A stretch of 64,000 nucleotides of DNA. Origin: Amycolatopsis pithecellobii (GTDB lineage: Bacteria > Actinomycetota > Actinomycetes > Mycobacteriales > Pseudonocardiaceae). Shown one piece after another: positions 1 to 64,000 of the stretch; positions within the stretch are counted from its first letter, which is position 1, and the number at the start of each line of letters is the position of its first letter. The notes below the pieces were generated by a model that did not search any database, was not told the origin of the DNA, and saw nothing but the letters and a program-made list of their open reading frames with translations. The translations under genes and the position numbers were made by a program. The DNA lies in the NCBI RefSeq assembly GCF_009707865.1, contig NZ_WMBA01000005.1, forward strand, positions 1 through 64,000, written 5' to 3'.

Positions 1-743
1 TCGGACGGGCGATCAGTCTCGCACTGGCCGCCAGGGGCGCCTTCGTATGGGCCACCGATTTCGACGAAGCAAGCGCCAACGGCACCGCTGAGCTGATCGA
101 ACAGACCGGCGGCCACGGCACGGCGGTGCAGCTGGACGTCCGGCACGAAGCGGAATGGCAAGCCGCCCTTGCCCTCGCCGACTCTGGCGACGACGCGCTG
201 GCCGTGCTGGTCAACTGCGCCGGAAAGTCGCTGATCGCCGACACCTTCACCATGCCGCTTGATGATTTCCGGACGATTATGGCGGTCAACGTGGAGGGCA
301 CGTTCCTCGGTATGAAGCACACCATTCCCAGGATCGCGAAATCAGGCGGCGGCGCGGTCGTCAACATATCGTCACTGGCGGGACTCAAGGGCATCCCGGG
401 CATGGCCGCCTATGGCGGTTCGAAGGGGGCGATCCGCATGATGACCAAGGCGGTGGCGCTCGAATGCGCCGGGCTCCGCAACAACGTCCGCGTCAACTCG
501 GTCCATCCTGGCGTCGTCGATACGCCCGCTTGGCGCAAGCATGGCCCCGATGAGGTCAGCAGGTCTCGCTACAGCGCGCCGGGGGTCCTCGATCCCCATG
601 AGCTGGCCAAAACCGCGGTGCCGATCGGCGTGGCCTGCTCCCCTGCCGAGGTCGCCGATACCGTCTGCTTTCTCGCCTCCGACGCGGCCCGCCACATCAC
701 CGGGGCCGAGATCCCCATCGACGGCGGAATGACAGCCGGCTGA
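1..743 (+). CDS. SDR family oxidoreductase, 5' end cut by the window edge
   Basis: NAD(P)-dependent short-chain dehydrogenase/reductase. The frame is open from base 3 and lacks about 17 N-terminal residues, including most of the Gly-rich cofactor loop; an internal ATG at 126 is not the true start. Visible SDR marks are NCAG, the catalytic NISS serine and the YGGSK (YxxxK) pair, and the usual C-terminal IPIDGGMT. It is a tandem copy of the next gene (789-1562): flanks are identical and the middle is diverged, and it carries about 7 extra codons around 540-580 in the substrate-loop region. The substrate is unknown. The family call is firm; specificity cannot be read. Confidence 0.9.
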   Translation, partial: GRAISLALAARGAFVWATDFDEASANGTAELIEQTGGHGTAVQLDVRHEAEWQAALALADSGDDALAVLVNCAGKSLIADTFTMPLDDFRTIMAVNVEGTFLGMKHTIPRIAKSGGGAVVNISSLAGLKGIPGMAAYGGSKGAIRMMTKAVALECAGLRNNVRVNSVHPGVVDTPAWRKHGPDEVSRSRYSAPGVLDPHELAKTAVPIGVACSPAEVADTVCFLASDAARHITGAEIPIDGGMTAG

Positions 744-788
744 CGCACAGTGAACATTCTCTTGGTGGACGAGGATCAAGGAGACCGC

Positions 789-1562
789 ATGTCGGAATTC
801 GCCGGAAGAGCAGCATTCGTGACGGGTGCCGGAAGCGGCATCGGACGGGCGATCAGTCTCGCACTGGCCGCCAGGGGCGCCTTCGTATGGGCCACCGATT
901 TCGACGAAGCAAGCGCCAACGGCACCGCTGAGCTGATCGAACAGACCGGCGGCCACGGCACGGCGGTACGGCTGGACGTCCGGCACGAAGCGGAATGGCA
1001 AACGGCACTGGCCCTCGCCGACTCTGGCGACGACGCGCTGGCCGTGCTCGTCAACTGCGCCGGAACGTTCGCCATCACCGACACCTTTTCGATGCCCCTC
1101 GACGATTTCCGGCGCATCATGGCGGTCAACGTGGAGGGCACGTTTCTCGGCATGAAGCACGCCATCCCGAGGATCGCGAAATCAGGCGGCGGCGCGGTCA
1201 TCAACATATCGTCACTGGCGGGGCTGAAAGGCATGGCCGGCTGGACGGCCTACTGCGGCTCGAAGGGGGCGACCCGCATGATGACCAAGGCCGTCGCGCT
1301 CGAATGCGCCGGCCTCCGCAACAACGTCCGCGTCAATTCGGTCCATCCTGGATTTGTCGATACGCCTGCCTTGCGCAAGTCCATCCACGACCGGGGTTCG
1401 CAGGTCGTCGATCCCGATGAGATAGCCAAGACATCGGTGCCGATCGGTGTCGCCTGTTCCCCTGCCGAGGTCGCCGATACCGTCTGCTTTCTCGCCTCCG
1501 ACGCGGCCCGCCACATCACCGGGGCCGAGATCCCCATCGACGGCGGAATGACAGCCGGCTGA
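789..1562 (+). CDS. SDR family oxidoreductase (second tandem copy)
   Basis: Complete 257-aa classical SDR. TGAGSGIG near residues 12-19 forms the dinucleotide loop, NCAG follows, and the catalytic Ser (NISS) and YCGSK tetrad lie about residues 148-165. The start is the ATG at 789 because AAGGAG (778-783) sits 5 nt upstream; a GTG at 750 is in frame but has no ribosome site. It follows its twin after about 45 bp, so both are probably co-transcribed. The residue before the catalytic triad and the loop after NSVHPG differ from the twin, consistent with related but not identical substrates. The substrate is not deducible. Confidence 0.92.
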   Translation: MSEFAGRAAFVTGAGSGIGRAISLALAARGAFVWATDFDEASANGTAELIEQTGGHGTAVRLDVRHEAEWQTALALADSGDDALAVLVNCAGTFAITDTFSMPLDDFRRIMAVNVEGTFLGMKHAIPRIAKSGGGAVINISSLAGLKGMAGWTAYCGSKGATRMMTKAVALECAGLRNNVRVNSVHPGFVDTPALRKSIHDRGSQVVDPDEIAKTSVPIGVACSPAEVADTVCFLASDAARHITGAEIPIDGGMTAG

Positions 1563-1574
1563 CGCGGCGCAGGG

Positions 1575-2468
1575 CTACCGACCGGCCGTGAGGCTTTCGG
1601 CTTTCCACGCATCGCCGTCCGGCGTCAAGAACACGCCTACCGGCCCGGAGAAGTGCGACCCCAGCAGGAGCGCTCCACGGTCCGAGACCCATTTCAGCAA
1701 ACGCCGTCGCGTGGCCTCGGCCAGTTCCTTGTCCCAGCAGAAATTGTCGGCGATCTGGGGCAACGCGACCTGAACGGGGTGATGCAGCGCATCGCCGGTG
1801 ATCACGGCCTCCTGCCCCTCGGATGCGATGACGAGGAAGCAATGCCCTGGCGTGTGGCCCGGTGCCGGCTCGAGGCGTACTTCCTCGACGATGACATGAT
1901 CCGGTTCCACGAATGTGGCGAGACCGGCGTCGATGACGGGTTTGACCGAGTCCGCCAGAATGGCGGGAGCATCACCGCGCTCGTCACCTCGCAGATATTC
2001 GTACTCGGCCTTGGCAAAAAGATACTGTGCGTTGGGAAAGGTCGGCACCCATCGGCCGTCGACGAGCATCGTATTCCATCCGCAATGATCGGCGTGCAGA
2101 TGCGTGCACAGCACATAGTCGATGTTCTCGCGCGGATAACCGGCGGCTGCCAGCCGTTCCAGAAAGGGACCATCGAGCATGCTGAGCGAGGCGACGCTGC
2201 GTTGCTTGTCGTTGCCGATACACGGATCCACCATGATCCGCACGCCCCCGGACTCGACGACGAAGGCCTGGAAATGAAGGGTGATGTTCCCGTCCTCATC
2301 GGCGAAGTGCGGGCACAACCAGTCTCGCCGGTCGAGGATTTCCTGCCGGCCCGCCTGGATGAACCGGGCCGGATCCGCGCTCACCGGCGGCATTTCGAGT
2401 ACGCGCGTGATCTTCACGGCGCCGATCGACCACCGCAGAAAATCCGTTTCCGTCGATTCTGATGGCAT
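1575..2468 (-). CDS. MBL-fold metallohydrolase
   Basis: 297-aa metallo-beta-lactamase-fold hydrolase. The zinc motif HLHADHCGW (His123, His125, Asp127, His128) is intact, followed by GHTPGH near 207 and the bridging Asp in TGDALHH near 227. No signal peptide, so probably cytoplasmic. Family members hydrolyse lactones, thioesters or quorum-sensing lactones; which applies is unknown. The start is the ATG at 2468, preceded by GAGGAG at a good distance; an upstream in-frame extension to 2672 has no support and would overlap the divergent gene's start. It converges on the SDR pair. Confidence 0.88.
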   Translation of the reverse strand: MPSESTETDFLRWSIGAVKITRVLEMPPVSADPARFIQAGRQEILDRRDWLCPHFADEDGNITLHFQAFVVESGGVRIMVDPCIGNDKQRSVASLSMLDGPFLERLAAAGYPRENIDYVLCTHLHADHCGWNTMLVDGRWVPTFPNAQYLFAKAEYEYLRGDERGDAPAILADSVKPVIDAGLATFVEPDHVIVEEVRLEPAPGHTPGHCFLVIASEGQEAVITGDALHHPVQVALPQIADNFCWDKELAEATRRRLLKWVSDRGALLLGSHFSGPVGVFLTPDGDAWKAESLTAGR

Positions 2469-2670
2469 GGTTGCTCTCCTCGAGATGTCAGGCCTGCGCA
2501 CCCAAGTTAGTACAAGGCGGCGCCACAAGCCACCGTGATTGTCTTTATACCAGCCATCGCAGAAATGCATTCCGGTAATACCTCCGATACCAAATTCTTG
2601 GGTAGTCGGGGGTCCGCCGGCAAATGTAGGGTGCGAATTGCAAGGCATTTCGACGAGAAGGGTTTGAACC

Positions 2671-3444
2671 ATGGATCGAGCAGCTGCGGACCAAGCCGCG
2701 GACCTGATTATCTCGCTTTATCGCGGCACCGCGGCCGGGCCGGTCAAGCACTTCCCCGAAGACTGTTCTCCCGCCTCGTTCTTCGACGTGCAGATGATCC
2801 TCGACGGCCTGATCGACCGGCTCGGGCGGCCGGTGCAGGGGTGGAAGCTGTATTTCCCGTTCAAGGCGGGCCAGCCGAACCTGGTCGCGCCCATCTTCAC
2901 CGTGCTCCCCTCCGGCGCCCACATCACGACCGACCTGTCACGCCTGCGGATCTGGGAGCCGGAAATCGTGTTCCGCGCCAAGAAGGACCTACCGCCACGC
3001 GAACGCCCCTACACGTATGAGGAGGTGGCGCAGGCCACGGAAGCGGCTCCGGCGATCGAGTTCCTCGCCACCCGTTTCGACGTCGCCGATCTCGACGAGC
3101 TGGCCGGCCGCACGTTTGAAAGGTATGCCGACAACACGCTGAGCGGCGGCTTCGTGGTCGGCGAGCCGTATTCGGACTGGCGGTCGCTGGACTTCAGCAA
3201 GCTGCGGATCGTCTCCCGGCAGGGCGACGAGACGGTCGGCGATATCCGGGGCGGCCATCCCGTGGTAGATCCGTTCATCCTGGTGTTCGTCGGCGCGAAC
3301 ACTGCGCGCGAGCGGCAGGGTATTCGCCGGGGCCAGGTCCTCGCCACGCTGTCACCGTCCGCGCTGCTGACCGCGAAGCCGGATGCGGCGATCAGTGCGT
3401 CTTTCGAGGGTCTCGGAGACGTCGAGGCCGTATTCGATTACTGA
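2671..3444 (+). CDS. 2-keto-4-pentenoate hydratase / fumarylacetoacetase-like protein
   Basis: 257 aa. The length and the pattern GWKLYF, EPEIVFRAKK, AAPAIEF and FVVGEP match the MhpD/2-oxohepta-3-ene-1,7-dioate hydratase branch of the FAH superfamily, which hydrates or decarboxylates 2-keto acids from meta-cleavage of aromatics using a divalent metal. The acidic residues in EPEI and AIEF are the expected metal ligands. The ATG at 2671 has AAGGG upstream. It is divergent from the MBL hydrolase and convergent with a LysR regulator; no ring-cleavage dioxygenase is nearby, so the in vivo substrate is unclear. Confidence 0.82.
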   Translation: MDRAAADQAADLIISLYRGTAAGPVKHFPEDCSPASFFDVQMILDGLIDRLGRPVQGWKLYFPFKAGQPNLVAPIFTVLPSGAHITTDLSRLRIWEPEIVFRAKKDLPPRERPYTYEEVAQATEAAPAIEFLATRFDVADLDELAGRTFERYADNTLSGGFVVGEPYSDWRSLDFSKLRIVSRQGDETVGDIRGGHPVVDPFILVFVGANTARERQGIRRGQVLATLSPSALLTAKPDAAISASFEGLGDVEAVFDY

Positions 3445-3473
3445 CGGGTGGGGAGAGTGTCCGTAGGGTGGTC

Positions 3474-4388
3474 TCAGTCGAGCAGAACCGCCCCCGGCCA
3501 CTCACCCCCCACCACACGCGCGCGGACCACTTCGGCGAGGATCGCCTCGAACGCCTTCATGGCCGCGGTCGGGGGCCGGGTGCGCAGCCTGCTCATCGTC
3601 CAGGTCACCGCACGGTCCGCGATCGGCACCGCTTCCATGTCGTAACGCCGGGACCCCATCGCGCATCCCGCCATCGCCACGAAACCGAGCCCGAGATCCG
3701 CCAGTTCCAGCATCATCGACGAACTCGTCTTGATCAGCACATTCTGCGACCGGCCCACCCGCGCCAGCCGCTGATCATTCCGTTTCGCCGCAACCGTGGC
3801 GTTGTACTGGCGGATCGTCGGCCGGTCAGCCAGATCCGCGAGGGAAATATCGTCCAACTCCGCCAGTCCCGAACCCTTGGGCCCCAGCAGATACATCCGG
3901 TCCCGCACGACCGGACGGGACTCGATCTCGGCGTCGTCCTCAACGGTGGTGAGCACGGCGAAATCGATATCCTGCGCCTTGAGCATGCCTTCCAGCATTT
4001 CGCTGGAATCCGCGATCACCGTCAGTCGCACATCGGGATAGCGGTCGTTGAACTGCTTCACCACCGGCGCCGTAATACCTTCCGACCACGAATACGGCAA
4101 ACCCACCGACAACGAACCCTGCGGCTCATTCTGCCGCGCCACCAGCTCGTCCGACAGCGCATCGATATCCGCCAAGATCGCCCTCGCCCTGGCATCCAGC
4201 AGACGGCCGGCCTCGGTCAGGCGCACCCCCCGCCCGTGCCGCATCAACAACTTCACCCCCAATTCGTGCTCGAGATGAGCGACATGACGGGTCAACGCGG
4301 GCTGGGTGATGTGCAACTCGAACGCCGCCTGGGTGATGCTGCCCTGCTCGGCAATCTTGAGGAAGTACCTCAAACTCAGAATGTTCAT
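3474..4388 (-). CDS. LysR family transcriptional regulator
   Basis: 304 aa. An N-terminal winged HTH (MNILSLRYFLKIAEQGS, then AAFELHITQPALTRHVAHLE) is followed by an effector domain in which VGLPYSW begins the periplasmic-binding-like fold. The start at 4388 is chosen for GGGGAG just upstream; 26 further codons are open but unsupported. The neighbouring gene on the same strand is a zinc-less MDR oxidoreductase. LysR proteins usually control a divergent gene, and none lies immediately upstream here, so the target is uncertain. Confidence 0.9.
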   Translation of the reverse strand: MNILSLRYFLKIAEQGSITQAAFELHITQPALTRHVAHLEHELGVKLLMRHGRGVRLTEAGRLLDARARAILADIDALSDELVARQNEPQGSLSVGLPYSWSEGITAPVVKQFNDRYPDVRLTVIADSSEMLEGMLKAQDIDFAVLTTVEDDAEIESRPVVRDRMYLLGPKGSGLAELDDISLADLADRPTIRQYNATVAAKRNDQRLARVGRSQNVLIKTSSSMMLELADLGLGFVAMAGCAMGSRRYDMEAVPIADRAVTWTMSRLRTRPPTAAMKAFEAILAEVVRARVVGGEWPGAVLLD

Positions 4389-4505
4389 GCGCTCCCCTTC
4401 GAGCCGCCGGAAAACACCACCCGCACTGCAAGCCATGAAACCACGCGTAGCCCGGTCGGTCAGCACGTCCCGGTAACGACCCGCCGGTGCCGGGAAAGGG
4501 CCGGC

Positions 4506-5456
4506 TCAGCGCACGACGAGGACGATCTTCCCCGTGGTGCGGCCGGTTTCACCGTGGGCGTGGGCTTTGACGGCCTCGGCGAGGGGGAAGGTGGCATCGA
4601 TGTGGGCACGAAGCCGGCCCTGCTCGGCGAGCCCGGCAATGGCGCGCATGCCCGCGTGATCGGCCTCGACGAGCAACCCCGTCATGCGGACGCCCAGCTC
4701 AGCGGCCTTCTTCGCATCGGCGGCGTCACCATCGCCGGCCACGAACGAGATCAGAATGCCGTCCTTGCGCAGGACCCCCAGGGAACGGGTGCGCACGTCG
4801 CCGGCGAGGGTGTCCAGCACGACATCGACAGTGCCGGCCGCGTCCGTGAAGTCCGTGGTCCGGTAATCGATCAGCTCGTCGGCACCGAGGTCACGCAGCA
4901 GGTCGTGTTTGGCCACGCTGGCCGTACCGATGACATACGCGCCGCGTGCCTTGGCGATCTGCACGGCGAGGTGGCCGACCCCGCCGGCGGCGGCGTGGAT
5001 CAGAACCCGCTGCCCCGGCTGGACGTCGGCGGTGTCGACCAGCGCCTGATAAGCGGTCAGCGCGGCAAGGGGCAGCGCCGCGGCCTGGACGTGGTCGATG
5101 TTCGCCGGCTTGCGGGTGAAGCACCGGGTGGGGGCCTTGGCGAATTCGGCATACGCGCCAGGGCCATGCGGATAGGGCAGCATCCCGAACACCTCGTCGC
5201 CCGGCTTGAACAGGGTGACTCCCCTACCGGCCTCCTCGACGACCCCGGAAACGTCCCACCCGAGGACCGGGACCGGCTCACTCATCCACGGCAAACCCGC
5301 GCGGTGCTTCCAGTCGGTCGGGTTGACTCCCGCCGCGTGGACCCGGACGACGATTTCGCCGGGGCCGGCCACCGCCCGGGGCCGGGTGACCTCCTCGAGC
5401 ACCTCGGGACCACCGAGGACGTTCTGGCTGATGGCGCGCATGGTGTTTCCGCTCAT
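4506..5456 (-). CDS. NADP-dependent MDR oxidoreductase (quinone-reductase type)
   Basis: 316-aa medium-chain dehydrogenase/reductase. The GroES-like N-terminus contains GVNPTDWKHR, and the cofactor loop is AAAGGVGHLAVQIAK. The Cys ligands of zinc alcohol dehydrogenases are absent, placing it in the zinc-independent quinone oxidoreductase group that reduces enones or quinones. The start at 5456 gives MSGNTMRAIS; the internal Met at MRAIS is an equally plausible start. It is divergent from a GlxA-type regulator, 64 bp apart, a common regulator/target layout. Confidence 0.86.
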   Translation of the reverse strand: MSGNTMRAISQNVLGGPEVLEEVTRPRAVAGPGEIVVRVHAAGVNPTDWKHRAGLPWMSEPVPVLGWDVSGVVEEAGRGVTLFKPGDEVFGMLPYPHGPGAYAEFAKAPTRCFTRKPANIDHVQAAALPLAALTAYQALVDTADVQPGQRVLIHAAAGGVGHLAVQIAKARGAYVIGTASVAKHDLLRDLGADELIDYRTTDFTDAAGTVDVVLDTLAGDVRTRSLGVLRKDGILISFVAGDGDAADAKKAAELGVRMTGLLVEADHAGMRAIAGLAEQGRLRAHIDATFPLAEAVKAHAHGETGRTTGKIVLVVR

Positions 5457-5520
5457 GATCCCAGTCTGCTGAGGGCTCGTGAGCGCGACAATGGCTTGAT
5501 TGCCACCTTACGATGGGATC

Positions 5521-6507
5521 ATGCCAGTGGCCGGTGATCTCCCTTCGATACGCGCGCATCGGGTCGCCGTGCTCGCCCTGGCTGGGGTGTATCCGTTCGA
5601 GCTCGGTATCCCGAGCCGGATATTCGGTGCGACCGATGGGCTTTATGAGGTGCTGACCTGCAGCGTTGACGGCCGGCCGGTCCGCACGGCCGCCGACTTT
5701 TCCATCGCCGTCGAGCACGGCCCCGAAGTGTTGCGCACCGCCGATACGGTGGTGATCGCGTCGTTCGCCCCGAGCCCCAGCGTGGCCGAACTCCTCGTGC
5801 CGCGGCTGCCGGAACCGATCGCGGCGGCGTTCCGGTTGATCCGGCCCGGCACCCGGCTGGTGTCCATCTGCACCGGCGCCTTCGTGCTCGCCGCCGCCGG
5901 TCTGCTGGACGGGCGCCCGGCCACCACGCACTGGCAGGCGGCCGAGCAGTTCCGCGGCCTTTTCCCGAAGGTCGACCTGGACCCGGACGTGCTGTTCGTC
6001 GACGACGGCGACATCCTCACCTCGGCCGGCGCCGCCTCCGGTATCGACGTGTTCCTGCACCTGCTGCGCAAGGACCACGGCAGCGAAGTCGCCAACGGCG
6101 CCGCGCGGCGGTGTGTGGTGCCACCGTGGCGAGACGGCGGGCAGGCGCAGTACATCGAGGCACCGGTCCCCCGCACGATGCGGGACGGCACAGCGGCCAC
6201 CCGGCAGTGGGCACTCGCGCATCTGCACGAGCCGCTCGCGCTGGCCGATCTCGCCGAGCATGCCCGGATGAGCCTGCGCACCTTCGCCCGCCGCTTCACC
6301 GACGAGGTCGGCATGAGCCCGGGCCGCTGGATCGTCCAGCAACGACTCGCCCGCGCCCGGCACCTGCTCGAGTCCAGTGACCTGCCGGTCGACGACATCG
6401 CCGGCCAGGTGGGTTTCGCCACCGGCACCTCCCTGCGCCAGCACCTGCATGCGGCGATCGGGGTGTCACCCCTGGCCTATCGGCGGACATTCCGCGCGGG
6501 GCGCTAG
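5521..6507 (+). CDS. GlxA family AraC-type transcriptional regulator
   Basis: 328 aa. Residues 1-190 form a DJ-1/PfpI-like domain with the nucleophile-elbow motif SICTGAF and the family-typical TTHW. The C-terminal third carries two AraC HTH motifs (LADLAEHARMSLRTFARRF and VDDIAGQVGFATGTSLRQH). The ligand is unknown; such proteins often sense small metabolites. The start at ATG 5521 is preferred to an in-frame TTG at 5500. It probably controls the divergent oxidoreductase. Confidence 0.9.
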   Translation: MPVAGDLPSIRAHRVAVLALAGVYPFELGIPSRIFGATDGLYEVLTCSVDGRPVRTAADFSIAVEHGPEVLRTADTVVIASFAPSPSVAELLVPRLPEPIAAAFRLIRPGTRLVSICTGAFVLAAAGLLDGRPATTHWQAAEQFRGLFPKVDLDPDVLFVDDGDILTSAGAASGIDVFLHLLRKDHGSEVANGAARRCVVPPWRDGGQAQYIEAPVPRTMRDGTAATRQWALAHLHEPLALADLAEHARMSLRTFARRFTDEVGMSPGRWIVQQRLARARHLLESSDLPVDDIAGQVGFATGTSLRQHLHAAIGVSPLAYRRTFRAGR

Positions 6508-6521
6508 GACAAGCTTTCTCA

Positions 6522-7070
6522 CTACCGGGCAAGGAGTCCGGTGAAGATCAAGTCCAAGAGGTGCTGCGCCCGTTCCGCCGCTTCGGTTTCGTCTATCCGG
6601 GACAGGAATCCCAGCAGGATGAGCACTTCCTGCGCATCGACGTCGCCGCGGATCGTGCCTTCGCTCTTCCCCGCGGCGAGCAGACGGTCGATGGCCTCGC
6701 CGATCGAACCGGTATGGCTTGTCGTCAGCTCATACCCCGAACTCGGCTCCAGTGCGGCCAGAACGCCGCGCTTGACGCGTGCGTAGTCGGCGACATTCGA
6801 CAGCCAGCGACGGAGGGCGGTGGCCGCGTCGTGCTGGTCGAGCAGTGGTGCGGCGGAGGCGACGAGCTGCTCGACGTCGGCCCGATACACCTCCGCGAGA
6901 AGTGCCTCGCGGGTCGGGAAATTGCGGTAGAGCGTGCCTTGCCCGACCCCGGCGGCCTTCGCGACGGCGTTCATCGGCAACTCCGACGTCGAGCTCAGCA
7001 GTTCACGAGCGACCTGCACGATGCGCGCCCGGTTGCCGAGCGCATCCGCGCGAACCTTGCGCTCGGCCAT
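6522..7070 (-). CDS. TetR family repressor
   Basis: 182 aa with an N-terminal HTH (AVAKAAGVGQGTLYRNFPTREALLAEVY) and a helical ligand-binding C-terminus. It is divergent from an SDR gene across an 83-bp gap with two near-identical 12-bp palindromes, so it very likely represses itself and the SDR. The inducer is unknown. Residue pattern and length are typical for TetR. Confidence 0.92.
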   Translation of the reverse strand: MAERKVRADALGNRARIVQVARELLSSTSELPMNAVAKAAGVGQGTLYRNFPTREALLAEVYRADVEQLVASAAPLLDQHDAATALRRWLSNVADYARVKRGVLAALEPSSGYELTTSHTGSIGEAIDRLLAAGKSEGTIRGDVDAQEVLILLGFLSRIDETEAAERAQHLLDLIFTGLLAR

Positions 7071-7089
7071 GGGGACCCCCTTGCTAAGT

Positions 7090-7131
7090 GGACACGTGTC
7101 CGGATAGTCTCTACTAAACGGACACCTGTCA
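7090..7131. promoter_or_regulatory. Paired TetR operator candidates
   Basis: GGACACGTGTCC at 7090-7101 is a perfect palindrome. GGACACCTGTCA at 7120-7131 repeats it with two changes, 30 bp away (about three helical turns). Both lie between the divergent TetR and SDR genes, as expected for cooperative binding of two dimers. Confidence 0.75.
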
Positions 7132-7153
7132 ACTTACTGGATCGGAAGGTCAC

Positions 7154-7897
7154 ATGCCCAACGACCCCATCACCGGCAAGACGGTCATCGTCACGGGCGC
7201 GAGCAGCGGGATCGGCGGTGAGATCGCGACCATGCTCGCCCAGCGCGGCGCCTCGGTGGTGCTCGCCGCGCGACGCCGGGAACGTATCGACGCCCTCGCC
7301 AAATCGATCGCCGACGCGGGCGGCCGGGCGATCGCCGTACCGGCCGACGTCGCGCTGCTCACCGACGTCCAGGCACTCGTCCAGCGTGCGGTCGAGGAGT
7401 TCGGACGGCTCGACGTGCTCGTCAACAACGCGGGCATCGCCCGGCTCGGCCGCCTGGACCAGCTCGACGTGGACGACTGGTCGGCCATGATCGACGTCAA
7501 CATCCGCGGCGTCCTGCACGGCCTCGCCGCCGCCCTGCCGGTGTTCCGGCGGCAAGGACACGGCCATGTGGTCACCACCGTCTCGACCGCGGGGATCACC
7601 ATCTCCCCCACGATGGCCGTCTATGCGGCGACGAAGAACGCGGCCCGCACGATCATGGAAGGCCTGCGCACGGAATCGACCGACGGCGTCATCCGCACCA
7701 CCGAGATTTCGCCCGGATTCGTCCGGACCGAGCTCGCCGACGGGATGGAACCCTCCGCCCGCGAACGGATCCAGGCGGGGATGCGGGAGTTCGGGCTCGA
7801 CCCGATCGCGGTGGCCCGCGCGGTGTGCTTCGCCATCGAGCAACCGGACGACGTCGAGATCGGCTCGCTCACGATCCGCCCCACCGTGCAGAACTGA
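7154..7897 (+). CDS. SDR family oxidoreductase
   Basis: 247-aa classical SDR with TGASSGIGG near residues 14-22, NNAG, a STAG catalytic serine and YAATK. GGAAGG lies just upstream of the ATG. No N-terminal targeting sequence. The C-terminus ends IRPTVQN and resembles the SDRs often paired with TetR repressors. It is predicted to be derepressed by the ligand of the adjacent TetR protein, which may be its own substrate (inference). Confidence 0.92.
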   Translation: MPNDPITGKTVIVTGASSGIGGEIATMLAQRGASVVLAARRRERIDALAKSIADAGGRAIAVPADVALLTDVQALVQRAVEEFGRLDVLVNNAGIARLGRLDQLDVDDWSAMIDVNIRGVLHGLAAALPVFRRQGHGHVVTTVSTAGITISPTMAVYAATKNAARTIMEGLRTESTDGVIRTTEISPGFVRTELADGMEPSARERIQAGMREFGLDPIAVARAVCFAIEQPDDVEIGSLTIRPTVQN

Positions 7898-7924
7898 GCC
7901 GGCCGCACCGTCCGATGTGGACGT

Positions 7925-10174
7925 TCAGTCGGCCGGTCCGTCCGGCGTGAAGGACCGCAGCCGCAGGCTGTTGGACACCACCAGCACCGAGGACAGGGAC
8001 ATGGCGGCGCCCGCGATCAACGGGTTGAGCAAACCGAAAGCGGCCAGCGGCAGTGCGGCGACGTTGTAGCCGAACGCCCACGCGAGGTTGCCGCGGATGA
8101 TCCGCAGCGTGCCCTCGGCCAGCCTGATCGCGTCCGGGACGACGCGCAGATCGTCCCGCACCAGCACCAGGTCGGCCGAGCGCAGCGCAATATCGCTGCC
8201 GCGGGCCATCGCCATGCCCAGGTCCGCCGCGGCCAGCGCGGGCCCGTCGTTGATCCCGTCGCCGACCATGGCGACCCGGGTGCCGGTGGCCCGCAACGCC
8301 TCGATCTCCCGCGCTTTCTCCGCGGGCAGCACCCCGGCGCGGACCTCGTCGATTCCGATCTCGGCGCCGACAGCCCTCGCCGCGATCTCGTGGTCGCCCG
8401 TGAGCAGCACCGTCCGCAGTCCACGGGCGCGCAGCGCGGCGACCGCCGCGGCGGCGGAGGGCTTGACCACGTCCCGCACTTCGACCAGCCCGGCCACCTC
8501 GCCGTCGACCGCGACGAGCACCGGCACCGCACCGGCCGCATGGGCGGCGTCCACCTGTGCGGCGAACTCACCGGAGATCGCGACCGCGCGTTCGCCGAAC
8601 AATCGAGGGCTGCCGACGAGGACGGCGTGACCGTCCACAATGGCCTCTGCACCCAAACCGGGCAGCGCGGTGAACGCGGTGATTTCCGGCAACTCCGCCA
8701 ATTCCGCCCGCGCCGCTTCGACCACGGCCGCCGCGATCGCGTGCTCGGAACCCGATTCGGCAGCACCGGCGAACCACAGGAGCTCACCACGACTGCGCCC
8801 GGCCGCCGGGTGGCAGGTGGTCACGGTCATCCGGCCGGTGGTCACGGTGCCGGTCTTGTCGAGCACGACGGTGTCGATCCGGCGGGCCGCCTCCAGCGCG
8901 TCCGGGCCCTTGATCAGGATGCCCAGCTGCGCGCCGCGACCGACCCCGGCCATCAGCGCGGTCGGGGTGGCCAGCCCGAGCGCGCACGGGCAGGCGATGA
9001 TCAGTACCGAGACCGCGGCGGTGAACGCGTCCCGGACCGGGTGCCCGGTCAGCAGCCAGCCGCCGAGCGTGAGCAGCGCCAGCGTGAGCACCACCGGAAC
9101 GAACACCGCGCAGATCCGGTCGACCAGCCGCTGCACCGACGCCTTGCGCGCCTGCGCCCGCTCGGCGAGCGCGGTCATCTGCGCGAGCTGAGTGTGGGAA
9201 CCGACCGCCGTCGCGCGCACCACCAGCCTTCCGTCGCGGTTCACGGACGCACCGATCACCCGGTCACCCGGCGCCGCTTCCGCCGGCACGGGCTCACCGG
9301 TGACCGCACTGACATCCACGGTGGATGATCCACTGTGGACGGTCCCGTCGGCGGCGAGCACCTCACCGGGCTTCACCACGAACAGGTCACCGACGGCCAA
9401 CTCCCCCACCGGAACCATTTGTTCGCTGCCGTCACGCAGGACTCGCACTTCTTTCGCGGCGAGCGCATCGAGCGCCGCAAGCAGGCCCGCGGCGTTGCGC
9501 CTCGACCGGCTCTCGAAATAGCGGCCGGCGAGCAGGAAGGTCGTCACACCGGCGGCGACATCGAGGTAGATCGCGTCCGCGCCGGCCGCCGTCGAGCCGA
9601 ACCCGACCCAGTAGCCGGGCTCGTGCCCGCCGAACACCGTCGCCCAGGCGGACCAGGCAAACGAAGCCAGCACCCCCAACGAAACCAGAGTGTCCATAGT
9701 GGACGAAAAGTGTCGCAGGTTCCGTACCGTGGCGCGGTGGAACGGCCACGCGGCCCAGAACACCACCGGCGCCGCGAGCCCGAAGCACAGCAGCTGCCAG
9801 CCCGGGAATCGCAGCGACGGCACCAAAGCCAGCGTGATGGACAGATCGCCCAACGGCACCGCCAGCACGGCCGCGACGATCAGGCGGCGCCGCAGATCGC
9901 GCACCCGCCGCAGTGTCAGATCCTCGTCGTCGTCCGCCCCGCGGACACGGGCACCGTAGCCCGCCTTGCGGATCCGCTCGACCAGCACCTCGTCGCCGAG
10001 CCCGGCGGGCACCTGCACGGTGGCACGCTCGGTCGCATAGTTGACCGAAGCCCGGACTCCGTCGAGCTTGTTCAAGGTGCGTTCGACGCGCGCCGAGCAG
10101 GCGGCGCAGGTCATCCCGGTCACGGCCAGCTCGATCGTATGGACCTCCCCGGTGACCGGGGCCGCGGCTGTCAT
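7925..10174 (-). CDS. copA: Copper-exporting P1B-type ATPase
   Basis: 749 aa. One N-terminal heavy-metal domain carries GMTCAAC (Cys23, Cys26). Eight membrane helices are expected, with the CPC metal site in IACPCALGLATP, the phosphorylation motif DKTGT and the hinge GDGINDGPAL. The late-membrane residues YN and MSLSS are the Cu+ (P1B-1) signature. The nucleotide-domain motif usually written SEHP reads SEHA here, so the conserved HP dipeptide is lost. The ATG at 10174 has AAGGAG upstream. It sits 21 bp behind a CopD-CtaG gene in one operon for copper export and cuproenzyme supply at the membrane. No CopZ or CsoR gene is adjacent. Confidence 0.93.
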   Translation of the reverse strand: MTAAAPVTGEVHTIELAVTGMTCAACSARVERTLNKLDGVRASVNYATERATVQVPAGLGDEVLVERIRKAGYGARVRGADDDEDLTLRRVRDLRRRLIVAAVLAVPLGDLSITLALVPSLRFPGWQLLCFGLAAPVVFWAAWPFHRATVRNLRHFSSTMDTLVSLGVLASFAWSAWATVFGGHEPGYWVGFGSTAAGADAIYLDVAAGVTTFLLAGRYFESRSRRNAAGLLAALDALAAKEVRVLRDGSEQMVPVGELAVGDLFVVKPGEVLAADGTVHSGSSTVDVSAVTGEPVPAEAAPGDRVIGASVNRDGRLVVRATAVGSHTQLAQMTALAERAQARKASVQRLVDRICAVFVPVVLTLALLTLGGWLLTGHPVRDAFTAAVSVLIIACPCALGLATPTALMAGVGRGAQLGILIKGPDALEAARRIDTVVLDKTGTVTTGRMTVTTCHPAAGRSRGELLWFAGAAESGSEHAIAAAVVEAARAELAELPEITAFTALPGLGAEAIVDGHAVLVGSPRLFGERAVAISGEFAAQVDAAHAAGAVPVLVAVDGEVAGLVEVRDVVKPSAAAAVAALRARGLRTVLLTGDHEIAARAVGAEIGIDEVRAGVLPAEKAREIEALRATGTRVAMVGDGINDGPALAAADLGMAMARGSDIALRSADLVLVRDDLRVVPDAIRLAEGTLRIIRGNLAWAFGYNVAALPLAAFGLLNPLIAGAAMSLSSVLVVSNSLRLRSFTPDGPAD

Positions 10175-10195
10175 GCGCAATCTCCTTATCAGATA

Positions 10196-12151
10196 TCAGG
10201 TTCGGCGTGCCGTGAGTTCGGCGAGCATGGCGTTGTACGCGTCAAGTTCGGCGTCGCCGCCACGATCGGCACGCCGGGCGCGGCGTTCGTCGTCACGCGC
10301 CCACTGCACCAGCAGGGCGACGACCATGACGATCATCGGGATCTCGCCGCCCGCCCAGGCGATGCCACCGCCGAGCCGCTGGTCGGCGAGGAGGTCGCCG
10401 GCCCATGGTAACGCGAGGTAGTGATAGTAGGTGCCGGCCAGGACGGTCTGATTGTTTATCAGGATCACGCCGAAAAAGGCGTGGAACGGCATGACCGCGA
10501 AGAGCATGCCGAGGCGTGCCAGGTGTGGAAGCCGGCGCGGGGTCCGGTCGGTCCCGATCACGACCCACGCGAACAGGTAGCCCGACACCAGAAAATGCGC
10601 CTTCATCAGCTCGTGCGCCCAGTGATAAAGCATCATTTCGCCGAACAGGCCGGAAAAGTACAGCGCGTAGAACGATCCGGCGAACAGCACGGCGGCCACC
10701 GCGGGATGCGCGAAGAACCGCGTCACCGGGGCCTGCACCATCGAGGCCACCCACTCCCGCGCGCCGGGGATGTCGCCGTGCGCGGGCAAGGCACGCAGCG
10801 CGAGGGTGACCGGTCCGCCGAGCACCAGCAGCACCGGCGCGCCCATGTTGAGCGCCATGTGCGTGACCATGTGCAGGCTGAACGTCCCCGGCGAGTAGAC
10901 CCCCAGCCCCGAGGAGGTCGCCACGAGCACGACCGCCCAGCCCGCGAGCCAGGCGGCTGTCCGGCCGGGCGGCCAGTGATCGCCGCGGCGGCGCAGCCGC
11001 CGGACCCCGAGCAGATAGCCCGTCCCCGCGATCAGCGCGGCGGGCGCGAACAGCAGGTCCGGCCGCCAGTCCAGGACCAGGCGGGCGAGGGTCTGCGGCG
11101 CTTCGAGGCCATAGCCGAGGATCGTCTCGTGCACGGTTGCCGGGTGATTCGCGAACGCGGGCGGGACGAGCACGGTCAGCGCCGCCGAGCCGCCGGTCCC
11201 CAGCGCCAGCAGCACCAGCTCGGCCGCGACGAGCTTGGGCCCGCTCCGGCGACGACGCCAAGCCGCGACGGCGAACCCGGCGGCGAGCAGCAGAGCCGTC
11301 TCGATCGCGAGGACGAGGCCGTACCGGCTGAGCAGACCGTCCGGCCGGGCAAGGACCAATCCGGCTACCACGCCCGACACGGTGACCACCACGAAGCAGG
11401 TCGACGAAAGACGGTGATAGCGGCGCAAAACGAGGTCCGGCACGGCGGTTTTCCGGCGCAGCCGGGCGGATAACGCCACGAGCGCACCGAGCCAGGCGCT
11501 CGCGGCGGGCACGTGCCAGAACATCGCGCTGGTCGCCAGGTCGTGCCCGGCACCGACCGACGCGTGCCCGGCGGCGGCCAACGGCAGCAACCCCGCTCCG
11601 GCGGCCACCGTCGCCCCGACCACCGTCCGCCAGGTCATCGCGGGCCAGGCCAGTGCCACGGTGACCGCGGCCGCGAAAACGGTGCACAGCCAGGCTTTCG
11701 GCTCTTCCGCCGCACTCAACGTGGGCAGGAATACTTCGGGCCGCAGCATGTGTGAGACCGGAAGGCCGGAGGCGACCGCGGCCGAAAACGGGACGGCGAG
11801 GACCGCCGCGGCCAGCCAGCAGATGCCACAGCCGGCGGCGAACCTGTTCGCCGCGAACGCGTCGGCGGACAGTGCGCCGCCGCGCCGCCCAAGCGCGACG
11901 AACGCGGCGAACACCAGACCCCCGAAACACCCGGTGGCCGCGGCGTCGGCGACGAACCGCACGACGGCGAACCCGTAGGTGGTCAGCGCTCCGGGATCGG
12001 AATTTCCCAGTGGCGCATACACATCGCCCGCGGTTGCGACAACGAGCAGCACCAGGGCCAGCCCGGCCGCCACCGCCGTCACGACCACGGCGCGCAGCCG
12101 AGAACTCGTCACCTCAACGGTGTCGGACAGCGCCCGCCAGAAGTTCCCCAT
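10196..12151 (-). CDS. CopD-CtaG fusion membrane protein (copper / cytochrome oxidase assembly)
   Basis: About 651 aa and strongly hydrophobic, with roughly 14 predicted membrane segments. The first half (to about residue 310) resembles CopD copper-resistance proteins, with heme/copper-type His positions such as AAGHASVGAGHD. The second half is a caa3-type CtaG domain (SLHMVTHMALNMGAP, later FHAFFGV). This two-domain arrangement is common in actinobacteria and is thought to move copper across the membrane for oxidase assembly. Start choice is soft: ATG 12151 or GTG 12166, neither with a strong ribosome site. Operon with the copper ATPase downstream. Confidence 0.88.
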   Translation of the reverse strand: MGNFWRALSDTVEVTSSRLRAVVVTAVAAGLALVLLVVATAGDVYAPLGNSDPGALTTYGFAVVRFVADAAATGCFGGLVFAAFVALGRRGGALSADAFAANRFAAGCGICWLAAAVLAVPFSAAVASGLPVSHMLRPEVFLPTLSAAEEPKAWLCTVFAAAVTVALAWPAMTWRTVVGATVAAGAGLLPLAAAGHASVGAGHDLATSAMFWHVPAASAWLGALVALSARLRRKTAVPDLVLRRYHRLSSTCFVVVTVSGVVAGLVLARPDGLLSRYGLVLAIETALLLAAGFAVAAWRRRRSGPKLVAAELVLLALGTGGSAALTVLVPPAFANHPATVHETILGYGLEAPQTLARLVLDWRPDLLFAPAALIAGTGYLLGVRRLRRRGDHWPPGRTAAWLAGWAVVLVATSSGLGVYSPGTFSLHMVTHMALNMGAPVLLVLGGPVTLALRALPAHGDIPGAREWVASMVQAPVTRFFAHPAVAAVLFAGSFYALYFSGLFGEMMLYHWAHELMKAHFLVSGYLFAWVVIGTDRTPRRLPHLARLGMLFAVMPFHAFFGVILINNQTVLAGTYYHYLALPWAGDLLADQRLGGGIAWAGGEIPMIVMVVALLVQWARDDERRARRADRGGDAELDAYNAMLAELTARRT

Positions 12152-12526
12152 TGTGAAGCAGGGCACTCAGACGTGTTTCATGACCTACGTGCGTGCGTGG
12201 TGGACGACCTCTGGCCGCAGTTCGCCGCGGTCACGCATGCGCGTCAGCCCCGACCTGATGGGCGATTCCCAGCCGTCGAAGGCTCCGGCGAGATCGGCCC
12301 GCGTCGAAGGGCCGCCCCCTCCGTGATGGAATATCACATTCCCCGGCGCCAGGATGCGTAGGGTGAAACAGCCTCGGCCGACACCCACGCCGCTTGCGCG
12401 CGGAGCCGCCTCGATCGCGCATCATTTCCCGCGACCTGCCTGGTCCCTTGTCGACTGTCGCGAGTGGACGGTGCAGGTGGCCGGGAAGCCCTGGCTGGGC
12501 AACCCGGCCACACAGCTCTCAGGCCG
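12152..12526. other. Gene-free interval of 375 bp
   Basis: No convincing gene. Short open frames here are ordinary GC-bias frames without ribosome sites. The one structured element is an interlocked inverted repeat at 12323-12342, where GTGAT/ATCAC and GGAAT/ATTCC arms overlap. It lies upstream of the copper operon and downstream of the I36 gene, so a role as a metal-responsive operator is possible but unproven. Confidence 0.5.
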
Positions 12527-13003
12527 TCACTGGTACCAGCTCAGTGAGGCGTTCTCGTTGTAGGTGTTCTGGAGGTTCTGGCAGGGTGTCGACGGCGCGA
12601 TGTTGTCGTAGCTGCCCTTCTGCCCCGAGTTGAACCAGATCCGGGCGGTCCAGTCACCATCGCGGTTACGGGCCGAGGCGGCGTTGTTCTTCACCGGCTG
12701 GCCCTTGCCCGCCCCGCTCGAGCGGAACGTGTAGCCGGCGAAGTCGTCGACCCACCCGCCGAAGTCGGCGAACGATCCCTGGCAGTTGCTGTTGTAGTAC
12801 AGGCAGACCTCGCCGACCTCGCACACCCCGTTGTACGAGGTGTACTGCACGGAGAGTTTGCCGTTCGGCTGTGCCGGCTGGACCTGTGCCGGCTGGACCT
12901 GTGCCGCTGGGGTCGGTGCCGGCTGTGCGTGCGCCGCCGTACCGCCGATCAGCCCCAACCCCGCCACGACCGTGGCGACCAGAACACCTGCGAACCTTCG
13001 CAT
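12527..13003 (-). CDS. Secreted peptidase inhibitor I36-like protein
   Basis: 158 aa. A clear signal peptide (MRRFAGVLVATVVAGLGLIG, cleavage near AHA at about residue 26) is followed by a short Gln/Pro/Ala-rich linker with repeated VQPAQ. The core resembles the I36 (SMPI-like) fold, with paired Cys in CEVGEVCLYYNSNCQGS and a late Cys in TPCQNL, suggesting two disulfides. I36 members inhibit metalloproteases, but many family proteins are only structurally related. AAGGGG precedes the ATG. It lies 38 bp after an NlpC/P60 gene, so the two exported proteins may be co-expressed. Confidence 0.82.
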   Translation of the reverse strand: MRRFAGVLVATVVAGLGLIGGTAAHAQPAPTPAAQVQPAQVQPAQPNGKLSVQYTSYNGVCEVGEVCLYYNSNCQGSFADFGGWVDDFAGYTFRSSGAGKGQPVKNNAASARNRDGDWTARIWFNSGQKGSYDNIAPSTPCQNLQNTYNENASLSWYQ

Positions 13004-13041
13004 GAGCGTGCACCCCTTCTGTTGTTTCGGATTTCCGTGGA

Positions 13042-14142
13042 TCAGCCGAGAATTCGGCGGACAGTGGTCAGCGGTTGACCATGCGAACCGAGGCTCGCGA
13101 CGTGCACGCTGCTGGTGTCGCGTGGCGGCGCGGCTTCGAGGATCCGGTCGTCGCCAAGGTAGATCGCCACATGAGTGGTCGTCGACGGATCGTCGGCGTC
13201 CGGGCCCCAGAACACCAGGTCGCCGGGCGCGCGCTGGGCAAGCGCAACGGCGCGCCCCTGCTGATACTGCGGGCCGGTCCAGCTGCCGATGTCGATACCG
13301 GCGCCGGCCCAGTACGCGTACAGCGTCAGGCCGGAGCAGTCGAACCCGAACCGGTCGTAGTCGTCGCCCTCCGCCGGATCGCCGTCGGGATAGTGGTGGA
13401 TCCCCGACGACGGGCCACCTTTACCGCCCGCGCCCCACGCGTAGGTCAGGCCCTTGCCCAGCTGCGAGGTGGCGGCGTCGAGCACCCGGGTGAGCTTTTC
13501 GGCGGTGGTTCCGGTGGACGGGCCGGCGGGGCCGGTGTTGCGGCCGTGCACGCCGGAGCCGTGACCTTCGATGCCGTCGGTGTCGCAGCGGGGCAGGCCG
13601 GCGACGAACCCGTCGGTGCCGGTGCTCACGTACGTGTCCGGAACCCAGAGGCCATCGCCGGTGTGGTCCCAGATCATGCCGTTGCCGGTGGCGGCCTGGC
13701 AGTCGATCGTGATCTGCTGCCCGGCCCGGTACCTGTCCGGTACCGAGCCGGGCGCGTCGGCGGCGTCCCCCTTGTGCAGCCGCCCGTTGAGGTCGACCCG
13801 GGCCGGAAACGCCTGTGGGATCCGGCATTCCGGCATGACCATCCCCGTCGAGCCCGTCAGGACATACGCATCCGGCACCCACAGACCGTCCGTGGTGAGG
13901 TCCCAGATGTCGCTGCCGCCGTAGCCGGGCCCCCGCTGCTGGCAGACCAGGTCGACATCGCTGCCGGCCGGGTACAGGTCGGCGACCCGTTTCGTGCCCA
14001 CCGGCACGTCCGGGTCCTTCACGGTGCGGCCGTCCAGCGTGGTCTTGACCGGATACGACTCCGCGGCCCATGCCGTGCCTGTGCCCAGCAATGGCATGAC
14101 GCCGACGACACAGGCCAGCGCTACGCCCAGCCCCCGTTTCAT
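13042..14142 (-). CDS. Secreted NlpC/P60 peptidoglycan hydrolase-like protein
   Basis: 366 aa with a signal peptide (cleavage near AWA, residue 26). Two tandem repeats of about 70 residues follow, each ending in a GLWVPDAYV/GLWVPDTYV motif, resembling small SH3-like wall-binding modules. The C-terminal NlpC/P60 domain has the catalytic Cys in FDCSGLT and the His in TTHVAIYLG. Such enzymes cleave stem-peptide bonds in peptidoglycan. GGGGGAG lies before the ATG. It is divergent from a membrane-anchored HTH gene and upstream of the I36-like gene. Confidence 0.88.
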   Translation of the reverse strand: MKRGLGVALACVVGVMPLLGTGTAWAAESYPVKTTLDGRTVKDPDVPVGTKRVADLYPAGSDVDLVCQQRGPGYGGSDIWDLTTDGLWVPDAYVLTGSTGMVMPECRIPQAFPARVDLNGRLHKGDAADAPGSVPDRYRAGQQITIDCQAATGNGMIWDHTGDGLWVPDTYVSTGTDGFVAGLPRCDTDGIEGHGSGVHGRNTGPAGPSTGTTAEKLTRVLDAATSQLGKGLTYAWGAGGKGGPSSGIHHYPDGDPAEGDDYDRFGFDCSGLTLYAYWAGAGIDIGSWTGPQYQQGRAVALAQRAPGDLVFWGPDADDPSTTTHVAIYLGDDRILEAAPPRDTSSVHVASLGSHGQPLTTVRRILG

Positions 14143-14380
14143 GGTGACTCCCCCATGGAATCCGGCCGGATGTCACCCGGCGCCCCCGAGAAGCCCATCT
14201 TCGGGCCCGGATTCGTTGGCTGGTATGCCTGTCCGCCCTGGTCAATCACGGCCAGTCAATCAGCCAACCGGCACAGCGCCACCGTCCGACGCGGGCAATC
14301 CGCTGGCGCTGGAGGAAAGTGCCGCGTAGTAAGGAATATGACCGCAGCATTGCTCGTGACGGCAGAGGCAGGAAAACTGG

Positions 14381-15520
14381 ATGGCTCGTCGCCCGCGACC
14401 CGTCGACCCGACCGCCGGACCAGTCCAGGCATTCGCGCACGACTTGCGGAACCTGCGGGAGAAGGCGGGCAGCCCGACGTACCGGGCATTGGCGCACCGG
14501 GCGGGTTACAGCGCGGCCACACTGTCCGAGGCCGCGCGTGGCCAGCGCCGGCCGAGCCTCGACGTCACCCTGGCGTTCGTCGGCGCGTGTGGCGGTGACG
14601 TCGACGAGTGGCGGCTGCGGTGGCATGACCTCGCCGCCGAGACGAGCACCGAACCGACGCGGGCGCCCGATCCCCAGTCCCCCAAGGCTTCCGGGCCGCC
14701 GTCGCCGCCTGAGTCGCCTGCGCCGCAACGGGCTCGTCCACGGCGGTGGCCACGGCGACGCGTTCTCGTCGTCGTGGCGGTGGTTCTGGTCGTGCTGGCC
14801 AGTGGTCTGGTCCTCGTCCCGCGGATCTGGTTCCCGGCCGGCTCCCAGCAGGCCGGCTGCCCCGGCGCCGAGCCGGGGGCCTTCACGGGGCTGACGTACA
14901 CGTTCACCAGAGTGCGTGCCGCGGCTGCGCTGTCCGCTCCCGTCAGCCGGACCGTTCCCGCGGGCTGCACCGTCACTTTCGCCGGTTACTGCCTCGGCGA
15001 CACCGTGATGGACGAGACCTCGGGCACCCCGGACACCCGCTGGTTCATCCTGCCCGGCGGGGATGTGATGGCTTCCGGCGTCGTACACGGAAATCCGCCC
15101 CACACGCTCGGCCCGTCCTCGTGTGCCGGAAACGTCGCGCCACCCACGGCCATCCAGTTGACGGTCAGCCAGAACGGAACCGAACTACGTCTGCAGGCGA
15201 GCGGGCAGGGCATCAAGATCGTCGGCTTCACGGCGTTGCGCACCAACGACTCCGACGGCCCCCGGTGGCGGCAGCTCGCGTTCACCGCCGCGCCCGCCTT
15301 CGAAACCCACTGGCAACCGGACCGCTCCCCCACCGCGCCGGCGCCGCAGCAGAGCATCACCATCGCCGCGGTCGCCTGCCTGGGCGGCGACGGCCCCACG
15401 ACGGTGATCGACGCGCGAACACTCCAGCCGGACGACCCCGAGCACGGCACCCCCACCACCCTGTCAGCCACCGCACTGGACGCCGCGACGCGATCGGCCT
15501 GCCAGTATCCCGTTAGCTGA
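14381..15520 (+). CDS. XRE-type HTH protein with a single membrane anchor
   Basis: 379 aa. An N-terminal XRE-like HTH (YRALAHRAGYSAATLSEAARGQ) is followed by a Pro/Arg-rich linker, one transmembrane helix (VLVVVAVVLVVLASGLVLV, about residues 125-145) and a long external domain with several Cys, including CTVTFAGYC. The arrangement suggests a membrane-tethered DNA-binding or anti-sigma-like sensor. I do not recognise the outer domain. AGGAAA precedes the ATG. It is divergent from the NlpC/P60 gene, which could be its target (inference). Confidence 0.8.
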   Translation: MARRPRPVDPTAGPVQAFAHDLRNLREKAGSPTYRALAHRAGYSAATLSEAARGQRRPSLDVTLAFVGACGGDVDEWRLRWHDLAAETSTEPTRAPDPQSPKASGPPSPPESPAPQRARPRRWPRRRVLVVVAVVLVVLASGLVLVPRIWFPAGSQQAGCPGAEPGAFTGLTYTFTRVRAAAALSAPVSRTVPAGCTVTFAGYCLGDTVMDETSGTPDTRWFILPGGDVMASGVVHGNPPHTLGPSSCAGNVAPPTAIQLTVSQNGTELRLQASGQGIKIVGFTALRTNDSDGPRWRQLAFTAAPAFETHWQPDRSPTAPAPQQSITIAAVACLGGDGPTTVIDARTLQPDDPEHGTPTTLSATALDAATRSACQYPVS

Positions 15521-15546
15521 GGGGCACCGCAGCCGGACCTGGCCCC

Positions 15547-16998
15547 TCAGGTGGCCAGTCTGAACGGGTCCCGGTCGCTGGTGGACAGGTCGATCATCGT
15601 GTTCTTCGTGCGCGTGTACTCCAGCAGTGCCTCCGTGCCGCGTTCCCGGCCGTAGCCGCTGCGTTTCGTGCCGCCGAAGGGGGCTTGGGCGGCACTCGCC
15701 CGGTAGGTGTTGATCCACACCGTGCCGGCGTCGAGGCGTTTCGCCACGCGGTGGGCGCGGCTGATGTCCCTCGTCCAGATTCCTGACGCCAGGCCATAAT
15801 CCGTGCCGTTCGCCATGGCCACCGCCGAAGGCTCGTCCGTGAAGCGCAGCACCGCCAGCACCGGGCCGAACACCTCGTGCCGCGCCAGCCGCATTTCCGG
15901 GGTCACGTCGGCGAAAACCGTGGGCCGCACGAACAAACCGTCCGCCGGGCCGCCCGCCACCATGCGTGCGCCGTCCGCGACCGCCTCGTCGATCCGCGTC
16001 AGCACCGACTCGTGCTGGGCGCGGTGCGCGATCGGGCCCATCTCGGTCGCCGGGTCCATCGGGTCGCCCAGCCGGATCGCGCCGGCCCGTTCGGCGAGCG
16101 CGGCGACCACCTCGTCGTAGATTCCGTCCTGTACCAGCAATCGCGAGCCCGCGATACAAGTCTGCCCGCCCGCGGCGAACACACCCGCCACCGCACCGAC
16201 GATCGCGCGCTCGAGATCCGCGTCGTCGAAAACGATGTTGGCCGATTTTCCGCCCAGCTCGAACACGCAGGGCACCAGGTTCGCCGCCGCGTTCGCGGCC
16301 ACCCGCCGCGCGGTGCCAGGGCCACCCGTGAAGCTGATCTTGCCGACCCGCGCGTCGGACGTGAGCGCGGTCCCGGTCTCCCCCGCCCCGGTCACGACGT
16401 TGATCACCCCGGCGGGGAAACCGATCTCGTCCACCAGCCGCGCGAACTCCAGCGTGCTCGCGCTCGCGTGCTCGGACGGCTTCACCACCGCGGTGTTCCC
16501 CGCCGCCAGCGCGGGCGCGAGCTTGTTCGCGAGCTGACTCAGCGGCGAGTTGCACGCCGTGATGAGCGCGGTGACGCCGATCGGTTCCCGCGTGGTGAAG
16601 TCGACGATCTCGTCACTGTCGAGCGGCTTCGACTCCCCCGTCAGCTTGTCCGCGTTACCGGCATGAAAATGGTAATTCCTTGCGGCGAAGGAGATCTGCG
16701 CCTTGTTCTCCCGGAACACCTTGCCGCTGTCCCGGGTTTCGATCTCCGCGAGCAGCTCCACGTTGTCCCGCAAGGCATCGGCCAGCTCATCCAGCAACCG
16801 GCCGCGTTCGACGCCGGGGGTGCGGCCCCACGCGGGTGCGGCCTGCTCCGCCGCACCGATCGCGGTCGCGACGTCGTCGGCGGTCGCCGTGGTCAGCCGC
16901 ACCCACGGCTCGCCGGAAAACGGGTCGATCGACTCGAACCCGGCGCCCGAACCCCGCCGCCACCCACCGCCGACGTACTGGTTCGTGTAGTCCTTCAC
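15547..16998 (-). CDS. Aldehyde dehydrogenase (last gene of catabolic operon)
   Basis: 483-aa NAD(P)-dependent aldehyde dehydrogenase. It has the general-base Glu in FELGGKS, the nucleophile Cys in GGQTCIAGS, the SFTGGPGTA cofactor region and the C-terminal FGGTKRSGYGRE. The GTG start at 16998 overlaps the stop of the upstream GMC oxidoreductase by 4 bp (GTGA), with GGGGAGGG upstream. It may oxidise the aldehyde made by the GMC enzyme (inference from order). It is paralogous to the other aldehyde dehydrogenase in this operon (21715-23202). Confidence 0.92.
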   Translation of the reverse strand: MKDYTNQYVGGGWRRGSGAGFESIDPFSGEPWVRLTTATADDVATAIGAAEQAAPAWGRTPGVERGRLLDELADALRDNVELLAEIETRDSGKVFRENKAQISFAARNYHFHAGNADKLTGESKPLDSDEIVDFTTREPIGVTALITACNSPLSQLANKLAPALAAGNTAVVKPSEHASASTLEFARLVDEIGFPAGVINVVTGAGETGTALTSDARVGKISFTGGPGTARRVAANAAANLVPCVFELGGKSANIVFDDADLERAIVGAVAGVFAAGGQTCIAGSRLLVQDGIYDEVVAALAERAGAIRLGDPMDPATEMGPIAHRAQHESVLTRIDEAVADGARMVAGGPADGLFVRPTVFADVTPEMRLARHEVFGPVLAVLRFTDEPSAVAMANGTDYGLASGIWTRDISRAHRVAKRLDAGTVWINTYRASAAQAPFGGTKRSGYGRERGTEALLEYTRTKNTMIDLSTSDRDPFRLAT

Positions 16999-18506
16999 CG
17001 GTCCCTCCCCACCCAGTCGGCCACCCGCTCGCCGACCATGATCGCGGTCAGATGGGTGTTCGCGCGCGGCACGGTCGGCAGCACCGACGTGTCGGCCACG
17101 CGCAGGTTCGGCACGCCCAGCACCCGGCACTCCGGGTCGAGGACGCTGCCGATCCCGCAACCACTCGCCGCGTGCGCGGTGTCCCGGATGACCGACGCCG
17201 CCCACGCGTCCAGCTCACCATCGGACATCGACAGGTCCACCTCGTTCCCGTTGACGTCCACAAAGGACGTTCCGGTGGGGAAACCGCCCGCCCGCACCAG
17301 ATCGAAGGCGTGGCGCAACGCGAACCGGGCCAGGGTCACGTCACGAGGATCGCCGAGGAGGTTGAAATCCGCGGCAGGTGGCGTGCCCGGGTCGGCCGAG
17401 CTGATCCGCACCGAACCCCGGGAATGGCACTGCGCCAGCTTGCACAGCAGACCACCGAGTTCGCCATCGGGGGCCACGTTGACGTCGGTGAGCAGCAGGT
17501 CGCCGAACCCGGAGTCCGGCAGACCCGAGCTGTGCCGCAGGGTGCAGTTGCCGCGCCGCCGCCCGCTGCGGGCCGGGCTCGCGCCGGGCACTCGCAGCAG
17601 CAGCTCGAACCCCGCGTGGTCCTGCAACCCGGCGCCGACGGGAAGATCGTGGCGCACCGGAATGTCCAATGACCGCAACAAATCCGCCGGGCCGATACCC
17701 GACCGTTGCAGGATCGCGGGGCTGAGCAGGGCACCCGCACTCAGGATCACTTGCGCCGCACGGAATTCGCGTGGTTCACCGTCCACAATGGCCGAAACAC
17801 CGGCGGCCCTGCCGCCCTCGAACAGGACGCGGTCCACCAGTGCGCCACCGATGATCTGCAGGTTTTCACGCGCGCGGGCCGGTTCCAGATAGGAGTCGTT
17901 CGTGGTGATGCGCAAGCCGTTCTCGATGTTCGACGCGGTCAGCGCGATACCCTCGGTGCCGGGCGCGTTGTGGTCGGGCTCCCACTTGTGTCCCATGCTC
18001 AGCGCCGAATCACGCATGCCCTCGTCGATCGTGCCCCAGTCCTGTTGCGGCACCCGGGTTATCGGCGTCGGTCCGCCCTGATTGTGGTACGGCTCTTCGC
18101 CGAAATCGGCGTCGCGTTCCAGGCGGAGGAAGTACGGCAGCACGTCATCGGCGGACCAGCCGGGCAGCGCCCAGTCGGCGAACTCCTCGACCGGCGGCCG
18201 GATCGCGTAGCAGCCGTTGACCGAGGAGCACCCGCCGAGCCCGCGGCCACGCAGGTACGGCGCGGCTTCACGGCCGGCGATCCGCAGCGCGGACTGGCCC
18301 TGCCACTGGTAGCCGGCCGGGACGGCGCCGTGGGTCGTGACATCCCACTTGTACATGTTGACCGGGTTGCGCAGGCTCGGCGGGCAGTCCGCGGCCTGCC
18401 AGTCGGGCCCGGCCTCCAGCAACAGCACCTGGAAACCGGGATTCTCGCTCAGCCGCCCGGCCAGCGCGGCACCGGCCGACCCGGCACCCACCACAATGCA
18501 ATCCAT
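16995..18506 (-). CDS. GMC family FAD-dependent oxidoreductase
   Basis: About 503 aa. The N-terminal FAD site is CIVVGAGSAGAALAGRLSE, the GMC signature GLGGCSSVNG lies near residue 90, and the C-terminal active-site His and following PRANTHLTA are present. GMC enzymes oxidise alcohols to aldehydes. The ATG at 18506 is preferred for GAGAGG upstream; a GTG at 18524 would overlap the preceding gene by 8 bp. It is translationally coupled to the downstream aldehyde dehydrogenase, so an alcohol-to-acid conversion is likely. The substrate is unknown. Confidence 0.9.
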   Translation of the reverse strand: MDCIVVGAGSAGAALAGRLSENPGFQVLLLEAGPDWQAADCPPSLRNPVNMYKWDVTTHGAVPAGYQWQGQSALRIAGREAAPYLRGRGLGGCSSVNGCYAIRPPVEEFADWALPGWSADDVLPYFLRLERDADFGEEPYHNQGGPTPITRVPQQDWGTIDEGMRDSALSMGHKWEPDHNAPGTEGIALTASNIENGLRITTNDSYLEPARARENLQIIGGALVDRVLFEGGRAAGVSAIVDGEPREFRAAQVILSAGALLSPAILQRSGIGPADLLRSLDIPVRHDLPVGAGLQDHAGFELLLRVPGASPARSGRRRGNCTLRHSSGLPDSGFGDLLLTDVNVAPDGELGGLLCKLAQCHSRGSVRISSADPGTPPAADFNLLGDPRDVTLARFALRHAFDLVRAGGFPTGTSFVDVNGNEVDLSMSDGELDAWAASVIRDTAHAASGCGIGSVLDPECRVLGVPNLRVADTSVLPTVPRANTHLTAIMVGERVADWVGRDR

Positions 18507-18516
18507 CTCCGCCCTC

Positions 18517-19692
18517 TCAGCCACGCGACACCGTCTCGCTCAGAATCGTCCGTGCCGCAACGGCTTCCTCGTCGATCGTGATGCCGAGACCGGGCCCGGC
18601 CGGCACTTCGACGTGCCCGTCGCGGATGGCGAAGCCGCTTTCGCCGACCAGCGGATCGGGGCCGGCGACACCGAGCCCGAAGATGAATTCCGCCCCCGGC
18701 ATCACCTGCCGCTCCGGCAGGCTCGCGCAGAAGTGCGCCCCCGCGGCCGCTTCCAGCTGCGACTGCACTGCCAGCCCGCCGATGTTCAGCCGCATCGCCG
18801 ACGCCTCGGCGATCGCCGCGATCCGCTTGGCCGGGTGGATGCCGCCGGTCTTGTACAGCTTGATACACAACACATCCACGGCTTCGGCCTTCGCCAGTTC
18901 GTACGCGTCGTGCAGGGTGAACAGGCTTTCGTCGGCCATCACGGGCACCCCGTTCGCCGCCGCGCGCACCCGGGCGAGGCCCGCGATATCGCGCCGGCCA
19001 ACGGGTTGCTCGACATAGCCCAGATCGAGCGCCGACAATGCGTTCATGGCCTGGATCGTCTCGCTCACCAGCCAGCCGGTGTTCGGGTCGACGCCGATCA
19101 CCACCTCCGGGCCGACGGCTTCCCGTACGGCGGCGAAGTTCCGCACGTCCTCGCGCCAGCCGCGCGCGCCGGCCTTGAGGCACAGCACCCGGATGCCGAA
19201 CTCCCCCACCGCACGCTCCGCGTCGGCGACCATGGCGCGCACGTCGTCGGCGAGGCTCACCGACCATTCCAGCGGGATGCGGGACTGGCACAGCCCGCCG
19301 ATCAGCTTGTGCACCGGCAGCCCGGCGGCCTTGCCCATCGCGTCGTGCAAGGCGAAGTCCACCGCCGCGCGGGCGTTGGAGTTGAACGGCAGCAGCAGGT
19401 CGAAATCGGCCCAGATCTGCTCGATGTCGAACACGTCCTTGCCGATCAGGTACGGGCCGTAGATGTCGCGGATCGCCGCGACGACACTGTGCACCGTGTC
19501 CGGCACGAAATGGCCCGGCGCCGTCGGCCGGACCTGCCCGTAGCCGACGACACCTTCGGCATGGATCCGCACCAGCACCGGTTTGCCCATCGGCGAACCG
19601 GCCGGGCCGGTGTCGTAGGCGCCGCTGGACATGCTCCGGCGCACGCGCCCGGCCAGCTCGGTGACCACGACATCGACTCGTTCGATCTTCAT
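18517..19692 (-). CDS. Enolase-superfamily (mandelate racemase / muconate lactonizing-like) enzyme
   Basis: 391 aa with the two-domain enolase-superfamily layout. Metal ligands are Asp202 (VDPNTG), Glu228 (YVEQP) and Asp254 (MADES); the second-face base is Lys278 (CIKLYKTGG). The first-face motif, KxK in muconate-lactonizing enzymes, reads C-L-K (Cys171, Lys173), so only the catalytic lysine remains. The enzyme should abstract a proton alpha to a carboxylate in a cycloisomerase, dehydratase or racemase reaction. It overlaps the upstream cyclase gene by 4 bp. Confidence 0.88.
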   Translation of the reverse strand: MKIERVDVVVTELAGRVRRSMSSGAYDTGPAGSPMGKPVLVRIHAEGVVGYGQVRPTAPGHFVPDTVHSVVAAIRDIYGPYLIGKDVFDIEQIWADFDLLLPFNSNARAAVDFALHDAMGKAAGLPVHKLIGGLCQSRIPLEWSVSLADDVRAMVADAERAVGEFGIRVLCLKAGARGWREDVRNFAAVREAVGPEVVIGVDPNTGWLVSETIQAMNALSALDLGYVEQPVGRRDIAGLARVRAAANGVPVMADESLFTLHDAYELAKAEAVDVLCIKLYKTGGIHPAKRIAAIAEASAMRLNIGGLAVQSQLEAAAGAHFCASLPERQVMPGAEFIFGLGVAGPDPLVGESGFAIRDGHVEVPAGPGLGITIDEEAVAARTILSETVSRG

Positions 19693-20345
19693 TCCCCGCT
19701 CCAGACTGCCAGTGCCCGTGCCGGTGCGCCGTCACCACCGAGTACGTTGAGCGCACCGAGGAACAACGTGACCCACCGGTCCGCGATCTCGCGCAGCACC
19801 AGGTTCTCCACGATCAACGTGCCGGCGCCGAGCAACGTGCCGTGCACGTCGTGGTGGTAGTCCGGCGGGCGCAGGCCCATCGGGTACTCCGGCGTGATCG
19901 TGTCCGTGCCGACGAGGCGGAGTCCTTGTGCCACCACCCATTCCGCCGCGTCCACGGTCAGATATGGGTGCCGGTCGACGTATTCGGGGTCGCCGTAGCG
20001 ATCGTCCCAGCCGGTACGGATCAGCAGCGCGTCACCGGGCTGGATGTCCACAATGGACTTCAAGTCGGCCGCGGTGACCGGATCCGGCCCGGCACGCAGG
20101 ATTTCCGCGCAGTACGCCCGCCCGACCAGCGCCGAGGGTGGCACCTGGTCGATGGTGGTGCCGTCCTCGACGAAATGCGACGGCGCGTCGAGATGGGTGC
20201 CGATATGCGTCGGCAGGTCCAGGCGCATCGCCCGCATCCGGTGCTCGCCCCACGTGCGGACCTGGGTGAACTCCGCCGCTGGAATGGTCCGTGCGTGCGG
20301 CATCCCCGGCTCCAGCGGGCGTGACAGGTCAATGACCTGGGACAT
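19689..20345 (-). CDS. Cyclase / kynurenine-formamidase-like metal hydrolase
   Basis: 218 aa. The family signature HIGTHLDAPSHF (His47, His51, Asp53, His57) is intact. The family includes bacterial kynurenine formamidase and polyketide cyclases; here the setting is carboxylate catabolism, so a lactone or amide hydrolase is likelier. It overlaps its neighbours on both sides (4 bp with the enolase gene, 17 bp with the permease gene). Confidence 0.87.
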   Translation of the reverse strand: MSQVIDLSRPLEPGMPHARTIPAAEFTQVRTWGEHRMRAMRLDLPTHIGTHLDAPSHFVEDGTTIDQVPPSALVGRAYCAEILRAGPDPVTAADLKSIVDIQPGDALLIRTGWDDRYGDPEYVDRHPYLTVDAAEWVVAQGLRLVGTDTITPEYPMGLRPPDYHHDVHGTLLGAGTLIVENLVLREIADRWVTLFLGALNVLGGDGAPARALAVWSGE

Positions 20346-21684
20346 GGCTTTCCTCCCTCACCCCGACGATGGTGCTCCCCGTAGCGGACTCGCGCAGGCC
20401 ATCCCGGCCGGTTTCGCGGCAGCGGGCGACCGCGACCAGGCCGAGCGCGGCGAAGAACGCCAGCAACACCGCCACCGGCCAGGTCGCCCCGGCACCGGCG
20501 GCCGCCGCGGTCGTCACCACGGGAGTCAGGCCGCCGACGATGGCCGCGGACGTCTGGTAACCCAGCCCCGCACCGCTGTAGCGGACCTCGGGCGGGAACA
20601 GCTCGGGCGCCAGCGCGCCCGGGATGCCGTACATCACCCCGATCAGCACGCCGCCGATCAGCATCACCACCACGATCCCGGCCGCCGAACCCGCCTGCAC
20701 CACCAGGAACAATGGGTAGGCCGCGACGATGGTGAAGATCGCGCAGCCGAGGAACACCGGGCGCCGGCCCACCCGGTCGGTCAGCCTGGTTGCGATGATC
20801 ACCGCCAGCAACTCGGCGACGGCGAACGCCAGCAGTCCGCCGAACAGCGCCGGTTTCGGCGCGTGCACGGTGGTGTTGCCGTAGGCCGGGATGAACGTGA
20901 CGAACATGTAGAACCCACCGCTGGTCGCGGAGAACATGCCGAAGGTGAGCAACAGTTCGCGCGGGTGACGGCGCAGCACGGACAGCACCGGGTAGCGGGT
21001 CAGTGCCTTCTGCTCGCGCGCTTTCGCGAACGCGCGCGTGTCCTCGAGGTTGCGGCGCATGTAGAGGCCGACGACCACCAGCACGGCGCTGAGCAGGAAC
21101 GGGATCCGCCACCCCCAGGCCCGCAGGGCATCGCCCGGCATGAGGCCGATGAGGGAGAACACGATCGTCGCGATCAGCAGTCCCAGCGGCGAACCGACCT
21201 GCGGCCAGCCGCCGTATCGCCCGCGCTGCCCGTCCGGCGCGGACTCCACCGCGTACACCGCGGCGCCACCCCACTCGCCGCCGATGCCGAAGCCCTGGCA
21301 CAACCGCAGCAGCACCAGCAGAATCGGGGCGGCGACGCCGATCTGGGCGTAGCCGGGCAGGAAGCCGATCAGCACCGTCGCGGTGCCCATCAGCAGCAGG
21401 CTCGCCATCAGCACTCGCCGGCGGCCCAGCCGGTCGCCGAGGTGCCCGAACACGATGCTGCCCAGCGGACGGGCGAAGAAGCCGACGCCGAACGTGGCGA
21501 ACGACAGCAGCGTGCCCGTGACCGGGCTGAACCCGGGGAAGAACAGCTTGCCGAACACCAGCGACGCCGCCAGCCCGTAGGCCTGGAAGTCATACCACTC
21601 GATGGTCGTGCCCACAAGGCTGACGACGGCCACCTGCCGCGGTGAGGGCGAGCGGGGCTCGCCGCGCGCGATCGGACCAGACAT
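20329..21684 (-). CDS. MFS transporter, metabolite:H+ symporter type
   Basis: 451 aa, about 12 membrane helices. Motifs GHLGDRLGRRRVL and FGIGGEWGGA are typical of the MHS subgroup (citrate, tricarballylate, shikimate, proline/betaine symporters). The context of a tricarballylate-dehydrogenase-like flavoprotein makes import of a polycarboxylate plausible, as with TcuC in Salmonella (known family parallel, not proven here). It overlaps the cyclase gene by 17 bp and follows the aldehyde dehydrogenase after 30 bp. Confidence 0.9.
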   Translation of the reverse strand: MSGPIARGEPRSPSPRQVAVVSLVGTTIEWYDFQAYGLAASLVFGKLFFPGFSPVTGTLLSFATFGVGFFARPLGSIVFGHLGDRLGRRRVLMASLLLMGTATVLIGFLPGYAQIGVAAPILLVLLRLCQGFGIGGEWGGAAVYAVESAPDGQRGRYGGWPQVGSPLGLLIATIVFSLIGLMPGDALRAWGWRIPFLLSAVLVVVGLYMRRNLEDTRAFAKAREQKALTRYPVLSVLRRHPRELLLTFGMFSATSGGFYMFVTFIPAYGNTTVHAPKPALFGGLLAFAVAELLAVIIATRLTDRVGRRPVFLGCAIFTIVAAYPLFLVVQAGSAAGIVVVMLIGGVLIGVMYGIPGALAPELFPPEVRYSGAGLGYQTSAAIVGGLTPVVTTAAAAGAGATWPVAVLLAFFAALGLVAVARCRETGRDGLRESATGSTIVGVREESHVPGH

Positions 21685-21714
21685 CGTTGTCTCTCCTCTC
21701 GGATGGGGAACCGG

Positions 21715-23202
21715 TCAGTCGCGGAACGGGTCCGCGGGTTCCATTGTGGACAGATCGACGTACACCGCTTTCGTTTCGGTGTAGTCGTCGAGCACCTCCA
21801 GTCCGTTCTCTCTGCCGATACCGCTCATCTTGAACCCGCCGTAGGGCAGGGCGGGCAGGATGGGGCGGAACGTGTTGACCGACACCAGACCTGTCTCGAT
21901 CCGCGCCGCGACCCGGTGCGCTCTGGCCACATCGGACGTCCACAAGCCACCGACCAGTCCGTACCGGGTGTCGTTGGCCATCGCGACCGCGTCGTCCTCG
22001 GTGTCGAACGGAAGTACCGACAGCACCGGACCGAACACCTCTTCCTGTGCCAGGCGAGAAGTATTGTCCACATCGGCGAACACGGTCGGCTCGATGAAGT
22101 ACCCGCGCTCGAAACCGTCGGGACGGCCGCCGCCACACAGCAGCCGGAACCCGGCGTCGCGGCCGTAGTCGATGTAGGAGCGGGTTTTGGCCAGCTGCTC
22201 GGCGGACGTGTGTGGGCCGATGTGCGTCTTCGGATCGAGCGGCAGGCCGACCCGGATCCGCGCCGCCCGTTCGGCGAGCCTGGTGGCGAACTCCTCATAA
22301 ACCGGGCGCTGCACGAACACGCGGGACGCGAGCGAGCAGGACTGTCCGGTGGAGCGGAACGCGCTGTGCACCGCGACGGTCAGCGCGCGGTCGAGATCGG
22401 CGTCGGCGAACACGAGGTAGGGCGATTTTCCGCCGCACTCAAAAGAAATTCGTTTCAACGTGCCCGCGGCCGATGCCATGATCTTCTGTGCGGTGCGATG
22501 CTCACCGGTGAAGGTGATCTTGTCGACGTCCGGGTGCGCGGCGAGTGCGGCACCGGCGACGCCGCCGTACCCGGGCACGATGTTGACCACCCCGGCCGGG
22601 AATCCGGCCTCCGCCACCAGTTTCGCCAGTTCGAGCGCGCTCACCGGGGTCAGCTCCGCCGGTTTCAGCACGACGGCGTTGCCCGCGGCCAGCGCCGGGG
22701 CGAGCTTCCACGACGCCAGCGAGATCGGGGAGTTCCACGGCAGGATCGCGCCGACCACGCCGACGGGCTGACGGCGCGTGTACGCGTGTGCCTGCGCCCC
22801 GACCGGGACCTCGGCACCGCGGATCTTGTCCGCGGCACCGGCGAAGAAGGTGAACCAGTCGGCCGCCCGCAGCATCTCGCCGCGGGTGTCCCGGATCGGT
22901 TTGCCGTTGTCGCGGCTTTCGATCTCCGCGAGCCTGTCCGCGTCGCGCCGCAGCAGTTCGGCCAGCCGCAGCAAGAGAGCCCCGCGTTGGGCCGGTGGCA
23001 TGCTCGCCCACGGCCCGGTCATGGCGGCTCGTGCCGCGGCGACGGCCCGGTCGATGTCGTGCTCGTCGGCTTCGGCGACCTCGGCCCACACGGCTTCGGT
23101 GGCCGGGTCGATGGATTCGATGACCCGGCCCGAGTGGGCCGCGGTCCATTCGCCGCCGATGAACAGCCGGTCGTATTCGCGGACCTCCAGCGCCACCGTC
23201 AC
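21715..23202 (-). CDS. Aldehyde dehydrogenase (second in operon)
   Basis: 495 aa with Glu in SFECGGKSP, Cys in TGQSCSLAS, FTGEHRTA and the C-terminal GGFKMSGIGRENG. The GTG start at 23202 overlaps the upstream MmgE/PrpD gene by 4 bp, with GGGAGG upstream. It is a paralogue of 15547-16998; two such enzymes in one operon imply two aldehyde intermediates or one early and one late oxidation. The end is 30 bp before the MFS gene. Confidence 0.92.
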   Translation of the reverse strand: MTVALEVREYDRLFIGGEWTAAHSGRVIESIDPATEAVWAEVAEADEHDIDRAVAAARAAMTGPWASMPPAQRGALLLRLAELLRRDADRLAEIESRDNGKPIRDTRGEMLRAADWFTFFAGAADKIRGAEVPVGAQAHAYTRRQPVGVVGAILPWNSPISLASWKLAPALAAGNAVVLKPAELTPVSALELAKLVAEAGFPAGVVNIVPGYGGVAGAALAAHPDVDKITFTGEHRTAQKIMASAAGTLKRISFECGGKSPYLVFADADLDRALTVAVHSAFRSTGQSCSLASRVFVQRPVYEEFATRLAERAARIRVGLPLDPKTHIGPHTSAEQLAKTRSYIDYGRDAGFRLLCGGGRPDGFERGYFIEPTVFADVDNTSRLAQEEVFGPVLSVLPFDTEDDAVAMANDTRYGLVGGLWTSDVARAHRVAARIETGLVSVNTFRPILPALPYGGFKMSGIGRENGLEVLDDYTETKAVYVDLSTMEPADPFRD

Positions 23203-24575
23203 GCTGCGCCTCCCACCATCGCCAGCGCGTCGCCGACCGTCGCCGTGCCGGGCAGCGCCGCCAGTTCCGCGCCGATCTTGCGGGCGTCGTCGCCGAGCAG
23301 CCACCCGGTGTTGCGCTCGAACTTGTCGAGCACGTCGTCGTCGGACAGCGGGGCCTCCGGGCAGCCAGGGTGGTAGGGCACGCGCTTGTGCCACGTCCGG
23401 CCCCCCGCCTCGATCTCCAGTACCGCCGGGCAATGCTTCGGGTAGTCGGAATCCGGATCCTCACCGGTGTCCACTGTGGACGCCAGTGCCCGGACGTCCG
23501 GATCGGACAGTGCCCGCGGCCGGAAGGTCGCCAGGCCCACGTCGCCGTGGATCAGCGCACTGGCCACCACATACGGCAGGCTGAACCGGGCTTCGTGCGG
23601 CTCGGTCGGCTGGGTTTTGCGTTCGGCGGGCTGGGTCACCAGGGTCAGTCCCGGTTCCGCGAGCAGGCACCGGATGCGCTGGATGTCCCCGACCGGGAGG
23701 CCTTCGGCCAGCAGCTGCTTGACGCCGTCGATGAAGGCGTGCAACAACTGGCAACACGGGTACGGCTTGATCGCGGTGTCGGGCAGGTGCCAGCGCGTGC
23801 CGAGGCCGTCCGCCCCGGCAGCCCAGTCCAGCTCGCCCTCGATCGGCGTGAGGTGGGTGCGGAAGAACCCCATCTCGCCCTCGAAAACCGTGTCGGGGCC
23901 GGTGATCCCCGCCGCGGCGAGATCGGTGGCGGCGATCCCCGCGTGGGCGCCCCACCCGCCGTGGAGGACCTTCGACGTCGACCCGGTGCGGGTGGATTCC
24001 TGGATTCCCGAGGCGAACGTGCCCGCGATCCCGAAGGCGTCGCTGACCCGCGCGGCGTCGAGCCCACGCAGCCGTCCGGCCGCGGCGGCTGCACCGAACC
24101 CGCCGAGCAGCGAGCTGGTGTGGTAGCCGCGCGCAAGAAACCGTTTGCCCGCAACGAAACCGAGCCGGATCATCACCTCGTATCCGGCCACGATCGCGGT
24201 CACCGCGTCCTCGATCGTGGCGCCCCGCTCTTCGGCGACGGCGAGCACCGCGGGGGTGACGGTGGAACCGGGACGGGCGAGCGAGGAGCCGTGCTTGTCG
24301 TCCATCTCCAGTTCCTGGGCCAGCGCGCCGTTGAGCAGCGCGGCGGACTCGGGGCGCGCGCTCGACCCGGTGCCCAGGACGGTCGCGCCGATGCCGCGCC
24401 ACGCCTGCGCGGCCCGGCCCAGCGCGACACCGCTCGTCTCCGCGGGATCGGCGCCCGCGATCGCGACACCGATCGAGTCCACCACATGCCACTGCGCGGC
24501 CCGGCGCACCGCCTCCGGAATGGCCCCGGCGCGCAGCCCGGCGCTGAATTCGGCGAGTGCCGACGCGAGAGTCAC
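23199..24575 (-). CDS. MmgE/PrpD family protein (first of two)
   Basis: 458 aa. Two-domain MmgE/PrpD protein with LEMDDKHGSS, AGYEVMIRLG and GFGAAAAAGRL in the helical domain and KPYPCCQLLHAFID in the lid domain. The family contains 2-methylcitrate dehydratase, cis-aconitate decarboxylase and iminodisuccinate epimerase, all acting on tri- or tetracarboxylates. It sits between a paralogue and an aldehyde dehydrogenase, overlapping both by 4 bp. The exact reaction cannot be read. Confidence 0.88.
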   Translation of the reverse strand: MTLASALAEFSAGLRAGAIPEAVRRAAQWHVVDSIGVAIAGADPAETSGVALGRAAQAWRGIGATVLGTGSSARPESAALLNGALAQELEMDDKHGSSLARPGSTVTPAVLAVAEERGATIEDAVTAIVAGYEVMIRLGFVAGKRFLARGYHTSSLLGGFGAAAAAGRLRGLDAARVSDAFGIAGTFASGIQESTRTGSTSKVLHGGWGAHAGIAATDLAAAGITGPDTVFEGEMGFFRTHLTPIEGELDWAAGADGLGTRWHLPDTAIKPYPCCQLLHAFIDGVKQLLAEGLPVGDIQRIRCLLAEPGLTLVTQPAERKTQPTEPHEARFSLPYVVASALIHGDVGLATFRPRALSDPDVRALASTVDTGEDPDSDYPKHCPAVLEIEAGGRTWHKRVPYHPGCPEAPLSDDDVLDKFERNTGWLLGDDARKIGAELAALPGTATVGDALAMVGGAA

Positions 24576-25981
24576 CGGACCTCCCCGGCACGGCGGGCCA
24601 GCGTGGCGACCGGATCGGACTGGTTGTCCAGGTCGAGCACGACCCGCTGGATCTCGTCGGCGGCCTCACTCGTGATCACCCGGGTGGCCAGGTTCCGGAA
24701 CTTCGCCGCGATGTCCTCATCGGACAGTGGGTTCTTCCAGTGCCCACTGCGGTACACCACGTTTTCGGTGTGTTCCTGGCCGGACTTCGTGGTCAGGGTG
24801 ACCCGGACCGCGCGCATCTCGTCCTTGCCGAGCGCGTCCAGATCCGGCGCGACGACGACCTTGACCCGGTCGGCGAGCGCGAGAATCTGCGGGTCCGCGA
24901 GCCGGTCGTCGGTGTAGCCGTCGATGAACGCGGTGCCGTCGATCAGCGTGACCGCCGCGGTGTAGGGCAGGTTCATCTGCGCGGCAATGGTTTCCCCGTT
25001 GGGCACGTACGGCCATCCACAGTGGACATACACCATCTCGGTGGTCTCCACGAGCACGCTCTCGACCTCGTCGGCGGTGATACCGGCCCGTGCGCGGATG
25101 GCCCGCAACGCGTCCACTGTGGTCTGACTACTCGCCAGCGACGAGTACTGCTTGAAACCGTTGCGCAGGATTTCCCAGTGCTCGCCCAGTTCCCGGACCG
25201 CGTAGTCGAGGTCGTACTCGGCGGCGTAGGTGGAACAGAAGCCGCCGTAGGGCGCCTCCAGCACGTCGCGCACCCCGGTCAGCCCTTCGCGGGCGGCGAG
25301 GGCGGCGATGATCCCGTTCTGCGCCGCTTTGCCCGAGTGGAACCGTTTCGCCATCGCGCCGTACTGCGCCGCCATCAGCCCCGCCGCCTGGGAACCGGCG
25401 AGCCCCAGCGCGTTCACGTACTGTCCGGCGTCCAGTCCCAGCAGCGTGCTGATCGCGGCGGCCGAGGCGAACGTGCTGGTCAGCCCGCACGGGTGGAAGC
25501 CGCGGTGGAAAGCGCTCGGGCTGACGGTGTTGCCGACCCTGGTGCCGACCTCGTACCCGGCGACCACCGCGGTGACGATCTGCTTGCCGTCGAACGGGCC
25601 CATCGCCTCGGCGACGGCCAGCACCGCCGGGACGACACCCGCGCCGTAGTGCGACATGGACTGGTCGTGGCAGTCGTCCAGTTCGTAGCCCTGTGCCGCG
25701 GTGCCGTTGATCATCACCGCGCCCAGCGGGTCGGCCTTGAGAGGGCGGCCCCAGGTGCTCGCCGTCGCGGCCTGGCCCAGCAGCCCGACCGTGCGGGCCA
25801 CCGCGTCGACCCAGGGCGTCGCGGACCCGTAGATGCCGCAACCGAGGCTGTCCAGGACGCAGCGCTTGGCCATCGCGATCACTTCGGGCGGCAGGTTCTC
25901 GTACCGCAGTTCCGCGGCGAACGTGGCCAGTTCCCGCGTCACGGGCCGGGTGGCGACCGCGCTGTCGATCGTGCCGGTCAT
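24572..25981 (-). CDS. MmgE/PrpD family protein (second of two)
   Basis: 469 aa, same fold as the downstream neighbour but clearly diverged: LDDCHDQSMSH replaces LEMDDKHGSS and FKQYSSLASSQTTVDAL replaces the KPYPCC stretch. The ATG at 25981 overlaps the stop of the flavoprotein gene (ATGA). Directly following a tricarballylate-dehydrogenase-like gene, it may process the resulting cis-aconitate-like product (hydration, isomerisation or decarboxylation); this is inference from family and order. Confidence 0.88.
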   Translation of the reverse strand: MTGTIDSAVATRPVTRELATFAAELRYENLPPEVIAMAKRCVLDSLGCGIYGSATPWVDAVARTVGLLGQAATASTWGRPLKADPLGAVMINGTAAQGYELDDCHDQSMSHYGAGVVPAVLAVAEAMGPFDGKQIVTAVVAGYEVGTRVGNTVSPSAFHRGFHPCGLTSTFASAAAISTLLGLDAGQYVNALGLAGSQAAGLMAAQYGAMAKRFHSGKAAQNGIIAALAAREGLTGVRDVLEAPYGGFCSTYAAEYDLDYAVRELGEHWEILRNGFKQYSSLASSQTTVDALRAIRARAGITADEVESVLVETTEMVYVHCGWPYVPNGETIAAQMNLPYTAAVTLIDGTAFIDGYTDDRLADPQILALADRVKVVVAPDLDALGKDEMRAVRVTLTTKSGQEHTENVVYRSGHWKNPLSDEDIAAKFRNLATRVITSEAADEIQRVVLDLDNQSDPVATLARRAGEVR

Positions 25982-27495
25982 CGGGTGGCGCTCCTTTCCC
26001 CGGTGTGCGCACCGGCGGCGTGGGCGGCCCCGGCACCGGCGAGGCGGCCGAACACCGCGCCGCTCGTGAGCCCGCTCGCGCCGGGATAGTTGTGATAAAA
26101 AATCCCGCCGACCATCTCGCCCGCGGCGAACAGGCCGGGAATGGTTTCCCCGCTCGTGTCCAGCACCTGGCCGTGGTTGTCGATCTTCACGCCACCGAAG
26201 GTGAACGTGATCCCGCACGTCACCGCATAGGCCGTGTACGGCGCGGTGTCGAGCTTGACCGCCCAGTTGCTGCGCGGCACGGGCAGCCCGTCGGCGCTGC
26301 GGCCGTCCTTCACGTTGGGGTTGAAGGGAATCTCGTCGCGCACCGCGTCGTTGAATTCCGCGATCGTGCGCAGCAGCTGAGCGCCGTCGACCTCGTCGCC
26401 GAGCTTCTTCGCCAGTTCCTCCAGCGTGTTCGCCTTCACCTTCGAGACGTGCCGGGTGCGGTATTCGTCGCGCATCAGGTGCTCGGTCTTGCTGTCGAAG
26501 ATCTGCCACGCCACCTGGCCGGGCTGCTGGAGCACCGCGCGGCCGTAGGCGGCGTAGGTGTAGTTGCGGAAATCCGCGCCCTCGTCGACGAACCGCTTGC
26601 CCTCGGCGTTGACTACGACCGCGAACGGGTAGTTGTGCCGCTGAAACTGGGGCGTCAGCACGAGATCGCCGAAGTCGGTCGCGTTGCGTTCCCAGGCCAC
26701 CGAGTGACAGCCCGACCAGTGCCCGAACGGCTGCGCCCCGGCCCGCAGCGCCATCTCCAGCCCGTCACCGGTGTTGTAGCGGCTGCCGCGCACCTTCGCC
26801 AGATCCCAGCCTGGGCCCAGATAACGCGTGCGCATCTCCGCGTTGGCCTCGAAACCGCCGCACGCGAGCACGACCGAGCCGGCCCGGAATTCCCTTGTGG
26901 CGCCGTCGATCCTGGCGCGCACCCCGTGCACCCCGTCGTCGTCACGGATGAGGTCGGACACCCAGGCGCCGTAACGCACGTCGACCCCGCGCCGCCCAGC
27001 CGCCTTGTACAGCGCCTCGATCAGACCGGGGCCGCCCGCGGCGACGGCGATGGTGGCGCCGCCCCAGAAGGTGAACCTTCCGTCCACTTTGTACGCCTGG
27101 CGGCCGAAGTTCGGCATGAACCGCACGCCCTGGTCCCGCATCCAGAGCAGGGTTTCCTTGCTGCGCTTGACCAGGATCTCGCACAGGTCGGGATCGGTCC
27201 GGTACTGGGTGATCCTGGCCATGTCGTCGAAGAAATCCGATTCGGTGTACTGGCCGAAATCGGAGATTTCCATTTCCTCGTCGGTGAGATCGGGGGCGAG
27301 CGCCCGGATGTCGGCGGCGCCGTCGTACACGACGCGCATGAGGCCGTCGGTGTAGACACTGTTGCCGCCGCGTTCCTTTTCCGGCGCACGTTCCAGGACG
27401 AGCACGCGGGCACCTTCTCCCGCCGCGGAAAGCGCGGCGCACAGTGCCGCGTTTCCCCCGCCCACGACCACGACGTCGTATGTACCCTCAGCCAT
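25978..27495 (-). CDS. FAD-dependent tricarballylate dehydrogenase-like (fumarate reductase family)
   Basis: 505 aa. The N-terminal FAD motif VVVGGGNAALCAALSA contains GGNAALCAA, a mark of TcuA. A covalent- or flavin-binding region around GGNSVYTDGLMRV, active-site segments near HWSGCHSVAW and GGIFYHNYPGASGL, and C-terminal FAD contacts follow. TcuA oxidises tricarballylate to cis-aconitate. The partner TcuB-type electron-transfer protein is not present. First gene of the nine-gene operon, divergent from a CysB-type regulator across 90 bp. Confidence 0.87.
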   Translation of the reverse strand: MAEGTYDVVVVGGGNAALCAALSAAGEGARVLVLERAPEKERGGNSVYTDGLMRVVYDGAADIRALAPDLTDEEMEISDFGQYTESDFFDDMARITQYRTDPDLCEILVKRSKETLLWMRDQGVRFMPNFGRQAYKVDGRFTFWGGATIAVAAGGPGLIEALYKAAGRRGVDVRYGAWVSDLIRDDDGVHGVRARIDGATREFRAGSVVLACGGFEANAEMRTRYLGPGWDLAKVRGSRYNTGDGLEMALRAGAQPFGHWSGCHSVAWERNATDFGDLVLTPQFQRHNYPFAVVVNAEGKRFVDEGADFRNYTYAAYGRAVLQQPGQVAWQIFDSKTEHLMRDEYRTRHVSKVKANTLEELAKKLGDEVDGAQLLRTIAEFNDAVRDEIPFNPNVKDGRSADGLPVPRSNWAVKLDTAPYTAYAVTCGITFTFGGVKIDNHGQVLDTSGETIPGLFAAGEMVGGIFYHNYPGASGLTSGAVFGRLAGAGAAHAAGAHTGERSATR

Positions 27496-27512
27496 GCCGG
27501 GAGCGTATCACC

Positions 27513-27570
27513 GGAAATTATGCTGGAGCAGAACATTATACTATGCTGGCATACTGACGGCGTATACTGA
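27513..27570. promoter_or_regulatory. Divergent promoter/operator region with LysR-type dyad
   Basis: The 90-bp gap is markedly A/T-rich for this genome. TATGC-TG-GCATA at 27542-27553 is a perfect interrupted dyad; a half-match TTATGCTGG lies at 27518-27526 and a GTATAC palindrome at 27562-27567. Such spaced T-N-A dyads are typical LysR sites. It likely controls both the catabolic operon (leftward) and the regulator (rightward). Confidence 0.65.
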
Positions 27571-27588
27571 GTTTCCCGCGGAGGCATG

Positions 27589-28521
27589 GTGAAACTGCAG
27601 CAACTGCATTACGTGCTGGAAATCGTCAACCACGGCAATCACCTTTCGGCCGCCGCGGAGGCACTGCACACGTCGCAGCCGGGCATCAGCCGGCAGTTGC
27701 AGCTGCTCGAATCGGAGCTGGGATTCGATATCTTCGCCCGCTCCCGCAACCGCATCGAGGGGCTGACCGAGCCGGGCGAACTGGTCGTCGACCTCGCCCG
27801 CCGGATCATGAGCGATGTCGCCGCGCTGTCGTCGCTGAAGGCTGATCTACAGGCGACCGACCGGGGCACCCTCACCATCGCGACCACGCACACGCAGGCG
27901 AACTACGTGCTGCCCAAGGTGATCGGCCCGTTCGTCGCCGACTTCCCCGACGTGCAGGTGGTGCTGAAACAGGGCGATCCCGAGGGAATCTGCGCGCTCG
28001 TCCAGGCCGGCGAAGCCGATCTCGCCATCGGCACCGAATCGCTGCACTCGTTCCCGGACCTGGTGAACCTGTCGTGCTTCGCGTTGCCGCGGGTAGTGGT
28101 CGCCCCGGCCGGGCACCCGATCCTGGACGCGCCCGAACTGACTCTCCAGCGGATCGCCGAGTACCCGATCATTTCCTACGATTCACGGTTCAGCGGGCAC
28201 TGGAAGGTGCGCACCGCGTTCGAGCGCGCCGGGCTGGAGCCGAAGGTGGTGCTCAGCGCGATCGACGCCGGGGTGTGCAAGACGTACGTGAAGATGGGAC
28301 TGGGCCTGGCGATCCTCACCAAGATCACGTTCGACCCGGAGCAGGACAACGGCCTGCGCGCGCTGGACGCGGATCATCTGTTCGAGTCGAGTACGACCTG
28401 CATCAAGCTGCGGCGCAACATCTATCTCCGGCCGTACCTGCTGGAGTTCATTCACCGCTTCGCATCCCGCCTCACCCCGGACATCGTCCGCGAGATACTC
28501 CGTCAGGCGTCCGGGAAGTAG
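27589..28521 (+). CDS. CysB/Cbl-type LysR regulator
   Basis: 310 aa. The start of the protein (VKLQQLHYVLEIVNHG) and the segments TSQPGISRQLQ, TIATTHTQANYVLP, AIDAGVCKTYVKMGLG and FIHRFASRLTPDIV follow CysB very closely across its whole length. Yet the gene faces a carboxylate operon, not sulfur genes. The GTG at 27589 has GGAGG 4 nt upstream; the ATG at 27586 is too close to it. Its 3' end overlaps the convergent MFS gene by 19 bp. The ligand is probably an operon substrate or intermediate (inference). Confidence 0.9.
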   Translation: MKLQQLHYVLEIVNHGNHLSAAAEALHTSQPGISRQLQLLESELGFDIFARSRNRIEGLTEPGELVVDLARRIMSDVAALSSLKADLQATDRGTLTIATTHTQANYVLPKVIGPFVADFPDVQVVLKQGDPEGICALVQAGEADLAIGTESLHSFPDLVNLSCFALPRVVVAPAGHPILDAPELTLQRIAEYPIISYDSRFSGHWKVRTAFERAGLEPKVVLSAIDAGVCKTYVKMGLGLAILTKITFDPEQDNGLRALDADHLFESSTTCIKLRRNIYLRPYLLEFIHRFASRLTPDIVREILRQASGK

Positions 28522-29813
28522 CGTTCGGTACGGGCGAAGGCCCGCGCGGACATGGTGCGCCACACGATGAGCAATCCAATGGTCTGTACCACAGCGGCGA
28601 CAATCCAGACGCCGCGCAGGGTCCAGTGTTCGGCCACCAGGCCTCCCATCAGAGCTCCCAAGGGGGTCAGTCCCCACGCCAGCGCGCGGTGACTGGTGAG
28701 CACCCGTCCCAGCAAGGCGGCCGGGGTGAACCGCTGGCGGGTGGACTGAGAACACACGTTCCAGATGAGCGTGCCCGCCGATTGCGCGACGAGAATCGCC
28801 CCCACCGCGACCGGCCACGGTGGTGCGATGGCCACCAGCAGCGGCGTCAGAGCCGCCATGCCCTGCGAAATCCGCAGCGCCCACGAATAGCCGACACGGT
28901 CGATCAGCCGCCGGGCGACGAAAGACGAAATGATCCAGCCCACCGCGAGGCAGGCCAGCAGCGCGCCGTAGCCGACGCTCCCGAAATGCAGTTCCTCGGT
29001 CGAATACAGCACCAGCATGGTGAAAGTGGCGCTGGTGGAGAACGAGCCCAGCGCGACGGTGACGGTGATGGCACGCAACAGTGGCGCGGCGACCAGATAG
29101 CGCACCCCTTCGGCGATGTCCCGGAACGGATGACTCCGCCCGGCTGGCACGGTCACCGGGGCCCGGATACCTCGGCTGGCAACGAAAGCCACCACCGTCA
29201 TGACGCAGGCGAGCCCCCCGGGAAGGCTCAGCGAAACGGCCAGCAGGGCGCCCGCCGCCGGCGGCACGACGAACTGGACCAGACCACGGTCGATCACCTG
29301 CAACCTGGCGTTGGCCGCCGGCAGGTCACCGACCGGGACGAGCTGGGGCAGCAACGCACCCGATGCGCCTTCGCTGAGCACCTGTGACGACGTCACGACG
29401 AACGCAACGATCATCAGCAACGGCAGGCTCGTTCCGTGTGCGGTACCGGCGATGGCCAGTGCGACAGCGGCACAACACTGTGTTGCATAAGCGAGCATGA
29501 GCACGGTCGTCCGGCGGACCCTGTCGACGAGCACACCGGCGAACAGTGACAGCAGCAGCCAGGGCGCCTGCCCCACCATGTTCACCAGCGACACCGAGCT
29601 CGGATCCGTCGTGACCGAAACCGCGAGCAACGGCAACGCCGCCAGTAACAAGCCTTCGCTGGTCGACCCCGCGACGACGACAACCTGGAGCCGCCCCCAG
29701 CCTTGCCGCGCCCCGGTCGACGCCCGTGCAGACGTCACGACGGCAGTGTGTCGAGACCTGCCTGGTGCCCGCAAAGAAATCGCACGGTTTCCCCCTCCCG
29801 CCGAAAATGTCAT
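28503..29813 (-). CDS. MFS transporter (exporter-like)
   Basis: About 436 aa from the ATG at 29813; the true start is unclear (GTG 29738 or an extension to 29855 are possible, none with a strong ribosome site). About 12 membrane helices, with FAGVLVDRVRRTTVL as the loop 2-3 motif, and a general resemblance to the enterobactin-exporter-like MFS_3 branch. It is divergent from the 23-codon peptide gene at 29988, so it may export the mature peptide product (inference). Confidence 0.85.
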   Translation of the reverse strand: MTFSAGGGNRAISLRAPGRSRHTAVVTSARASTGARQGWGRLQVVVVAGSTSEGLLLAALPLLAVSVTTDPSSVSLVNMVGQAPWLLLSLFAGVLVDRVRRTTVLMLAYATQCCAAVALAIAGTAHGTSLPLLMIVAFVVTSSQVLSEGASGALLPQLVPVGDLPAANARLQVIDRGLVQFVVPPAAGALLAVSLSLPGGLACVMTVVAFVASRGIRAPVTVPAGRSHPFRDIAEGVRYLVAAPLLRAITVTVALGSFSTSATFTMLVLYSTEELHFGSVGYGALLACLAVGWIISSFVARRLIDRVGYSWALRISQGMAALTPLLVAIAPPWPVAVGAILVAQSAGTLIWNVCSQSTRQRFTPAALLGRVLTSHRALAWGLTPLGALMGGLVAEHWTLRGVWIVAAVVQTIGLLIVWRTMSARAFARTERYFPDA

Positions 29814-29987
29814 TCGTTCGCACCAAGATAGCAGCTGAAAGTAATCGGCCGACAACCCGAACGGCCGTCGCCGTCGGCGGAAAAACCGCCGTAGCTTGGC
29901 CAGGCGGTGGGGGACTGGGGAGTTTCACGAAGGCGCGCCGACTCTGGCTCTCACCACGTTGTGTTCACTGGGAGTGAGGAGAAAACC

Positions 29988-30059
29988 ATGGAAGACATTG
30001 CCCGGATCGCCGAGGAGTTCGCACACGAGACGTTGAGCGAGATGCCGCACCTGCTCTGA
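29988..30059 (+). CDS. Putative 23-aa peptide (candidate precursor peptide)
   Basis: ATG at 29988 to TGA at 30057-30059; the peptide begins MEDIARIAEEF and ends SEMPHLL. It has a near-ideal ribosome site (GAGGAGAAAACC before the ATG), unlike random short frames here. It is acidic and probably amphipathic in the first 16 residues; one Pro, one Met, two His and no Cys. A 14-bp hairpin follows 9 nt after the stop, then a TPR gene and a prolyl-4-hydroxylase-like gene on the same strand, and an MFS exporter on the other. This is the layout of a small modified-peptide locus. It could instead be a leader peptide for attenuation. No family is recognised. Confidence 0.55.
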   Translation: MEDIARIAEEFAHETLSEMPHLL

Positions 30060-30068
30060 TCTCGTTTC

Positions 30069-30102
30069 GCGGGGGCGTCGCCGGGAACGGCGGCGCCCCC
30101 GC
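30069..30102 (+). terminator. Strong hairpin after peptide gene (terminator/attenuator)
   Basis: Arms GCGGGGGCGTCGCC (30069-30082) and GGCGGCGCCCCCGC (30089-30102) form a 14-bp stem with one G-U pair and a 6-nt loop. There is no clean T-run after it. Its position between a tiny gene and its neighbours would give more transcript for the peptide than for the downstream enzymes. Confidence 0.75.
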
Positions 30103-30133
30103 CCGTAGCTTCGGCACAAAAAAGGGGGATCCC

Positions 30134-31375
30134 ATGGGCTTTTCGCCGCCCGCCTATGTCCGGCCGCAGGGTGCGAAGGCTTTGCAGCGTCGCCTCACGG
30201 CTTTGCTCAGCGCCGGTTTTCCCGTGCCGTGCGGGGTCTACGCCGGACTCGCCGACCCCGGGCCACGATCGCCGCGGCACGCCGTCGTCACGCACCGGGT
30301 CGCGACCGAGCTCGCGGACCGGACCGCCGAGCGTGTCCCGCGGACCAACACCAATCCGGCACCGATCCTGCGGGTGCTCGCCGCGGCCAGCTGGGGCCGC
30401 GCCGATGCGATGGGCAGCGACCTTTCCGCGTTTCCCGTCGATCTCGCGTCACCGCTATGGCGGGACGTCGCGGACCTCGCCGCGGAGCCGGCCGAGCTGA
30501 CCGTGCCGGAACGACGTGTCGCCGCGGATCTGTTGCTACGACTGGGTTATGTCCGCCACGCGTCGAGCGTGCTCGGCCTCGATGGCGTCACCGCGAGCGC
30601 CCACGCGTTCAGCACACCGGAACTCGCCATCAAGGAATTCGCGGTCCTGTACTGGCGGCCGCACGATTCGTCCGAATTGGACAGTCTGGCCTTGCGCGGT
30701 GCGGCCGATCCGGCGTTGCCGGCGGAAACCCGGGTCAGTCTCGCCACGTTCGCCGTTGTGCGGCAAGGAAAACTCGGCGTGCGCAACGCCGTCATGGACG
30801 AGGCGGCGAGATTGGCGCAGGACGCCGCCGATGAGCTCTCGGGAAGCTTCGCGGACAGCCTTGCCCGCCAGGCGTTCTACCGTGGCCTCGCGTTCGTCCC
30901 TTTTGTACAACGGGATCGCGCCGGCACGCTCGAGCTGCTCGACAAGGCGTATCGGTGCCAGATGGACGCGGTGCCGACCACGGTACTGGAGAAGCTCGCC
31001 TGGGACGACTACGCGTTTCCCCTCTTCGAGACGCTGGCGAAGACGAACACGGTGCTGGAGCGACCGGAAAAGGCCGTGGCCGCCACCGACACGCTGCTGG
31101 CCATCAGCCCGCACGATCACCGGGCGTGGGCCGCGCGCGGCCGTGCCTTGCTGGCCGCCGGCGACCTCGACGCGGCGTTGGCCGCCTATACCCATATGGA
31201 ATCCCTGGGCGGGCTCGCCACGGCGTCGGCCGCCTTCCATCGAGGTTGGGTGCTGCACCGGCTAGGCCGCCGCGACGACGCGCAACGGGCGTACCGGATA
31301 TCCCGGGAAATCGACCCCACCGTCACCGCCGTGACCGAGCAGCTCGAGCACCTCGGCCGGCCGGTCGGCGTCTGA
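30134..31375 (+). CDS. TPR-repeat protein of unknown function
   Basis: 413 aa. The C-terminal third contains TPR-like pairs of helices (ISPHDHRAWAARGRALLAAG with AALAAYTHME, then FHRGWVLHRLGRRDDAQRAY); the middle is helical and may hold degenerate repeats. The first 120 residues match nothing I recognise. No signal peptide or membrane helix. AAAGGGGG precedes the ATG. TPR folds bind peptides, so it may present the 23-aa peptide to the adjacent hydroxylase (inference). It ends 32 bp before that gene. Confidence 0.72.
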   Translation: MGFSPPAYVRPQGAKALQRRLTALLSAGFPVPCGVYAGLADPGPRSPRHAVVTHRVATELADRTAERVPRTNTNPAPILRVLAAASWGRADAMGSDLSAFPVDLASPLWRDVADLAAEPAELTVPERRVAADLLLRLGYVRHASSVLGLDGVTASAHAFSTPELAIKEFAVLYWRPHDSSELDSLALRGAADPALPAETRVSLATFAVVRQGKLGVRNAVMDEAARLAQDAADELSGSFADSLARQAFYRGLAFVPFVQRDRAGTLELLDKAYRCQMDAVPTTVLEKLAWDDYAFPLFETLAKTNTVLERPEKAVAATDTLLAISPHDHRAWAARGRALLAAGDLDAALAAYTHMESLGGLATASAAFHRGWVLHRLGRRDDAQRAYRISREIDPTVTAVTEQLEHLGRPVGV

Positions 31376-31407
31376 CCGTATTTTCCCGACAGCCGAAAGA
31401 AGCCGCC

Positions 31408-31935
31408 GTGCAAGAACCGCACAAGCCGTGGGCCGTGGTGCCGGACGTGATCAGCGACGCGGATCAGCTCATCGCCACCTACAGCTCTCAGCTCGAAGAC
31501 AAGACAGGGCAAGCAAGCGCCGGTGAAACGCGCATCGTCGACGGCAAGCGGATTTTCGACCCGGGCCTGGAACGGGATCTCCAGCGGGGTTTCGACGAAG
31601 CAGCCAAAGTCACCGGAATCGAATACACCGCCATCGAGGGCGTGACGATCCTCCGCTACCCCAGCGGAGGCGAATACTCGTGGCACGCCGACAACGAGCT
31701 GGTGCCGGGGCTCGGGGACACCCGCAAACTGTCGATGGTCGTCGCGCTCAACACGGAATTTGAAGGCGGTGGCACGGAAATCATGTGGCCCCGCCCGGGA
31801 TTCAGCGAAAAGATCTCGCTACCGCCCGGAGACGCTCTGATCTTCCCGTCCTTTCTCTACCACCGCGGCTGCGTGACCACCGCCGGCGAACGATGGATCA
31901 TCGTCGCCTGGGCCGAAGGCGCGCCCTTCCGCTGA
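31408..31935 (+). CDS. Prolyl 4-hydroxylase-like Fe(II)/2-oxoglutarate oxygenase
   Basis: 175 aa. Iron ligands His93 and Asp95 (SWHADNE) and His152 (FLYHRGC), and the 2-oxoglutarate anchor Arg162 (GERWIIVAW), are all in place, as in the P4H family. The enzyme should hydroxylate an unactivated C-H bond of an amino-acid side chain or small molecule. The GTG at 31408 is the first in-frame start after the TPR stop; the ribosome site is weak (GAAAGAAG), suggesting coupling. The likely substrate is the nearby peptide, whose only proline lies in EMPHLL (inference). Confidence 0.85.
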   Translation: MQEPHKPWAVVPDVISDADQLIATYSSQLEDKTGQASAGETRIVDGKRIFDPGLERDLQRGFDEAAKVTGIEYTAIEGVTILRYPSGGEYSWHADNELVPGLGDTRKLSMVVALNTEFEGGGTEIMWPRPGFSEKISLPPGDALIFPSFLYHRGCVTTAGERWIIVAWAEGAPFR

Positions 31936-31936
31936 C

Positions 31937-32413
31937 TCACCTGCGGCGGCGGGTGCCGGACAGGCCGCGGGTGATCTCCCGGCCGCGGCGCTCGCGGCGG
32001 AGCGGAAGAACGGCGCGAAGGTCCTCGGTGTCCGGCAGCGGCAGGCCGTTGCCGTCGGCCCGTGGAAGGTCAACCCCAGCGTGGACTCCTGGGTTTCGTT
32101 GAGCCCCAGCACGTTCGACAGCAGCAGCGGGCCGAACCCGCTGCTCGTCGCCCGCACCGGGACCCCGGCGGCGGAAAGCCGCTCGGCGAGCCCCTGCAGC
32201 GTCTTGGTCTTACCGCTGCCGGTCGCACCGGCGATGAGCCCGTGCCGGTTCATCATCGCCGGCGGAATGCGGACCACGGCGCCGGGATCGGCTACTCCGT
32301 CGACCACCACCGAATCCAGTTCGACGGCGCCACCAGTGATGTTGTATCCGGCGGCGATCTCCCTCGCCGCCCTGGCGCGAGAGGATCGATTCTGATATAC
32401 AGGTCTCCATTCC
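31937..32413 (-). pseudogene. Decayed HerA-like ATPase (helicase HerA-like/DUF853 family)
   Basis: The minus-strand frame from 32413 carries AAGYNITGGAVELDSV, MMNRHGLIAGATGSGKTKTLQGL (Walker A) and then joins LSAAGVPV directly to RATSSGFGPLLLSNVLGLN. In intact relatives these are separated by the Walker-B-containing stretch that also ends in GVPV, so a deletion between short repeats is likely. A frameshift near TLGLTFHG follows: reading the other frame gives DGNGLPLPDTEDLRAVL, joined to GREITRGLSGTRRRR, the family's C-terminal tail. At least two deletions, one frameshift and a missing start make it nonfunctional. Intact members are about 500 aa. Confidence 0.78.
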
Positions 32414-32437
32414 TAGAAAACAGGACAAGGAGCCATC

Positions 32438-33388
32438 GTGACAAGACCGGCCGAGCCGCGGATCAGCCGCTCACTGACCCTGCACCTGAAAGGCGACTGG
32501 GGCACGGCCAACCTGCACCGGGTATGCGGTTGGCTCGGGCAGGAACTGGGCAACCGGTCGGGCCCGTACAGCCGGTACGCCATCTGGAACGGCCGCGGCG
32601 GCGCGGACAATGTGCGCGCCGTGGCCCGGGGCGAGGTGGACATCGCGCTGGCCACGCCGGCCGCGTTCGCCGCCGCGGCACTCGACGGGCGCGGGGTGTT
32701 CGCCGGTGAGGCCGTACCGGAGTTACGGGCGCTCGGCGTCGTGCCGCAGCGCGACCGGCTGGTGGTGGCCGTCCGCCGGAGCCTCGGCATCACATCGTTC
32801 GAGCAGCTGCGCGCCGAGAAACCCGCGCTGCGCCTGGCAACCGGCGTCAACGACGGCGAGAACTTCGTCGGGCTCGCCGCGCACGAACTGCTCACCCGGT
32901 CCAAAGTGGACATCGAAGGCTGGGGCGGGCAATGGCTGGGCGACGAGTGGCCGCACACCACGTTCGCGCACGTGCTCGCGGGTCGCGCGGACGCGGTCGC
33001 CCACGAGGCCATCATGTTGCCGCACTGGCAGGAGTTCGGTGGTGACATGCATTTCCTGGAGGTCGAGCCCGCGGTGCTGCGGTCACTGGAGGCGGATTTC
33101 GGCTGGCCGGCGGCACGCATCGACGCGGGCTGGTTCCCGGGTGCGGACGCCTTCGGCACACTGGACTTCTCCGACTTCATCGTGCTGACCCGCGAGGATC
33201 TGCCCGAGGACGTCGCCTACGCGATCGCCTGGGTACTCGGGGAAACCCGGGAGGTCCTGGAAAGCCAGTACCGGCACCTGCCCAGCGAACGCAGCCCCGT
33301 CACCTACCCACTGGACCCGGTGGCGATCGGGCGTACCCCCGTTCCGCTGCACCCTGGCGCCGCCCGCTACTACGAGGCGCTCGGCTAG
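32438..33388 (+). CDS. TAXI-family solute-binding-like protein without signal peptide
   Basis: 316 aa. The pattern GDWGTANLHRVCGWLGQEL, AVARGEVDIALATPAAF and the following two-lobe layout match TAXI (NMT1-like) solute-binding proteins of TRAP transporters. Normally these are exported, but this one starts directly with the mature fold (GTG 32438 with AAGGAG 5 nt upstream) and no permease gene is nearby. It may be an intracellular sensor or an enzyme-like derivative. The upstream HerA relic shows this spot has rearranged. Confidence 0.75.
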   Translation: MTRPAEPRISRSLTLHLKGDWGTANLHRVCGWLGQELGNRSGPYSRYAIWNGRGGADNVRAVARGEVDIALATPAAFAAAALDGRGVFAGEAVPELRALGVVPQRDRLVVAVRRSLGITSFEQLRAEKPALRLATGVNDGENFVGLAAHELLTRSKVDIEGWGGQWLGDEWPHTTFAHVLAGRADAVAHEAIMLPHWQEFGGDMHFLEVEPAVLRSLEADFGWPAARIDAGWFPGADAFGTLDFSDFIVLTREDLPEDVAYAIAWVLGETREVLESQYRHLPSERSPVTYPLDPVAIGRTPVPLHPGAARYYEALG

Positions 33389-33395
33389 CCCCACC

Positions 33396-34016
33396 TCACG
33401 GACCAGCGGGACCCGCGCCGCGCAGGAACTGCCTGGCCGCGGTCTCCACCAGCCCGTCGAGCAGTTCGGGTTTGACGATGTTCCCGTTGATGATCGACGC
33501 GATCCCTTGCAGCGTCGCGAAAAGGACGATCCCGATCCGCTCGGGGTCTCCTTCTTCGAGCTCACCTTGTTGCTGCCCTTGGATGATCAGCTCGTTCATC
33601 AACCCGAAGGGCGCCTCGGCCGCCTTGGCGAGCCGCTCCGCGTCCGGCCGGTGCTTGCTGGTGTACATCAGTTCGAGGAGCGCGGCGTTCTCGGTGGCGA
33701 AACGGGTGTAGGCCATCATCGCGGCCTCCACGCGCGCCGGGAAGTCGTCGTCCGCACTCGTCAAGGCGGTACGCAACATCGCGCCCAGGCGGGCGAAGCC
33801 GGCTTCCGCGAGTGCGTCGAGCAGCGCCTGCCGGTTCGGAAAATGCCGGCGTGGTGCGGCGTGGCTGACCCCGATCTCCCTGGCGAGATCACGCAACGAC
33901 AACTGGTCCGCGCCGTGCGCCCGAAGACCGCGTTCGGCCGCATCGAGCAGTTCGGTGCGGAGGTTTCCGTGGTGGTAGGGCCGCTCTTCAGTCGCGTCGG
34001 GCATGCCGGCCACCAT
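33396..34016 (-). CDS. TetR family repressor
   Basis: About 206 aa from ATG 34016 (34004 and 34043 are alternatives; the last would lie inside the promoter of the divergent gene). HTH segment LRDLAREIGVSHAAPRRHFPNRQALLDAL, then a TetR_C domain with FGLMNELIIQGQQQGEL. It is divergent from an SDR/esterase operon whose promoter has a palindrome over the -35 box, so it is the likely repressor. Confidence 0.88.
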   Translation of the reverse strand: MVAGMPDATEERPYHHGNLRTELLDAAERGLRAHGADQLSLRDLAREIGVSHAAPRRHFPNRQALLDALAEAGFARLGAMLRTALTSADDDFPARVEAAMMAYTRFATENAALLELMYTSKHRPDAERLAKAAEAPFGLMNELIIQGQQQGELEEGDPERIGIVLFATLQGIASIINGNIVKPELLDGLVETAARQFLRGAGPAGP

Positions 34017-34033
34017 AGCCGCCGGTGTTTCCG

Positions 34034-34062
34034 TTGACAACATTGTTGCCAGTGTCTACTTT
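34034..34062 (+). promoter_or_regulatory. Sigma-70-type promoter with overlapping TetR operator; leaderless transcript predicted
   Basis: TTGACA at 34034-34039 and TACTTT at 34057-34062 are separated by exactly 17 bp. The palindrome CAACATTGTTG (34038-34048) overlaps the -35 box. The expected start of transcription, about 7 nt past the -10 box, coincides with the ATG of the SDR gene at 34070, so the mRNA should be leaderless. Confidence 0.7.
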
Positions 34063-34069
34063 GTAGCTC

Positions 34070-34972
34070 ATGACAACATTCAGTACCTCCGACATCCCTT
34101 CCCTTGCCGGCCGCACCGTCGTCATCACCGGCGCGAACAGTGGAATCGGCCTCGCCACCGCCCGCGCCCTCGCCGCCAAGGACGCGCGGGTCGTGCTCGC
34201 GGTACGCGATCCCGCCAAGGGGCGGGTGGCCGCCGTGACGATGACCGGACGCGTGGAGGTCCGCCGGCTCGACCTCGCCGACCTGTCCTCGGTCCGCGCT
34301 TTCGCCGGGGAGTTCACCGATCCCGCCGATGTGCTGATCAACAACGCGGGCGTCATGATCCCGCCACTGACGCGCACGGTGGACGGTTTCGAGTTGCAGA
34401 TCGGCACCAACCATCTGGGCCATTTCGCGCTCACGAACCTGTTGTTGCCGCAAATCCGGGATCGGGTCGTCACGGTTTCCTCGAACGGTCACAAGGTGGG
34501 CGCGATCGACTTCGACGACCTCAACTGGGAACGCAAGCCGTACCGGGCAATGGCCGCCTACGCACAGTCCAAATTGGCCAATCTGCTGTTCACTTCGGAG
34601 CTCCAGCGGCGGCTCGCCGGCGCCGGCTCGCCGGTGATCGCGACCGCCGCGCACCCCGGCATGGCGGCCACGAACCTGGTGCGGTTCGACGGACGGCGCG
34701 TGCGCTATCTCGCGCAGAAGGCGGTGGCGGGGCTTTTCGCGCAGAGCGTTGACGCCGGTGCCCTGCCGACGTTGTACGCGGGCGTGGCGGATATTCCGGG
34801 CAACAGTTATGCGGGTCCCAGCGGCTTCATGGAAGGACGCGGCGCGCCGGAACTCGTCGGCCGCTCGGCCAAGGCACAGGACACTGAGGTGGCGCGTCGC
34901 CTCTGGGACGTCTCGGAAAAGCTGACGGGAGTCACTTTTCCCCGCCTCGCACGGCAGGGAGCGGACGTGTGA
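34070..34972 (+). CDS. SDR family oxidoreductase (retinol-dehydrogenase-like)
   Basis: 300 aa. TGANSGIGLATA at about residues 21-32, NNAGV, the catalytic Ser in VSSNGHK and YAQSKLAN. The long substrate loop and length fit the light-dependent protochlorophyllide reductase/retinol dehydrogenase-like SDRs. No ribosome site precedes the ATG; the promoter spacing predicts a leaderless mRNA. Its stop overlaps the esterase start by 4 bp (GTGA), so reductase and esterase are co-expressed under the divergent TetR. Confidence 0.9.
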   Translation: MTTFSTSDIPSLAGRTVVITGANSGIGLATARALAAKDARVVLAVRDPAKGRVAAVTMTGRVEVRRLDLADLSSVRAFAGEFTDPADVLINNAGVMIPPLTRTVDGFELQIGTNHLGHFALTNLLLPQIRDRVVTVSSNGHKVGAIDFDDLNWERKPYRAMAAYAQSKLANLLFTSELQRRLAGAGSPVIATAAHPGMAATNLVRFDGRRVRYLAQKAVAGLFAQSVDAGALPTLYAGVADIPGNSYAGPSGFMEGRGAPELVGRSAKAQDTEVARRLWDVSEKLTGVTFPRLARQGADV

Positions 34973-36450
34973 GCCGGGTCCGGACCGAATCCGGTGTCGT
35001 CGAAGGAATCGAGAGCGACGGGCTGCACTTGTTCCGCAATATCCCGTTCGCCGCACCACCGTTCGGCCGCCACCGGTTCCGCCCGCCGGTGCCCCCCGCA
35101 CCATGGGCCGGGGTCCGCGACGCGACCCGTCCGGGCCCGGGTGCCCCGCAACCGCCGGGCCAGGGCCTGTTCGGCAGCGTCTACGCCCCGCCCGGCACCG
35201 GCGAGGACTGCCTCACGCTGGAGGTCTGCACGCCCGATCCGGGAGCCGCGAATCTGCCGGTGATGGTGCACATCCACGGCGGCGCCTACGTGTACGGCGC
35301 CGGCTCGGCGGCGGGCTATCGGGGGAACAATTTCGCCCGGCACGGGATCGTCCACGTCGGAATCAATTACCGGCTGGGAATCGACGGGTTCCTGTATCTG
35401 GGCGAGGGCACGGACAATCTCGGCTTGCGGGACCAGACCGCCGCCCTGGAATGGGTGCGGCGCAATATCGCGGCCTTCGGCGGTGACCCCGGTCAGGTCA
35501 CGATCTTCGGCCAGTCCGGCGGTGCGGTCAGCGTGCTCAACCATCTGGCGATGCCGGCCTCGCGGGGTTTGTTCACCCGCGCGATCGCGCAGAGCGGGAA
35601 CCCCGCGGCGACAGTGGAACCTGTCGAGGCGATGCGGATCATGCGGCAGGTCGCACGCCGCCTGCGCGTCCCGGCGACCGTCGAGGGGATGCGCGATGTC
35701 CCGATCGGACGGACGGTGGCCGCGACGGAAGCGGCGTTGGCCCGGTTCGGCCGCGGCCTGGCCGTCGGTGACCGGCGTGTCCTGCTGTTGAGTCCTTTTC
35801 GGACAGTCCACGGCGCCGAGTCTCTTCCGGTGCCGGCCGGCCGGCTCGCCGGAACCGGTGCCGCGGAGGTGCCGCTGCTGACCGGCACCGTGCGCAACGA
35901 GGCGGTCGATCTGGTGACCATGATCGCGAGCACGGCGTGGCTGGCGCCCCTGATCCGCCGCGGCCTCCGCTCGGCGATCGGCGTCGACCGCACGTTGCGC
36001 GACGCGTATCGGGCGGGCCCGCGCCGGATCACCGATGCGTCCGCGCTCGTCGAGGCGGCGTGGAGTGACTGGGGATTTCGTATACCCACACTGCGTTTCG
36101 CGGCAGCCCGTTCCGCGCCGACGTGGGTGTACGAGTTCCACTGGCAGTCGCCCACCCGCCCGCCGATGCTCGGCGCATCGCATGGCCTCGACCTGTGTTT
36201 TGTCCGCGACGACGTCGAGCTCGTCGCGACGGCCGGTGAGGAAGGCCGGGAGCTACTGGGCACGCAACAGCCGCGCGGCCTGGCGGAAACCATGCACAAG
36301 GCGTGGGTGCGATTCGCGACAACCGGCGATCCAGGCTGGCCCCGTTATGCCACGCCGGACCGCGCGACCATGGTGTTCGATACGTCCTCCCGGGTGGTGC
36401 CGGATGCCGCCGGCATGGAGCGCCGCGGCTGGGACAAGCGAAAGCTGTGA
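34969..36450 (+). CDS. Type-B carboxylesterase
   Basis: 493 aa, typical family length. Oxyanion-hole HGGAYVYG, nucleophile elbow FGQSGGAVSV (GxSxG with Gln and Gly where GESAG is usual), and a C-terminal His region around GASHGLDLCFV. No signal peptide, so cytoplasmic. The GTG start overlaps the SDR stop. Together with the SDR it may hydrolyse and reduce a xenobiotic ester/ketone sensed by the TetR protein (inference). Confidence 0.9.
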   Translation: MSRVRTESGVVEGIESDGLHLFRNIPFAAPPFGRHRFRPPVPPAPWAGVRDATRPGPGAPQPPGQGLFGSVYAPPGTGEDCLTLEVCTPDPGAANLPVMVHIHGGAYVYGAGSAAGYRGNNFARHGIVHVGINYRLGIDGFLYLGEGTDNLGLRDQTAALEWVRRNIAAFGGDPGQVTIFGQSGGAVSVLNHLAMPASRGLFTRAIAQSGNPAATVEPVEAMRIMRQVARRLRVPATVEGMRDVPIGRTVAATEAALARFGRGLAVGDRRVLLLSPFRTVHGAESLPVPAGRLAGTGAAEVPLLTGTVRNEAVDLVTMIASTAWLAPLIRRGLRSAIGVDRTLRDAYRAGPRRITDASALVEAAWSDWGFRIPTLRFAAARSAPTWVYEFHWQSPTRPPMLGASHGLDLCFVRDDVELVATAGEEGRELLGTQQPRGLAETMHKAWVRFATTGDPGWPRYATPDRATMVFDTSSRVVPDAAGMERRGWDKRKL

Positions 36451-36484
36451 CGCCGTTTTGCGTCCTGGGCATATGCTCCCGCCT

Positions 36485-37030
36485 ATGACGCAAGACGATC
36501 TGGACAGCTTGGTACGCCAGCGAATCCGTGCGCTGCGGGCCGCGCAGGGCTGGTCGCTGGAGGAGCTGGCGACCCGCGCACGGCTGAGTGCGTCCTCGCT
36601 CAGCCGGATCGAGAACGGCCGGCGGCGGCTCGCGCTGGACCAGCTCGTCACCCTCGCCCGTGCCCTGGACACCTCGCTCGACCAGCTGGTCGAGACGGAC
36701 ACCGACGACGTGATCGCCAGCCCGGCGATCGACAAGGCGCACGGGCTGATGCGGTGGCCGGTCAAGGCGGACCCCGGCCTGTCCGTCGTCCGGCAGCGCC
36801 TCACCGATCCGCCGCCGGAGGCCTCGCGCATGCGGGCGCATCCGGGCCGGGAATGGCTCGTCGTGCTGTCCGGCACCGCCGTCCTGCTGCTGGGCGATCG
36901 CCGCCTCCTGGTGGAGACCAACCAGGCCGCGGAGTTCCCCACCATGCTCCCGCACGGGATCGGGACCGACGGCGGCCCGTGCGAGATCATGGGCATCTTC
37001 GACCGCGACGCCCGCCGCGGGCACCGTTGA
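36485..37030 (+). CDS. XRE-family regulator with cupin domain
   Basis: 181 aa. An N-terminal XRE HTH (LEELATRARLSASSLSRIENGRR) is followed by a cupin fold (AHPGREWLVVLSGTAVLLLGD). The metal-binding His of enzymatic cupins are mostly absent, suggesting ligand sensing rather than catalysis. It is followed after 90 bp by a SAM methyltransferase on the same strand. Confidence 0.88.
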   Translation: MTQDDLDSLVRQRIRALRAAQGWSLEELATRARLSASSLSRIENGRRRLALDQLVTLARALDTSLDQLVETDTDDVIASPAIDKAHGLMRWPVKADPGLSVVRQRLTDPPPEASRMRAHPGREWLVVLSGTAVLLLGDRRLLVETNQAAEFPTMLPHGIGTDGGPCEIMGIFDRDARRGHR

Positions 37031-37120
37031 TCTTGCCGGTCCCGCGAACCACGCAGCCATCGTCTTGCCAATCGCGCAAACTAGGGTGCGCGTGACGCAT
37101 GGTCGGCTTATTTTGGCGTC

Positions 37121-37939
37121 ATGACACACACCGGGCACACCGAAATCCTCGACCTCGACGCCGAAGTACTCGCCGGGCACCTCGCGTCCATTGTCGACTG
37201 GCTCCCCATCGAGCCGCCCCGGCAGATCGTGGACCTGGGTTGCGGGACCGGAGCCGGCACGTTCGCCCTGCTGGGCCGCTTCCCGGAAGCGCAGGTGACC
37301 GCTGTCGACGCCGCGCCGGAGCACCTGCACCGGCTGCGGGACAAGGCCGGCGCGGTGGCCGGCCAGGTGCGCACCGTCCAGGCCGATCTGGACGGGACCT
37401 GGCCGGACCTCGGGCGTCCCGACCTGGTGTGGGCTTCGGCTTCCCTGCATCACCTGGCCGATCCCGGTCGCACGCTGCGCCGGGTCCACGACATCCTCGC
37501 GCCCGGCGGGCTGTTCGCCGTCGTCGAGCTCGCCGATTTCCCGCGCTTCCTGCCCGAGGATGCACCTGAGGAGCGGCCCGGCCTGGAGGCACGCTGCTAC
37601 GCCTTGAGTGACCGCCTGCTGGCCGAGAAGCTACCCCACCGCGGCGCCGACTGGGGTCCCGCACTGGCGGCCGCCGGCTTCACACTCGACGATCAGCGCA
37701 CGATTTCCGTCCACATCGGACAGTCCGCGTCCGGCGCGGTGGGCCGCTACGCGCTCAGGGGCTTGCACGGCCTGCGCGCCAGGGTCGCCGATGAGCTCTC
37801 GGACGAGGACCTCGCGGCCCTGGATCGGTTGCTCGACACCGAAAGCCCGCACAGCATCCTGCGCCGCGACGATCTTGCGGTGCGCACGAAACGTACCGTG
37901 TGGGCAGCGCGCCGTACGACAGATGCGGCTGCCGGGTAG
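37121..37939 (+). CDS. Class I SAM-dependent methyltransferase
   Basis: 272 aa. Motif I VDLGCGTGAGT at about residues 37-47, acidic motif II end VTAVDAAPEHL, and ASLHHLADPG as motif IV/post region. The fold belongs to the large Methyltransf_11/25 group; the acceptor cannot be predicted. It converges on the Rv1733c-like gene 8 bp away. The cupin regulator upstream may control it. Confidence 0.87.
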   Translation: MTHTGHTEILDLDAEVLAGHLASIVDWLPIEPPRQIVDLGCGTGAGTFALLGRFPEAQVTAVDAAPEHLHRLRDKAGAVAGQVRTVQADLDGTWPDLGRPDLVWASASLHHLADPGRTLRRVHDILAPGGLFAVVELADFPRFLPEDAPEERPGLEARCYALSDRLLAEKLPHRGADWGPALAAAGFTLDDQRTISVHIGQSASGAVGRYALRGLHGLRARVADELSDEDLAALDRLLDTESPHSILRRDDLAVRTKRTVWAARRTTDAAAG

Positions 37940-37947
37940 CGGCCGGT

Positions 37948-38502
37948 TCACAGATGGCTGGGCAGGTGCGCCCACTCCTGTGCCCAGCGGGCGTACCGGC
38001 GGCGGTCCATGGCCGCCCGCAGGAACCAGAACACTCCAGCCAGGAATGCGACGAACGTGAGCCAGCTCAGCGTCGCCACACCGATCGCCGTGACGGCCGC
38101 GGCACCGGGCGGCGAGACGGGATCCCCGGTGCGGTTGAGCCAGATCGGCACCGTCGTGCCCCGCACGCTGCCTCTGCCGGCGGAGACCGCACCGGTGCGG
38201 ACGCTCCCGTCCGGTAGCCGCCACGAAGCCTTCACCGGTGCGGTCACCTCCATCGGGACACCCTGAGCCGTCAGCAAAGGCGGGGGCGCGTCGGTGAGCA
38301 ACACCGCCGTCGCGGGATGCCGGTCCGCGGCCGATTCCTGTTGTGCCGCATAGACTTCGGACCCGACCGCGAAGGTGAAGGGCAACGCGGCCAGCGCGAG
38401 GAGCACCACGAGCGCCAGCACCGCGTTCTCCACCCGGTCCGCGGTTCGCACCAGCGGATTGCGGCTCACACAAGCCAGTCGCCACCCCATCCGGCCGTTC
38501 AT
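37948..38502 (-). CDS. Rv1733c-family membrane protein
   Basis: 184 aa. The start RLACVSRNPLVRTADRVEN is the hallmark of the actinobacterial Rv1733c family. Two transmembrane helices flank an extracellular domain: about residues 28-48 and 138-160. Function is unknown; in mycobacteria the relative is dormancy-linked, which need not apply here. Monocistronic. Confidence 0.8.
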   Translation of the reverse strand: MNGRMGWRLACVSRNPLVRTADRVENAVLALVVLLALAALPFTFAVGSEVYAAQQESAADRHPATAVLLTDAPPPLLTAQGVPMEVTAPVKASWRLPDGSVRTGAVSAGRGSVRGTTVPIWLNRTGDPVSPPGAAAVTAIGVATLSWLTFVAFLAGVFWFLRAAMDRRRYARWAQEWAHLPSHL

Positions 38503-38580
38503 GCATCGAGCATCCCCCTGCCGGCAGCCGCTGCGAAGGGCCCTTTGTCACCATCCACCCAGGTGGAGGACCCGGGAGAC

Positions 38581-39138
38581 TCAGGGCGTGACGCCGAGGC
38601 TCGCCGCCCAGCCGTCCGTGGTGAGGACCTCGCCGCGGCGGGGGAAGACCTGCGTGGTCAGCATGTCGTGCACGGCCGTGTCGGGGTCGCCGCACGCGTC
38701 GGACAGGACGGTGACGCCGTAGTCGAGGTCGGCGGCCTGCACGACGGTGGACAACACGATGCCGCTGGTGGCGATGCCCGCGAGAACGAGGTTGCCGATG
38801 CCCTGGGCGGCGAGAATCTGCGGCAGGTTGTTGCCCGAGAAGGCGCTGACGCGGTTCTTGTACACCACGATCTCGCCGTCGCGTGGGGCGACCTCGGGGT
38901 GCAGCGCCGTGCCGGGGTCATCCTCGGTGAACGCACCGGCGGGCAGGGCACTGAACATCTTGTTGTGCGGGTGGACATCGATGTGCCCGGGGCGCAGCCG
39001 GAGTGCCACGTGGATCACCGGGATCTCCGCGGCGCGTGCGGTGCTCAGCGCGGCCACGGCATGCGGCAGGTACTCCCCCGGCAAGCGCTCGACGAGGCTG
39101 ACGTGGAGGTCCATGGCGAGCAGGGCGGTACGGGTCAC
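38581..39138 (-). CDS. Isochorismatase-like hydrolase lacking the catalytic cysteine
   Basis: 185 aa. Asp10 (LLAMDLH) and Lys94 (VYKNRVSAF) of the Asp-Lys-Cys triad are present, but the position of the nucleophile (GVATxxCVxST in active members) is Ile127 in GIATSGIVLST. Chemistry by the usual thiol mechanism is therefore not possible; isochorismatases proper, which also lack the Cys, act by another route, so activity is not excluded. It is the last gene of a MarR-MFS-hydrolase operon, 4 bp after the MFS gene. Confidence 0.85.
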   Translation of the reverse strand: MTRTALLAMDLHVSLVERLPGEYLPHAVAALSTARAAEIPVIHVALRLRPGHIDVHPHNKMFSALPAGAFTEDDPGTALHPEVAPRDGEIVVYKNRVSAFSGNNLPQILAAQGIGNLVLAGIATSGIVLSTVVQAADLDYGVTVLSDACGDPDTAVHDMLTTQVFPRRGEVLTTDGWAASLGVTP

Positions 39139-39142
39139 GGTG

Positions 39143-40528
39143 TTACCTTTCCGGTTGGGCGACGTGGCGCAGGCTGCGGTCCACGACGGTGATGAGCAGG
39201 TAGAGCACGCCGGCCCCGAGCATCAGCCACGCCAGGTGGTGCATCCCGGATGTCGTGGCGTGTTGCCCGAACGACGCGGCGATCATGGCCGAGGCGACCA
39301 TCGAGCCGATGTAGCCGAACGTCCGCAGGAGACCGGCCGAGGATCCGATGCGTTCGGAATCCGCTTGGTAGTACACGGAATTCTGCAGCGCGAGCGTGTT
39401 CGTCCCCTGGGGGACACCGAAGATCACCGCGAGTGCGAGCAGCATCCACAGTGGACTGGTCTCGGTGAGCGTGACCATCAGCAGGCACGCGACGATCTGG
39501 CCGGCCGCACCGATGAGGAGTTTGGCGCGCACTCCCCGCCGCCGCCCGGTGACCGTCGCGATGGCCATCGCCACCAGGAACATGGGAATCTGGACGAGAC
39601 CGGCGTGAAAGGGCGAGAGGCCGAACCCCTTCTCGGTCCACTGGGTGAATCCGTAGATGAACGCGTAGGAGACGGTGTAGGCGACCAGCGCACGCACGTA
39701 GGTCGCCACCAGCGGCAGGTTGCCACCCAGCACCCGCAGATCGATGAACGGGGTGCCGGCGCGCAGTTCCCGTACCGTGAAAGCCGCGCCGGCGGCGACG
39801 GTGATGACCGCCAGGTACCAGCTGGCTGCCCGCAGATTCATCAGGAACAGCAGTAACGACACCAGCATCACGGCGAACAGCGCCATGCCGGGCAGGTCGA
39901 GCCGGCCGGCCATCCCGGTGCGCCGCGCCGGGGCAGGCCGCTTCGGCAGCCGCAGCGCGCCCAGCACGATGGCGGCGACCGACAGCGGCACGTTGAGCAG
40001 GAACACGGTGCGCCACCCGCCGGCGCCGATGAGCAGGCCGCCCAGCAGCGGCCCGACGACCGAGATCGTCTGGTTGGCCAGCGCGAGCGCGGTCAGCACA
40101 CCGGCGGGACTGTCCTGGCCCGTCCGGTCCGCTTCACTGCGCAGCAGCGCCATGGCGGCGGGATAACCGGCGCAGGTGCCGATGCCGAGCAGGACCCGCG
40201 CTCCGATGAGGACGGCGAGATCGGGGGCCAGCGTGCCGATGAGGCCGGCGACGCCGACGAGGGCCGTGCCGGCGAGGAAGAGCCGGCGCGGGCCGAAGAT
40301 GTCGATCAGCCGCCCGACGATCGGCTGCCCGAGCGCGGTGGCCAGGTACAGCGCCGACACCAGCCATGCGGTTTCCGACGGCGGGGCACCCAGCGCCGCG
40401 CCGATCGGGATGAGCGCGACCGCGATGATGGTGGAGTTGACCGGGTTGAGGATCGAACCCAGCATCATCGGCGGGATCAGGCGGCGGTCGAAACCTGCTT
40501 TCGCAGTGGACACGCCGCCGTCAGTCAT
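39143..40528 (-). CDS. MFS drug/metabolite transporter (DHA2-like)
   Basis: 461 aa with about 14 membrane helices. Motifs ALGQPIVGRLIDIFGPRRLFL and LGIGTCAGYPAAMALL fit DHA2 drug:H+ antiporters. The start overlaps the MarR stop by 8 bp. MarR-controlled efflux with a hydrolase partner suggests detoxification of an aromatic or amide compound (inference). Confidence 0.9.
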   Translation of the reverse strand: MTDGGVSTAKAGFDRRLIPPMMLGSILNPVNSTIIAVALIPIGAALGAPPSETAWLVSALYLATALGQPIVGRLIDIFGPRRLFLAGTALVGVAGLIGTLAPDLAVLIGARVLLGIGTCAGYPAAMALLRSEADRTGQDSPAGVLTALALANQTISVVGPLLGGLLIGAGGWRTVFLLNVPLSVAAIVLGALRLPKRPAPARRTGMAGRLDLPGMALFAVMLVSLLLFLMNLRAASWYLAVITVAAGAAFTVRELRAGTPFIDLRVLGGNLPLVATYVRALVAYTVSYAFIYGFTQWTEKGFGLSPFHAGLVQIPMFLVAMAIATVTGRRRGVRAKLLIGAAGQIVACLLMVTLTETSPLWMLLALAVIFGVPQGTNTLALQNSVYYQADSERIGSSAGLLRTFGYIGSMVASAMIAASFGQHATTSGMHHLAWLMLGAGVLYLLITVVDRSLRHVAQPER

Positions 40529-40964
40529 GGATCAACCGCTCCAGGATCGCCATCGCGGCGATCACCGTCTGCCGTTCGGCTTCGGTGCACTTGTCCTGCA
40601 ACTGCCCGGCGAGCCACTCGCCCCGGGCCCGCCGGCCTTCCTCAACCCGGCGGCGCCCCGCGGCGGTGAGCACGATGAGCTGACGGCGCCCGTCGGTGGG
40701 ATCGGGCCGCCGCTGGACGAGGCCGAGCCCGGCCAGCGGCGTGACGATCGCACTCATCGACTGGTGCCGCACCCCCTCGGCGGCGGCCAGATCGCTCACC
40801 GTGAGGCCGTCGTTTCCCGACAGGCGCGCGAGCACGGACGCCTGCGCGAAGCTGATGTCCTCCGGATCGGCGGCGTCGAGGATGCGACGCCGGAGGCGGC
40901 CCGTGACAGCACGGACCCCTTGCGAAGCCTGGACAGCCGATCGCGACGGCGGGCGCTTGGTCAT
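40521..40964 (-). CDS. MarR family regulator
   Basis: 147 aa. Winged-helix segment TVSDLAAAEGVRHQSMSAIVTPL followed by the wing PTDGRRQLIVLTAAG. First gene of the MarR-MFS-hydrolase operon. A 25-bp dyad (40991-41015) lies 26 bp upstream of its start and is the likely auto-operator. Confidence 0.9.
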   Translation of the reverse strand: MTKRPPSRSAVQASQGVRAVTGRLRRRILDAADPEDISFAQASVLARLSGNDGLTVSDLAAAEGVRHQSMSAIVTPLAGLGLVQRRPDPTDGRRQLIVLTAAGRRRVEEGRRARGEWLAGQLQDKCTEAERQTVIAAMAILERLIHD

Positions 40965-40990
40965 GCCTCCAGACTAGAACCCGCAGCCCA

Positions 40991-41015
40991 AACTGTCCAG
41001 TCAGACTGCGCAGTT
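40991..41015. promoter_or_regulatory. Nested 25-bp palindrome upstream of MarR operon
   Basis: Outer arms AACTG (40991-40995) and CAGTT (41011-41015) and inner arms CAGTC (40998-41002) and GACTG (41004-41008) share one centre at A41003. Only 2-nt spacers break the symmetry. Position and symmetry fit a MarR dimer site; the adjacent acyl-CoA dehydrogenase ends just to the right. Confidence 0.75.
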
Positions 41016-41039
41016 GCCCTGTGTTTCTGAGCTCGGCTA

Positions 41040-42191
41040 CTACCCTCGGAGCAGCTGCCGCGCCATCACGATGCGCTGGATCTGGTTCGTGCCTTCATAA
41101 ATCTGGGTGATCTTCGCGTCGCGCATCATGCGTTCCAGCGGAAAGTCGCGGGTGTAGCCGTAGCCGCCGAGCAGCTGCACGGCGTCGGTGGTGACCCGCA
41201 TCGCGACATCCGAGGCATGGCATTTCGCGGCGGCACCGAAGAAGGACAGGTCCGAGTCCTCGCGATCGGACTTCGCCGCGGCCACGTAGACCATCTGACG
41301 CGCCGTTTCCACGGCCATCGCCATATCGGCCAGCATGAACTGGATCCCCTGGAAATCGGCGATGTGCTTGCCGAACTGCTTGCGCTCCTTGACATACGCC
41401 AGCGCGTGGTCCAGCGCACCCTGCGCGATCCCGACCGCCTGCGCGGCGATCGTGATCCGCGTGTGGTCCAGTGTGCGCAGAGCGATCTTGAGCCCCTGAC
41501 CGGGTTCACCCACGATGCGGTCACCGGGGATGCGTACGTTGTCGAACAACAGCTCCCTGGTCGGCGATCCCTTGATCCCGAGCTTCTTCTCCTTGGCACC
41601 GAAGGAAAAACCCGCGTCGGACTTCTCCACGACGAACGCGCTGATGTTGGCCCCGCGCGGACCGTCCGGATCGGTGACCGCGAGAACCGTGTAGTACTCG
41701 GAGATTCCCGCGTTGCTGATCCACGACTTCTGTCCATTGAGGACCCAGCTGTCGCCCTCGGGGGTGGCACGGCAACGCATCGACACGGTGTCCGAGCCGG
41801 CATCGCGTTCGGACAGTGCGTAGGAGAACGCGGCGTCCCCGCGGGCGAGCGGTGGCAGGTACTTCGCCTTGACCTCCTCGCTCGCGGCGAGGATCAGCGG
41901 CAGGCTGCCGAGCTTGTTCACGGCCGGGATGAGCGATGACGAGGCACACACCCGCGCGACCTCTTCGATCACGATACAGGTGGCCAGCGCGTCGGCGCCG
42001 GCACCGCCGTAGGCCTCCGGCACGTGCGGGGCGTGGAAATCCGACGCCACCAGCGCGTCATAGGAGGCCTTGGGGAACTCCTCACGCTCGTCGGCCTCGG
42101 CGGCGTGCGGCGCGATGCGTTCCTCCGCCAGCGTGCGCACGGCCTCCCGGATGGCGTCGTGGTCTTCGGTGGTGGTGAACAGGGCGGACAT
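41040..42191 (-). CDS. Acyl-CoA dehydrogenase
   Basis: 383 aa. FAD/substrate motifs YALSERDAGSD and WISNAG, LGGYGYTRDFPLERMMRDAK, and the catalytic Glu in QIYEGTNQIQR. This is the short/branched-chain acyl-CoA dehydrogenase pattern. It lies 12 bp after a 3-hydroxyacyl-CoA dehydrogenase gene, forming a beta-oxidation pair with a divergent TetR regulator. Confidence 0.93.
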   Translation of the reverse strand: MSALFTTTEDHDAIREAVRTLAEERIAPHAAEADEREEFPKASYDALVASDFHAPHVPEAYGGAGADALATCIVIEEVARVCASSSLIPAVNKLGSLPLILAASEEVKAKYLPPLARGDAAFSYALSERDAGSDTVSMRCRATPEGDSWVLNGQKSWISNAGISEYYTVLAVTDPDGPRGANISAFVVEKSDAGFSFGAKEKKLGIKGSPTRELLFDNVRIPGDRIVGEPGQGLKIALRTLDHTRITIAAQAVGIAQGALDHALAYVKERKQFGKHIADFQGIQFMLADMAMAVETARQMVYVAAAKSDREDSDLSFFGAAAKCHASDVAMRVTTDAVQLLGGYGYTRDFPLERMMRDAKITQIYEGTNQIQRIVMARQLLRG

Positions 42192-42203
42192 CGGATCTCC
42201 TCG

Positions 42204-43049
<846 letters not shown>

Positions 43050-43073
43050 ACCCACTCCTCACCGGAACTCGAT

Positions 43074-43097
43074 ACCATTCAGATGGTACTCAGTACC
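43074..43097. promoter_or_regulatory. Overlapping palindromes between HBD and TetR genes
   Basis: ACCAT-TCAG-ATGGT (43074-43087) and GGTACTCAGTACC (43085-43097) are both perfect dyads and share three bases. They lie 25-48 bp from the divergent dehydrogenase start, so the TetR protein at 43173 probably represses the beta-oxidation pair here. Confidence 0.7.
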
Positions 43098-43172
43098 GTC
43101 GAGGAGGAGAAGACCTGTTACCCCGGTATGACCGGCGCCACGCCACTAGGCTGCCGGCGGAGGTGGGCGGAA

Positions 43173-43835
43173 TTGACAGCGAAACCGGTCAAAGCGCGGC
43201 TGACCGAGGCCGCGTTCGCATTGTTCGAAGAGCGCGGCTACGACCAGACCACCGTCGACGACATCACCGAACGCGCGGGCGTCGGGCGTACCACGTTCTT
43301 CCGCACCTTCCGGTCCAAAGAGGACGTGATCTTCCCCGACCACGAGGTCCTGCTGAAGGCGATCGTGGCGCGGCTGGACGGCTCCGCCCCGCACACCGCA
43401 CTGGTGGCCGTGACCGAGGGCGCGCGACTGGTACTACGCCACTACCTCGCCGAAGGCGAACTGGCGAGGGCGCGGTATCGGTTGACCCGGAGCGTGCCGG
43501 CGCTACGGGACCGCGAAATCGCCGGAACCCAGCAATACCAACGACTTTTCCGCGAATTCATCCACCGCTGGCTCGGCGCGGACGCCGGCAGCGCGCTCAA
43601 GGCCGAACTGATGGCCGCCGCCGCGGTCACCGCGCACAACCATGTCCTGCGCCGCTGGCTGCGCAGCCAGAGCACCGACCCCGAAGCCGAGTTCGACGCG
43701 GCGATGGCGGAAACCATGGCGTTGTTCACTCCCCCGGCGACGACCGGGAACGCGCTGGTCGTCTTCCAGACCACCAAAGATCTCGACACCGTCCTGCCGG
43801 ACTTGCGACGGCTCCTCGGCGAACCGCGATCCTGA
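43173..43835 (+). CDS. TetR family regulator (fatty-acid-type)
   Basis: 220 aa from a TTG at 43173, chosen for GGAGG at 43159-43163 nine nt upstream; the in-frame ATG at 43128 would add 15 residues but lacks a ribosome site. HTH segment VDDITERAGVGRTTFFRTFRSKEDVIF, then a helical ligand domain. Divergent from acyl-CoA metabolism genes, so an acyl-CoA ligand is plausible. Confidence 0.87.
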   Translation: MTAKPVKARLTEAAFALFEERGYDQTTVDDITERAGVGRTTFFRTFRSKEDVIFPDHEVLLKAIVARLDGSAPHTALVAVTEGARLVLRHYLAEGELARARYRLTRSVPALRDREIAGTQQYQRLFREFIHRWLGADAGSALKAELMAAAAVTAHNHVLRRWLRSQSTDPEAEFDAAMAETMALFTPPATTGNALVVFQTTKDLDTVLPDLRRLLGEPRS

Positions 43836-43904
43836 TCATGCTTGCACACGCTAACTATGCACTTGTGACGAATAGGCCCGCCATTGTCCCAACTTCTTGA
43901 AGGC

Positions 43905-43925
43905 TTATATAACCCGGTGATATAA
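43905..43925. promoter_or_regulatory. MarR operator candidate
   Basis: TTATAT (43905-43910) and ATATAA (43920-43925) form an inverted repeat around 9 bp, extendable as TTATATAA/TGATATAA. An A/T-rich dyad is conspicuous here and lies just before the GTG start of the MarR gene, so autoregulation is likely. Confidence 0.7.
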
Positions 43926-43933
43926 CTTGATTC

Positions 43934-44380
43934 GTGGATGAAATCGTGGACACCCTCGACGAGATAGCCGGTCTCGTCTTCCGCCACCTGGCGGACCGGC
44001 AGGGCCTGTCCATGACGGCCATGGCGTGCCTGGCCCGGCTGCACGAGGAGCCCCGCCGCCTGACCACGCTGGCCGTCGCCGAAGGCGTCAGTCAGCCGTC
44101 GATGAGTCAGCTCGTCCAGCGCCTGGAGCGGCAAGGCCTGGTGACCAGGATCAGTGATCCCGAAGACGGGCGGGCGTCTCTCGTGGCGCTGACCGAGTCC
44201 GGCCGCGCGCTTTTGCAGGAGCGGCGCCGCATCCACCGCGAACGGCTCGCCGGCCTGATCGCCACCCTGCCGGCCGAGGACGCCGCGGCCCTGCGGCTGG
44301 CGATCAGCGTGATCCAGCCGGTCGTCGGCCGGCTCACCGAGACCGCACGGGAAAACCGCACCGAAGCCGCCAAAGCCTGA
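43934..44380 (+). CDS. MarR family regulator
   Basis: 148 aa; GTG start. Winged helix RLTTLAVAEGVSQPSMSQLVQRLE and wing DPEDGRASLVALTESG. A palindrome immediately upstream suggests autorepression. A strong terminator follows at 44385, so it is transcribed separately from the P450 operon, which it might still control through a second site (none seen). Confidence 0.9.
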   Translation: MDEIVDTLDEIAGLVFRHLADRQGLSMTAMACLARLHEEPRRLTTLAVAEGVSQPSMSQLVQRLERQGLVTRISDPEDGRASLVALTESGRALLQERRRIHRERLAGLIATLPAEDAAALRLAISVIQPVVGRLTETARENRTEAAKA

Positions 44381-44384
44381 TCGT

Positions 44385-44407
44385 CCCCCGGATCCTCCGG
44401 GGGTTTT
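44385..44407 (+). terminator. Rho-independent terminator after MarR gene
   Basis: CCCCCGGA (44385-44392), loop TCC, TCCGGGGG (44396-44403), then TTTT. A perfect 8-bp GC-rich stem with a short T-run, starting 4 nt after the MarR stop. Confidence 0.88.
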
Positions 44408-44462
44408 GTCATGCCGCAAGACCGCTACTGAGGGTGCACGCTCGAATACTGGAGGGAAGATC

Positions 44463-45668
44463 ATGACCGCCTCACTCGAATACCCGCAAGCCCGGGCGCA
44501 AGGCTGCCCGTTCGACCCCGCTCCGGCCCTGCGCGACGTGCAGGCCGAAGCGCCGCTGACGCGGATTCACCTGTGGGACGGCAGCACACCGTGGCTGGTC
44601 ACCCGATACCAGGAGATGCGTGCGCTGCTGTCCGATCCGCGCGTGAGTTCGGACATCAACCGGGACGGCTACCCGGTGCAGAGCGCGGCCATCGCCGTAC
44701 GACGGCGCGATGCGAGCTCCTTCATCGTCATGGACGATCCCGACCACGCACGCCTGCGCCGGATGATCACCGCCCCGTTCGCGATCAAGCGCGTCGAGGC
44801 GATGCGCCCGGCCATCCAGCGCATCACCGACGAGCTGATCGACGACCTGCTGGCCGGGCCGAAACCGGCGGACCTGGTCAAGGCGTTCGCGTTGCCGGTG
44901 CCCTCACGGGTCATTTGCGATCTGCTGGGTGTGCCGTACGACGACCACGATTTCTTCCAGCGCAACAGCAGCATCCTGCTCAAGCGCGGCACCTCGGCCG
45001 AAGAAGGGGCAGCCGCACAGAAACGGCTGCTCGACTATCTCGACGAACTGCTCGGCCACAAGCTCGCGGACCCTGGCGAGGACGTGCTGTCCGACCTCGC
45101 CGTGCAGCGGGTCCGTACCGGCGAGTTGTCGCGTAACGAGGCCGCCCGGATGGGCATGCTCCTGCTCGTCGCGGGCCACGAAACCACCGCGAACATGATC
45201 GCGCTGGGCACGCTGGCCCTGCTCGAGCATCCCGACCAGCTCGCGGCGCTGCGCGAGACCGACGACCCACGGCTGGTCGCCGGCGCGGTCGAGGAAATGC
45301 TGCGCTACCTGACCATCACCCATTCCGGACGCAGGCGGGTCGCGCTCGCCGACATCGAAATCGCGGGGCAGACGATCCGCGCCGGTGAAGGGATCGTGCT
45401 CGCCGGTGAAACCGCCAACCGGGATCCCGCCGTGTTCGCCGACCCCGATCAGCTCGACATCCACCGCGACGCCCGTCGCCATGTCGCCTTCGGCTTCGGC
45501 GTGCACCAATGCCTCGGACAGCCGCTCGCCCGGGTCGAGCTGCAGGTTGTCTACGGCACCCTGTTCCGCCGCATCCCCACGTTGCGCCGCGCCGTCGACC
45601 TCGATGAGATCCCGTTCAAACACGACGGGCAGGTCTACGGCGTCTACGAACTGCCCGTCACCTGGTGA
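44463..45668 (+). CDS. Cytochrome P450
   Basis: 401-aa soluble bacterial P450. I-helix motif LLVAGHETTANM, ExxR in EEMLRYL, and the heme loop FGFGVHQCLGQPLAR with the thiolate Cys. The size and N-terminus fit CYP105/CYP107-like enzymes that hydroxylate secondary metabolites or xenobiotics. ATG at 44463 with GGAGGGAA. It is followed 13 bp later by its own ferredoxin and then a reductase, a complete three-component electron chain. Confidence 0.95.
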   Translation: MTASLEYPQARAQGCPFDPAPALRDVQAEAPLTRIHLWDGSTPWLVTRYQEMRALLSDPRVSSDINRDGYPVQSAAIAVRRRDASSFIVMDDPDHARLRRMITAPFAIKRVEAMRPAIQRITDELIDDLLAGPKPADLVKAFALPVPSRVICDLLGVPYDDHDFFQRNSSILLKRGTSAEEGAAAQKRLLDYLDELLGHKLADPGEDVLSDLAVQRVRTGELSRNEAARMGMLLLVAGHETTANMIALGTLALLEHPDQLAALRETDDPRLVAGAVEEMLRYLTITHSGRRRVALADIEIAGQTIRAGEGIVLAGETANRDPAVFADPDQLDIHRDARRHVAFGFGVHQCLGQPLARVELQVVYGTLFRRIPTLRRAVDLDEIPFKHDGQVYGVYELPVTW

Positions 45669-45681
45669 GGAGGAGGATCCC

Positions 45682-45876
45682 GTGAAGATCAGCGTCGACT
45701 ATGACGCGTGCGTCGCATCCGGACAGTGCGTTCTCGCCGCGGCCGAGGTGTTCGATCAGCGCGAAGAGGACGGTGTCGTCGTGCTGCTGAACGAAAACCC
45801 GCGTGCCGAACTCGCGGACGACGTGCGGGAGGCAGCCGCATTGTGCCCTGCACTCGCGATCAGGATCGAGGAATGA
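45682..45876 (+). CDS. [3Fe-4S]-type ferredoxin
   Basis: 64 aa. Cys10 and Cys16 (DACVASGQC) and a late Cys in ALCPALAI give the three-Cys pattern of P450-partner ferredoxins; the position of the fourth ligand is Ala13. GTG start with a repeated GAGGAGGAGG upstream. The stop overlaps the reductase start (ATGA). Confidence 0.93.
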   Translation: MKISVDYDACVASGQCVLAAAEVFDQREEDGVVVLLNENPRAELADDVREAAALCPALAIRIEE

Positions 45877-47063
45877 GCGACCCCGTGGGGAGCGTGCTCG
45901 TCGTCGGTGCCTCCGCCGCCGGCGTGACCACCGCCGAAACTCTCCGGAAACGGGGCTATGACGGGGAAATCACGCTCGTCGGAGACGAGGCAGGGCTGCC
46001 TTACGACCGGCCACCACTGTCCAAACAGGTCTTGGCCGGAACCTGGGCGCCGGACCGGGTGGCGCTTCGTGACGAGGAGAAACTGCGTGGCCTCGGTACG
46101 CTGCTACTGGGCCGTCGCGCCACTGGTCTGGACCTGTCCGCGCGGAAGGTGCAACTGGCGGACGGCGCCGTGCTCGGGTACGACGCACTGGTCATCGCCA
46201 CCGGGGTGACTCCTCGCGAACTGCCCGGCACCGCGCTCGCCGGGGTGCACCGGCTTCGCACCCTCGACGACGCGCTCGCGTTGCGGGCCGCACTGCTCGA
46301 CCAGCCGAAGGTGGTCGTCGTCGGCGCCGGGTTCCTCGGCGCCGAAGTGGCGGCTTCGGCCCGCATGATGGGCCTCGACGTGACGCTGGTCGATCCGCTG
46401 CCTTTCCCGATGCTGCGCCAGTTCGGCGAGCGGATCGGTGACCTCATCGCCGGTCTGCACCGCGACCACGGCACGGGGGTGCGGTGTGGAACCGGCGTCG
46501 CCCGGTTCCTCGAGGACGCCGGTCGCGTGGTGGGTGTCGAGCTCACGGACGGATCGGTGCTGGACGCGGACCTCGTGGCGGTGGCGGTCGGCTCGACCCC
46601 GGCGACCGGCTGGCTGGCCGGTTCCGGGTTGTCGCTGCGGGACGGCGTCGACTGCGACGACCACTGCCGCGCGGCGCCCGGCGTCTACGCGGCGGGCGAT
46701 GTGGCGTCCTGGCGGCATTCGCTGTTCGGGGTCCGGCTGCGGCTGGAACACCGGATGAACGCGACGGAACAGGGCATGGCGGTGGCCGCGGCGATCACCG
46801 GCGACGCGCGGCCTTTCGCGCCGGTGCCGTACTTCTGGACGGATCAGTACGACGCCAGGATCCAGGCGTACGGAATCTTCCCGGACGGCGCCACGGTCCA
46901 GGTCCTCGACGGCGACCCCGCCGAGCGCAAGTTCGTCGCGGCGTATGTCCAGCACGGCATCGTGGTCGGCGTGCTCGGCTGGAACAACCCGCGCCGCCTC
47001 CGCGAAGCGCGGCAACTGGTCGCGGACCGCGCCGTGGCCCTAGTAGCACGGTCGGCTCCCTGA
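45873..47063 (+). CDS. NAD(P)H:ferredoxin reductase (FAD)
   Basis: 396 aa. FAD motif VLVVGASAAGVTTAETLR, NAD motif VVVVGAGFLGAEVAAS, the ATG-type ATGVTPRELPG and GVYAAGDVA. Belongs to the putidaredoxin-reductase/BphA4 family. Transfers electrons from NAD(P)H to the adjacent ferredoxin and P450. Coupled to the ferredoxin by a 4-bp overlap. Confidence 0.94.
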   Translation: MSDPVGSVLVVGASAAGVTTAETLRKRGYDGEITLVGDEAGLPYDRPPLSKQVLAGTWAPDRVALRDEEKLRGLGTLLLGRRATGLDLSARKVQLADGAVLGYDALVIATGVTPRELPGTALAGVHRLRTLDDALALRAALLDQPKVVVVGAGFLGAEVAASARMMGLDVTLVDPLPFPMLRQFGERIGDLIAGLHRDHGTGVRCGTGVARFLEDAGRVVGVELTDGSVLDADLVAVAVGSTPATGWLAGSGLSLRDGVDCDDHCRAAPGVYAAGDVASWRHSLFGVRLRLEHRMNATEQGMAVAAAITGDARPFAPVPYFWTDQYDARIQAYGIFPDGATVQVLDGDPAERKFVAAYVQHGIVVGVLGWNNPRRLREARQLVADRAVALVARSAP

Positions 47064-47146
47064 CCAGCGGAAAGTCACAGGCAACACCCGCTTCGCGTCT
47101 TACTAGTACCCACACCCGTGGGCGCGACGATGACGAAGGGCGGACG

Positions 47147-48304
47147 ATGCCGGCGCTGAAACTGGTGGTCGCGTGGGTGACCTTGTTCGTGGTGGGGACC
47201 GACTTGTTCGTGGTCTCCCCGATGCTCGAGTTGTGGAGCCGGGAGTTCGACATCGCGGTCGGCACGGCCGGCCTGGCGGTGACGAGCTTTTCGGTCGCCT
47301 ACGTGCTCGTCGCCCCCTTCCTGGGCAGATGGGCCGACCGCGCGGGGCGCAGACGGGCACTGCTCATGGCGCTGGCGGCCTTCGCGGCGGCGAACTCCCT
47401 GACCGCGCTGACCGTGCATCCCGCCATGCTCATCGGGGCGCGGGTGCTCGCCGGGATGTCGGCGGCCGGGATCACCCCGACCGTGTTCGCACTCGTCGGG
47501 GCCGCGGCCAAGCCGTCGCGGCGGGCGTGGGCGCTGGGCATCGCCACCTCCGGGCTGCTGTCCGCGCTCTGGCTCGGTGCGCCCGCCGGTGAACTACTGG
47601 CCCGCTCGGTGGGCTGGCGCGCGGTGTTCGCCGGTCTCGCCGCCGTCGCGCTGGTCATCGCGGTGGTCAACCGCTGGTGCTGGGAACGCGACCCGGCTTC
47701 GGCGGCGGTGGGCACGGCCGAACGGGCGACGGTGCGGACCAAGCTGGCGGCGGTGCTGCCCACCACGATCTGGGCCGCCGCCGTCTACGGGGTCTACACC
47801 TACCTCGCCTCCGGGCTGCACGAGAGCGAGAACTGGACCAGCCAGGCCGTCAGCGGCGGGCTCGCCGCGTTCGGGGTGTGCGCGGTCATCAGCAGTGTCG
47901 CCGGGGGCCGGGTCGCCGACGCCCGGAATCCGCTGGTCGTGATCACCGCCGGTCTCGCCGCGACCGGCGCCGTCCTGGTGCTGCTGGGGGTCCTCGCCGG
48001 CGGTGCCAAGCCCGCGGTGATCGGCGCGCTCGGCCTGTTCGCCCTCGCCGCTTATCTCGTTTTCCCTGCGCAGCAAGCACAACTGCTGCACGAGCATCCG
48101 AAAGAAGGCTCGTCTCTGCTGGCCTGGAACCAGAGCGCGATGTATGTGGGCATCGCCGCCGGCTCGGCACTCGGCGGGCTTGTCGTATCCCACTGGGGTT
48201 TCCGGGTGCTGCCGTTCCTCGCGGGCGCGACCGCGATCATCGGTGCGCTGGTCGCACAGCGCGTGCACCGGCCCACGTCGCGCGGGGCTACAGTCGAATC
48301 GTGA
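47147..48304 (+). CDS. MFS transporter
   Basis: 385 aa, 12 predicted helices. Motif FLGRWADRAGRRRALL (loop 2-3) and a DHA1-like arrangement (LIGARVLAGMSAAGITPTVFAL). AAGGG precedes the ATG at 47147. Same direction as the P450 system, 83 bp behind it; its stop overlaps the sigma factor start (GTGA). Probably exports a substrate or product of the P450. Confidence 0.9.
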   Translation: MPALKLVVAWVTLFVVGTDLFVVSPMLELWSREFDIAVGTAGLAVTSFSVAYVLVAPFLGRWADRAGRRRALLMALAAFAAANSLTALTVHPAMLIGARVLAGMSAAGITPTVFALVGAAAKPSRRAWALGIATSGLLSALWLGAPAGELLARSVGWRAVFAGLAAVALVIAVVNRWCWERDPASAAVGTAERATVRTKLAAVLPTTIWAAAVYGVYTYLASGLHESENWTSQAVSGGLAAFGVCAVISSVAGGRVADARNPLVVITAGLAATGAVLVLLGVLAGGAKPAVIGALGLFALAAYLVFPAQQAQLLHEHPKEGSSLLAWNQSAMYVGIAAGSALGGLVVSHWGFRVLPFLAGATAIIGALVAQRVHRPTSRGATVES

Positions 48305-49215
48305 GTGCCGATCCCGCGGAGCTGACCCGGATCGTCGAAGACCTCAGGCCGAGGCTCGCCGGTCTGGCCTACCAGCTGGTCGGGTCGGCTCCCGAAGCGG
48401 ACGACATCGTGCAGGAGGCGTTCCTGCGCTGGCATCACGCCGACCCGGCCGGGATCCGGCACCCGTGGTCGTGGCTGGCGAAGGTCGTCAGCCGGATCGC
48501 GCTCGATCACCTGCGCTCAGCACGGCACCGCCGCGAACACCCGGCCGGCACGTGGCTGCCCGCGCCCCCGGTGGAGCTCCGGGACGACCCGGCTGACCTG
48601 CTGGTTTTCGACGAAGCCATCGCCACGGCCATGCTGGTCGTGCTCGAGACGCTGACCCCCGCGCAGCGGGTCGTGTTCGTCCTGCGGGACGTGTTCGAAT
48701 GGCCGTTCGCGACGATCGCCGAGGTCGTCGGGCGCACCCCGCAGACCTGCCGGCAACTGGCGGCGAGGGCACGGCTCAAGGTGCGGACCGAGGGCCCGCG
48801 CACCCAGGCCGACCCGGTCGAGCACCGGGCGGCGGTCGACGCGTTCCGCGCCGCCTGCGTGCGCGGTGACCTGCCGGCGCTGCTGCGGACTCTCGATCAC
48901 GACATCGTCATCCGCACCGACGGCGGCCGGCTGACCGCCGCGCGGAAACCCATCCACGGAGCCGAACGGGCGGGCACCTATCTCAGCCGGATCCTCGCCA
49001 AGTGGCCGGTGCGGCTTTCGGCCGCGACCGTCGGCGGGGCGCCGGGGATCGCGGCCGAATGCCACGGGCAGATCGTCGCCGTCGCGAGCGTCGTGGTCCG
49101 GAACCGGCGCGTGGCCGGCCTCGACATCCTCACCGACCCGGCGAAACTCGCCCATGTGCCGCGCGCGATGACACCCGCCCGGCGCCTCGAAGAAGTGCGC
49201 ACCCGCCGGCGCTAG
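48301..49215 (+). CDS. ECF41-type RNA polymerase sigma factor (SigJ-like)
   Basis: 304 aa. Sigma-2 region (AYQLVGSAPEADDIVQEAFLR) and sigma-4 region (LTPAQRVVFVLRDVFEWPFATIAEVV) are followed by a SnoaL-like C-terminal domain of about 120 residues (VDAFRAACVRGDLPALLRTL), which is the ECF41 layout. In that group the C-terminal domain tunes activity instead of an anti-sigma factor; DGGRLTAARKPIHG resembles the conserved segment. Overlaps the MFS stop by 4 bp and, tail to tail, the methyltransferase by 4 bp. Confidence 0.92.
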   Translation: MSADPAELTRIVEDLRPRLAGLAYQLVGSAPEADDIVQEAFLRWHHADPAGIRHPWSWLAKVVSRIALDHLRSARHRREHPAGTWLPAPPVELRDDPADLLVFDEAIATAMLVVLETLTPAQRVVFVLRDVFEWPFATIAEVVGRTPQTCRQLAARARLKVRTEGPRTQADPVEHRAAVDAFRAACVRGDLPALLRTLDHDIVIRTDGGRLTAARKPIHGAERAGTYLSRILAKWPVRLSAATVGGAPGIAAECHGQIVAVASVVVRNRRVAGLDILTDPAKLAHVPRAMTPARRLEEVRTRRR

Positions 49216-50243
49216 CGGATCGCGCTGATCACCGCGTGTGGGGTCCAGGTGTCACCCGGCAGATGGCGGACTTCGCGGAACCCGGTGTCCACCAACCATT
49301 TCTCGTACTCGTCCCACCGGTAGATCGTGCTGTTCTCAGCGGGCAGGGTGGCGAAATACGCGTTGTCGAGCGCCGCGTAGAGCGGGCCCTCGGGGCTGTC
49401 TGCCATGGCACTGAAAATGAGCACCTTCCCGCCGGCGGGCAAGGCCTGCCATGCCTTGCCCAGCAACGTCCGGTTCTGCTCGGCCGACCAGATCAGCAGC
49501 TGGTTCGCGAACAGCACGCAATCGTGCCCACGTGGGAAGGCGTCGCGGAACATGTCGGCCGCACACACGGAAATCCGGTCGGACAGTCCACTGTGGTCGA
49601 TCTTCTCCCGCGCGATCTCCACCGCACCGGGCAGATCCAGCACCGTGAACCGGACGTGCGGATACCGCTGGGCGAGCGCGATCGCGTTCACACCGTCGCC
49701 GCCGCCGACATCCAGCACGTGCGTGACACCGGTGAGATCGGCCTTGCCGAGCAGCACCGGGTTCGACAACCGCGACCACGACCGCATGCACCGGTAGAAC
49801 AGCTCCTCCAGCGCGGGATCCTCCGCCAGCCGGTGATAGAGGTCGGTCCCTTCACCGGGAAAGCGGCGCAGTCCGACATTCCGGTTCTGCCGCAACGATT
49901 CCACGAAATCCGCCTGGGCGGGGTAGACGATGCGGTCCTCGAAAGTGATGAGATCACCGAGGATTTCCCAGCTGTCGTCGGCGAACATGGCGTCGATCAA
50001 CCGGGCGTTGCGGTAGCGCCCGTTGTCGAACACGGTGAGCCGCAACGCGGTGGTGCCGAGCAACAAGATGTCCGCGGACCGCGGCGCCACACCGAGTGCC
50101 CCGGCGATGTCCCCGGCCGTCAGCTCCGGGCGCTCGGCGAGCAGGCGGAACAGGCCGAGTTCGTGTCCCGCGTTGAGCATCTGGAAGGCGGCGGCGCCGA
50201 ACAGCGTGCGCACGAGGTCGTCCCGGGTCAGGTCATCGGTCAC
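49212..50243 (-). CDS. SAM-dependent O-methyltransferase of the biosynthetic cluster
   Basis: 343 aa. N-terminal dimerisation winged helix (TAGDIAGALGVAPRSADILL) and C-terminal Rossmann domain with HVLDVGGGDGVNAIAL, the classic O-methyltransferase family 2 plan of antibiotic pathways. GTG start with AGAGG upstream. Last gene of the 13.7-kb operon, 17 bp after kynureninase. A phenol on a hydroxyanthranilate or aminohydroxybenzoate unit is the likely acceptor; C-methylation cannot be excluded from sequence. Confidence 0.9.
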   Translation of the reverse strand: MTDDLTRDDLVRTLFGAAAFQMLNAGHELGLFRLLAERPELTAGDIAGALGVAPRSADILLLGTTALRLTVFDNGRYRNARLIDAMFADDSWEILGDLITFEDRIVYPAQADFVESLRQNRNVGLRRFPGEGTDLYHRLAEDPALEELFYRCMRSWSRLSNPVLLGKADLTGVTHVLDVGGGDGVNAIALAQRYPHVRFTVLDLPGAVEIAREKIDHSGLSDRISVCAADMFRDAFPRGHDCVLFANQLLIWSAEQNRTLLGKAWQALPAGGKVLIFSAMADSPEGPLYAALDNAYFATLPAENSTIYRWDEYEKWLVDTGFREVRHLPGDTWTPHAVISAIR

Positions 50244-50260
50244 AGTCGTTCCTCTCGTGG

Positions 50261-51487
50261 TCAGGTCACTCGGGCCGGCGTCGCCGGGTAGTTCTCGTAA
50301 GTGTGCCGATCGACGACGTCTTTCAGACAGCTCATCGCATCCCACACCTCGGTGAAACGCGTGTAGAGCGGCGATGGCGCGAGGCGCAGGCAGTCCGGCG
50401 GGCGGAAGTCCACGACGACTCCCGCGCCGGCCAGTGCCTGGCTCAGCCGCCACGCCTCGCGGCTGCGCAGGCTGACATGTCCGCCCCGGCACGCAGCATC
50501 GCGGGGAGAGGCCACCGTGAGCGGACCGCCGGCGAACCAGTCGTCGGCCAGGTCGGTGATCAGCCGGCACAATCGCACACTCTTGCGGCGGATCTCCTCG
50601 ACCCCGGCTTCGATGCACAGCTCGACTCCGGGTTCGACGGCGGCCAGCGAGAGGATCGGCGGTGTGCCCACGAGATAGCGGCCGATCCCGGCGACCGGAT
50701 CGAACAGCGGCCCCATGTCGAACTGGTTCCGCTGCGCGTACCAACCCTGGATCGGCGGCCGGAACCGGTCCTGCAGATCGCCGCGGACGTAAAGGAAACC
50801 GGGCGCGCCGGGCCCGCCGTTGAGGTACTTGTAGGTGCAGCCGACCGCCAGTTCGGCCCCCGCCGCCGCAAGATCCACCGGGATGAGACCGGCCGCGTGG
50901 CTCAGATCCCACAGCACCCGCGCCCCGGCCCGGCGGGCCATCGCGTTCACGGCATTCATGTCGAGCAGCCGGCCGGTCCGGAAATCCACCAGCGACAACA
51001 CGATCAACGCGACTGAATCATCCATAATAGACTCGAGTTCGGCTACATCGGACATCGGGCGGCAGCTCACCCCGTACTGCTCGGCGATGCCCTGGACGAG
51101 ATAACGGTTCGTCGGGAAATCCGCCGCGTCATAGATGATGGTGCCGGGTGTCGCCGCGAGCACCGCCGACGCGAGCTTGTACAGGTTGACCGAGGTCGAA
51201 TCCGACAGCACGACCTCGCCCGGACGGGCACCGAGAATGCGGGTGCCGAGCAGATCTCCGGTGCGGGCGCCCCAGTCGATCCAGTCCACCCAGGACCGGA
51301 CCAGCCCCCTCCCCCATTCCTCGGTCACCACGCGGGTCAGCTGCCGCACCGTGGCCCTCGGCAGCCGCCCGAGCGAGTTGCCGTCGAGATACAGCACGTC
51401 GTCGTGGCAGACGAAACGGTTCCGGAACTCACCGAGTGGATCGCCGGCGTCCCATGACGCGGCGGTCTCGCGATCGATTGCCGGCAC
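50261..51487 (-). CDS. kynU: Kynureninase
   Basis: 408 aa, PLP-dependent. Lys220 in TYKYLNGGPGAPG binds the cofactor; Asp194/His197 in WDLSHAAG, LDGNSLG at residues 35-41 and SLVDFRTG are conserved family marks. Cleaves kynurenine or 3-hydroxykynurenine to anthranilate or 3-hydroxyanthranilate plus alanine. GTG start with AAGGGA. Set directly after tryptophan dioxygenase and formamidase, so the cluster makes its own aminobenzoate from tryptophan. Confidence 0.95.
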   Translation of the reverse strand: MPAIDRETAASWDAGDPLGEFRNRFVCHDDVLYLDGNSLGRLPRATVRQLTRVVTEEWGRGLVRSWVDWIDWGARTGDLLGTRILGARPGEVVLSDSTSVNLYKLASAVLAATPGTIIYDAADFPTNRYLVQGIAEQYGVSCRPMSDVAELESIMDDSVALIVLSLVDFRTGRLLDMNAVNAMARRAGARVLWDLSHAAGLIPVDLAAAGAELAVGCTYKYLNGGPGAPGFLYVRGDLQDRFRPPIQGWYAQRNQFDMGPLFDPVAGIGRYLVGTPPILSLAAVEPGVELCIEAGVEEIRRKSVRLCRLITDLADDWFAGGPLTVASPRDAACRGGHVSLRSREAWRLSQALAGAGVVVDFRPPDCLRLAPSPLYTRFTEVWDAMSCLKDVVDRHTYENYPATPARVT

Positions 51488-51502
51488 AGCGATTCCCTTC
51501 GG

Positions 51503-52366
51503 TCACAGGCTGGTGCGCATCGACCACAGCTCCGGGAAGAAACGGTGCCCGGTGATCGAGCGCAGCCACGTCACCCCGCTGGTTCCCCCGCTTCCGGGTT
51601 TGGACCCGATGATCCGTTCCACCGTGAGGAGATGGGTGGAACGCCATCGTGCGAACAGGGATGAGACTTCGGTCAGCACTTCGCCGAGCTCGTACAGTTC
51701 CCGATGCGCGGCCGGGTCCCGGTACACCTCCAGCCAGGCCTGTTCGACCGCCGGTTCCGGGTGGTACAAGGTCGCCGGGTCACGGTCGGATACCGGAGCG
51801 GGAATGGACCCGGCCGACTTCGCCAGCAGCCGGATCACTTCGTCGTAAAGGCTCGGAGTAGTGAGTTCCCGCGCCACTTCGGGGTACCAGGGGGCGCGAC
51901 GATGCGGCCGCACCATCTCGGGATTCTTGTTGCCCAGCAGGAATTCCAGCTTGCGGTACGAAAAGGACTGGAAACCCGACGCGGCGCCGAGGTGATCGCG
52001 GAACTCGGCGAACTCGGCGGTGTTCAGTTCACCGAGCGCGTCCCAGCAGGAGATCAGCAGGTGTAGCACGCTCGTGGTGCGGCGGATCAGTTCCGTCGCC
52101 GGGGTGATCATGGCGTCCCGGAGGTGCTCCCGCGCCCGGGACAGTTCCGTGTAGAGCAGATCGAACAGCAGTTCCTTGACCTGGCTGATGACGATGAACC
52201 GGTACTCCAGCGCGGCGCCTGTCCGTGGTTTTTGCAGCGACAGCAACACATCCATGCGTGCGTAGTCCACATACGGTGTTTTCCCCGGCGGGAAGTCGAG
52301 CCACGGCTGTCCCCCGGTCTGCTCGGCGAGCCGGCGCCGCTGCTCGTCCGACGACAATTCAGTCAT
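51503..52366 (-). CDS. kynA: Tryptophan 2,3-dioxygenase with Ser at the distal His position
   Basis: 287 aa. Heme-ligand His245 lies in RWRSTHLLTVERIIGSKPGS, and SGGTSGVTWL (substrate carboxylate loop) follows. In the substrate helix, tryptophan dioxygenases read HQ before the ELWF segment; here it is Ser61-Gln62 in FIVISQVKELLF. Ser is what indoleamine dioxygenase has at this place, so catalysis is expected but may be tuned, for example to a substituted tryptophan. Overlaps the formamidase gene by 4 bp (ATGA). Confidence 0.93.
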   Translation of the reverse strand: MTELSSDEQRRRLAEQTGGQPWLDFPPGKTPYVDYARMDVLLSLQKPRTGAALEYRFIVISQVKELLFDLLYTELSRAREHLRDAMITPATELIRRTTSVLHLLISCWDALGELNTAEFAEFRDHLGAASGFQSFSYRKLEFLLGNKNPEMVRPHRRAPWYPEVARELTTPSLYDEVIRLLAKSAGSIPAPVSDRDPATLYHPEPAVEQAWLEVYRDPAAHRELYELGEVLTEVSSLFARWRSTHLLTVERIIGSKPGSGGTSGVTWLRSITGHRFFPELWSMRTSL

Positions 52367-53181
52367 GCCCGCTCCTCGTGTGCCGCCAGCACCGCGCGCC
52401 CCAGTTCGGTGGCCGGATCCGCCAGGTCATCGGGAAGGTCGAAGTGGTTCCGCGCCGGCGCCACGATTTCCGTCAGCTGCGTGCGATCACGCAGTTGCGC
52501 GGCGAGTTGTTCGTGCTGCCGGACGAACGGCGCCGTCTCCGCACCACCTCGGGCCAGGACGACGGGCGGCAAGGACGAAGGCAGCCGTAGCAACGGGCTG
52601 TTGCGGCGGGCGGCGCCGGCGGTGAGCCCCAACGCGTCGTTCACGTACGTGTGCACCAGCTCCCGCAGATCGTAGATTCCGCTCAACAGAGCCACTCCTG
52701 ACAGCACCCGGCGCAGCACGGCGTCCGTGCACAGCGCCATCAATACCAATTGCGCCCCGGCCGAAGTCCCCGAAACGACGATGCGCGCCGGATCGACGCC
52801 CATCGCCTCAGCGCTGCCGGCGAGCCGGCGTAACCCGCGCCGCACCATGTCCACGATGTCGTCAAGCTGATACCGGGGCGCCAGACCGTACCCCAGCGCC
52901 GCATAGGCGATACCCGCCGACAGGAATGCGGGCGCGGCGAAACTGGAGTCGTCTTTGCCGAGTTCCTGCCAGTACCCGCCATGCACGAACACGTGCAGGC
53001 TCGCGCCGTGGTGCGCCGGGAAAAAATCGGCCCGCTCGTGGCGTCCCTCGCCGTAGCTCAGCGTCCGATAGCGGTGGTCGCGACGTGCCCGCGCACTCCG
53101 CTCGGCGTAGGCCTCCAGATATCCGGGCAGATCCGCGACCAGTGAGCTCGGCGAATACTCCAGGTCCGCGCCGCCCGTCAT
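52363..53181 (-). CDS. Kynurenine formamidase-like alpha/beta hydrolase
   Basis: 272 aa. HGGYWQ (residues 68-73) is the oxyanion motif of arylformamidases; the nucleophile is Ser140 in SGTSAGAQLV and a late His is in ARNHFDLP. It should deformylate N-formylkynurenine. The ATG at 53181 overlaps the ligase stop by 4 bp and its own stop overlaps the dioxygenase start, so the pathway steps are translationally linked. It is of a different fold from the cyclase-type formamidase at 19689. Confidence 0.9.
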   Translation of the reverse strand: MTGGADLEYSPSSLVADLPGYLEAYAERSARARRDHRYRTLSYGEGRHERADFFPAHHGASLHVFVHGGYWQELGKDDSSFAAPAFLSAGIAYAALGYGLAPRYQLDDIVDMVRRGLRRLAGSAEAMGVDPARIVVSGTSAGAQLVLMALCTDAVLRRVLSGVALLSGIYDLRELVHTYVNDALGLTAGAARRNSPLLRLPSSLPPVVLARGGAETAPFVRQHEQLAAQLRDRTQLTEIVAPARNHFDLPDDLADPATELGRAVLAAHEERA

Positions 53182-54746
53182 CGCACACCTTCCTGGCGCG
53201 GGGATTCGCGGAGCAGCTGCGCCAGTTCCAGCCGTTGCGTCTTCCACGTCGAGGTACGTGGCAGCTCAGCCAGCGGCCACTGGACCGGCTCGGCCAGCTC
53301 CGGGAGGTCGGAAACCGCCGTCTGCCAACGCGTCGGGTCGAGTGGGCTGTCGTCCCGGGTGCTGAGCACCGGCACGCCCCGGCCGCCGTCGCCGTGCACG
53401 ATGACCACCTCCGCGAGTTCCTCGAGCCTGCCGAGCAGTTTGTCCTCCAGTTCGAGGGTGCTCGTGACGTTGGTGATCTCGTCGACTTCGCGGTCGAGCA
53501 GGTGGACCCGGTGGCGCCGCAGATAACCGAGGTCACCGAGGCGCCACCACGACCCGTCCGTCTGACTGGCGAAACGCTCCTCGTCGCCCAGATACGTGAG
53601 CGCACGGCCACGCGTCTGGACCTCCAGATATCCCGGGTGGTCCGGATCGGCCGGCATGCCATCCCGGCCGACCGCCCTGACCCGGGTGAACAACGGGAGC
53701 GGATAGCCGAGGCAGCGGCCGTCGGTGCGCAAAATGGACTGTCGCGAGTAGACCCAGCCCGAGATGGGCCCCGTCTCGCTCTGCCCGTACAACTGCACGA
53801 ACACGGGACGAGACCGTTTCGAGGCCGACAGCACCCGGTGCACGGTCCGTGGATGCGCCGCGTCGAAGGTGCTGCTGTAAGTGTGCACACTGGACAGTGG
53901 CGCACCATCGGCCTCGACGAGTGACTCCCACGTCATGAGGCAGTTCGGTGGTGTTTCGACCATGCCCGGTCTGGTGTGGACGAACGTCTCGGCGACCCGG
54001 TCCGGCGAGGTCTCGCTCATCAGGACCAGCGGCATGCCGTATTCCAGGCTCGTCCCGATGGCGCTGTAGAGGCGGGAATGCGAGAACGACATGCAGACCG
54101 CGAACGGATCCTGTTTCCGCACCGGCCTCGCCAGCAGAACCTGCGGCACCAGGCGCCACCACAACGTCTCAGCGGAATGGACGACGAGCTTGGGTAGCCC
54201 GGTGGTACCCGAGGTGTGCGTGATCAACGCGGGCTGACCGGGATGCAGCCGGACCGCCGCGCGCGCCGGGGCACCGGCGAACCCGGCGAGACCGGGCACC
54301 CCCGATCGGCCCGCCCCGACCAGGAGGACCGAACCGTCCGATGTGGACCGGATGCCGGGCTGGGACAGCGTGTCCGGGTCGGTCAGCAGCCGGGGGCGGT
54401 CCAGGCGGGCCATCAGTGCGGTCACGATCTCCGGCTTCAACGCCGGCGAGAGCAACACGGGTACCGCCCCGACGCGGGAACACGCCATGGCCAGCAACGA
54501 CACACCGAAGTCGTGTCGCTTGTGGACGACGACATGTTCGGCGGGCCGGATTCCCGCGGCCCACAACCGGGCGGCAAGCTCGGCGATGAGTCCGGCGACC
54601 GACCCCACCGTGAGCTCGCGGCCGCATTTCGCCACGTCGAGATCGTGGTCGAGGGTCACGGTCACCTCGGCGAAGCGCTCAGCGGCACGCTCGAACATCT
54701 CGCCGAGATAGAACGCCTTCTCCGGGAACGACCGGATGATCGGCAT
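53178..54746 (-). CDS. Acyl-adenylating enzyme (ANL superfamily)
   Basis: 522 aa. Core motifs are THTSGTTGLPK (A3), YGQSETGPISG (A5), RLGDLGYLRR (A7) and a C-terminal Lys in STWKTQRLEL (A10). It lacks a fused carrier domain. It should adenylate a carboxylate, for instance an anthranilate or an acyl chain, and pass it to CoA or a carrier protein. GAGGAGG precedes the ATG. Its position beside the kynurenine genes favours an aminobenzoate substrate, but binding-pocket residues do not settle this. Confidence 0.9.
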   Translation of the reverse strand: MPIIRSFPEKAFYLGEMFERAAERFAEVTVTLDHDLDVAKCGRELTVGSVAGLIAELAARLWAAGIRPAEHVVVHKRHDFGVSLLAMACSRVGAVPVLLSPALKPEIVTALMARLDRPRLLTDPDTLSQPGIRSTSDGSVLLVGAGRSGVPGLAGFAGAPARAAVRLHPGQPALITHTSGTTGLPKLVVHSAETLWWRLVPQVLLARPVRKQDPFAVCMSFSHSRLYSAIGTSLEYGMPLVLMSETSPDRVAETFVHTRPGMVETPPNCLMTWESLVEADGAPLSSVHTYSSTFDAAHPRTVHRVLSASKRSRPVFVQLYGQSETGPISGWVYSRQSILRTDGRCLGYPLPLFTRVRAVGRDGMPADPDHPGYLEVQTRGRALTYLGDEERFASQTDGSWWRLGDLGYLRRHRVHLLDREVDEITNVTSTLELEDKLLGRLEELAEVVIVHGDGGRGVPVLSTRDDSPLDPTRWQTAVSDLPELAEPVQWPLAELPRTSTWKTQRLELAQLLRESPRQEGVR

Positions 54747-54758
54747 GGCTACTCCTCC

Positions 54759-55376
54759 TCAGCCGCGGGCACTGTCGTACAGGCGCAGGAAAAGCGGGTC
54801 GGCCGAGTCACGCGCGTGTTCCAGCTGACGGCCGAACCTGCTTGCGTAGGTGGCGAACCAGTCGGCTCGCTCGTGCAGGAAAAGCACGTCGTGCAGGGCC
54901 ATCCGCCGCACCACGACCAGCGGTACCGGAGACCGGCTCACCGGGAAACCGTGGTTGCGCGCGGAAGGTTCGGCGCACTCCTGGTGGAACTGCCCGATCA
55001 TGAGGCCACGTGCCACGGCCTCGTCCTTGACCGCGGCGTGTGCCTGGTCGAGCAGGGTCAGCCGGTCGGCGGGCAGGTCGGGCAGCGTCACCATCAGGGC
55101 GCGCAGTGCCGGGTTCGTCCTGCGGCGCCAGTCGTTCGCCTCGAACTCCTCCAGCACACACCGGATGATCTCGGTGACCAGCGGCAGGCTCGGTGCCGGG
55201 CCGACCAGGCGCACCCGGATCTCGAGGGAGCCGGCCCGTTGCGCCGGTTCCACGAACGGGCAGACCGCCCCGGGGCGCGGGATTTCGGGGCGGGGCCGGC
55301 AAATGTAGGTCGTCAGCCACTCGTCGACTAGCCTCAGGCTTTCCTCGACGGTGCGCGCGGGTGCTGCGAGAGTCAT
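54759..55376 (-). CDS. Conserved protein of unknown function (DUF6875-like)
   Basis: About 205 aa from ATG 55376 (GAGGAA upstream); a GTG at 55418 would overlap the KAS III stop by 4 bp and add 14 residues. No signal peptide or membrane helix. Marks: RPGAVCPFVEPA near residue 35, GQFHQECAEPSARN near 130 and MALHDVLFLHERADW. I associate this pattern with DUF6875 proteins found in biosynthetic clusters, from memory and unverified. It sits between an acyl-adenylating enzyme and a KAS III, so a role in handling an activated acyl group is possible. Confidence 0.7.
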   Translation of the reverse strand: MTLAAPARTVEESLRLVDEWLTTYICRPRPEIPRPGAVCPFVEPAQRAGSLEIRVRLVGPAPSLPLVTEIIRCVLEEFEANDWRRRTNPALRALMVTLPDLPADRLTLLDQAHAAVKDEAVARGLMIGQFHQECAEPSARNHGFPVSRSPVPLVVVRRMALHDVLFLHERADWFATYASRFGRQLEHARDSADPLFLRLYDSARG

Positions 55377-55414
55377 GCCATTCCTCGAACGCTGTGGGGT
55401 GGGAACGGTGGCGG

Positions 55415-56371
55415 TCACCGGGAATGGATCGTCACCACTTGTCCGGCGTAGGCCAGGCCGGCGCCGAATCCGAAGAGCAGGACGCGGTCCCCGTCGGAAA
55501 ACGCACCGGAATCGTCAAATCGCGACAGTGCTATCGGGACGGTCGCCGCGATGGTGTTCCCGGTATCGACGACATCCGTGGCCAGCCGCCGGTCGTCGAT
55601 ACCGAGACCACGGGCGAGTGCGGTGATGATGCGGAGGTTCGCCTGGTGCGGCACGAAAGCGGCGAGTTTGTCCGGCGGGACGTCGGCACGGTCGCACACC
55701 TGTCTGGCCAACGGCGTCAGGCCGGTGGCCCAGCGGAACACCGCACGGCCGTCCTGGCGCAGCACCCTGGTGCCGGGATCGATCCCGATCAGCCCCGCCT
55801 GCGCCCCCGCGCTGCCCCACAGGACGGGACCGATGGCCCGTTCGCCGTGGGGCAGCACCACGGCCGCGCCCGCCCCGTCGCCGAAGAGGATCGCCGTGTC
55901 ACGGTCGTGGGGATCGACCCACGCGGTCGCCTTGTCCGCGCCGATCACCATGACACCCTTGCTCGTGCCGACCCGGACCAGGGAATCCGCCACCCCCAGC
56001 GCGCAGCAGAAACCCGCACAGGCAACGGAAACATCGAACGCGGCAGGACGGTCGAGACCCAGGCGCGCACCCACCACCGTGGCGGTACTGGGAATCGTGG
56101 ACTCCGCGGTGGAAGTGGCGACGATGACGGTGTCGATCCCGAGTTCGGTGGCCGCCACGCCGGCCAAGGCGTCCTTCGCCGCAGCCACCGCCATATCTGC
56201 CACGGTTTCGCCGGGTGCCGCCACGCGGCGCTCCCGGATCCCGGTCCGGGAAATGATCCATTCCGGATCGACTCCCAGCCGGGCCGCCACTTTTTCGGTG
56301 CTCAGCACCGTTTCGGGACGGTAGTGGCCGAGCCCCCCTATCCGGGCGCCAGGCGACGGTTGCGGGCTCAT
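55415..56371 (-). CDS. 3-oxoacyl-ACP synthase III (KAS III)
   Basis: 318 aa. Catalytic Cys118 in SVACAGFCC, His in FVPHQANLRI and Asn in DTGNTIAATVP complete the triad. KAS III condenses an acyl-CoA starter with malonyl-ACP. Located next to crotonyl-CoA carboxylase/reductase, an SDR and an adenylating enzyme, it may start a short acyl chain with an unusual starter. The start overlaps the CCR stop (ATGA). Confidence 0.93.
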   Translation of the reverse strand: MSPQPSPGARIGGLGHYRPETVLSTEKVAARLGVDPEWIISRTGIRERRVAAPGETVADMAVAAAKDALAGVAATELGIDTVIVATSTAESTIPSTATVVGARLGLDRPAAFDVSVACAGFCCALGVADSLVRVGTSKGVMVIGADKATAWVDPHDRDTAILFGDGAGAAVVLPHGERAIGPVLWGSAGAQAGLIGIDPGTRVLRQDGRAVFRWATGLTPLARQVCDRADVPPDKLAAFVPHQANLRIITALARGLGIDDRRLATDVVDTGNTIAATVPIALSRFDDSGAFSDGDRVLLFGFGAGLAYAGQVVTIHSR

Positions 56372-57699
56372 CGGCTCGCCTGCCGCGCGGCGTGCCGGCG
56401 GTACAGGGTCAGCCTTCGCTCGCCGATCCGCTCGCGCGTCGCCGGATCCTCGATCCCGCCGCCTTCGCCCGCTGCGAGCCCCAATACCGCGACCTTCCCG
56501 ATGTGCTCGTTGCGCTGCACCCGGCGCGTCGCCTCGGCGGCGTCCTCGAGCGGATGGACCTCGGACAGCGTCGGCACCAGATGTCCGAGCCGCAGCAAGC
56601 GATTGACCTCCGCGGCTTCACCGAAGTTCGCGCCGTGGCTGCCGATGATCCGCTTGAGGCGCATCCACAGGTAGCGGTTGTCGAAGGTGTGCTCGTAACC
56701 GGTGCTCGAACCGCAGGTCACGATGGCACCGCCACGACGTGCGACGAACACCGAAGCCCCGAAGGTCTGTTTGCCGACGTGTTCGAAGACGATATGCGGG
56801 TCCTCTCCGGTCTGTTCGCGGATCGCCTTGCCCAAGCGGCGCCACGAATCGACGTCCTGCGAGCCGAGTCCGAGCGCCGCCCGGTCGAGCACCACGTCGC
56901 ACCCCAGATCCCTGAGCAGCTCGGCCTTCTCGGGTGAGCTCACCACGCCGACCGGTATCCCGCCGCCGTTACGGATGAGCTGGATGGCGTACCCGCCCAG
57001 CCCGCCGGTGGCACCCCAGACGAGCACCACGTCACCCTGCTTCATCCGCGCACCGCGCGGGCTGACGAGCATCCGGTACGCCGTGCCGGCACACAACAGG
57101 TTCGTTGCCGCCTCCTCCCAGGACAAGTGGGGCGGTTTGGGCAGCAACTGGTTGGCGCGCACCACGGCGAACTGGGCGAGCGAACCGAAATTGGTCTCGA
57201 ACCCCCAGGCGAGCTGATCCTCGGCCATCATGCCGTCGTCCTGCCCCGCCGGGGTTTCGGTGTCGATGTGTCCAGGATGGACAACGACCCGGTCGCCCGG
57301 TTTCCAGCGGCGCACCGCCGCCCCCACCCGGACGACGACGCCGACCGCGTCCGAGCCGAGGATGTGATACGGCTGATCGTGCCGGGACTCCCAGTACCCG
57401 CGACGGCCGAGCTGGTGGAGAAACCGGAAACCCGGGATCGGCGCGAACATCGCGGACCACACCGTGTTGTAGTTGATCCCGGCCGCCATGACGGCGACCA
57501 GCGCCTCGTCCGGGGCCAGTTCGGGCATCGGCACCTCACCGACCTTCATACTCTTGCGGACATCCCGGTCCTCCTCGCCCGAGAACATCTCGACGTCCTC
57601 GACACGCAGGTGTGCGGCCAAATAGGACTCCGGCACCGGACACGCCCGCAGTTCCGGCCCGTCCGCTCCGGCGCGGACCGCATCCACCAGCTCACTCAC
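56368..57699 (-). CDS. ccr: Crotonyl-CoA carboxylase/reductase
   Basis: 443 aa from GTG 57699 (AGGGAG upstream). Long N-terminal extension ending in AAGINYNTVWSAMFAPIPGF, the specific lid YHILGSDAVGV, and the NADPH motif WGATGGLGGYAIQ, all typical of Ccr rather than ordinary quinone reductases. Makes ethylmalonyl-CoA (or alkylmalonyl-CoA) from crotonyl-CoA and CO2, an extender unit for polyketides. Its presence implies polyketide-type chain building, though no PKS module lies in the window. Confidence 0.95.
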   Translation of the reverse strand: MSELVDAVRAGADGPELRACPVPESYLAAHLRVEDVEMFSGEEDRDVRKSMKVGEVPMPELAPDEALVAVMAAGINYNTVWSAMFAPIPGFRFLHQLGRRGYWESRHDQPYHILGSDAVGVVVRVGAAVRRWKPGDRVVVHPGHIDTETPAGQDDGMMAEDQLAWGFETNFGSLAQFAVVRANQLLPKPPHLSWEEAATNLLCAGTAYRMLVSPRGARMKQGDVVLVWGATGGLGGYAIQLIRNGGGIPVGVVSSPEKAELLRDLGCDVVLDRAALGLGSQDVDSWRRLGKAIREQTGEDPHIVFEHVGKQTFGASVFVARRGGAIVTCGSSTGYEHTFDNRYLWMRLKRIIGSHGANFGEAAEVNRLLRLGHLVPTLSEVHPLEDAAEATRRVQRNEHIGKVAVLGLAAGEGGGIEDPATRERIGERRLTLYRRHAARQASR

Positions 57700-57732
57700 T
57701 TCGGCTCCCTTCCGTGGAATCGGCGGCACCAC

Positions 57733-58479
57733 TCATGCGGCGGCTCCCCCGTCGACGACGAGGTCATGGGCGTATACGAACGAGGATTCGGCCGAGCAGA
57801 GCCACAAAATCGCCCGTGCGACCTCGTCGGGCCGACCCGATCGGCCGGCGGGGATCGTAGCCTTCATCCGCTCCGCGCGGTCCTGTTCGGACTCACCGGG
57901 TCTGCGCGACATCGCGGTGTCGATCGCCGCCGGGCTGACGATGTTGATCCGGATTCCGCGCCCCGCCTGCTCTTTCGCGGCGGTTCTGGTGAGCGCCTCG
58001 ACGGCCGCTTTCGTCGCGGCATAACCGCCGGTCCCGGGTACGGCACCGTGCCGGCCGATGACCGAGGACACGGTGACGATCCGGCCGCCCGCTTCACACA
58101 TCGCGCGGATCTCGTGTTTGAGGCACAGCCAGGTGCCCGTCAGGTTGGTCGACACCAGCCGTCCCCAGTCTTCGGAGGTCAGGTCCTCGACCGGCGCTGT
58201 GGAGAAGTATCCCGCGCTGTTGACCGCGATGTCGAGACGGCCGTGTTCGCTGTCCACTCCGCGGAAAAGTTCGTCCACTTCGGACTCTCTGCTGATGTCC
58301 ACCGGTTTCACCGTCACCGCACCGTCGATCGCCGAAGCGGTCTCCCGCAGGGTGTGCACGTTCCGGCCGGCCAGTATCACGTGCGCGCCCTCGGCCGCGA
58401 ACGCCCGCGCGGTCGCACGCCCGATACCGGAACCGGCGCCGGTGACCAGCACCGTCTTTCCCGGAAAACGTCCTGTCAC
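57733..58479 (-). CDS. SDR family oxidoreductase of the biosynthetic cluster
   Basis: 248 aa. TGAGSGIGRATA, NSAG (in place of NNAG), and GYAATK with upstream VSSVIG. GTG start. Its place next to the Ccr gene suggests a beta-keto or tailoring reduction; no specific assignment is possible. Gaps of 33 bp to the downstream and 6 bp to the upstream neighbour keep it in the operon. Confidence 0.9.
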   Translation of the reverse strand: MTGRFPGKTVLVTGAGSGIGRATARAFAAEGAHVILAGRNVHTLRETASAIDGAVTVKPVDISRESEVDELFRGVDSEHGRLDIAVNSAGYFSTAPVEDLTSEDWGRLVSTNLTGTWLCLKHEIRAMCEAGGRIVTVSSVIGRHGAVPGTGGYAATKAAVEALTRTAAKEQAGRGIRINIVSPAAIDTAMSRRPGESEQDRAERMKATIPAGRSGRPDEVARAILWLCSAESSFVYAHDLVVDGGAAA

Positions 58480-58485
58480 GCCGCT

Positions 58486-58995
58486 TCACTGCCTTCCGAG
58501 GTTCGTGTCGAGCTCGTCGAGGGCCCCTGGACCCGGTTGCCAGCCATGGGAAACCGCGATGCGGGCCATGACCGCCATCCTGGCCGGGTCTGGTTGGTCC
58601 GGAAGCTCACCGGGCCGGGCCGGGAATCCGGCTTCGAGAAAGAACCGTTCGAATCCGCCCGGGGTGTACCAGAACAGCAGCCTTGCCGCGTGCACCGACT
58701 CGTTCCGGAACCGGTGCACCGTCCTTTTCGGAATGAACACGAAGTCACCGGCCCGCGCGAGGAAACTCCGTTTCCCGTGGGTGATCCGCACCTCACCGGA
58801 CAGGACGTAGAACGATTCGTCCTCGTGCGTGTGCGCATGCGGGCGCGGGCCGCTTCCCGGCGGGACCGTGGCTTCCACGAAACCGAGGGCACCACCGGTG
58901 TCGTCCGCGGTGACCTTCACGGTGTAGGTGTCACCGAAGACCCAGACGGGCCGGCCCGCGCCGGCGGGAACGTGGATGGCGCTCGGCTCAGTCAT
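58486..58995 (-). CDS. Cupin-domain protein (quercetinase-like)
   Basis: 169 aa. The metal motif reads PHAHTHEDESFYVLSGEV (His, His and Glu ligands) with the second His in KRTVHRFRN. Such single-domain cupins include dioxygenases, isomerases and tailoring enzymes. Overlaps the arylamine acetyltransferase stop by 8 bp. Function within the pathway is unknown; ring cleavage or oxygenation of an aminophenol is one option. Confidence 0.88.
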   Translation of the reverse strand: MTEPSAIHVPAGAGRPVWVFGDTYTVKVTADDTGGALGFVEATVPPGSGPRPHAHTHEDESFYVLSGEVRITHGKRSFLARAGDFVFIPKRTVHRFRNESVHAARLLFWYTPGGFERFFLEAGFPARPGELPDQPDPARMAVMARIAVSHGWQPGPGALDELDTNLGRQ

Positions 58996-59818
58996 GATCG
59001 TGCGTGCCTCCGATCAGGGCCACCTGGTCGGAGACCGTGGTCTTGCGCGGGATGACGGGCAGCCGGTCGAGGGTGATCCCGAAGTACTTCAGGTACGCCG
59101 CCCGGATTTCCGCCTCATCGTGGAGGAATTCCTTGGTGCGCTTGCCGTTGCGGGTACGGATGAGGACGTCACCGCTGAGCGTGATCCGCCCGTCCGGCAC
59201 CACGATCGAGCAGTACAGCCGATCGTGAATGGGGCTGTCCGGGGCGCTTTCCGCCCACCGCAGGATCGGGGCCAGCTCGGTCAGCGACCGGGGCCTGGTC
59301 TCGATCCGGTACACCGGTTTGCCGTCGCGGAGCACGTCCAGGTCCCCGTGTGGTCTGTCCACGACCTGGAAGACGCCGTGCGGATCGGGCTGCGGGTCCC
59401 GCACGTCCATCCGGAGCGGATACCGGCTGCTGCCACCGAAACCGACATCGACGAGCCACGGTTCCGGAGTGCTGACGCACAGCAGGACATGCCCGAAGAT
59501 GGTGCCCAGCCGGTCGCCGTAGAACACCCGGCCGCCCAGCAGTTCCGTGTGATAACCGAGGGCACGCAACAAGGCGTCGAAAGCGGATGCGTTGAGTTCA
59601 CGGCATCCTCCGCCCCGCTGCTCGCGAACCACCTTGTCCACGGCGGCATCGCCGAGCGGTAGCGGGCGGCCCAGATGCGTGTCGATGTTCTCGTACGGCA
59701 CCGAGGCGAGATGTTTCGCCTGCAGGTCCCGCAGACCGGCGGCGTCGGGCACCCGTGGCCGGGTGGCACCGATCCGGCGGAGATAGGCGTCCACGGTCTC
59801 GTCGTCGAGCTCGGTCAT
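58988..59818 (-). CDS. Arylamine N-acetyltransferase homologue (candidate amide synthase)
   Basis: 276 aa. The catalytic triad is intact: Cys72 (RGGGCRELN), His110 (FGHVLL), Asp124 (LVDVGFGG). NATs acylate arylamines from CoA donors; in rifamycin and manumycin-type clusters homologues join a polyketide chain to an aminobenzoate amine. With two aminobenzoate routes in this operon, that role is likely. The ATG at 59818 has AAGGA at 6 nt; an upstream GTG at 59836 would overlap the monooxygenase stop. Confidence 0.92.
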   Translation of the reverse strand: MTELDDETVDAYLRRIGATRPRVPDAAGLRDLQAKHLASVPYENIDTHLGRPLPLGDAAVDKVVREQRGGGCRELNASAFDALLRALGYHTELLGGRVFYGDRLGTIFGHVLLCVSTPEPWLVDVGFGGSSRYPLRMDVRDPQPDPHGVFQVVDRPHGDLDVLRDGKPVYRIETRPRSLTELAPILRWAESAPDSPIHDRLYCSIVVPDGRITLSGDVLIRTRNGKRTKEFLHDEAEIRAAYLKYFGITLDRLPVIPRKTTVSDQVALIGGTHDHD

Positions 59819-59832
59819 CTCAGGTCCTTGCG

Positions 59833-60996
59833 TCACAGCGTTGCCTTTTCCGCGTCGTAGCCGTAAATCCAGGCACGGTCGCGCAGTTCGTCGGCTCCGC
59901 GCAGACCGGTGTCCCGGCGATGTTGTTCCGCGCTGTCGGGAAGGTGGGCGACCGTGGCACGAGATCGCGACGATGCCTGTATCGCGGATGTCCGTTGCCT
60001 GCGCGCCTTTTCGTATCGGCGTAAGGCGCCCGGCGCACCGGCCGGTGTGCTCGCGGCCAGGCAGCGGGCCAGGACGACGGCGTCCTCGATGGCCTGGTTC
60101 GCGCCCTGTGCCAGGGTCGGCAGCATCGGGTGGGCGGCGTCACCGGCCAAGGTGGTCCGGTCCGCGCCCGTCCACGCGACCGGATCGCGGTCGTAGAGCG
60201 CCCATTTGCCCACCAGTTCGGCGCCGTCGAACAGCTGCCGGACGTCGTCGTGCCAGTCCGCATAAGCGGCCGTCAGTTCCGCTCTGCTGCCCTGTGCCGA
60301 CCACGATTCCTGCGCCCCGTGCGCGGCCGGGACGGTGGCCGAAAAGGCGAACGAGCGCCCGGCGGAGACCGGATAGCACACGCAGTGCCGGCCCGGCCCG
60401 AGCCAGCTGACGATTTCCTCGTCGCGGAACGGGACGTCCTGCCGTGGCACGAGTCCGCGATAGATCGCTTCCCCTGTGAAGCGCGGCGTGTCGATGACCA
60501 GCGATTGCCGCACCACGGAATGGATCCCGTCCGCACCGATGACGACGTCGGCTCTTTCGGCGGCCCCGGTGGCAAACCGGACCGCGGTCACGTCCCCGGT
60601 TTCCACGCCCACACAGGAGCTCCCCAGCCGCACTGTCCCTTCAGGCAGGGCATCCGCGAGCATCCGGTGCAGATCGGCTCGGTGCATCGTGTAGTAGGGC
60701 GCACCGTAAAGCTCGACGCAGTGCTGCCCGAGCACGGTGTGCCCCAGCACCTGCCCGTCCCGCCAGCGTCGGCGGCGCAGTGCTCGTGGCCGCGCGGCGG
60801 TGCGCATGAGCTCGTCGCGAAGTCCGAGGCGGTGCAACAGTTTCGATGCGTTGGGCGCCAGCTGGATACCGGCTCCGACCGGCCCGAGCCGGCCGGCCTG
60901 CTCGTAGACCCGGCAGGCCAGCCCGGCTCGGTGTAACGCCAGCGCCGTGGTGAGCCCAGCTATCCCGGCACCGATCACCGCGATCCGCATACTCAT
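59833..60996 (-). CDS. FAD-dependent aromatic monooxygenase
   Basis: 387 aa. FAD GAGIAG at residues 9-14, later ADLHRMLADAL, and GDAAHPMLPTLAQGANQAIEDAVVLA as the second FAD fingerprint, all of group A flavin hydroxylases (salicylate hydroxylase/kynurenine monooxygenase type). Two uses fit: hydroxylation of kynurenine, or hydroxylation (possibly decarboxylating) of 3-amino-4-hydroxybenzoate. The start overlaps the GriH-type gene (ATGA, 60993-60996); a second ATG at 60990 is better placed for GGAG. Confidence 0.92.
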   Translation of the reverse strand: MSMRIAVIGAGIAGLTTALALHRAGLACRVYEQAGRLGPVGAGIQLAPNASKLLHRLGLRDELMRTAARPRALRRRRWRDGQVLGHTVLGQHCVELYGAPYYTMHRADLHRMLADALPEGTVRLGSSCVGVETGDVTAVRFATGAAERADVVIGADGIHSVVRQSLVIDTPRFTGEAIYRGLVPRQDVPFRDEEIVSWLGPGRHCVCYPVSAGRSFAFSATVPAAHGAQESWSAQGSRAELTAAYADWHDDVRQLFDGAELVGKWALYDRDPVAWTGADRTTLAGDAAHPMLPTLAQGANQAIEDAVVLARCLAASTPAGAPGALRRYEKARRQRTSAIQASSRSRATVAHLPDSAEQHRRDTGLRGADELRDRAWIYGYDAEKATL

Positions 60997-62090
60997 TTCT
61001 CCAGGCAGAATTCGTCGATCGGGTACCCGACATGCCGGTCGGCGCTGGGCAGGTGACCGAGCACCCTGTCCCCCGGCCGCAGTTCGGTGCTGTTGAGTAC
61101 CGTCGCGCCCGGCCCGAGCACCCGCACATGCCAGTCGTCCTGCAGGATCAGGTTCACCGTGACCCCGCCGGGGCCGACCGCGTCGATCGCGATAAGGGGG
61201 CGGGTCTCGATCTTCACCCTCCCCACGGTCACCAGCCGGGCCTGCCCTTTCGTGTCCACCGCGAGCACCTTGCTGCCCGACCGCAGCTCGCTCAGGTAGT
61301 GCGTACGACCGTTGTCCCGCAACGTGTACGAGTGGATCGCGCCGGCATTCACCCGGAACGGCCGGGTCGGCATGTACGGGAGCGGGTGGGTTTCGCTGAC
61401 GCACAGGATCATGCCTTTGGAATGCGAGCCGACGAGAATGCCTTCGTCCTCCCGGAAATGCGTACACGTGTCGACGCACGCACGCTCCCCGATCCCGACG
61501 TGGCTGACCTTGGTGACCTCCAGTTCCACCAGGTCCACTGTGGACGTTCCCGACGCGGCGGCGGCGAGCAGGCCGGACACCTCGCCCACCGTCGCCGGCG
61601 CGAGCAGCACCCCGTCGGCGCCGTGTTCGAGTACCCCGAAGACGACCTCGGCCTCCGCGATATCGGCGACCGCCGTGATGATCGTGCCACTCGACTGCGC
61701 CGCCGCGGCGAGCACGATTTCCAGCGGGATCTTCGTGGGATCGCGGAACAGCACCACGGTCCAGGGCAACAGTTTCGCCGATTCGCAGGCCAGCTCCAGC
61801 GATTCCGGATCGGTGACCTCGACGAACCTGCCGACCTCGGCACCGGCTCCCGGCTGCGCCAGCTCGGCGGGGTGTCCACTGTGGTGCAACACCACGTCCG
61901 CGGCATCGGTGGCGATATCCTGCCCTCCGTCCGGCCGCCACAGCACTTTGCGGATCGTCGGGGGCAGGCCGGTCAGATCCTCGGCACGGTCGCTCAGCAC
62001 CGCGTCCGCCCGGTTGTGCACCGCCTCTTCGATGATCGCGTCCTTGAGCTCGCCGGCGAGGCCACGCAGGTCGATCCAGCTCAGTTTCAT
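60993..62090 (-). CDS. griH: 3-amino-4-hydroxybenzoate synthase (GriH type; dehydroquinate synthase II family)
   Basis: 365 aa. KLSWIDLRG at the N-terminus, YTVVLFRDPTKIPLEIV-like TVVLFRDPTKIPLEIV, CVDTCTHFREDEGILVGS, SETHPLPYMPTRPFRVNAGA and DDWHVRVLGPG match the family, and the ending IDEFCLEK is typical of GriH. Bacterial members in actinomycetes convert the C7 aldol product to 3,4-AHBA rather than making dehydroquinate. Coupled to the GriI-type gene by ATGA and preceded by GGAGG. Confidence 0.9.
   Translation of the reverse strand: MKLSWIDLRGLAGELKDAIIEEAVHNRADAVLSDRAEDLTGLPPTIRKVLWRPDGGQDIATDAADVVLHHSGHPAELAQPGAGAEVGRFVEVTDPESLELACESAKLLPWTVVLFRDPTKIPLEIVLAAAAQSSGTIITAVADIAEAEVVFGVLEHGADGVLLAPATVGEVSGLLAAAASGTSTVDLVELEVTKVSHVGIGERACVDTCTHFREDEGILVGSHSKGMILCVSETHPLPYMPTRPFRVNAGAIHSYTLRDNGRTHYLSELRSGSKVLAVDTKGQARLVTVGRVKIETRPLIAIDAVGPGGVTVNLILQDDWHVRVLGPGATVLNSTELRPGDRVLGHLPSADRHVGYPIDEFCLEK
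61533..61545. repeat. Representative copy of dispersed palindrome GTCCACTGTGGAC
   Basis: The same palindrome or close variants (core CCACWRTGG or CCATWGTGG) occur inside genes at 8633, 9329, 9692, 17781, 20046, 21740, 23469, 25016, 25112, 39445, 49586, 61533, 61874 and 62154. Reading frames differ between copies. Confidence 0.6.
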
Positions 62091-62914
62091 GCTCTTACCT
62101 CCAGCGGATGGCCGGAACGGGAAGCCACGGCGGGCTCCCAGTCGGCGGGATGGACCACAGTGGACAGTTCTTTTGCCAGGCCTGCCGGGTCTGCGGACTG
62201 GAACACGTTGCGGCCCATGGCGATCCCGGCCGCACCGGCGGCGATCACGTCTTCGGTCAGCCGGGCGACCTCCGTCCCGGCGCCGAGCGGCGGACCACCG
62301 GCGACGAGCACCGGAATCGGGCACGAGCGCACCACGTCCGCCAGCCCGGCGGGTGAGCCCGGATACGGAAGCTTGACCAGATCGGCCCCGAGGTCGGCGG
62401 CGATGGTGGCGGCATGGGCCACCACATCGGTCTGCACGAGATCACCCATTCCGGGTCCGCGCGGGTACATCATTGCCAGCAGTGGGATGTTCCAGTGGTC
62501 GCAGGCGTCCCCGACCCGGCCCAGATCGGCCAATTGGGTGTGTTCGGTCGCGGACCCGAGGTTCACGTGGACGCTCACCGCGTCCGCCCCCATCCGCAAA
62601 GCCTCCTCCACGGTCGAGACCAGGTACTTGCGGTCCGGATCCGGTGCGTGTCTCGTGCTGGCCGACAGGTGCACGACGAGCGACAGCCGGCTGAACAGCC
62701 GCGCCCCGAGCCGTCGTGCGCTGCCCTTGTGCAACACGACGGCATCCACACCGGCGCGGTCGAGCAGGCGGACGAGCCGGTCCAGCTCACGGGTTCCGGT
62801 GATCGGGCCGTCGGTGACGGAATGGTCCAGCGGCACGACGAACAGATGCTGGTCGCCGTGCCGGAACAGCCGCCGCAGGCGGATCTCCCGCCCGAAAGAA
62901 CTGCTGGCAGACAA
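62087..62914 (-). CDS. griI: C7 aldolase for 3-amino-4-hydroxybenzoate (GriI type)
   Basis: 275 aa, DhnA-class aldolase. Asp30 (VPLDHSV), Lys63 (LHKGS) and Schiff-base Lys181 (DLVKLPYPGS). Segments HLSASTRHAPDPDRKYL and VHVNLGS are close to GriI, which joins aspartate semialdehyde with DHAP. The start is a TTG at 62914, with GGAGGGG seven nt upstream, so it is first in the operon. Together with the next gene it supplies 3,4-AHBA without using the shikimate pathway. Confidence 0.9.
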   Translation of the reverse strand: MSASSSFGREIRLRRLFRHGDQHLFVVPLDHSVTDGPITGTRELDRLVRLLDRAGVDAVVLHKGSARRLGARLFSRLSLVVHLSASTRHAPDPDRKYLVSTVEEALRMGADAVSVHVNLGSATEHTQLADLGRVGDACDHWNIPLLAMMYPRGPGMGDLVQTDVVAHAATIAADLGADLVKLPYPGSPAGLADVVRSCPIPVLVAGGPPLGAGTEVARLTEDVIAAGAAGIAMGRNVFQSADPAGLAKELSTVVHPADWEPAVASRSGHPLEVRA

Positions 62915-62983
62915 TCGCGTTCCCCTCCGAATTCGCTTTTCGCCTCGGGACCGACGCTAGCGAAGGGAATTGCCGGCCGGCCA

Positions 62984-63033
62984 CTGCTTGATTGAGTAGT
63001 CCCGGACCACCCGCGCACTACTCGATCGATCAG
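62984..63033. promoter_or_regulatory. Large inverted repeat between the divergent biosynthetic genes
   Basis: Arms CTGCTTGATTGAGTAGT (62984-63000) and ACTACTCGATCGATCAG (63017-63033) are complementary at 14 of 17 positions, 16 bp apart. Each is flanked outward by GGGAATTGC (62965-62973 and 63035-63043). The symmetric layout between a leftward operon and a rightward ligase gene fits an operator for a cluster regulator, which is not in the window. Confidence 0.75.
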
Positions 63034-63108
63034 CGGGAATTGCGGTCCGGAAACGGTGACCGGACGGTAATGTGATCGCTGTGCCGGGTTTTCGAGGGGG
63101 TGATCACC

Positions 63109-64000
63109 ATGCGCTGGATCGACGATCTGCTCCGGCGGGGCGAGGAAAGCGAAATCCGGTTCGTCGGCGGGCAACCGCTCACGATGCAGCGGCTGCGGAA
63201 TGAGGTGGAAAGGCTCACCGCGCTGTTCGGTCACCTGGGGGTGCGCGGGGGCACGTCGGTCGCGGTGCAGGTGCCGCCCAGCTTCACCTTCTTGTTCGCG
63301 GTGCTCGCTTTGTGGCGCCGCGACGCAGAAGTCCTGTTGCTGGACCATCGTTCCTCGGCCACCGACCGGGCGCGATTGCTGGCACTGCGCGGAAGCAGCC
63401 TGCTCCTGCGCAGTTCCGGCGGCCGGCTGGTGCGGGACTTCACCGACGAATGCGAGCTCGTGATCGAGCGCCGCCCGAACGGGCACCACTCCGCTCGCCA
63501 CGCGCTCGTCCAGCGCAGTTCGGGCACCACCGGCACCCCGAAGATCGTGTGCCGGTCGGCGTCCTCATTGCGCCGGGAAATCGTCTGCACGGCGGCGGTA
63601 CCCGGTATGCCACGAGAAGGCGATCGGGTGCTGCTGCTCAATTCCGTGATTTCGTCGTTCGGCCTTCTCGGTGGAATTCTGCACGCTTTACACAACCGTT
63701 CGGTGGTGGTATTTCCTGCCGGTTCCGGACCGGACGCGATCGCCGCCAGGGCACAAACCGCTCGGGCGGACGTCATCTTCGGCGCGCCCTTTCATTTCGA
63801 GCTACTCAGCCGGCTACCCGAAGGCGCGACGACGGCTCCCGTCAGGCTCGCGGTTTCCAGTGGTGACACCGTGCATCGCGAGGTGTACGAACGCTTCCGC
63901 GATCGGTTCGGCATCCGGATCGGGCAGGCGTACGGCACCACCGAGACCGGCCTGCTCGCCATCGATCCCGCCGGGCTCCGACCACCGCCCGTGCTGGGCA
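63109..64000 (+). CDS. Acyl-adenylating enzyme, 3' end cut by window edge
   Basis: At least 297 codons, open to the right edge. A3 motif RSSGTTGTPK at about residues 137-146 and A5 motif YGTTETG near 278 identify an ANL-superfamily ligase. The N-terminus is compact for the family. GAGGGGG precedes the ATG at 63109 (GTG at 63100 is an alternative). It heads a rightward transcript divergent from the AHBA operon, so it probably activates an aminohydroxybenzoate or a polyketide starter. It differs clearly from the ligase at 53178. Confidence 0.88.
   Translation, partial: MRWIDDLLRRGEESEIRFVGGQPLTMQRLRNEVERLTALFGHLGVRGGTSVAVQVPPSFTFLFAVLALWRRDAEVLLLDHRSSATDRARLLALRGSSLLLRSSGGRLVRDFTDECELVIERRPNGHHSARHALVQRSSGTTGTPKIVCRSASSLRREIVCTAAVPGMPREGDRVLLLNSVISSFGLLGGILHALHNRSVVVFPAGSGPDAIAARAQTARADVIFGAPFHFELLSRLPEGATTAPVRLAVSSGDTVHREVYERFRDRFGIRIGQAYGTTETGLLAIDPAGLRPPPVLG

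Follow-up and report, generated by a model that had tools for sequence, protein, structure and literature searches.

Does a single operon of Amycolatopsis pithecellobii unite two routes to aromatic amines, and could both routes end in one molecule? Within the window, the whole 64,000-nucleotide stretch of contig NZ_WMBA01000005.1 analyzed here, the initial annotation had placed one operon at 49212 to 64000, with one arm for an aminohydroxybenzoate and another running through kynurenine. Such an operon with both arms is indeed present, and no other locus examined has both.

Operon layout and borders

The operon comprises 14 genes on the minus strand and reads right to left from 62914 to 49212, with the GriI-type gene first and the methyltransferase gene last (Table 1). 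The last approximately 0.9 kb of the range first given (63109–64000) instead belongs to a divergent AMP-ligase gene, which flanks the operon on one side; a convergent sigma-factor gene flanks it on the other. All 14 gene families were assigned with Pfam and NCBIfam models, and the order, common strand and family labels of the initial annotation held throughout. Two labels were revised: the "unknown protein" belongs to DUF6875 (PF21780), and the "O-methyltransferase" is SibL-like and probably a C-methyltransferase. Counted from the GriI end, the junctions measure −4, +2, +14, −8, +6, 0, −4, +38, +12, −4, −4, +15 and +17 bp, assuming starts at ATG 56371 for KAS III and at GTG 58479 for the SDR (the latter shifted, restoring the N-terminal strand). 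Overlaps of 4–8 bp, described before as the rule, thus occur at only five of the 13 junctions, and the widest gap is 38 bp.

The route is compact, with no megasynthase in its 14 genes. Pfam models recognized no type II PKS, ALA synthase, prenyltransferase, ACP, crotonase or pyridone cyclase family among the 14 operon proteins, and Pfam found no NRPS gene among the operon and annotated flank genes. Type II PKS and C5N (ALA synthase) genes are expected for manumycins, and a prenyltransferase together with two aminobenzoate units for diazepinomicin-type dibenzodiazepinones; neither these manumycin marks nor a prenyltransferase family occurred among the annotated operon and flank genes. The initial annotation had suggested a product of one of these two types.

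The right flank, where a split between the two arms might have shown, contains none and adds the AMP ligase g63 and a small protein with relatives in loci for 3-amino-4-hydroxybenzoate (3,4-AHBA, below AHBA). The divergent g63 is probably coregulated with the operon. Its relatives (33–41% identity) adjoin GriH in eight of 40 AHBA loci, and it is 38–39% identical to an A-type protein of two actinomycin-like loci (L182 and L183). On the left, the membership of a block of plus-strand genes is uncertain; its P450 and ferredoxin have relatives (54% and 46%, respectively) in a locus (L218) near a DUF6875–TDO–methyltransferase set.

Table 1. Genes of the operon, in reading direction, and of its flanks
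Gene	Assignment	Position	Strand	Basis
g63	Divergent AMP ligase	63109..64000, on to contig 64476 (past window)	+	PF00501 105 bits
g62	GriI-type aldolase of the DhnA/DeoC family, opening the route to 3,4-AHBA	62087..62914	−	PF01791 167 bits; TTG start
g61	GriH-type 3,4-AHBA synthase (DHQS-II family)	60993..62090	−	PF01959 370 bits
g60	Class A FAD monooxygenase (FMO)	59833..60990	−	PDB and NCBIfam comparison
g59	Arylamine N-acyltransferase (NAT)	58988..59818	−	PF00797 151.7 bits
g58	Quercetinase-like cupin	58486..58995	−	Cupin_2 68 bits; YxaG and QueD closest in PDB
g57	FabG-like SDR ketoreductase	57733..58479	−	PF13561 212 bits
g56	Crotonyl-CoA carboxylase/reductase (Ccr) family	56368..57732	−	TIGR01751 531 bits (cutoff 378.6, passed)
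g55	KAS III	55415..56371	−	ATG 56371 overlaps Ccr stop
g54	DUF6875 haem-family protein, predicted L-tryptophan 7-hydroxylase	54759..55376	−	PF21780 173.4 bits (cutoff 24.5, passed)
g53	Putative AMP-forming acyl/aryl ligase	53178..54746	−	PF00501 115 bits
g52	Kynurenine formamidase-like alpha/beta hydrolase	52363..53181	−	PF07859 43 bits
g51	Tryptophan 2,3-dioxygenase (TDO), without distal histidine	51503..52366	−	PF03301 178 bits; alignments
g50	Kynureninase	50261..51487	−	KYNU_C 96 bits; 349 bits to 1qz9
g49	SibL-like, predicted 3-hydroxykynurenine C4-methyltransferase	49212..50243	−	406 bits to SibL (4qvg), 103 to the next solved protein
	Left block, possibly accessory: MarR regulator, P450, ferredoxin, ferredoxin reductase, MFS pump, sigma factor	43934..49215	+	Pfam

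The tryptophan arm

DUF6875 has been described as a haem family tied to tryptophan oxidation and C7-hydroxylation (PMC13307353), and many relatives of g54 are adjacent or fused to a TDO. An alignment of 42 DUF6875 sequences has 12 invariant columns, including D110, K117, C134, R157 and D163, with C39 and H162 conserved in at least 90%. By analogy with the family, g54 is predicted to bind haem and to hydroxylate tryptophan at C7. Its AlphaFold model has a mean pLDDT of 94.5; the top Foldseek match, apo-AglA (E 0.045, TM 0.29), was not significant, nor was the hhalign comparison with a nearby YqcI/YcgG protein (probability 0.2%), and we claim no fold relation to either.

Relatives of the formamidase-like g52 (42–60%) occur in DUF6875 loci. 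The TDO g51 scored 285 bits with TIGR03036, below the cutoff of 390.7, and the kynureninase g50 237 bits with TIGR01814, slightly below the cutoff of 246.4. The distal haem-pocket histidine is absent from all 46 TDO reading frames of DUF6875 loci (44 within 3 kb and two farther; the frames include duplicates, e.g., L044/L196 and L045/L211/L168, or the second TDO of a locus). Reading the loss as an adaptation to 7-hydroxytryptophan was rejected after comparison with 50 control loci, which were picked by profile score and by hand and have short flanks; L168, picked as a control, proved to be linked to DUF6875 and is counted among the 46. In the TDOs of loci without DUF6875, the histidine was absent in 37 of 49 and kept in 12, and the loss is thus a trait of a TDO clade and not specific to DUF6875. 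Similarly, g50 carries the Trp/Gly/Thr residues of the Pseudomonas kynureninase, which we take to mark a preference for kynurenine over 3-hydroxykynurenine. The same residues are found in kynureninases of modules with SibL-like methyltransferases (L177, L179, L180, L181 and L042; Trp/Ser/Thr in L041), so the signature does not discriminate and was dropped as an argument against a 3-hydroxykynurenine route.

SibL is the 3-hydroxykynurenine C-methyltransferase of sibiromycin (PMC4426599). The methyltransferase g49 shares 57% identity with it (190 of 335 aligned residues). The operon lacks the NRPS genes for pyrrolobenzodiazepine assembly. Five of the six residues that hydrogen-bond the substrate in SibL (Tyr99, Tyr134, Tyr288, Asp292, Tyr295 and His335) are kept in g49, including the catalytic Tyr134; Tyr99 is replaced by Phe. 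With DUF6875 and a SibL-like enzyme in place, the tryptophan arm should yield 3-hydroxy-4-methylanthranilate, a precursor of actinomycin and sibiromycin, and not anthranilate or 3-hydroxyanthranilate as earlier proposed.

The actinomycin acn cluster, as described in PMC6521150, has the same gene order as this arm: acnF (hypothetical, 211 aa), formamidase, TDO, kynureninase and a methyltransferase (88% to AcmL). The description lists no kynurenine 3-monooxygenase gene and reports acnF as indispensable (PMC6521150). We liken acnF to DUF6875 by its size. The operon suggests that the 3-hydroxyl of actinomycin is likely to come from DUF6875; the acn cluster is described without a monooxygenase gene and with an essential 211-aa protein left unexplained. 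The present operon differs from acn in lacking an NRPS, in the AMP ligase inserted after DUF6875 and in the fusion of the block to AHBA genes.

The aminohydroxybenzoate arm and the acyl genes

The adjacent g62 and g61 are a DhnA-type aldolase and a DHQS-II protein, as expected of a GriI/GriH pair, and relatives of both were present in all 40 related GriH loci examined. They passed the cutoffs of PRK07226 (g62, 308 bits against 241) and PRK02290.1-3 (g61, 535 against 375) and stayed below those of the Bag/Fev models NF041223 (BagB/FevI, 326 against 500) and NF041224 (BagC/FevH, 530 against 750), which are narrow "exception" models by type. For the FMO g60, the closest solved proteins are tropone 2-monooxygenase (286 bits), the decarboxylative vanillate 1-hydroxylase (262) and a "4-hydroxybenzoate decarboxylase" (203), while kynurenine 3-monooxygenase reached only 46 bits; relatives (44–56%) occur in 13 of the 40 AHBA loci. 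On this resemblance, g60 is probably a decarboxylative 1-hydroxylase converting AHBA to 2-aminohydroquinone, with ring hydroxylation as the alternative, and the carboxyl of AHBA may be lost at this step. The top NCBIfam model of g60, 3-hydroxybenzoate 6-monooxygenase (271 bits, below the cutoff of 459), represents a carboxyl-retaining enzyme and counts against decarboxylation.

The NAT g59 retains Cys-His-Asp residues (RGGGC, GHV and VDVG) and is the probable amide-forming enzyme. The cupin g58 has an intact 3-His/1-Glu cupin motif and is a probable quinone or hydroquinone oxygenase or epoxidase. The Ccr-family g56 is nearest in sequence to the octenoyl-CoA reductase/carboxylase 4a0s (619 bits, vs. 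476–490 for the five crotonyl entries listed). In two pairwise alignments read by eye, the residues at 4a0s positions 163 and 362 are Ala/Gly in both g56 and 4a0s but Ile/Phe in 6owe; we take the Ala/Gly pair to mark the octenoyl-type (CinF) subgroup. The KAS III g55 has an intact Cys-His-Asn triad (VACAGF, PHQAN and TGNT motifs); its 297-aa version passed NF006829 (311 bits, cutoff 249), and g55 remained below TIGR00747 (260 bits, cutoff 292).

NATs of AHBA loci are 27–54% identical to g59 (42–47% in three loci with a close FMO), compared with 46–52% for ordinary NATs of the genus, and a NAT is absent from 10 of the 13 AHBA loci in which a close FMO occurs. KAS IIIs of two AHBA loci (L118 and L120) share 33–43% with g55 and other KAS IIIs of the family about 50%; among the matches listed from 390 genomes, its two nearest relatives (69% and 65%, both in unrelated surroundings) are followed by a group at 53% or less. 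As these identities are mostly no higher than for ordinary members, only the gene combination counts.

By family, the operon has a condensing enzyme, a NAT and an aromatic hydroxylase together, as in nybomycin- and diazaquinomycin-type pathways. Compared by description, these pathways likewise reach an aminophenol by hydroxylation or decarboxylation, form a beta-ketoacyl-CoA and use a NAT to place it on the aromatic amine; nybP/nybM/nybK and DaqS/DaqT are described for beta-ketoacyl transfer onto aromatic amines, and AsuC2 for acylation of AHBA (PMC6265801, PMC11213898). In contrast to both, the amine here would come from AHBA with one amino group, Ccr, cupin, SDR and a kynurenine arm are added, and no cyclase family corresponding to a nybN-type pyridone cyclase was found among the 14 proteins. 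The fungal, amine-free asperpentyn aty cluster, again by description, combines oxidative decarboxylation of a 4-hydroxybenzoate derivative by the FMO AtyG, hydroquinone oxidation and epoxidation by the cupin AtyE and ketoreduction by AtyC/AtyD, a likeness extending to the DHAE epoxidases (PMC12356543).

One product or two

Both arm markers were present in 41 of the 390 family genomes, and only in this one do they lie within 50 kb on one contig, 6.2 kb apart; in the other 40, the markers are split between contigs or separated by 138 kb or more. No AHBA genes were found within 10 kb at 80 named DUF6875 loci and no kynurenine-arm genes at the 40 AHBA loci. The parts themselves are known, the same tryptophan module occurring in L041 and L042 (relatives 51–66%) and the AHBA pair with FMO and NAT in L094, L099 and L120, with KAS III between them in L120; the two-arm combination was met nowhere else in the genomes searched.

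From gene families, order, conserved residues and context in relatives, we infer the substrates, the decarboxylation, the acyl group and the meeting of both arms in one molecule, and lean slightly toward the following pathway. In the tryptophan arm, DUF6875 would hydroxylate L-tryptophan at C7, and TDO, formamidase, SibL-like methyltransferase and kynureninase would lead to 3-hydroxy-4-methylanthranilic acid. In the other, GriI and GriH would provide AHBA, whose carboxyl the FMO would exchange for a hydroxyl, giving 2-aminohydroquinone. Ccr would supply a medium-chain alkylmalonyl-CoA, which KAS III would condense with a starter to an alpha-alkyl-beta-ketoacyl-CoA; the NAT would place this group on the aminohydroquinone, the cupin oxidize or epoxidize the ring and the SDR reduce a carbonyl. 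One AMP ligase would activate 3-hydroxy-4-methylanthranilate, either to prime KAS III or to form an amide or ester. Points that weigh against this pathway are the lack of an ACP, crotonase or pyridone cyclase among the 14 genes, the carboxyl-retaining top NCBIfam model of the FMO, the mostly ordinary NAT and KAS III identities, the FMO-bearing AHBA loci without a NAT, the L119 relative of g53, the scores below TIGR03036, TIGR01814, NF041223, NF041224 and TIGR00747, and the Phe at the Tyr99 position of g49. A more specific version, with KAS III primed by that activated acid and extending it with Ccr-derived alkylmalonyl-CoA before NAT transfer to 2-aminohydroquinone and finishing by cupin and SDR to an epoxyquinol or azaquinone, is itself doubtful. 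If true, it would give a new scaffold, with an actinomycin-type precursor starting a single-step, PKS-free polyketide extension and joined to an AHBA-derived warhead. The operon is predicted to unite two pharmacophore precursors whose markers lie apart in other family genomes; testable predictions are 7-hydroxytryptophan, C4-methylation, decarboxylative hydroxylation and beta-ketoacyl transfer.

The main alternatives concern the FMO and the joining of the arms. PtmB3 and CreL are ring hydroxylases; with an FMO of their type, the carboxyl would be kept, giving 3-amino-2,4-dihydroxybenzoate, and a PtmC-like NAT would act on an acyl-CoA. PtmC and PtnC are described as acylating this dihydroxybenzoate (PMC11213898), and the first four operon genes (AHBA pair, FMO and NAT) and the top NCBIfam model of g60 fit such a route, yet we consider it rather unlikely, as the nearest solved relatives are tropone 2-monooxygenase and decarboxylative hydroxylases and a cupin and SDR come next, as in the hydroquinone-to-epoxyquinol pathway (PMC12356543). 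Two independent products of merely cotranscribed arms, such as a 3-hydroxy-4-methylanthranilate metabolite and an acylamino-epoxyquinol, would agree with the separate modules elsewhere and with the absence of an obvious joining enzyme from the operon; the lack of a promoter-sized internal gap and the position of g53 inside the kynurenine block, directly after the DUF6875 gene, make this unlikely. A 51% relative of g53 adjoins the FMO in an AHBA locus without kynurenine genes (L119), so g53 may not serve the tryptophan arm. Its relatives in 19 genomes of the genus (37–50%) have other gene contexts, and a scan detecting close relatives only found none in the genome contigs.

Oxidative coupling of two o-aminophenols to a mixed phenoxazinone, as in actinomycin and grixazone, would suit both predicted units, 3-hydroxy-4-methylanthranilate being the precursor of the actinomycin chromophore (PMC6521150). 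It is very unlikely, since no phenoxazinone-synthase-like oxidase family was found among the 14 proteins, the NAT would block the amine and Ccr and KAS III would be left unused. That g49 is an O-methyltransferase making 3-methoxyanthranilate, in line with its Pfam family Methyltransf_2, is highly improbable given its score gap between SibL and the next solved protein, the retained Tyr134 and Tyr295 and the replacement of the His/Asp positions of the O-methyltransferase ASMT (Leu/Ile in g49, Val/Ile in SibL). Scarcely credible is a diazo product through g53 as an ATP-dependent diazotase of the CreM/AvaA6 type: the protein matches NF058622 (AvaA6), and its top PDB matches (9bq0 and 8tf7) are named just "AMP-binding protein," but the 75.8 bits are far under the model's cutoff of 975 and under two generic ligase models, the L119 relative also fits ligase models better and no nitrite-making gene was recognized among the 14 proteins.

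Beside the preferred two-arm pathway, partial likenesses exist in two further clusters. In the 31-gene ahbamycin ahb cluster, AHBA genes are accompanied by a cupin protein and by acyl-CoA ligases, oxygenases and reductases, and NAT, kynurenine, Ccr and KAS III genes do not appear among the genes listed (PMC10179220). The small mycemycin mym cluster has TDO, kynureninase and a ketoacyl-synthase-like enzyme but, as described, a salicylate partner instead of AHBA, and halogenases; its ketoacyl-synthase-like enzyme was proposed to form an amide (PMC5867642), whereas g55 has the full condensing triad.

Operon layout and distribution of its two arms

The operon lies in a window made up of the first 64,000 bases of a contig of 201,114 bases, within a genome of 7.9 Mb in 144 contigs. 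A codon-usage gene caller placed all 14 genes on the minus strand, beginning with GriI- and GriH-type genes (g62, g61) of the 3-amino-4-hydroxybenzoate (AHBA) arm; all gene functions were assigned from sequence alone. With the starts of the KAS III and SDR genes shifted upstream, five of the 13 operon junctions are overlaps, of at most 8 bp, and the widest gap is 38 bp. A sigma-factor gene abuts the left end of the operon, tail to tail. The right flank starts with g63 and g64, the latter without a Pfam or NCBIfam match, followed by a LuxR-type regulator, a TetR regulator, an MFS pump and a lipoate-ligase-like gene. Because a g63 relative (33-41%) adjoins GriH in 8 of the 40 AHBA loci compared and a g64 relative is found in two, we consider this flank tied to the AHBA arm.

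A YqcI/YcgG-cupin fusion gene lies right of the cluster, and sequence comparison gave no relation between it and DUF6875. Left of the operon are P450, ferredoxin and ferredoxin reductase genes; relatives of the P450 (54%) and ferredoxin (46%) occur in Nocardia wallacei (L218) near a DUF6875-TDO-methyltransferase set. Farther left, nine genes form an unbroken row, eight of them encoding 391-505 aa, with a LysR gene beyond.

Coordinates of the operon, its flanking features and related loci
Feature	Position	Strand	Description
g49-g62	window 62914 down to 49212	minus	14-gene operon
g51	window 51503-52366	minus	tryptophan dioxygenase (TDO)
g63	194 bp right of operon	plus	AMP ligase
g64	right flank, after g63		177-aa protein
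Fusion gene	L004:9218-10258 (contig 69218-70258)		YqcI/YcgG-cupin
Redox genes	window 44463-47063		P450, ferredoxin, ferredoxin reductase
Gene row	window 15547-27495	minus	nine genes
DUF6875	L182:9998-10633		actinomycin-like locus
DUF6875	L183:9965-10618		actinomycin-like locus
DUF6875	L174:10001-10660		Streptomyces iakyrus locus

Among 390 genomes of the host's family, DUF6875 matched in 99 (E up to 1e-5) and the GriH type in 88 (E up to 1e-40), with both present in 41. Only in this genome, among those 41, did the two lie within 50 kb on one contig, with 6.2 kb between them, whereas the next closest pair sharing a contig in the family is separated by 138.6 kb; pairs split across contigs have no distance, and many of the assemblies are drafts. 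For the gene neighbourhoods, we compared 40 of 110 GriH places, up to 19 kb each and comprising the best matches and some more distant ones, and the best 80 of 280 DUF6875 relatives from a wider contig scan, which recovered the zigralone producer (L207) as a positive control. Using tblastn, we found no TDO, kynureninase, formamidase, DUF6875 or Ccr in the 40 AHBA loci (up to 19 kb) and no GriI, GriH, FMO, Ccr or KAS III in the 80 named DUF6875 loci (flanks up to 10 kb). Gene labels of the relatives come from a simple caller and the counts are approximate, the main ones having been repeated by tblastn (E 1e-10 for the AHBA loci). A global contig scan, which detects close relatives only, returned no relative of the AMP ligase g53, and we recognised no description of the two-arm combination in the open-access literature, partly among the best-ranked titles only.

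Kynurenine arm and the proposed role of DUF6875

The initial annotation had named the last gene, g49, an O-methyltransferase and left g54 as an unknown protein, and we revised both. The nearest solved protein to g49 is SibL, a C-methyltransferase (406 bits, against 103 bits for the next protein), with 190 of 335 aligned residues identical. SibL residues Tyr134, Tyr288, Asp292, Tyr295 and His335 are retained, Tyr99 is replaced by Phe, and g49 has Leu/Ile at positions occupied by His/Asp in an O-methyltransferase. The substrate of SibL is 3-hydroxykynurenine, and 3-hydroxyanthranilate is not accepted (PMC4426599). The product of g54 is a DUF6875 protein (173.4 bits).

The kynurenine module is also found in L041 and L042 at 51-66% identity (methyltransferase 65-66%), and g49-like methyltransferases (62-65%) occur in L173, L174, L177 and L179-L181. 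L174 belongs to Streptomyces iakyrus, an actinomycin producer, and adjoins an NRPS end with condensation, adenylation, methyltransferase, carrier and thioesterase domains. The order in the acn cluster is acnF (211 aa, hypothetical), acnG formamidase, acnH TDO, acnL kynureninase and acnM methyltransferase, the last 88% to AcmL; the authors remark on the absence of a kynurenine 3-monooxygenase gene and report acnF to be indispensable, suggesting a role in dimerisation (PMC6521150). In L182 and L183 the genes are arranged as in acn, DUF6875 (211/217 aa) standing in the place of acnF; before it come an A-type protein of 472/463 aa, one of 78/87 aa for which a Pfam search gave no match, MbtH and a 187-aa protein. 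From the SibL match, the shared module, the acn order and the layout of L182 and L183, we infer that acnF belongs to the DUF6875 family and that the operon makes 3-hydroxy-4-methylanthranilate (4-MHA). Since it occupies the place of the essential acnF in these two loci, DUF6875 may supply the 3-hydroxyl of 4-MHA in actinomycin biosynthesis, a step for which an enzyme was missing. DUF6875 proteins are described as having lately been recognised to bind haem and to be able to oxidise L-tryptophan; in the work describing them, deletion of the DUF6875 gene zigI or the methyltransferase gene zigH gave a demethoxylated product, and ZigI is reported to contain a tryptophan C7-hydroxylase motif (PMC13307353). 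The FMO g60 was a poor candidate for a kynurenine 3-monooxygenase, scoring 46 bits against 286 for its best solved protein.

TDO shares the locus with DUF6875 in nine of 12 family loci read at 20 kb, two of them with an in-frame fusion, and in 33 of the best 80 of 280 DUF6875 relatives (tblastn recount); in ten of these 80 loci, the gene caller joined the two into a single protein. The fusions lie near 9900-11400 in L208, L215, L216, L222, L224, L227, L229, L230 and L238 (probably also L214), with L222, from Paraburkholderia, placing the fusion outside Actinomycetota as well. Two proteins of about 320-490 aa come after the fusions and several loci contain a NAT (26-32%); in L210, a tenth fusion, kynureninase comes next instead. 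A large actinobacterial TDO clade that includes g51 has Pro, Ala, Glu, Gln or Leu in place of the distal haem-pocket histidine.

AHBA arm and the proposed acyl step

A GriI relative was found in all 40 AHBA loci, a g60-like FMO (44-56%) in 13, NAT (27-54%) in eight, a g58-like cupin in three and KAS III in two (L118, L120); the FMO and NAT occurred together in L094, L099 and L120 only. The nearest solved relatives of g60 are tropone 2-monooxygenase and decarboxylative vanillate 1-hydroxylase, and for this reason loss of the AHBA carboxyl at the predicted FMO step is favoured, although the best NCBIfam model, 3-hydroxybenzoate 6-monooxygenase (271 bits, under the cut-off of 459), counts against it. 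The fungal asperpentyn pathway has the event order proposed here, with oxidative decarboxylation by an FMO, hydroquinone epoxidation by a cupin and ketoreduction, and the same article mentions two epoxidases from bacteria whose substrate is 2,5-dihydroxyacetanilide, that is, N-acetyl-2-aminohydroquinone (PMC12356543). A recurrent AHBA set of the family (L090, L101, L103, L104, L109, L112, L113) consists of GriI and GriH followed by some or all of an amidohydrolase, AMP ligase, g60-like FMO, SDR and isochorismatase (domains of these additional genes checked in L090 only).

The KAS III g55 retains the Cys-His-Asn triad and thus should condense carbon chains. The Ccr g56 scores above its family cut-off, and its match to the octenoyl-CoA enzyme 4a0s (619 bits) exceeds those to the five listed crotonyl entries (476-490 bits). 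In two alignments inspected by eye, two positions that are Ile and Phe in 6owe are Ala and Gly in g56.

In the pathway proposed for nybomycin, a condensing enzyme gives acetoacetyl-CoA, which a NAT attaches to 2,6-diaminophenol, itself arising by hydroxylation and decarboxylation (PMC6265801), and in diazaquinomycin biosynthesis NATs transfer beta-ketoacyl groups onto 2,6-diaminohydroquinone (review PMC11213898). The FMO, NAT and KAS III of the operon, and of L120 without kynurenine genes, fit this logic. The likeness is one of gene combination only: g55 is less similar to the KAS IIIs found in L118 and L120 (33-43%) than to others of the family (about 50%), and most AHBA-linked NATs are no closer to g59 than ordinary NATs of the genus, which reach 46-52%. 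The AMP ligase g53 could activate 4-MHA, but a 51% relative among the AHBA genes of L119, a locus without kynurenine genes, counts against that role. The closest KAS III relative (69%), in L254 of genome G361, contains one in-frame TGA and adjoins a LysR regulator and a BrkB-family protein.
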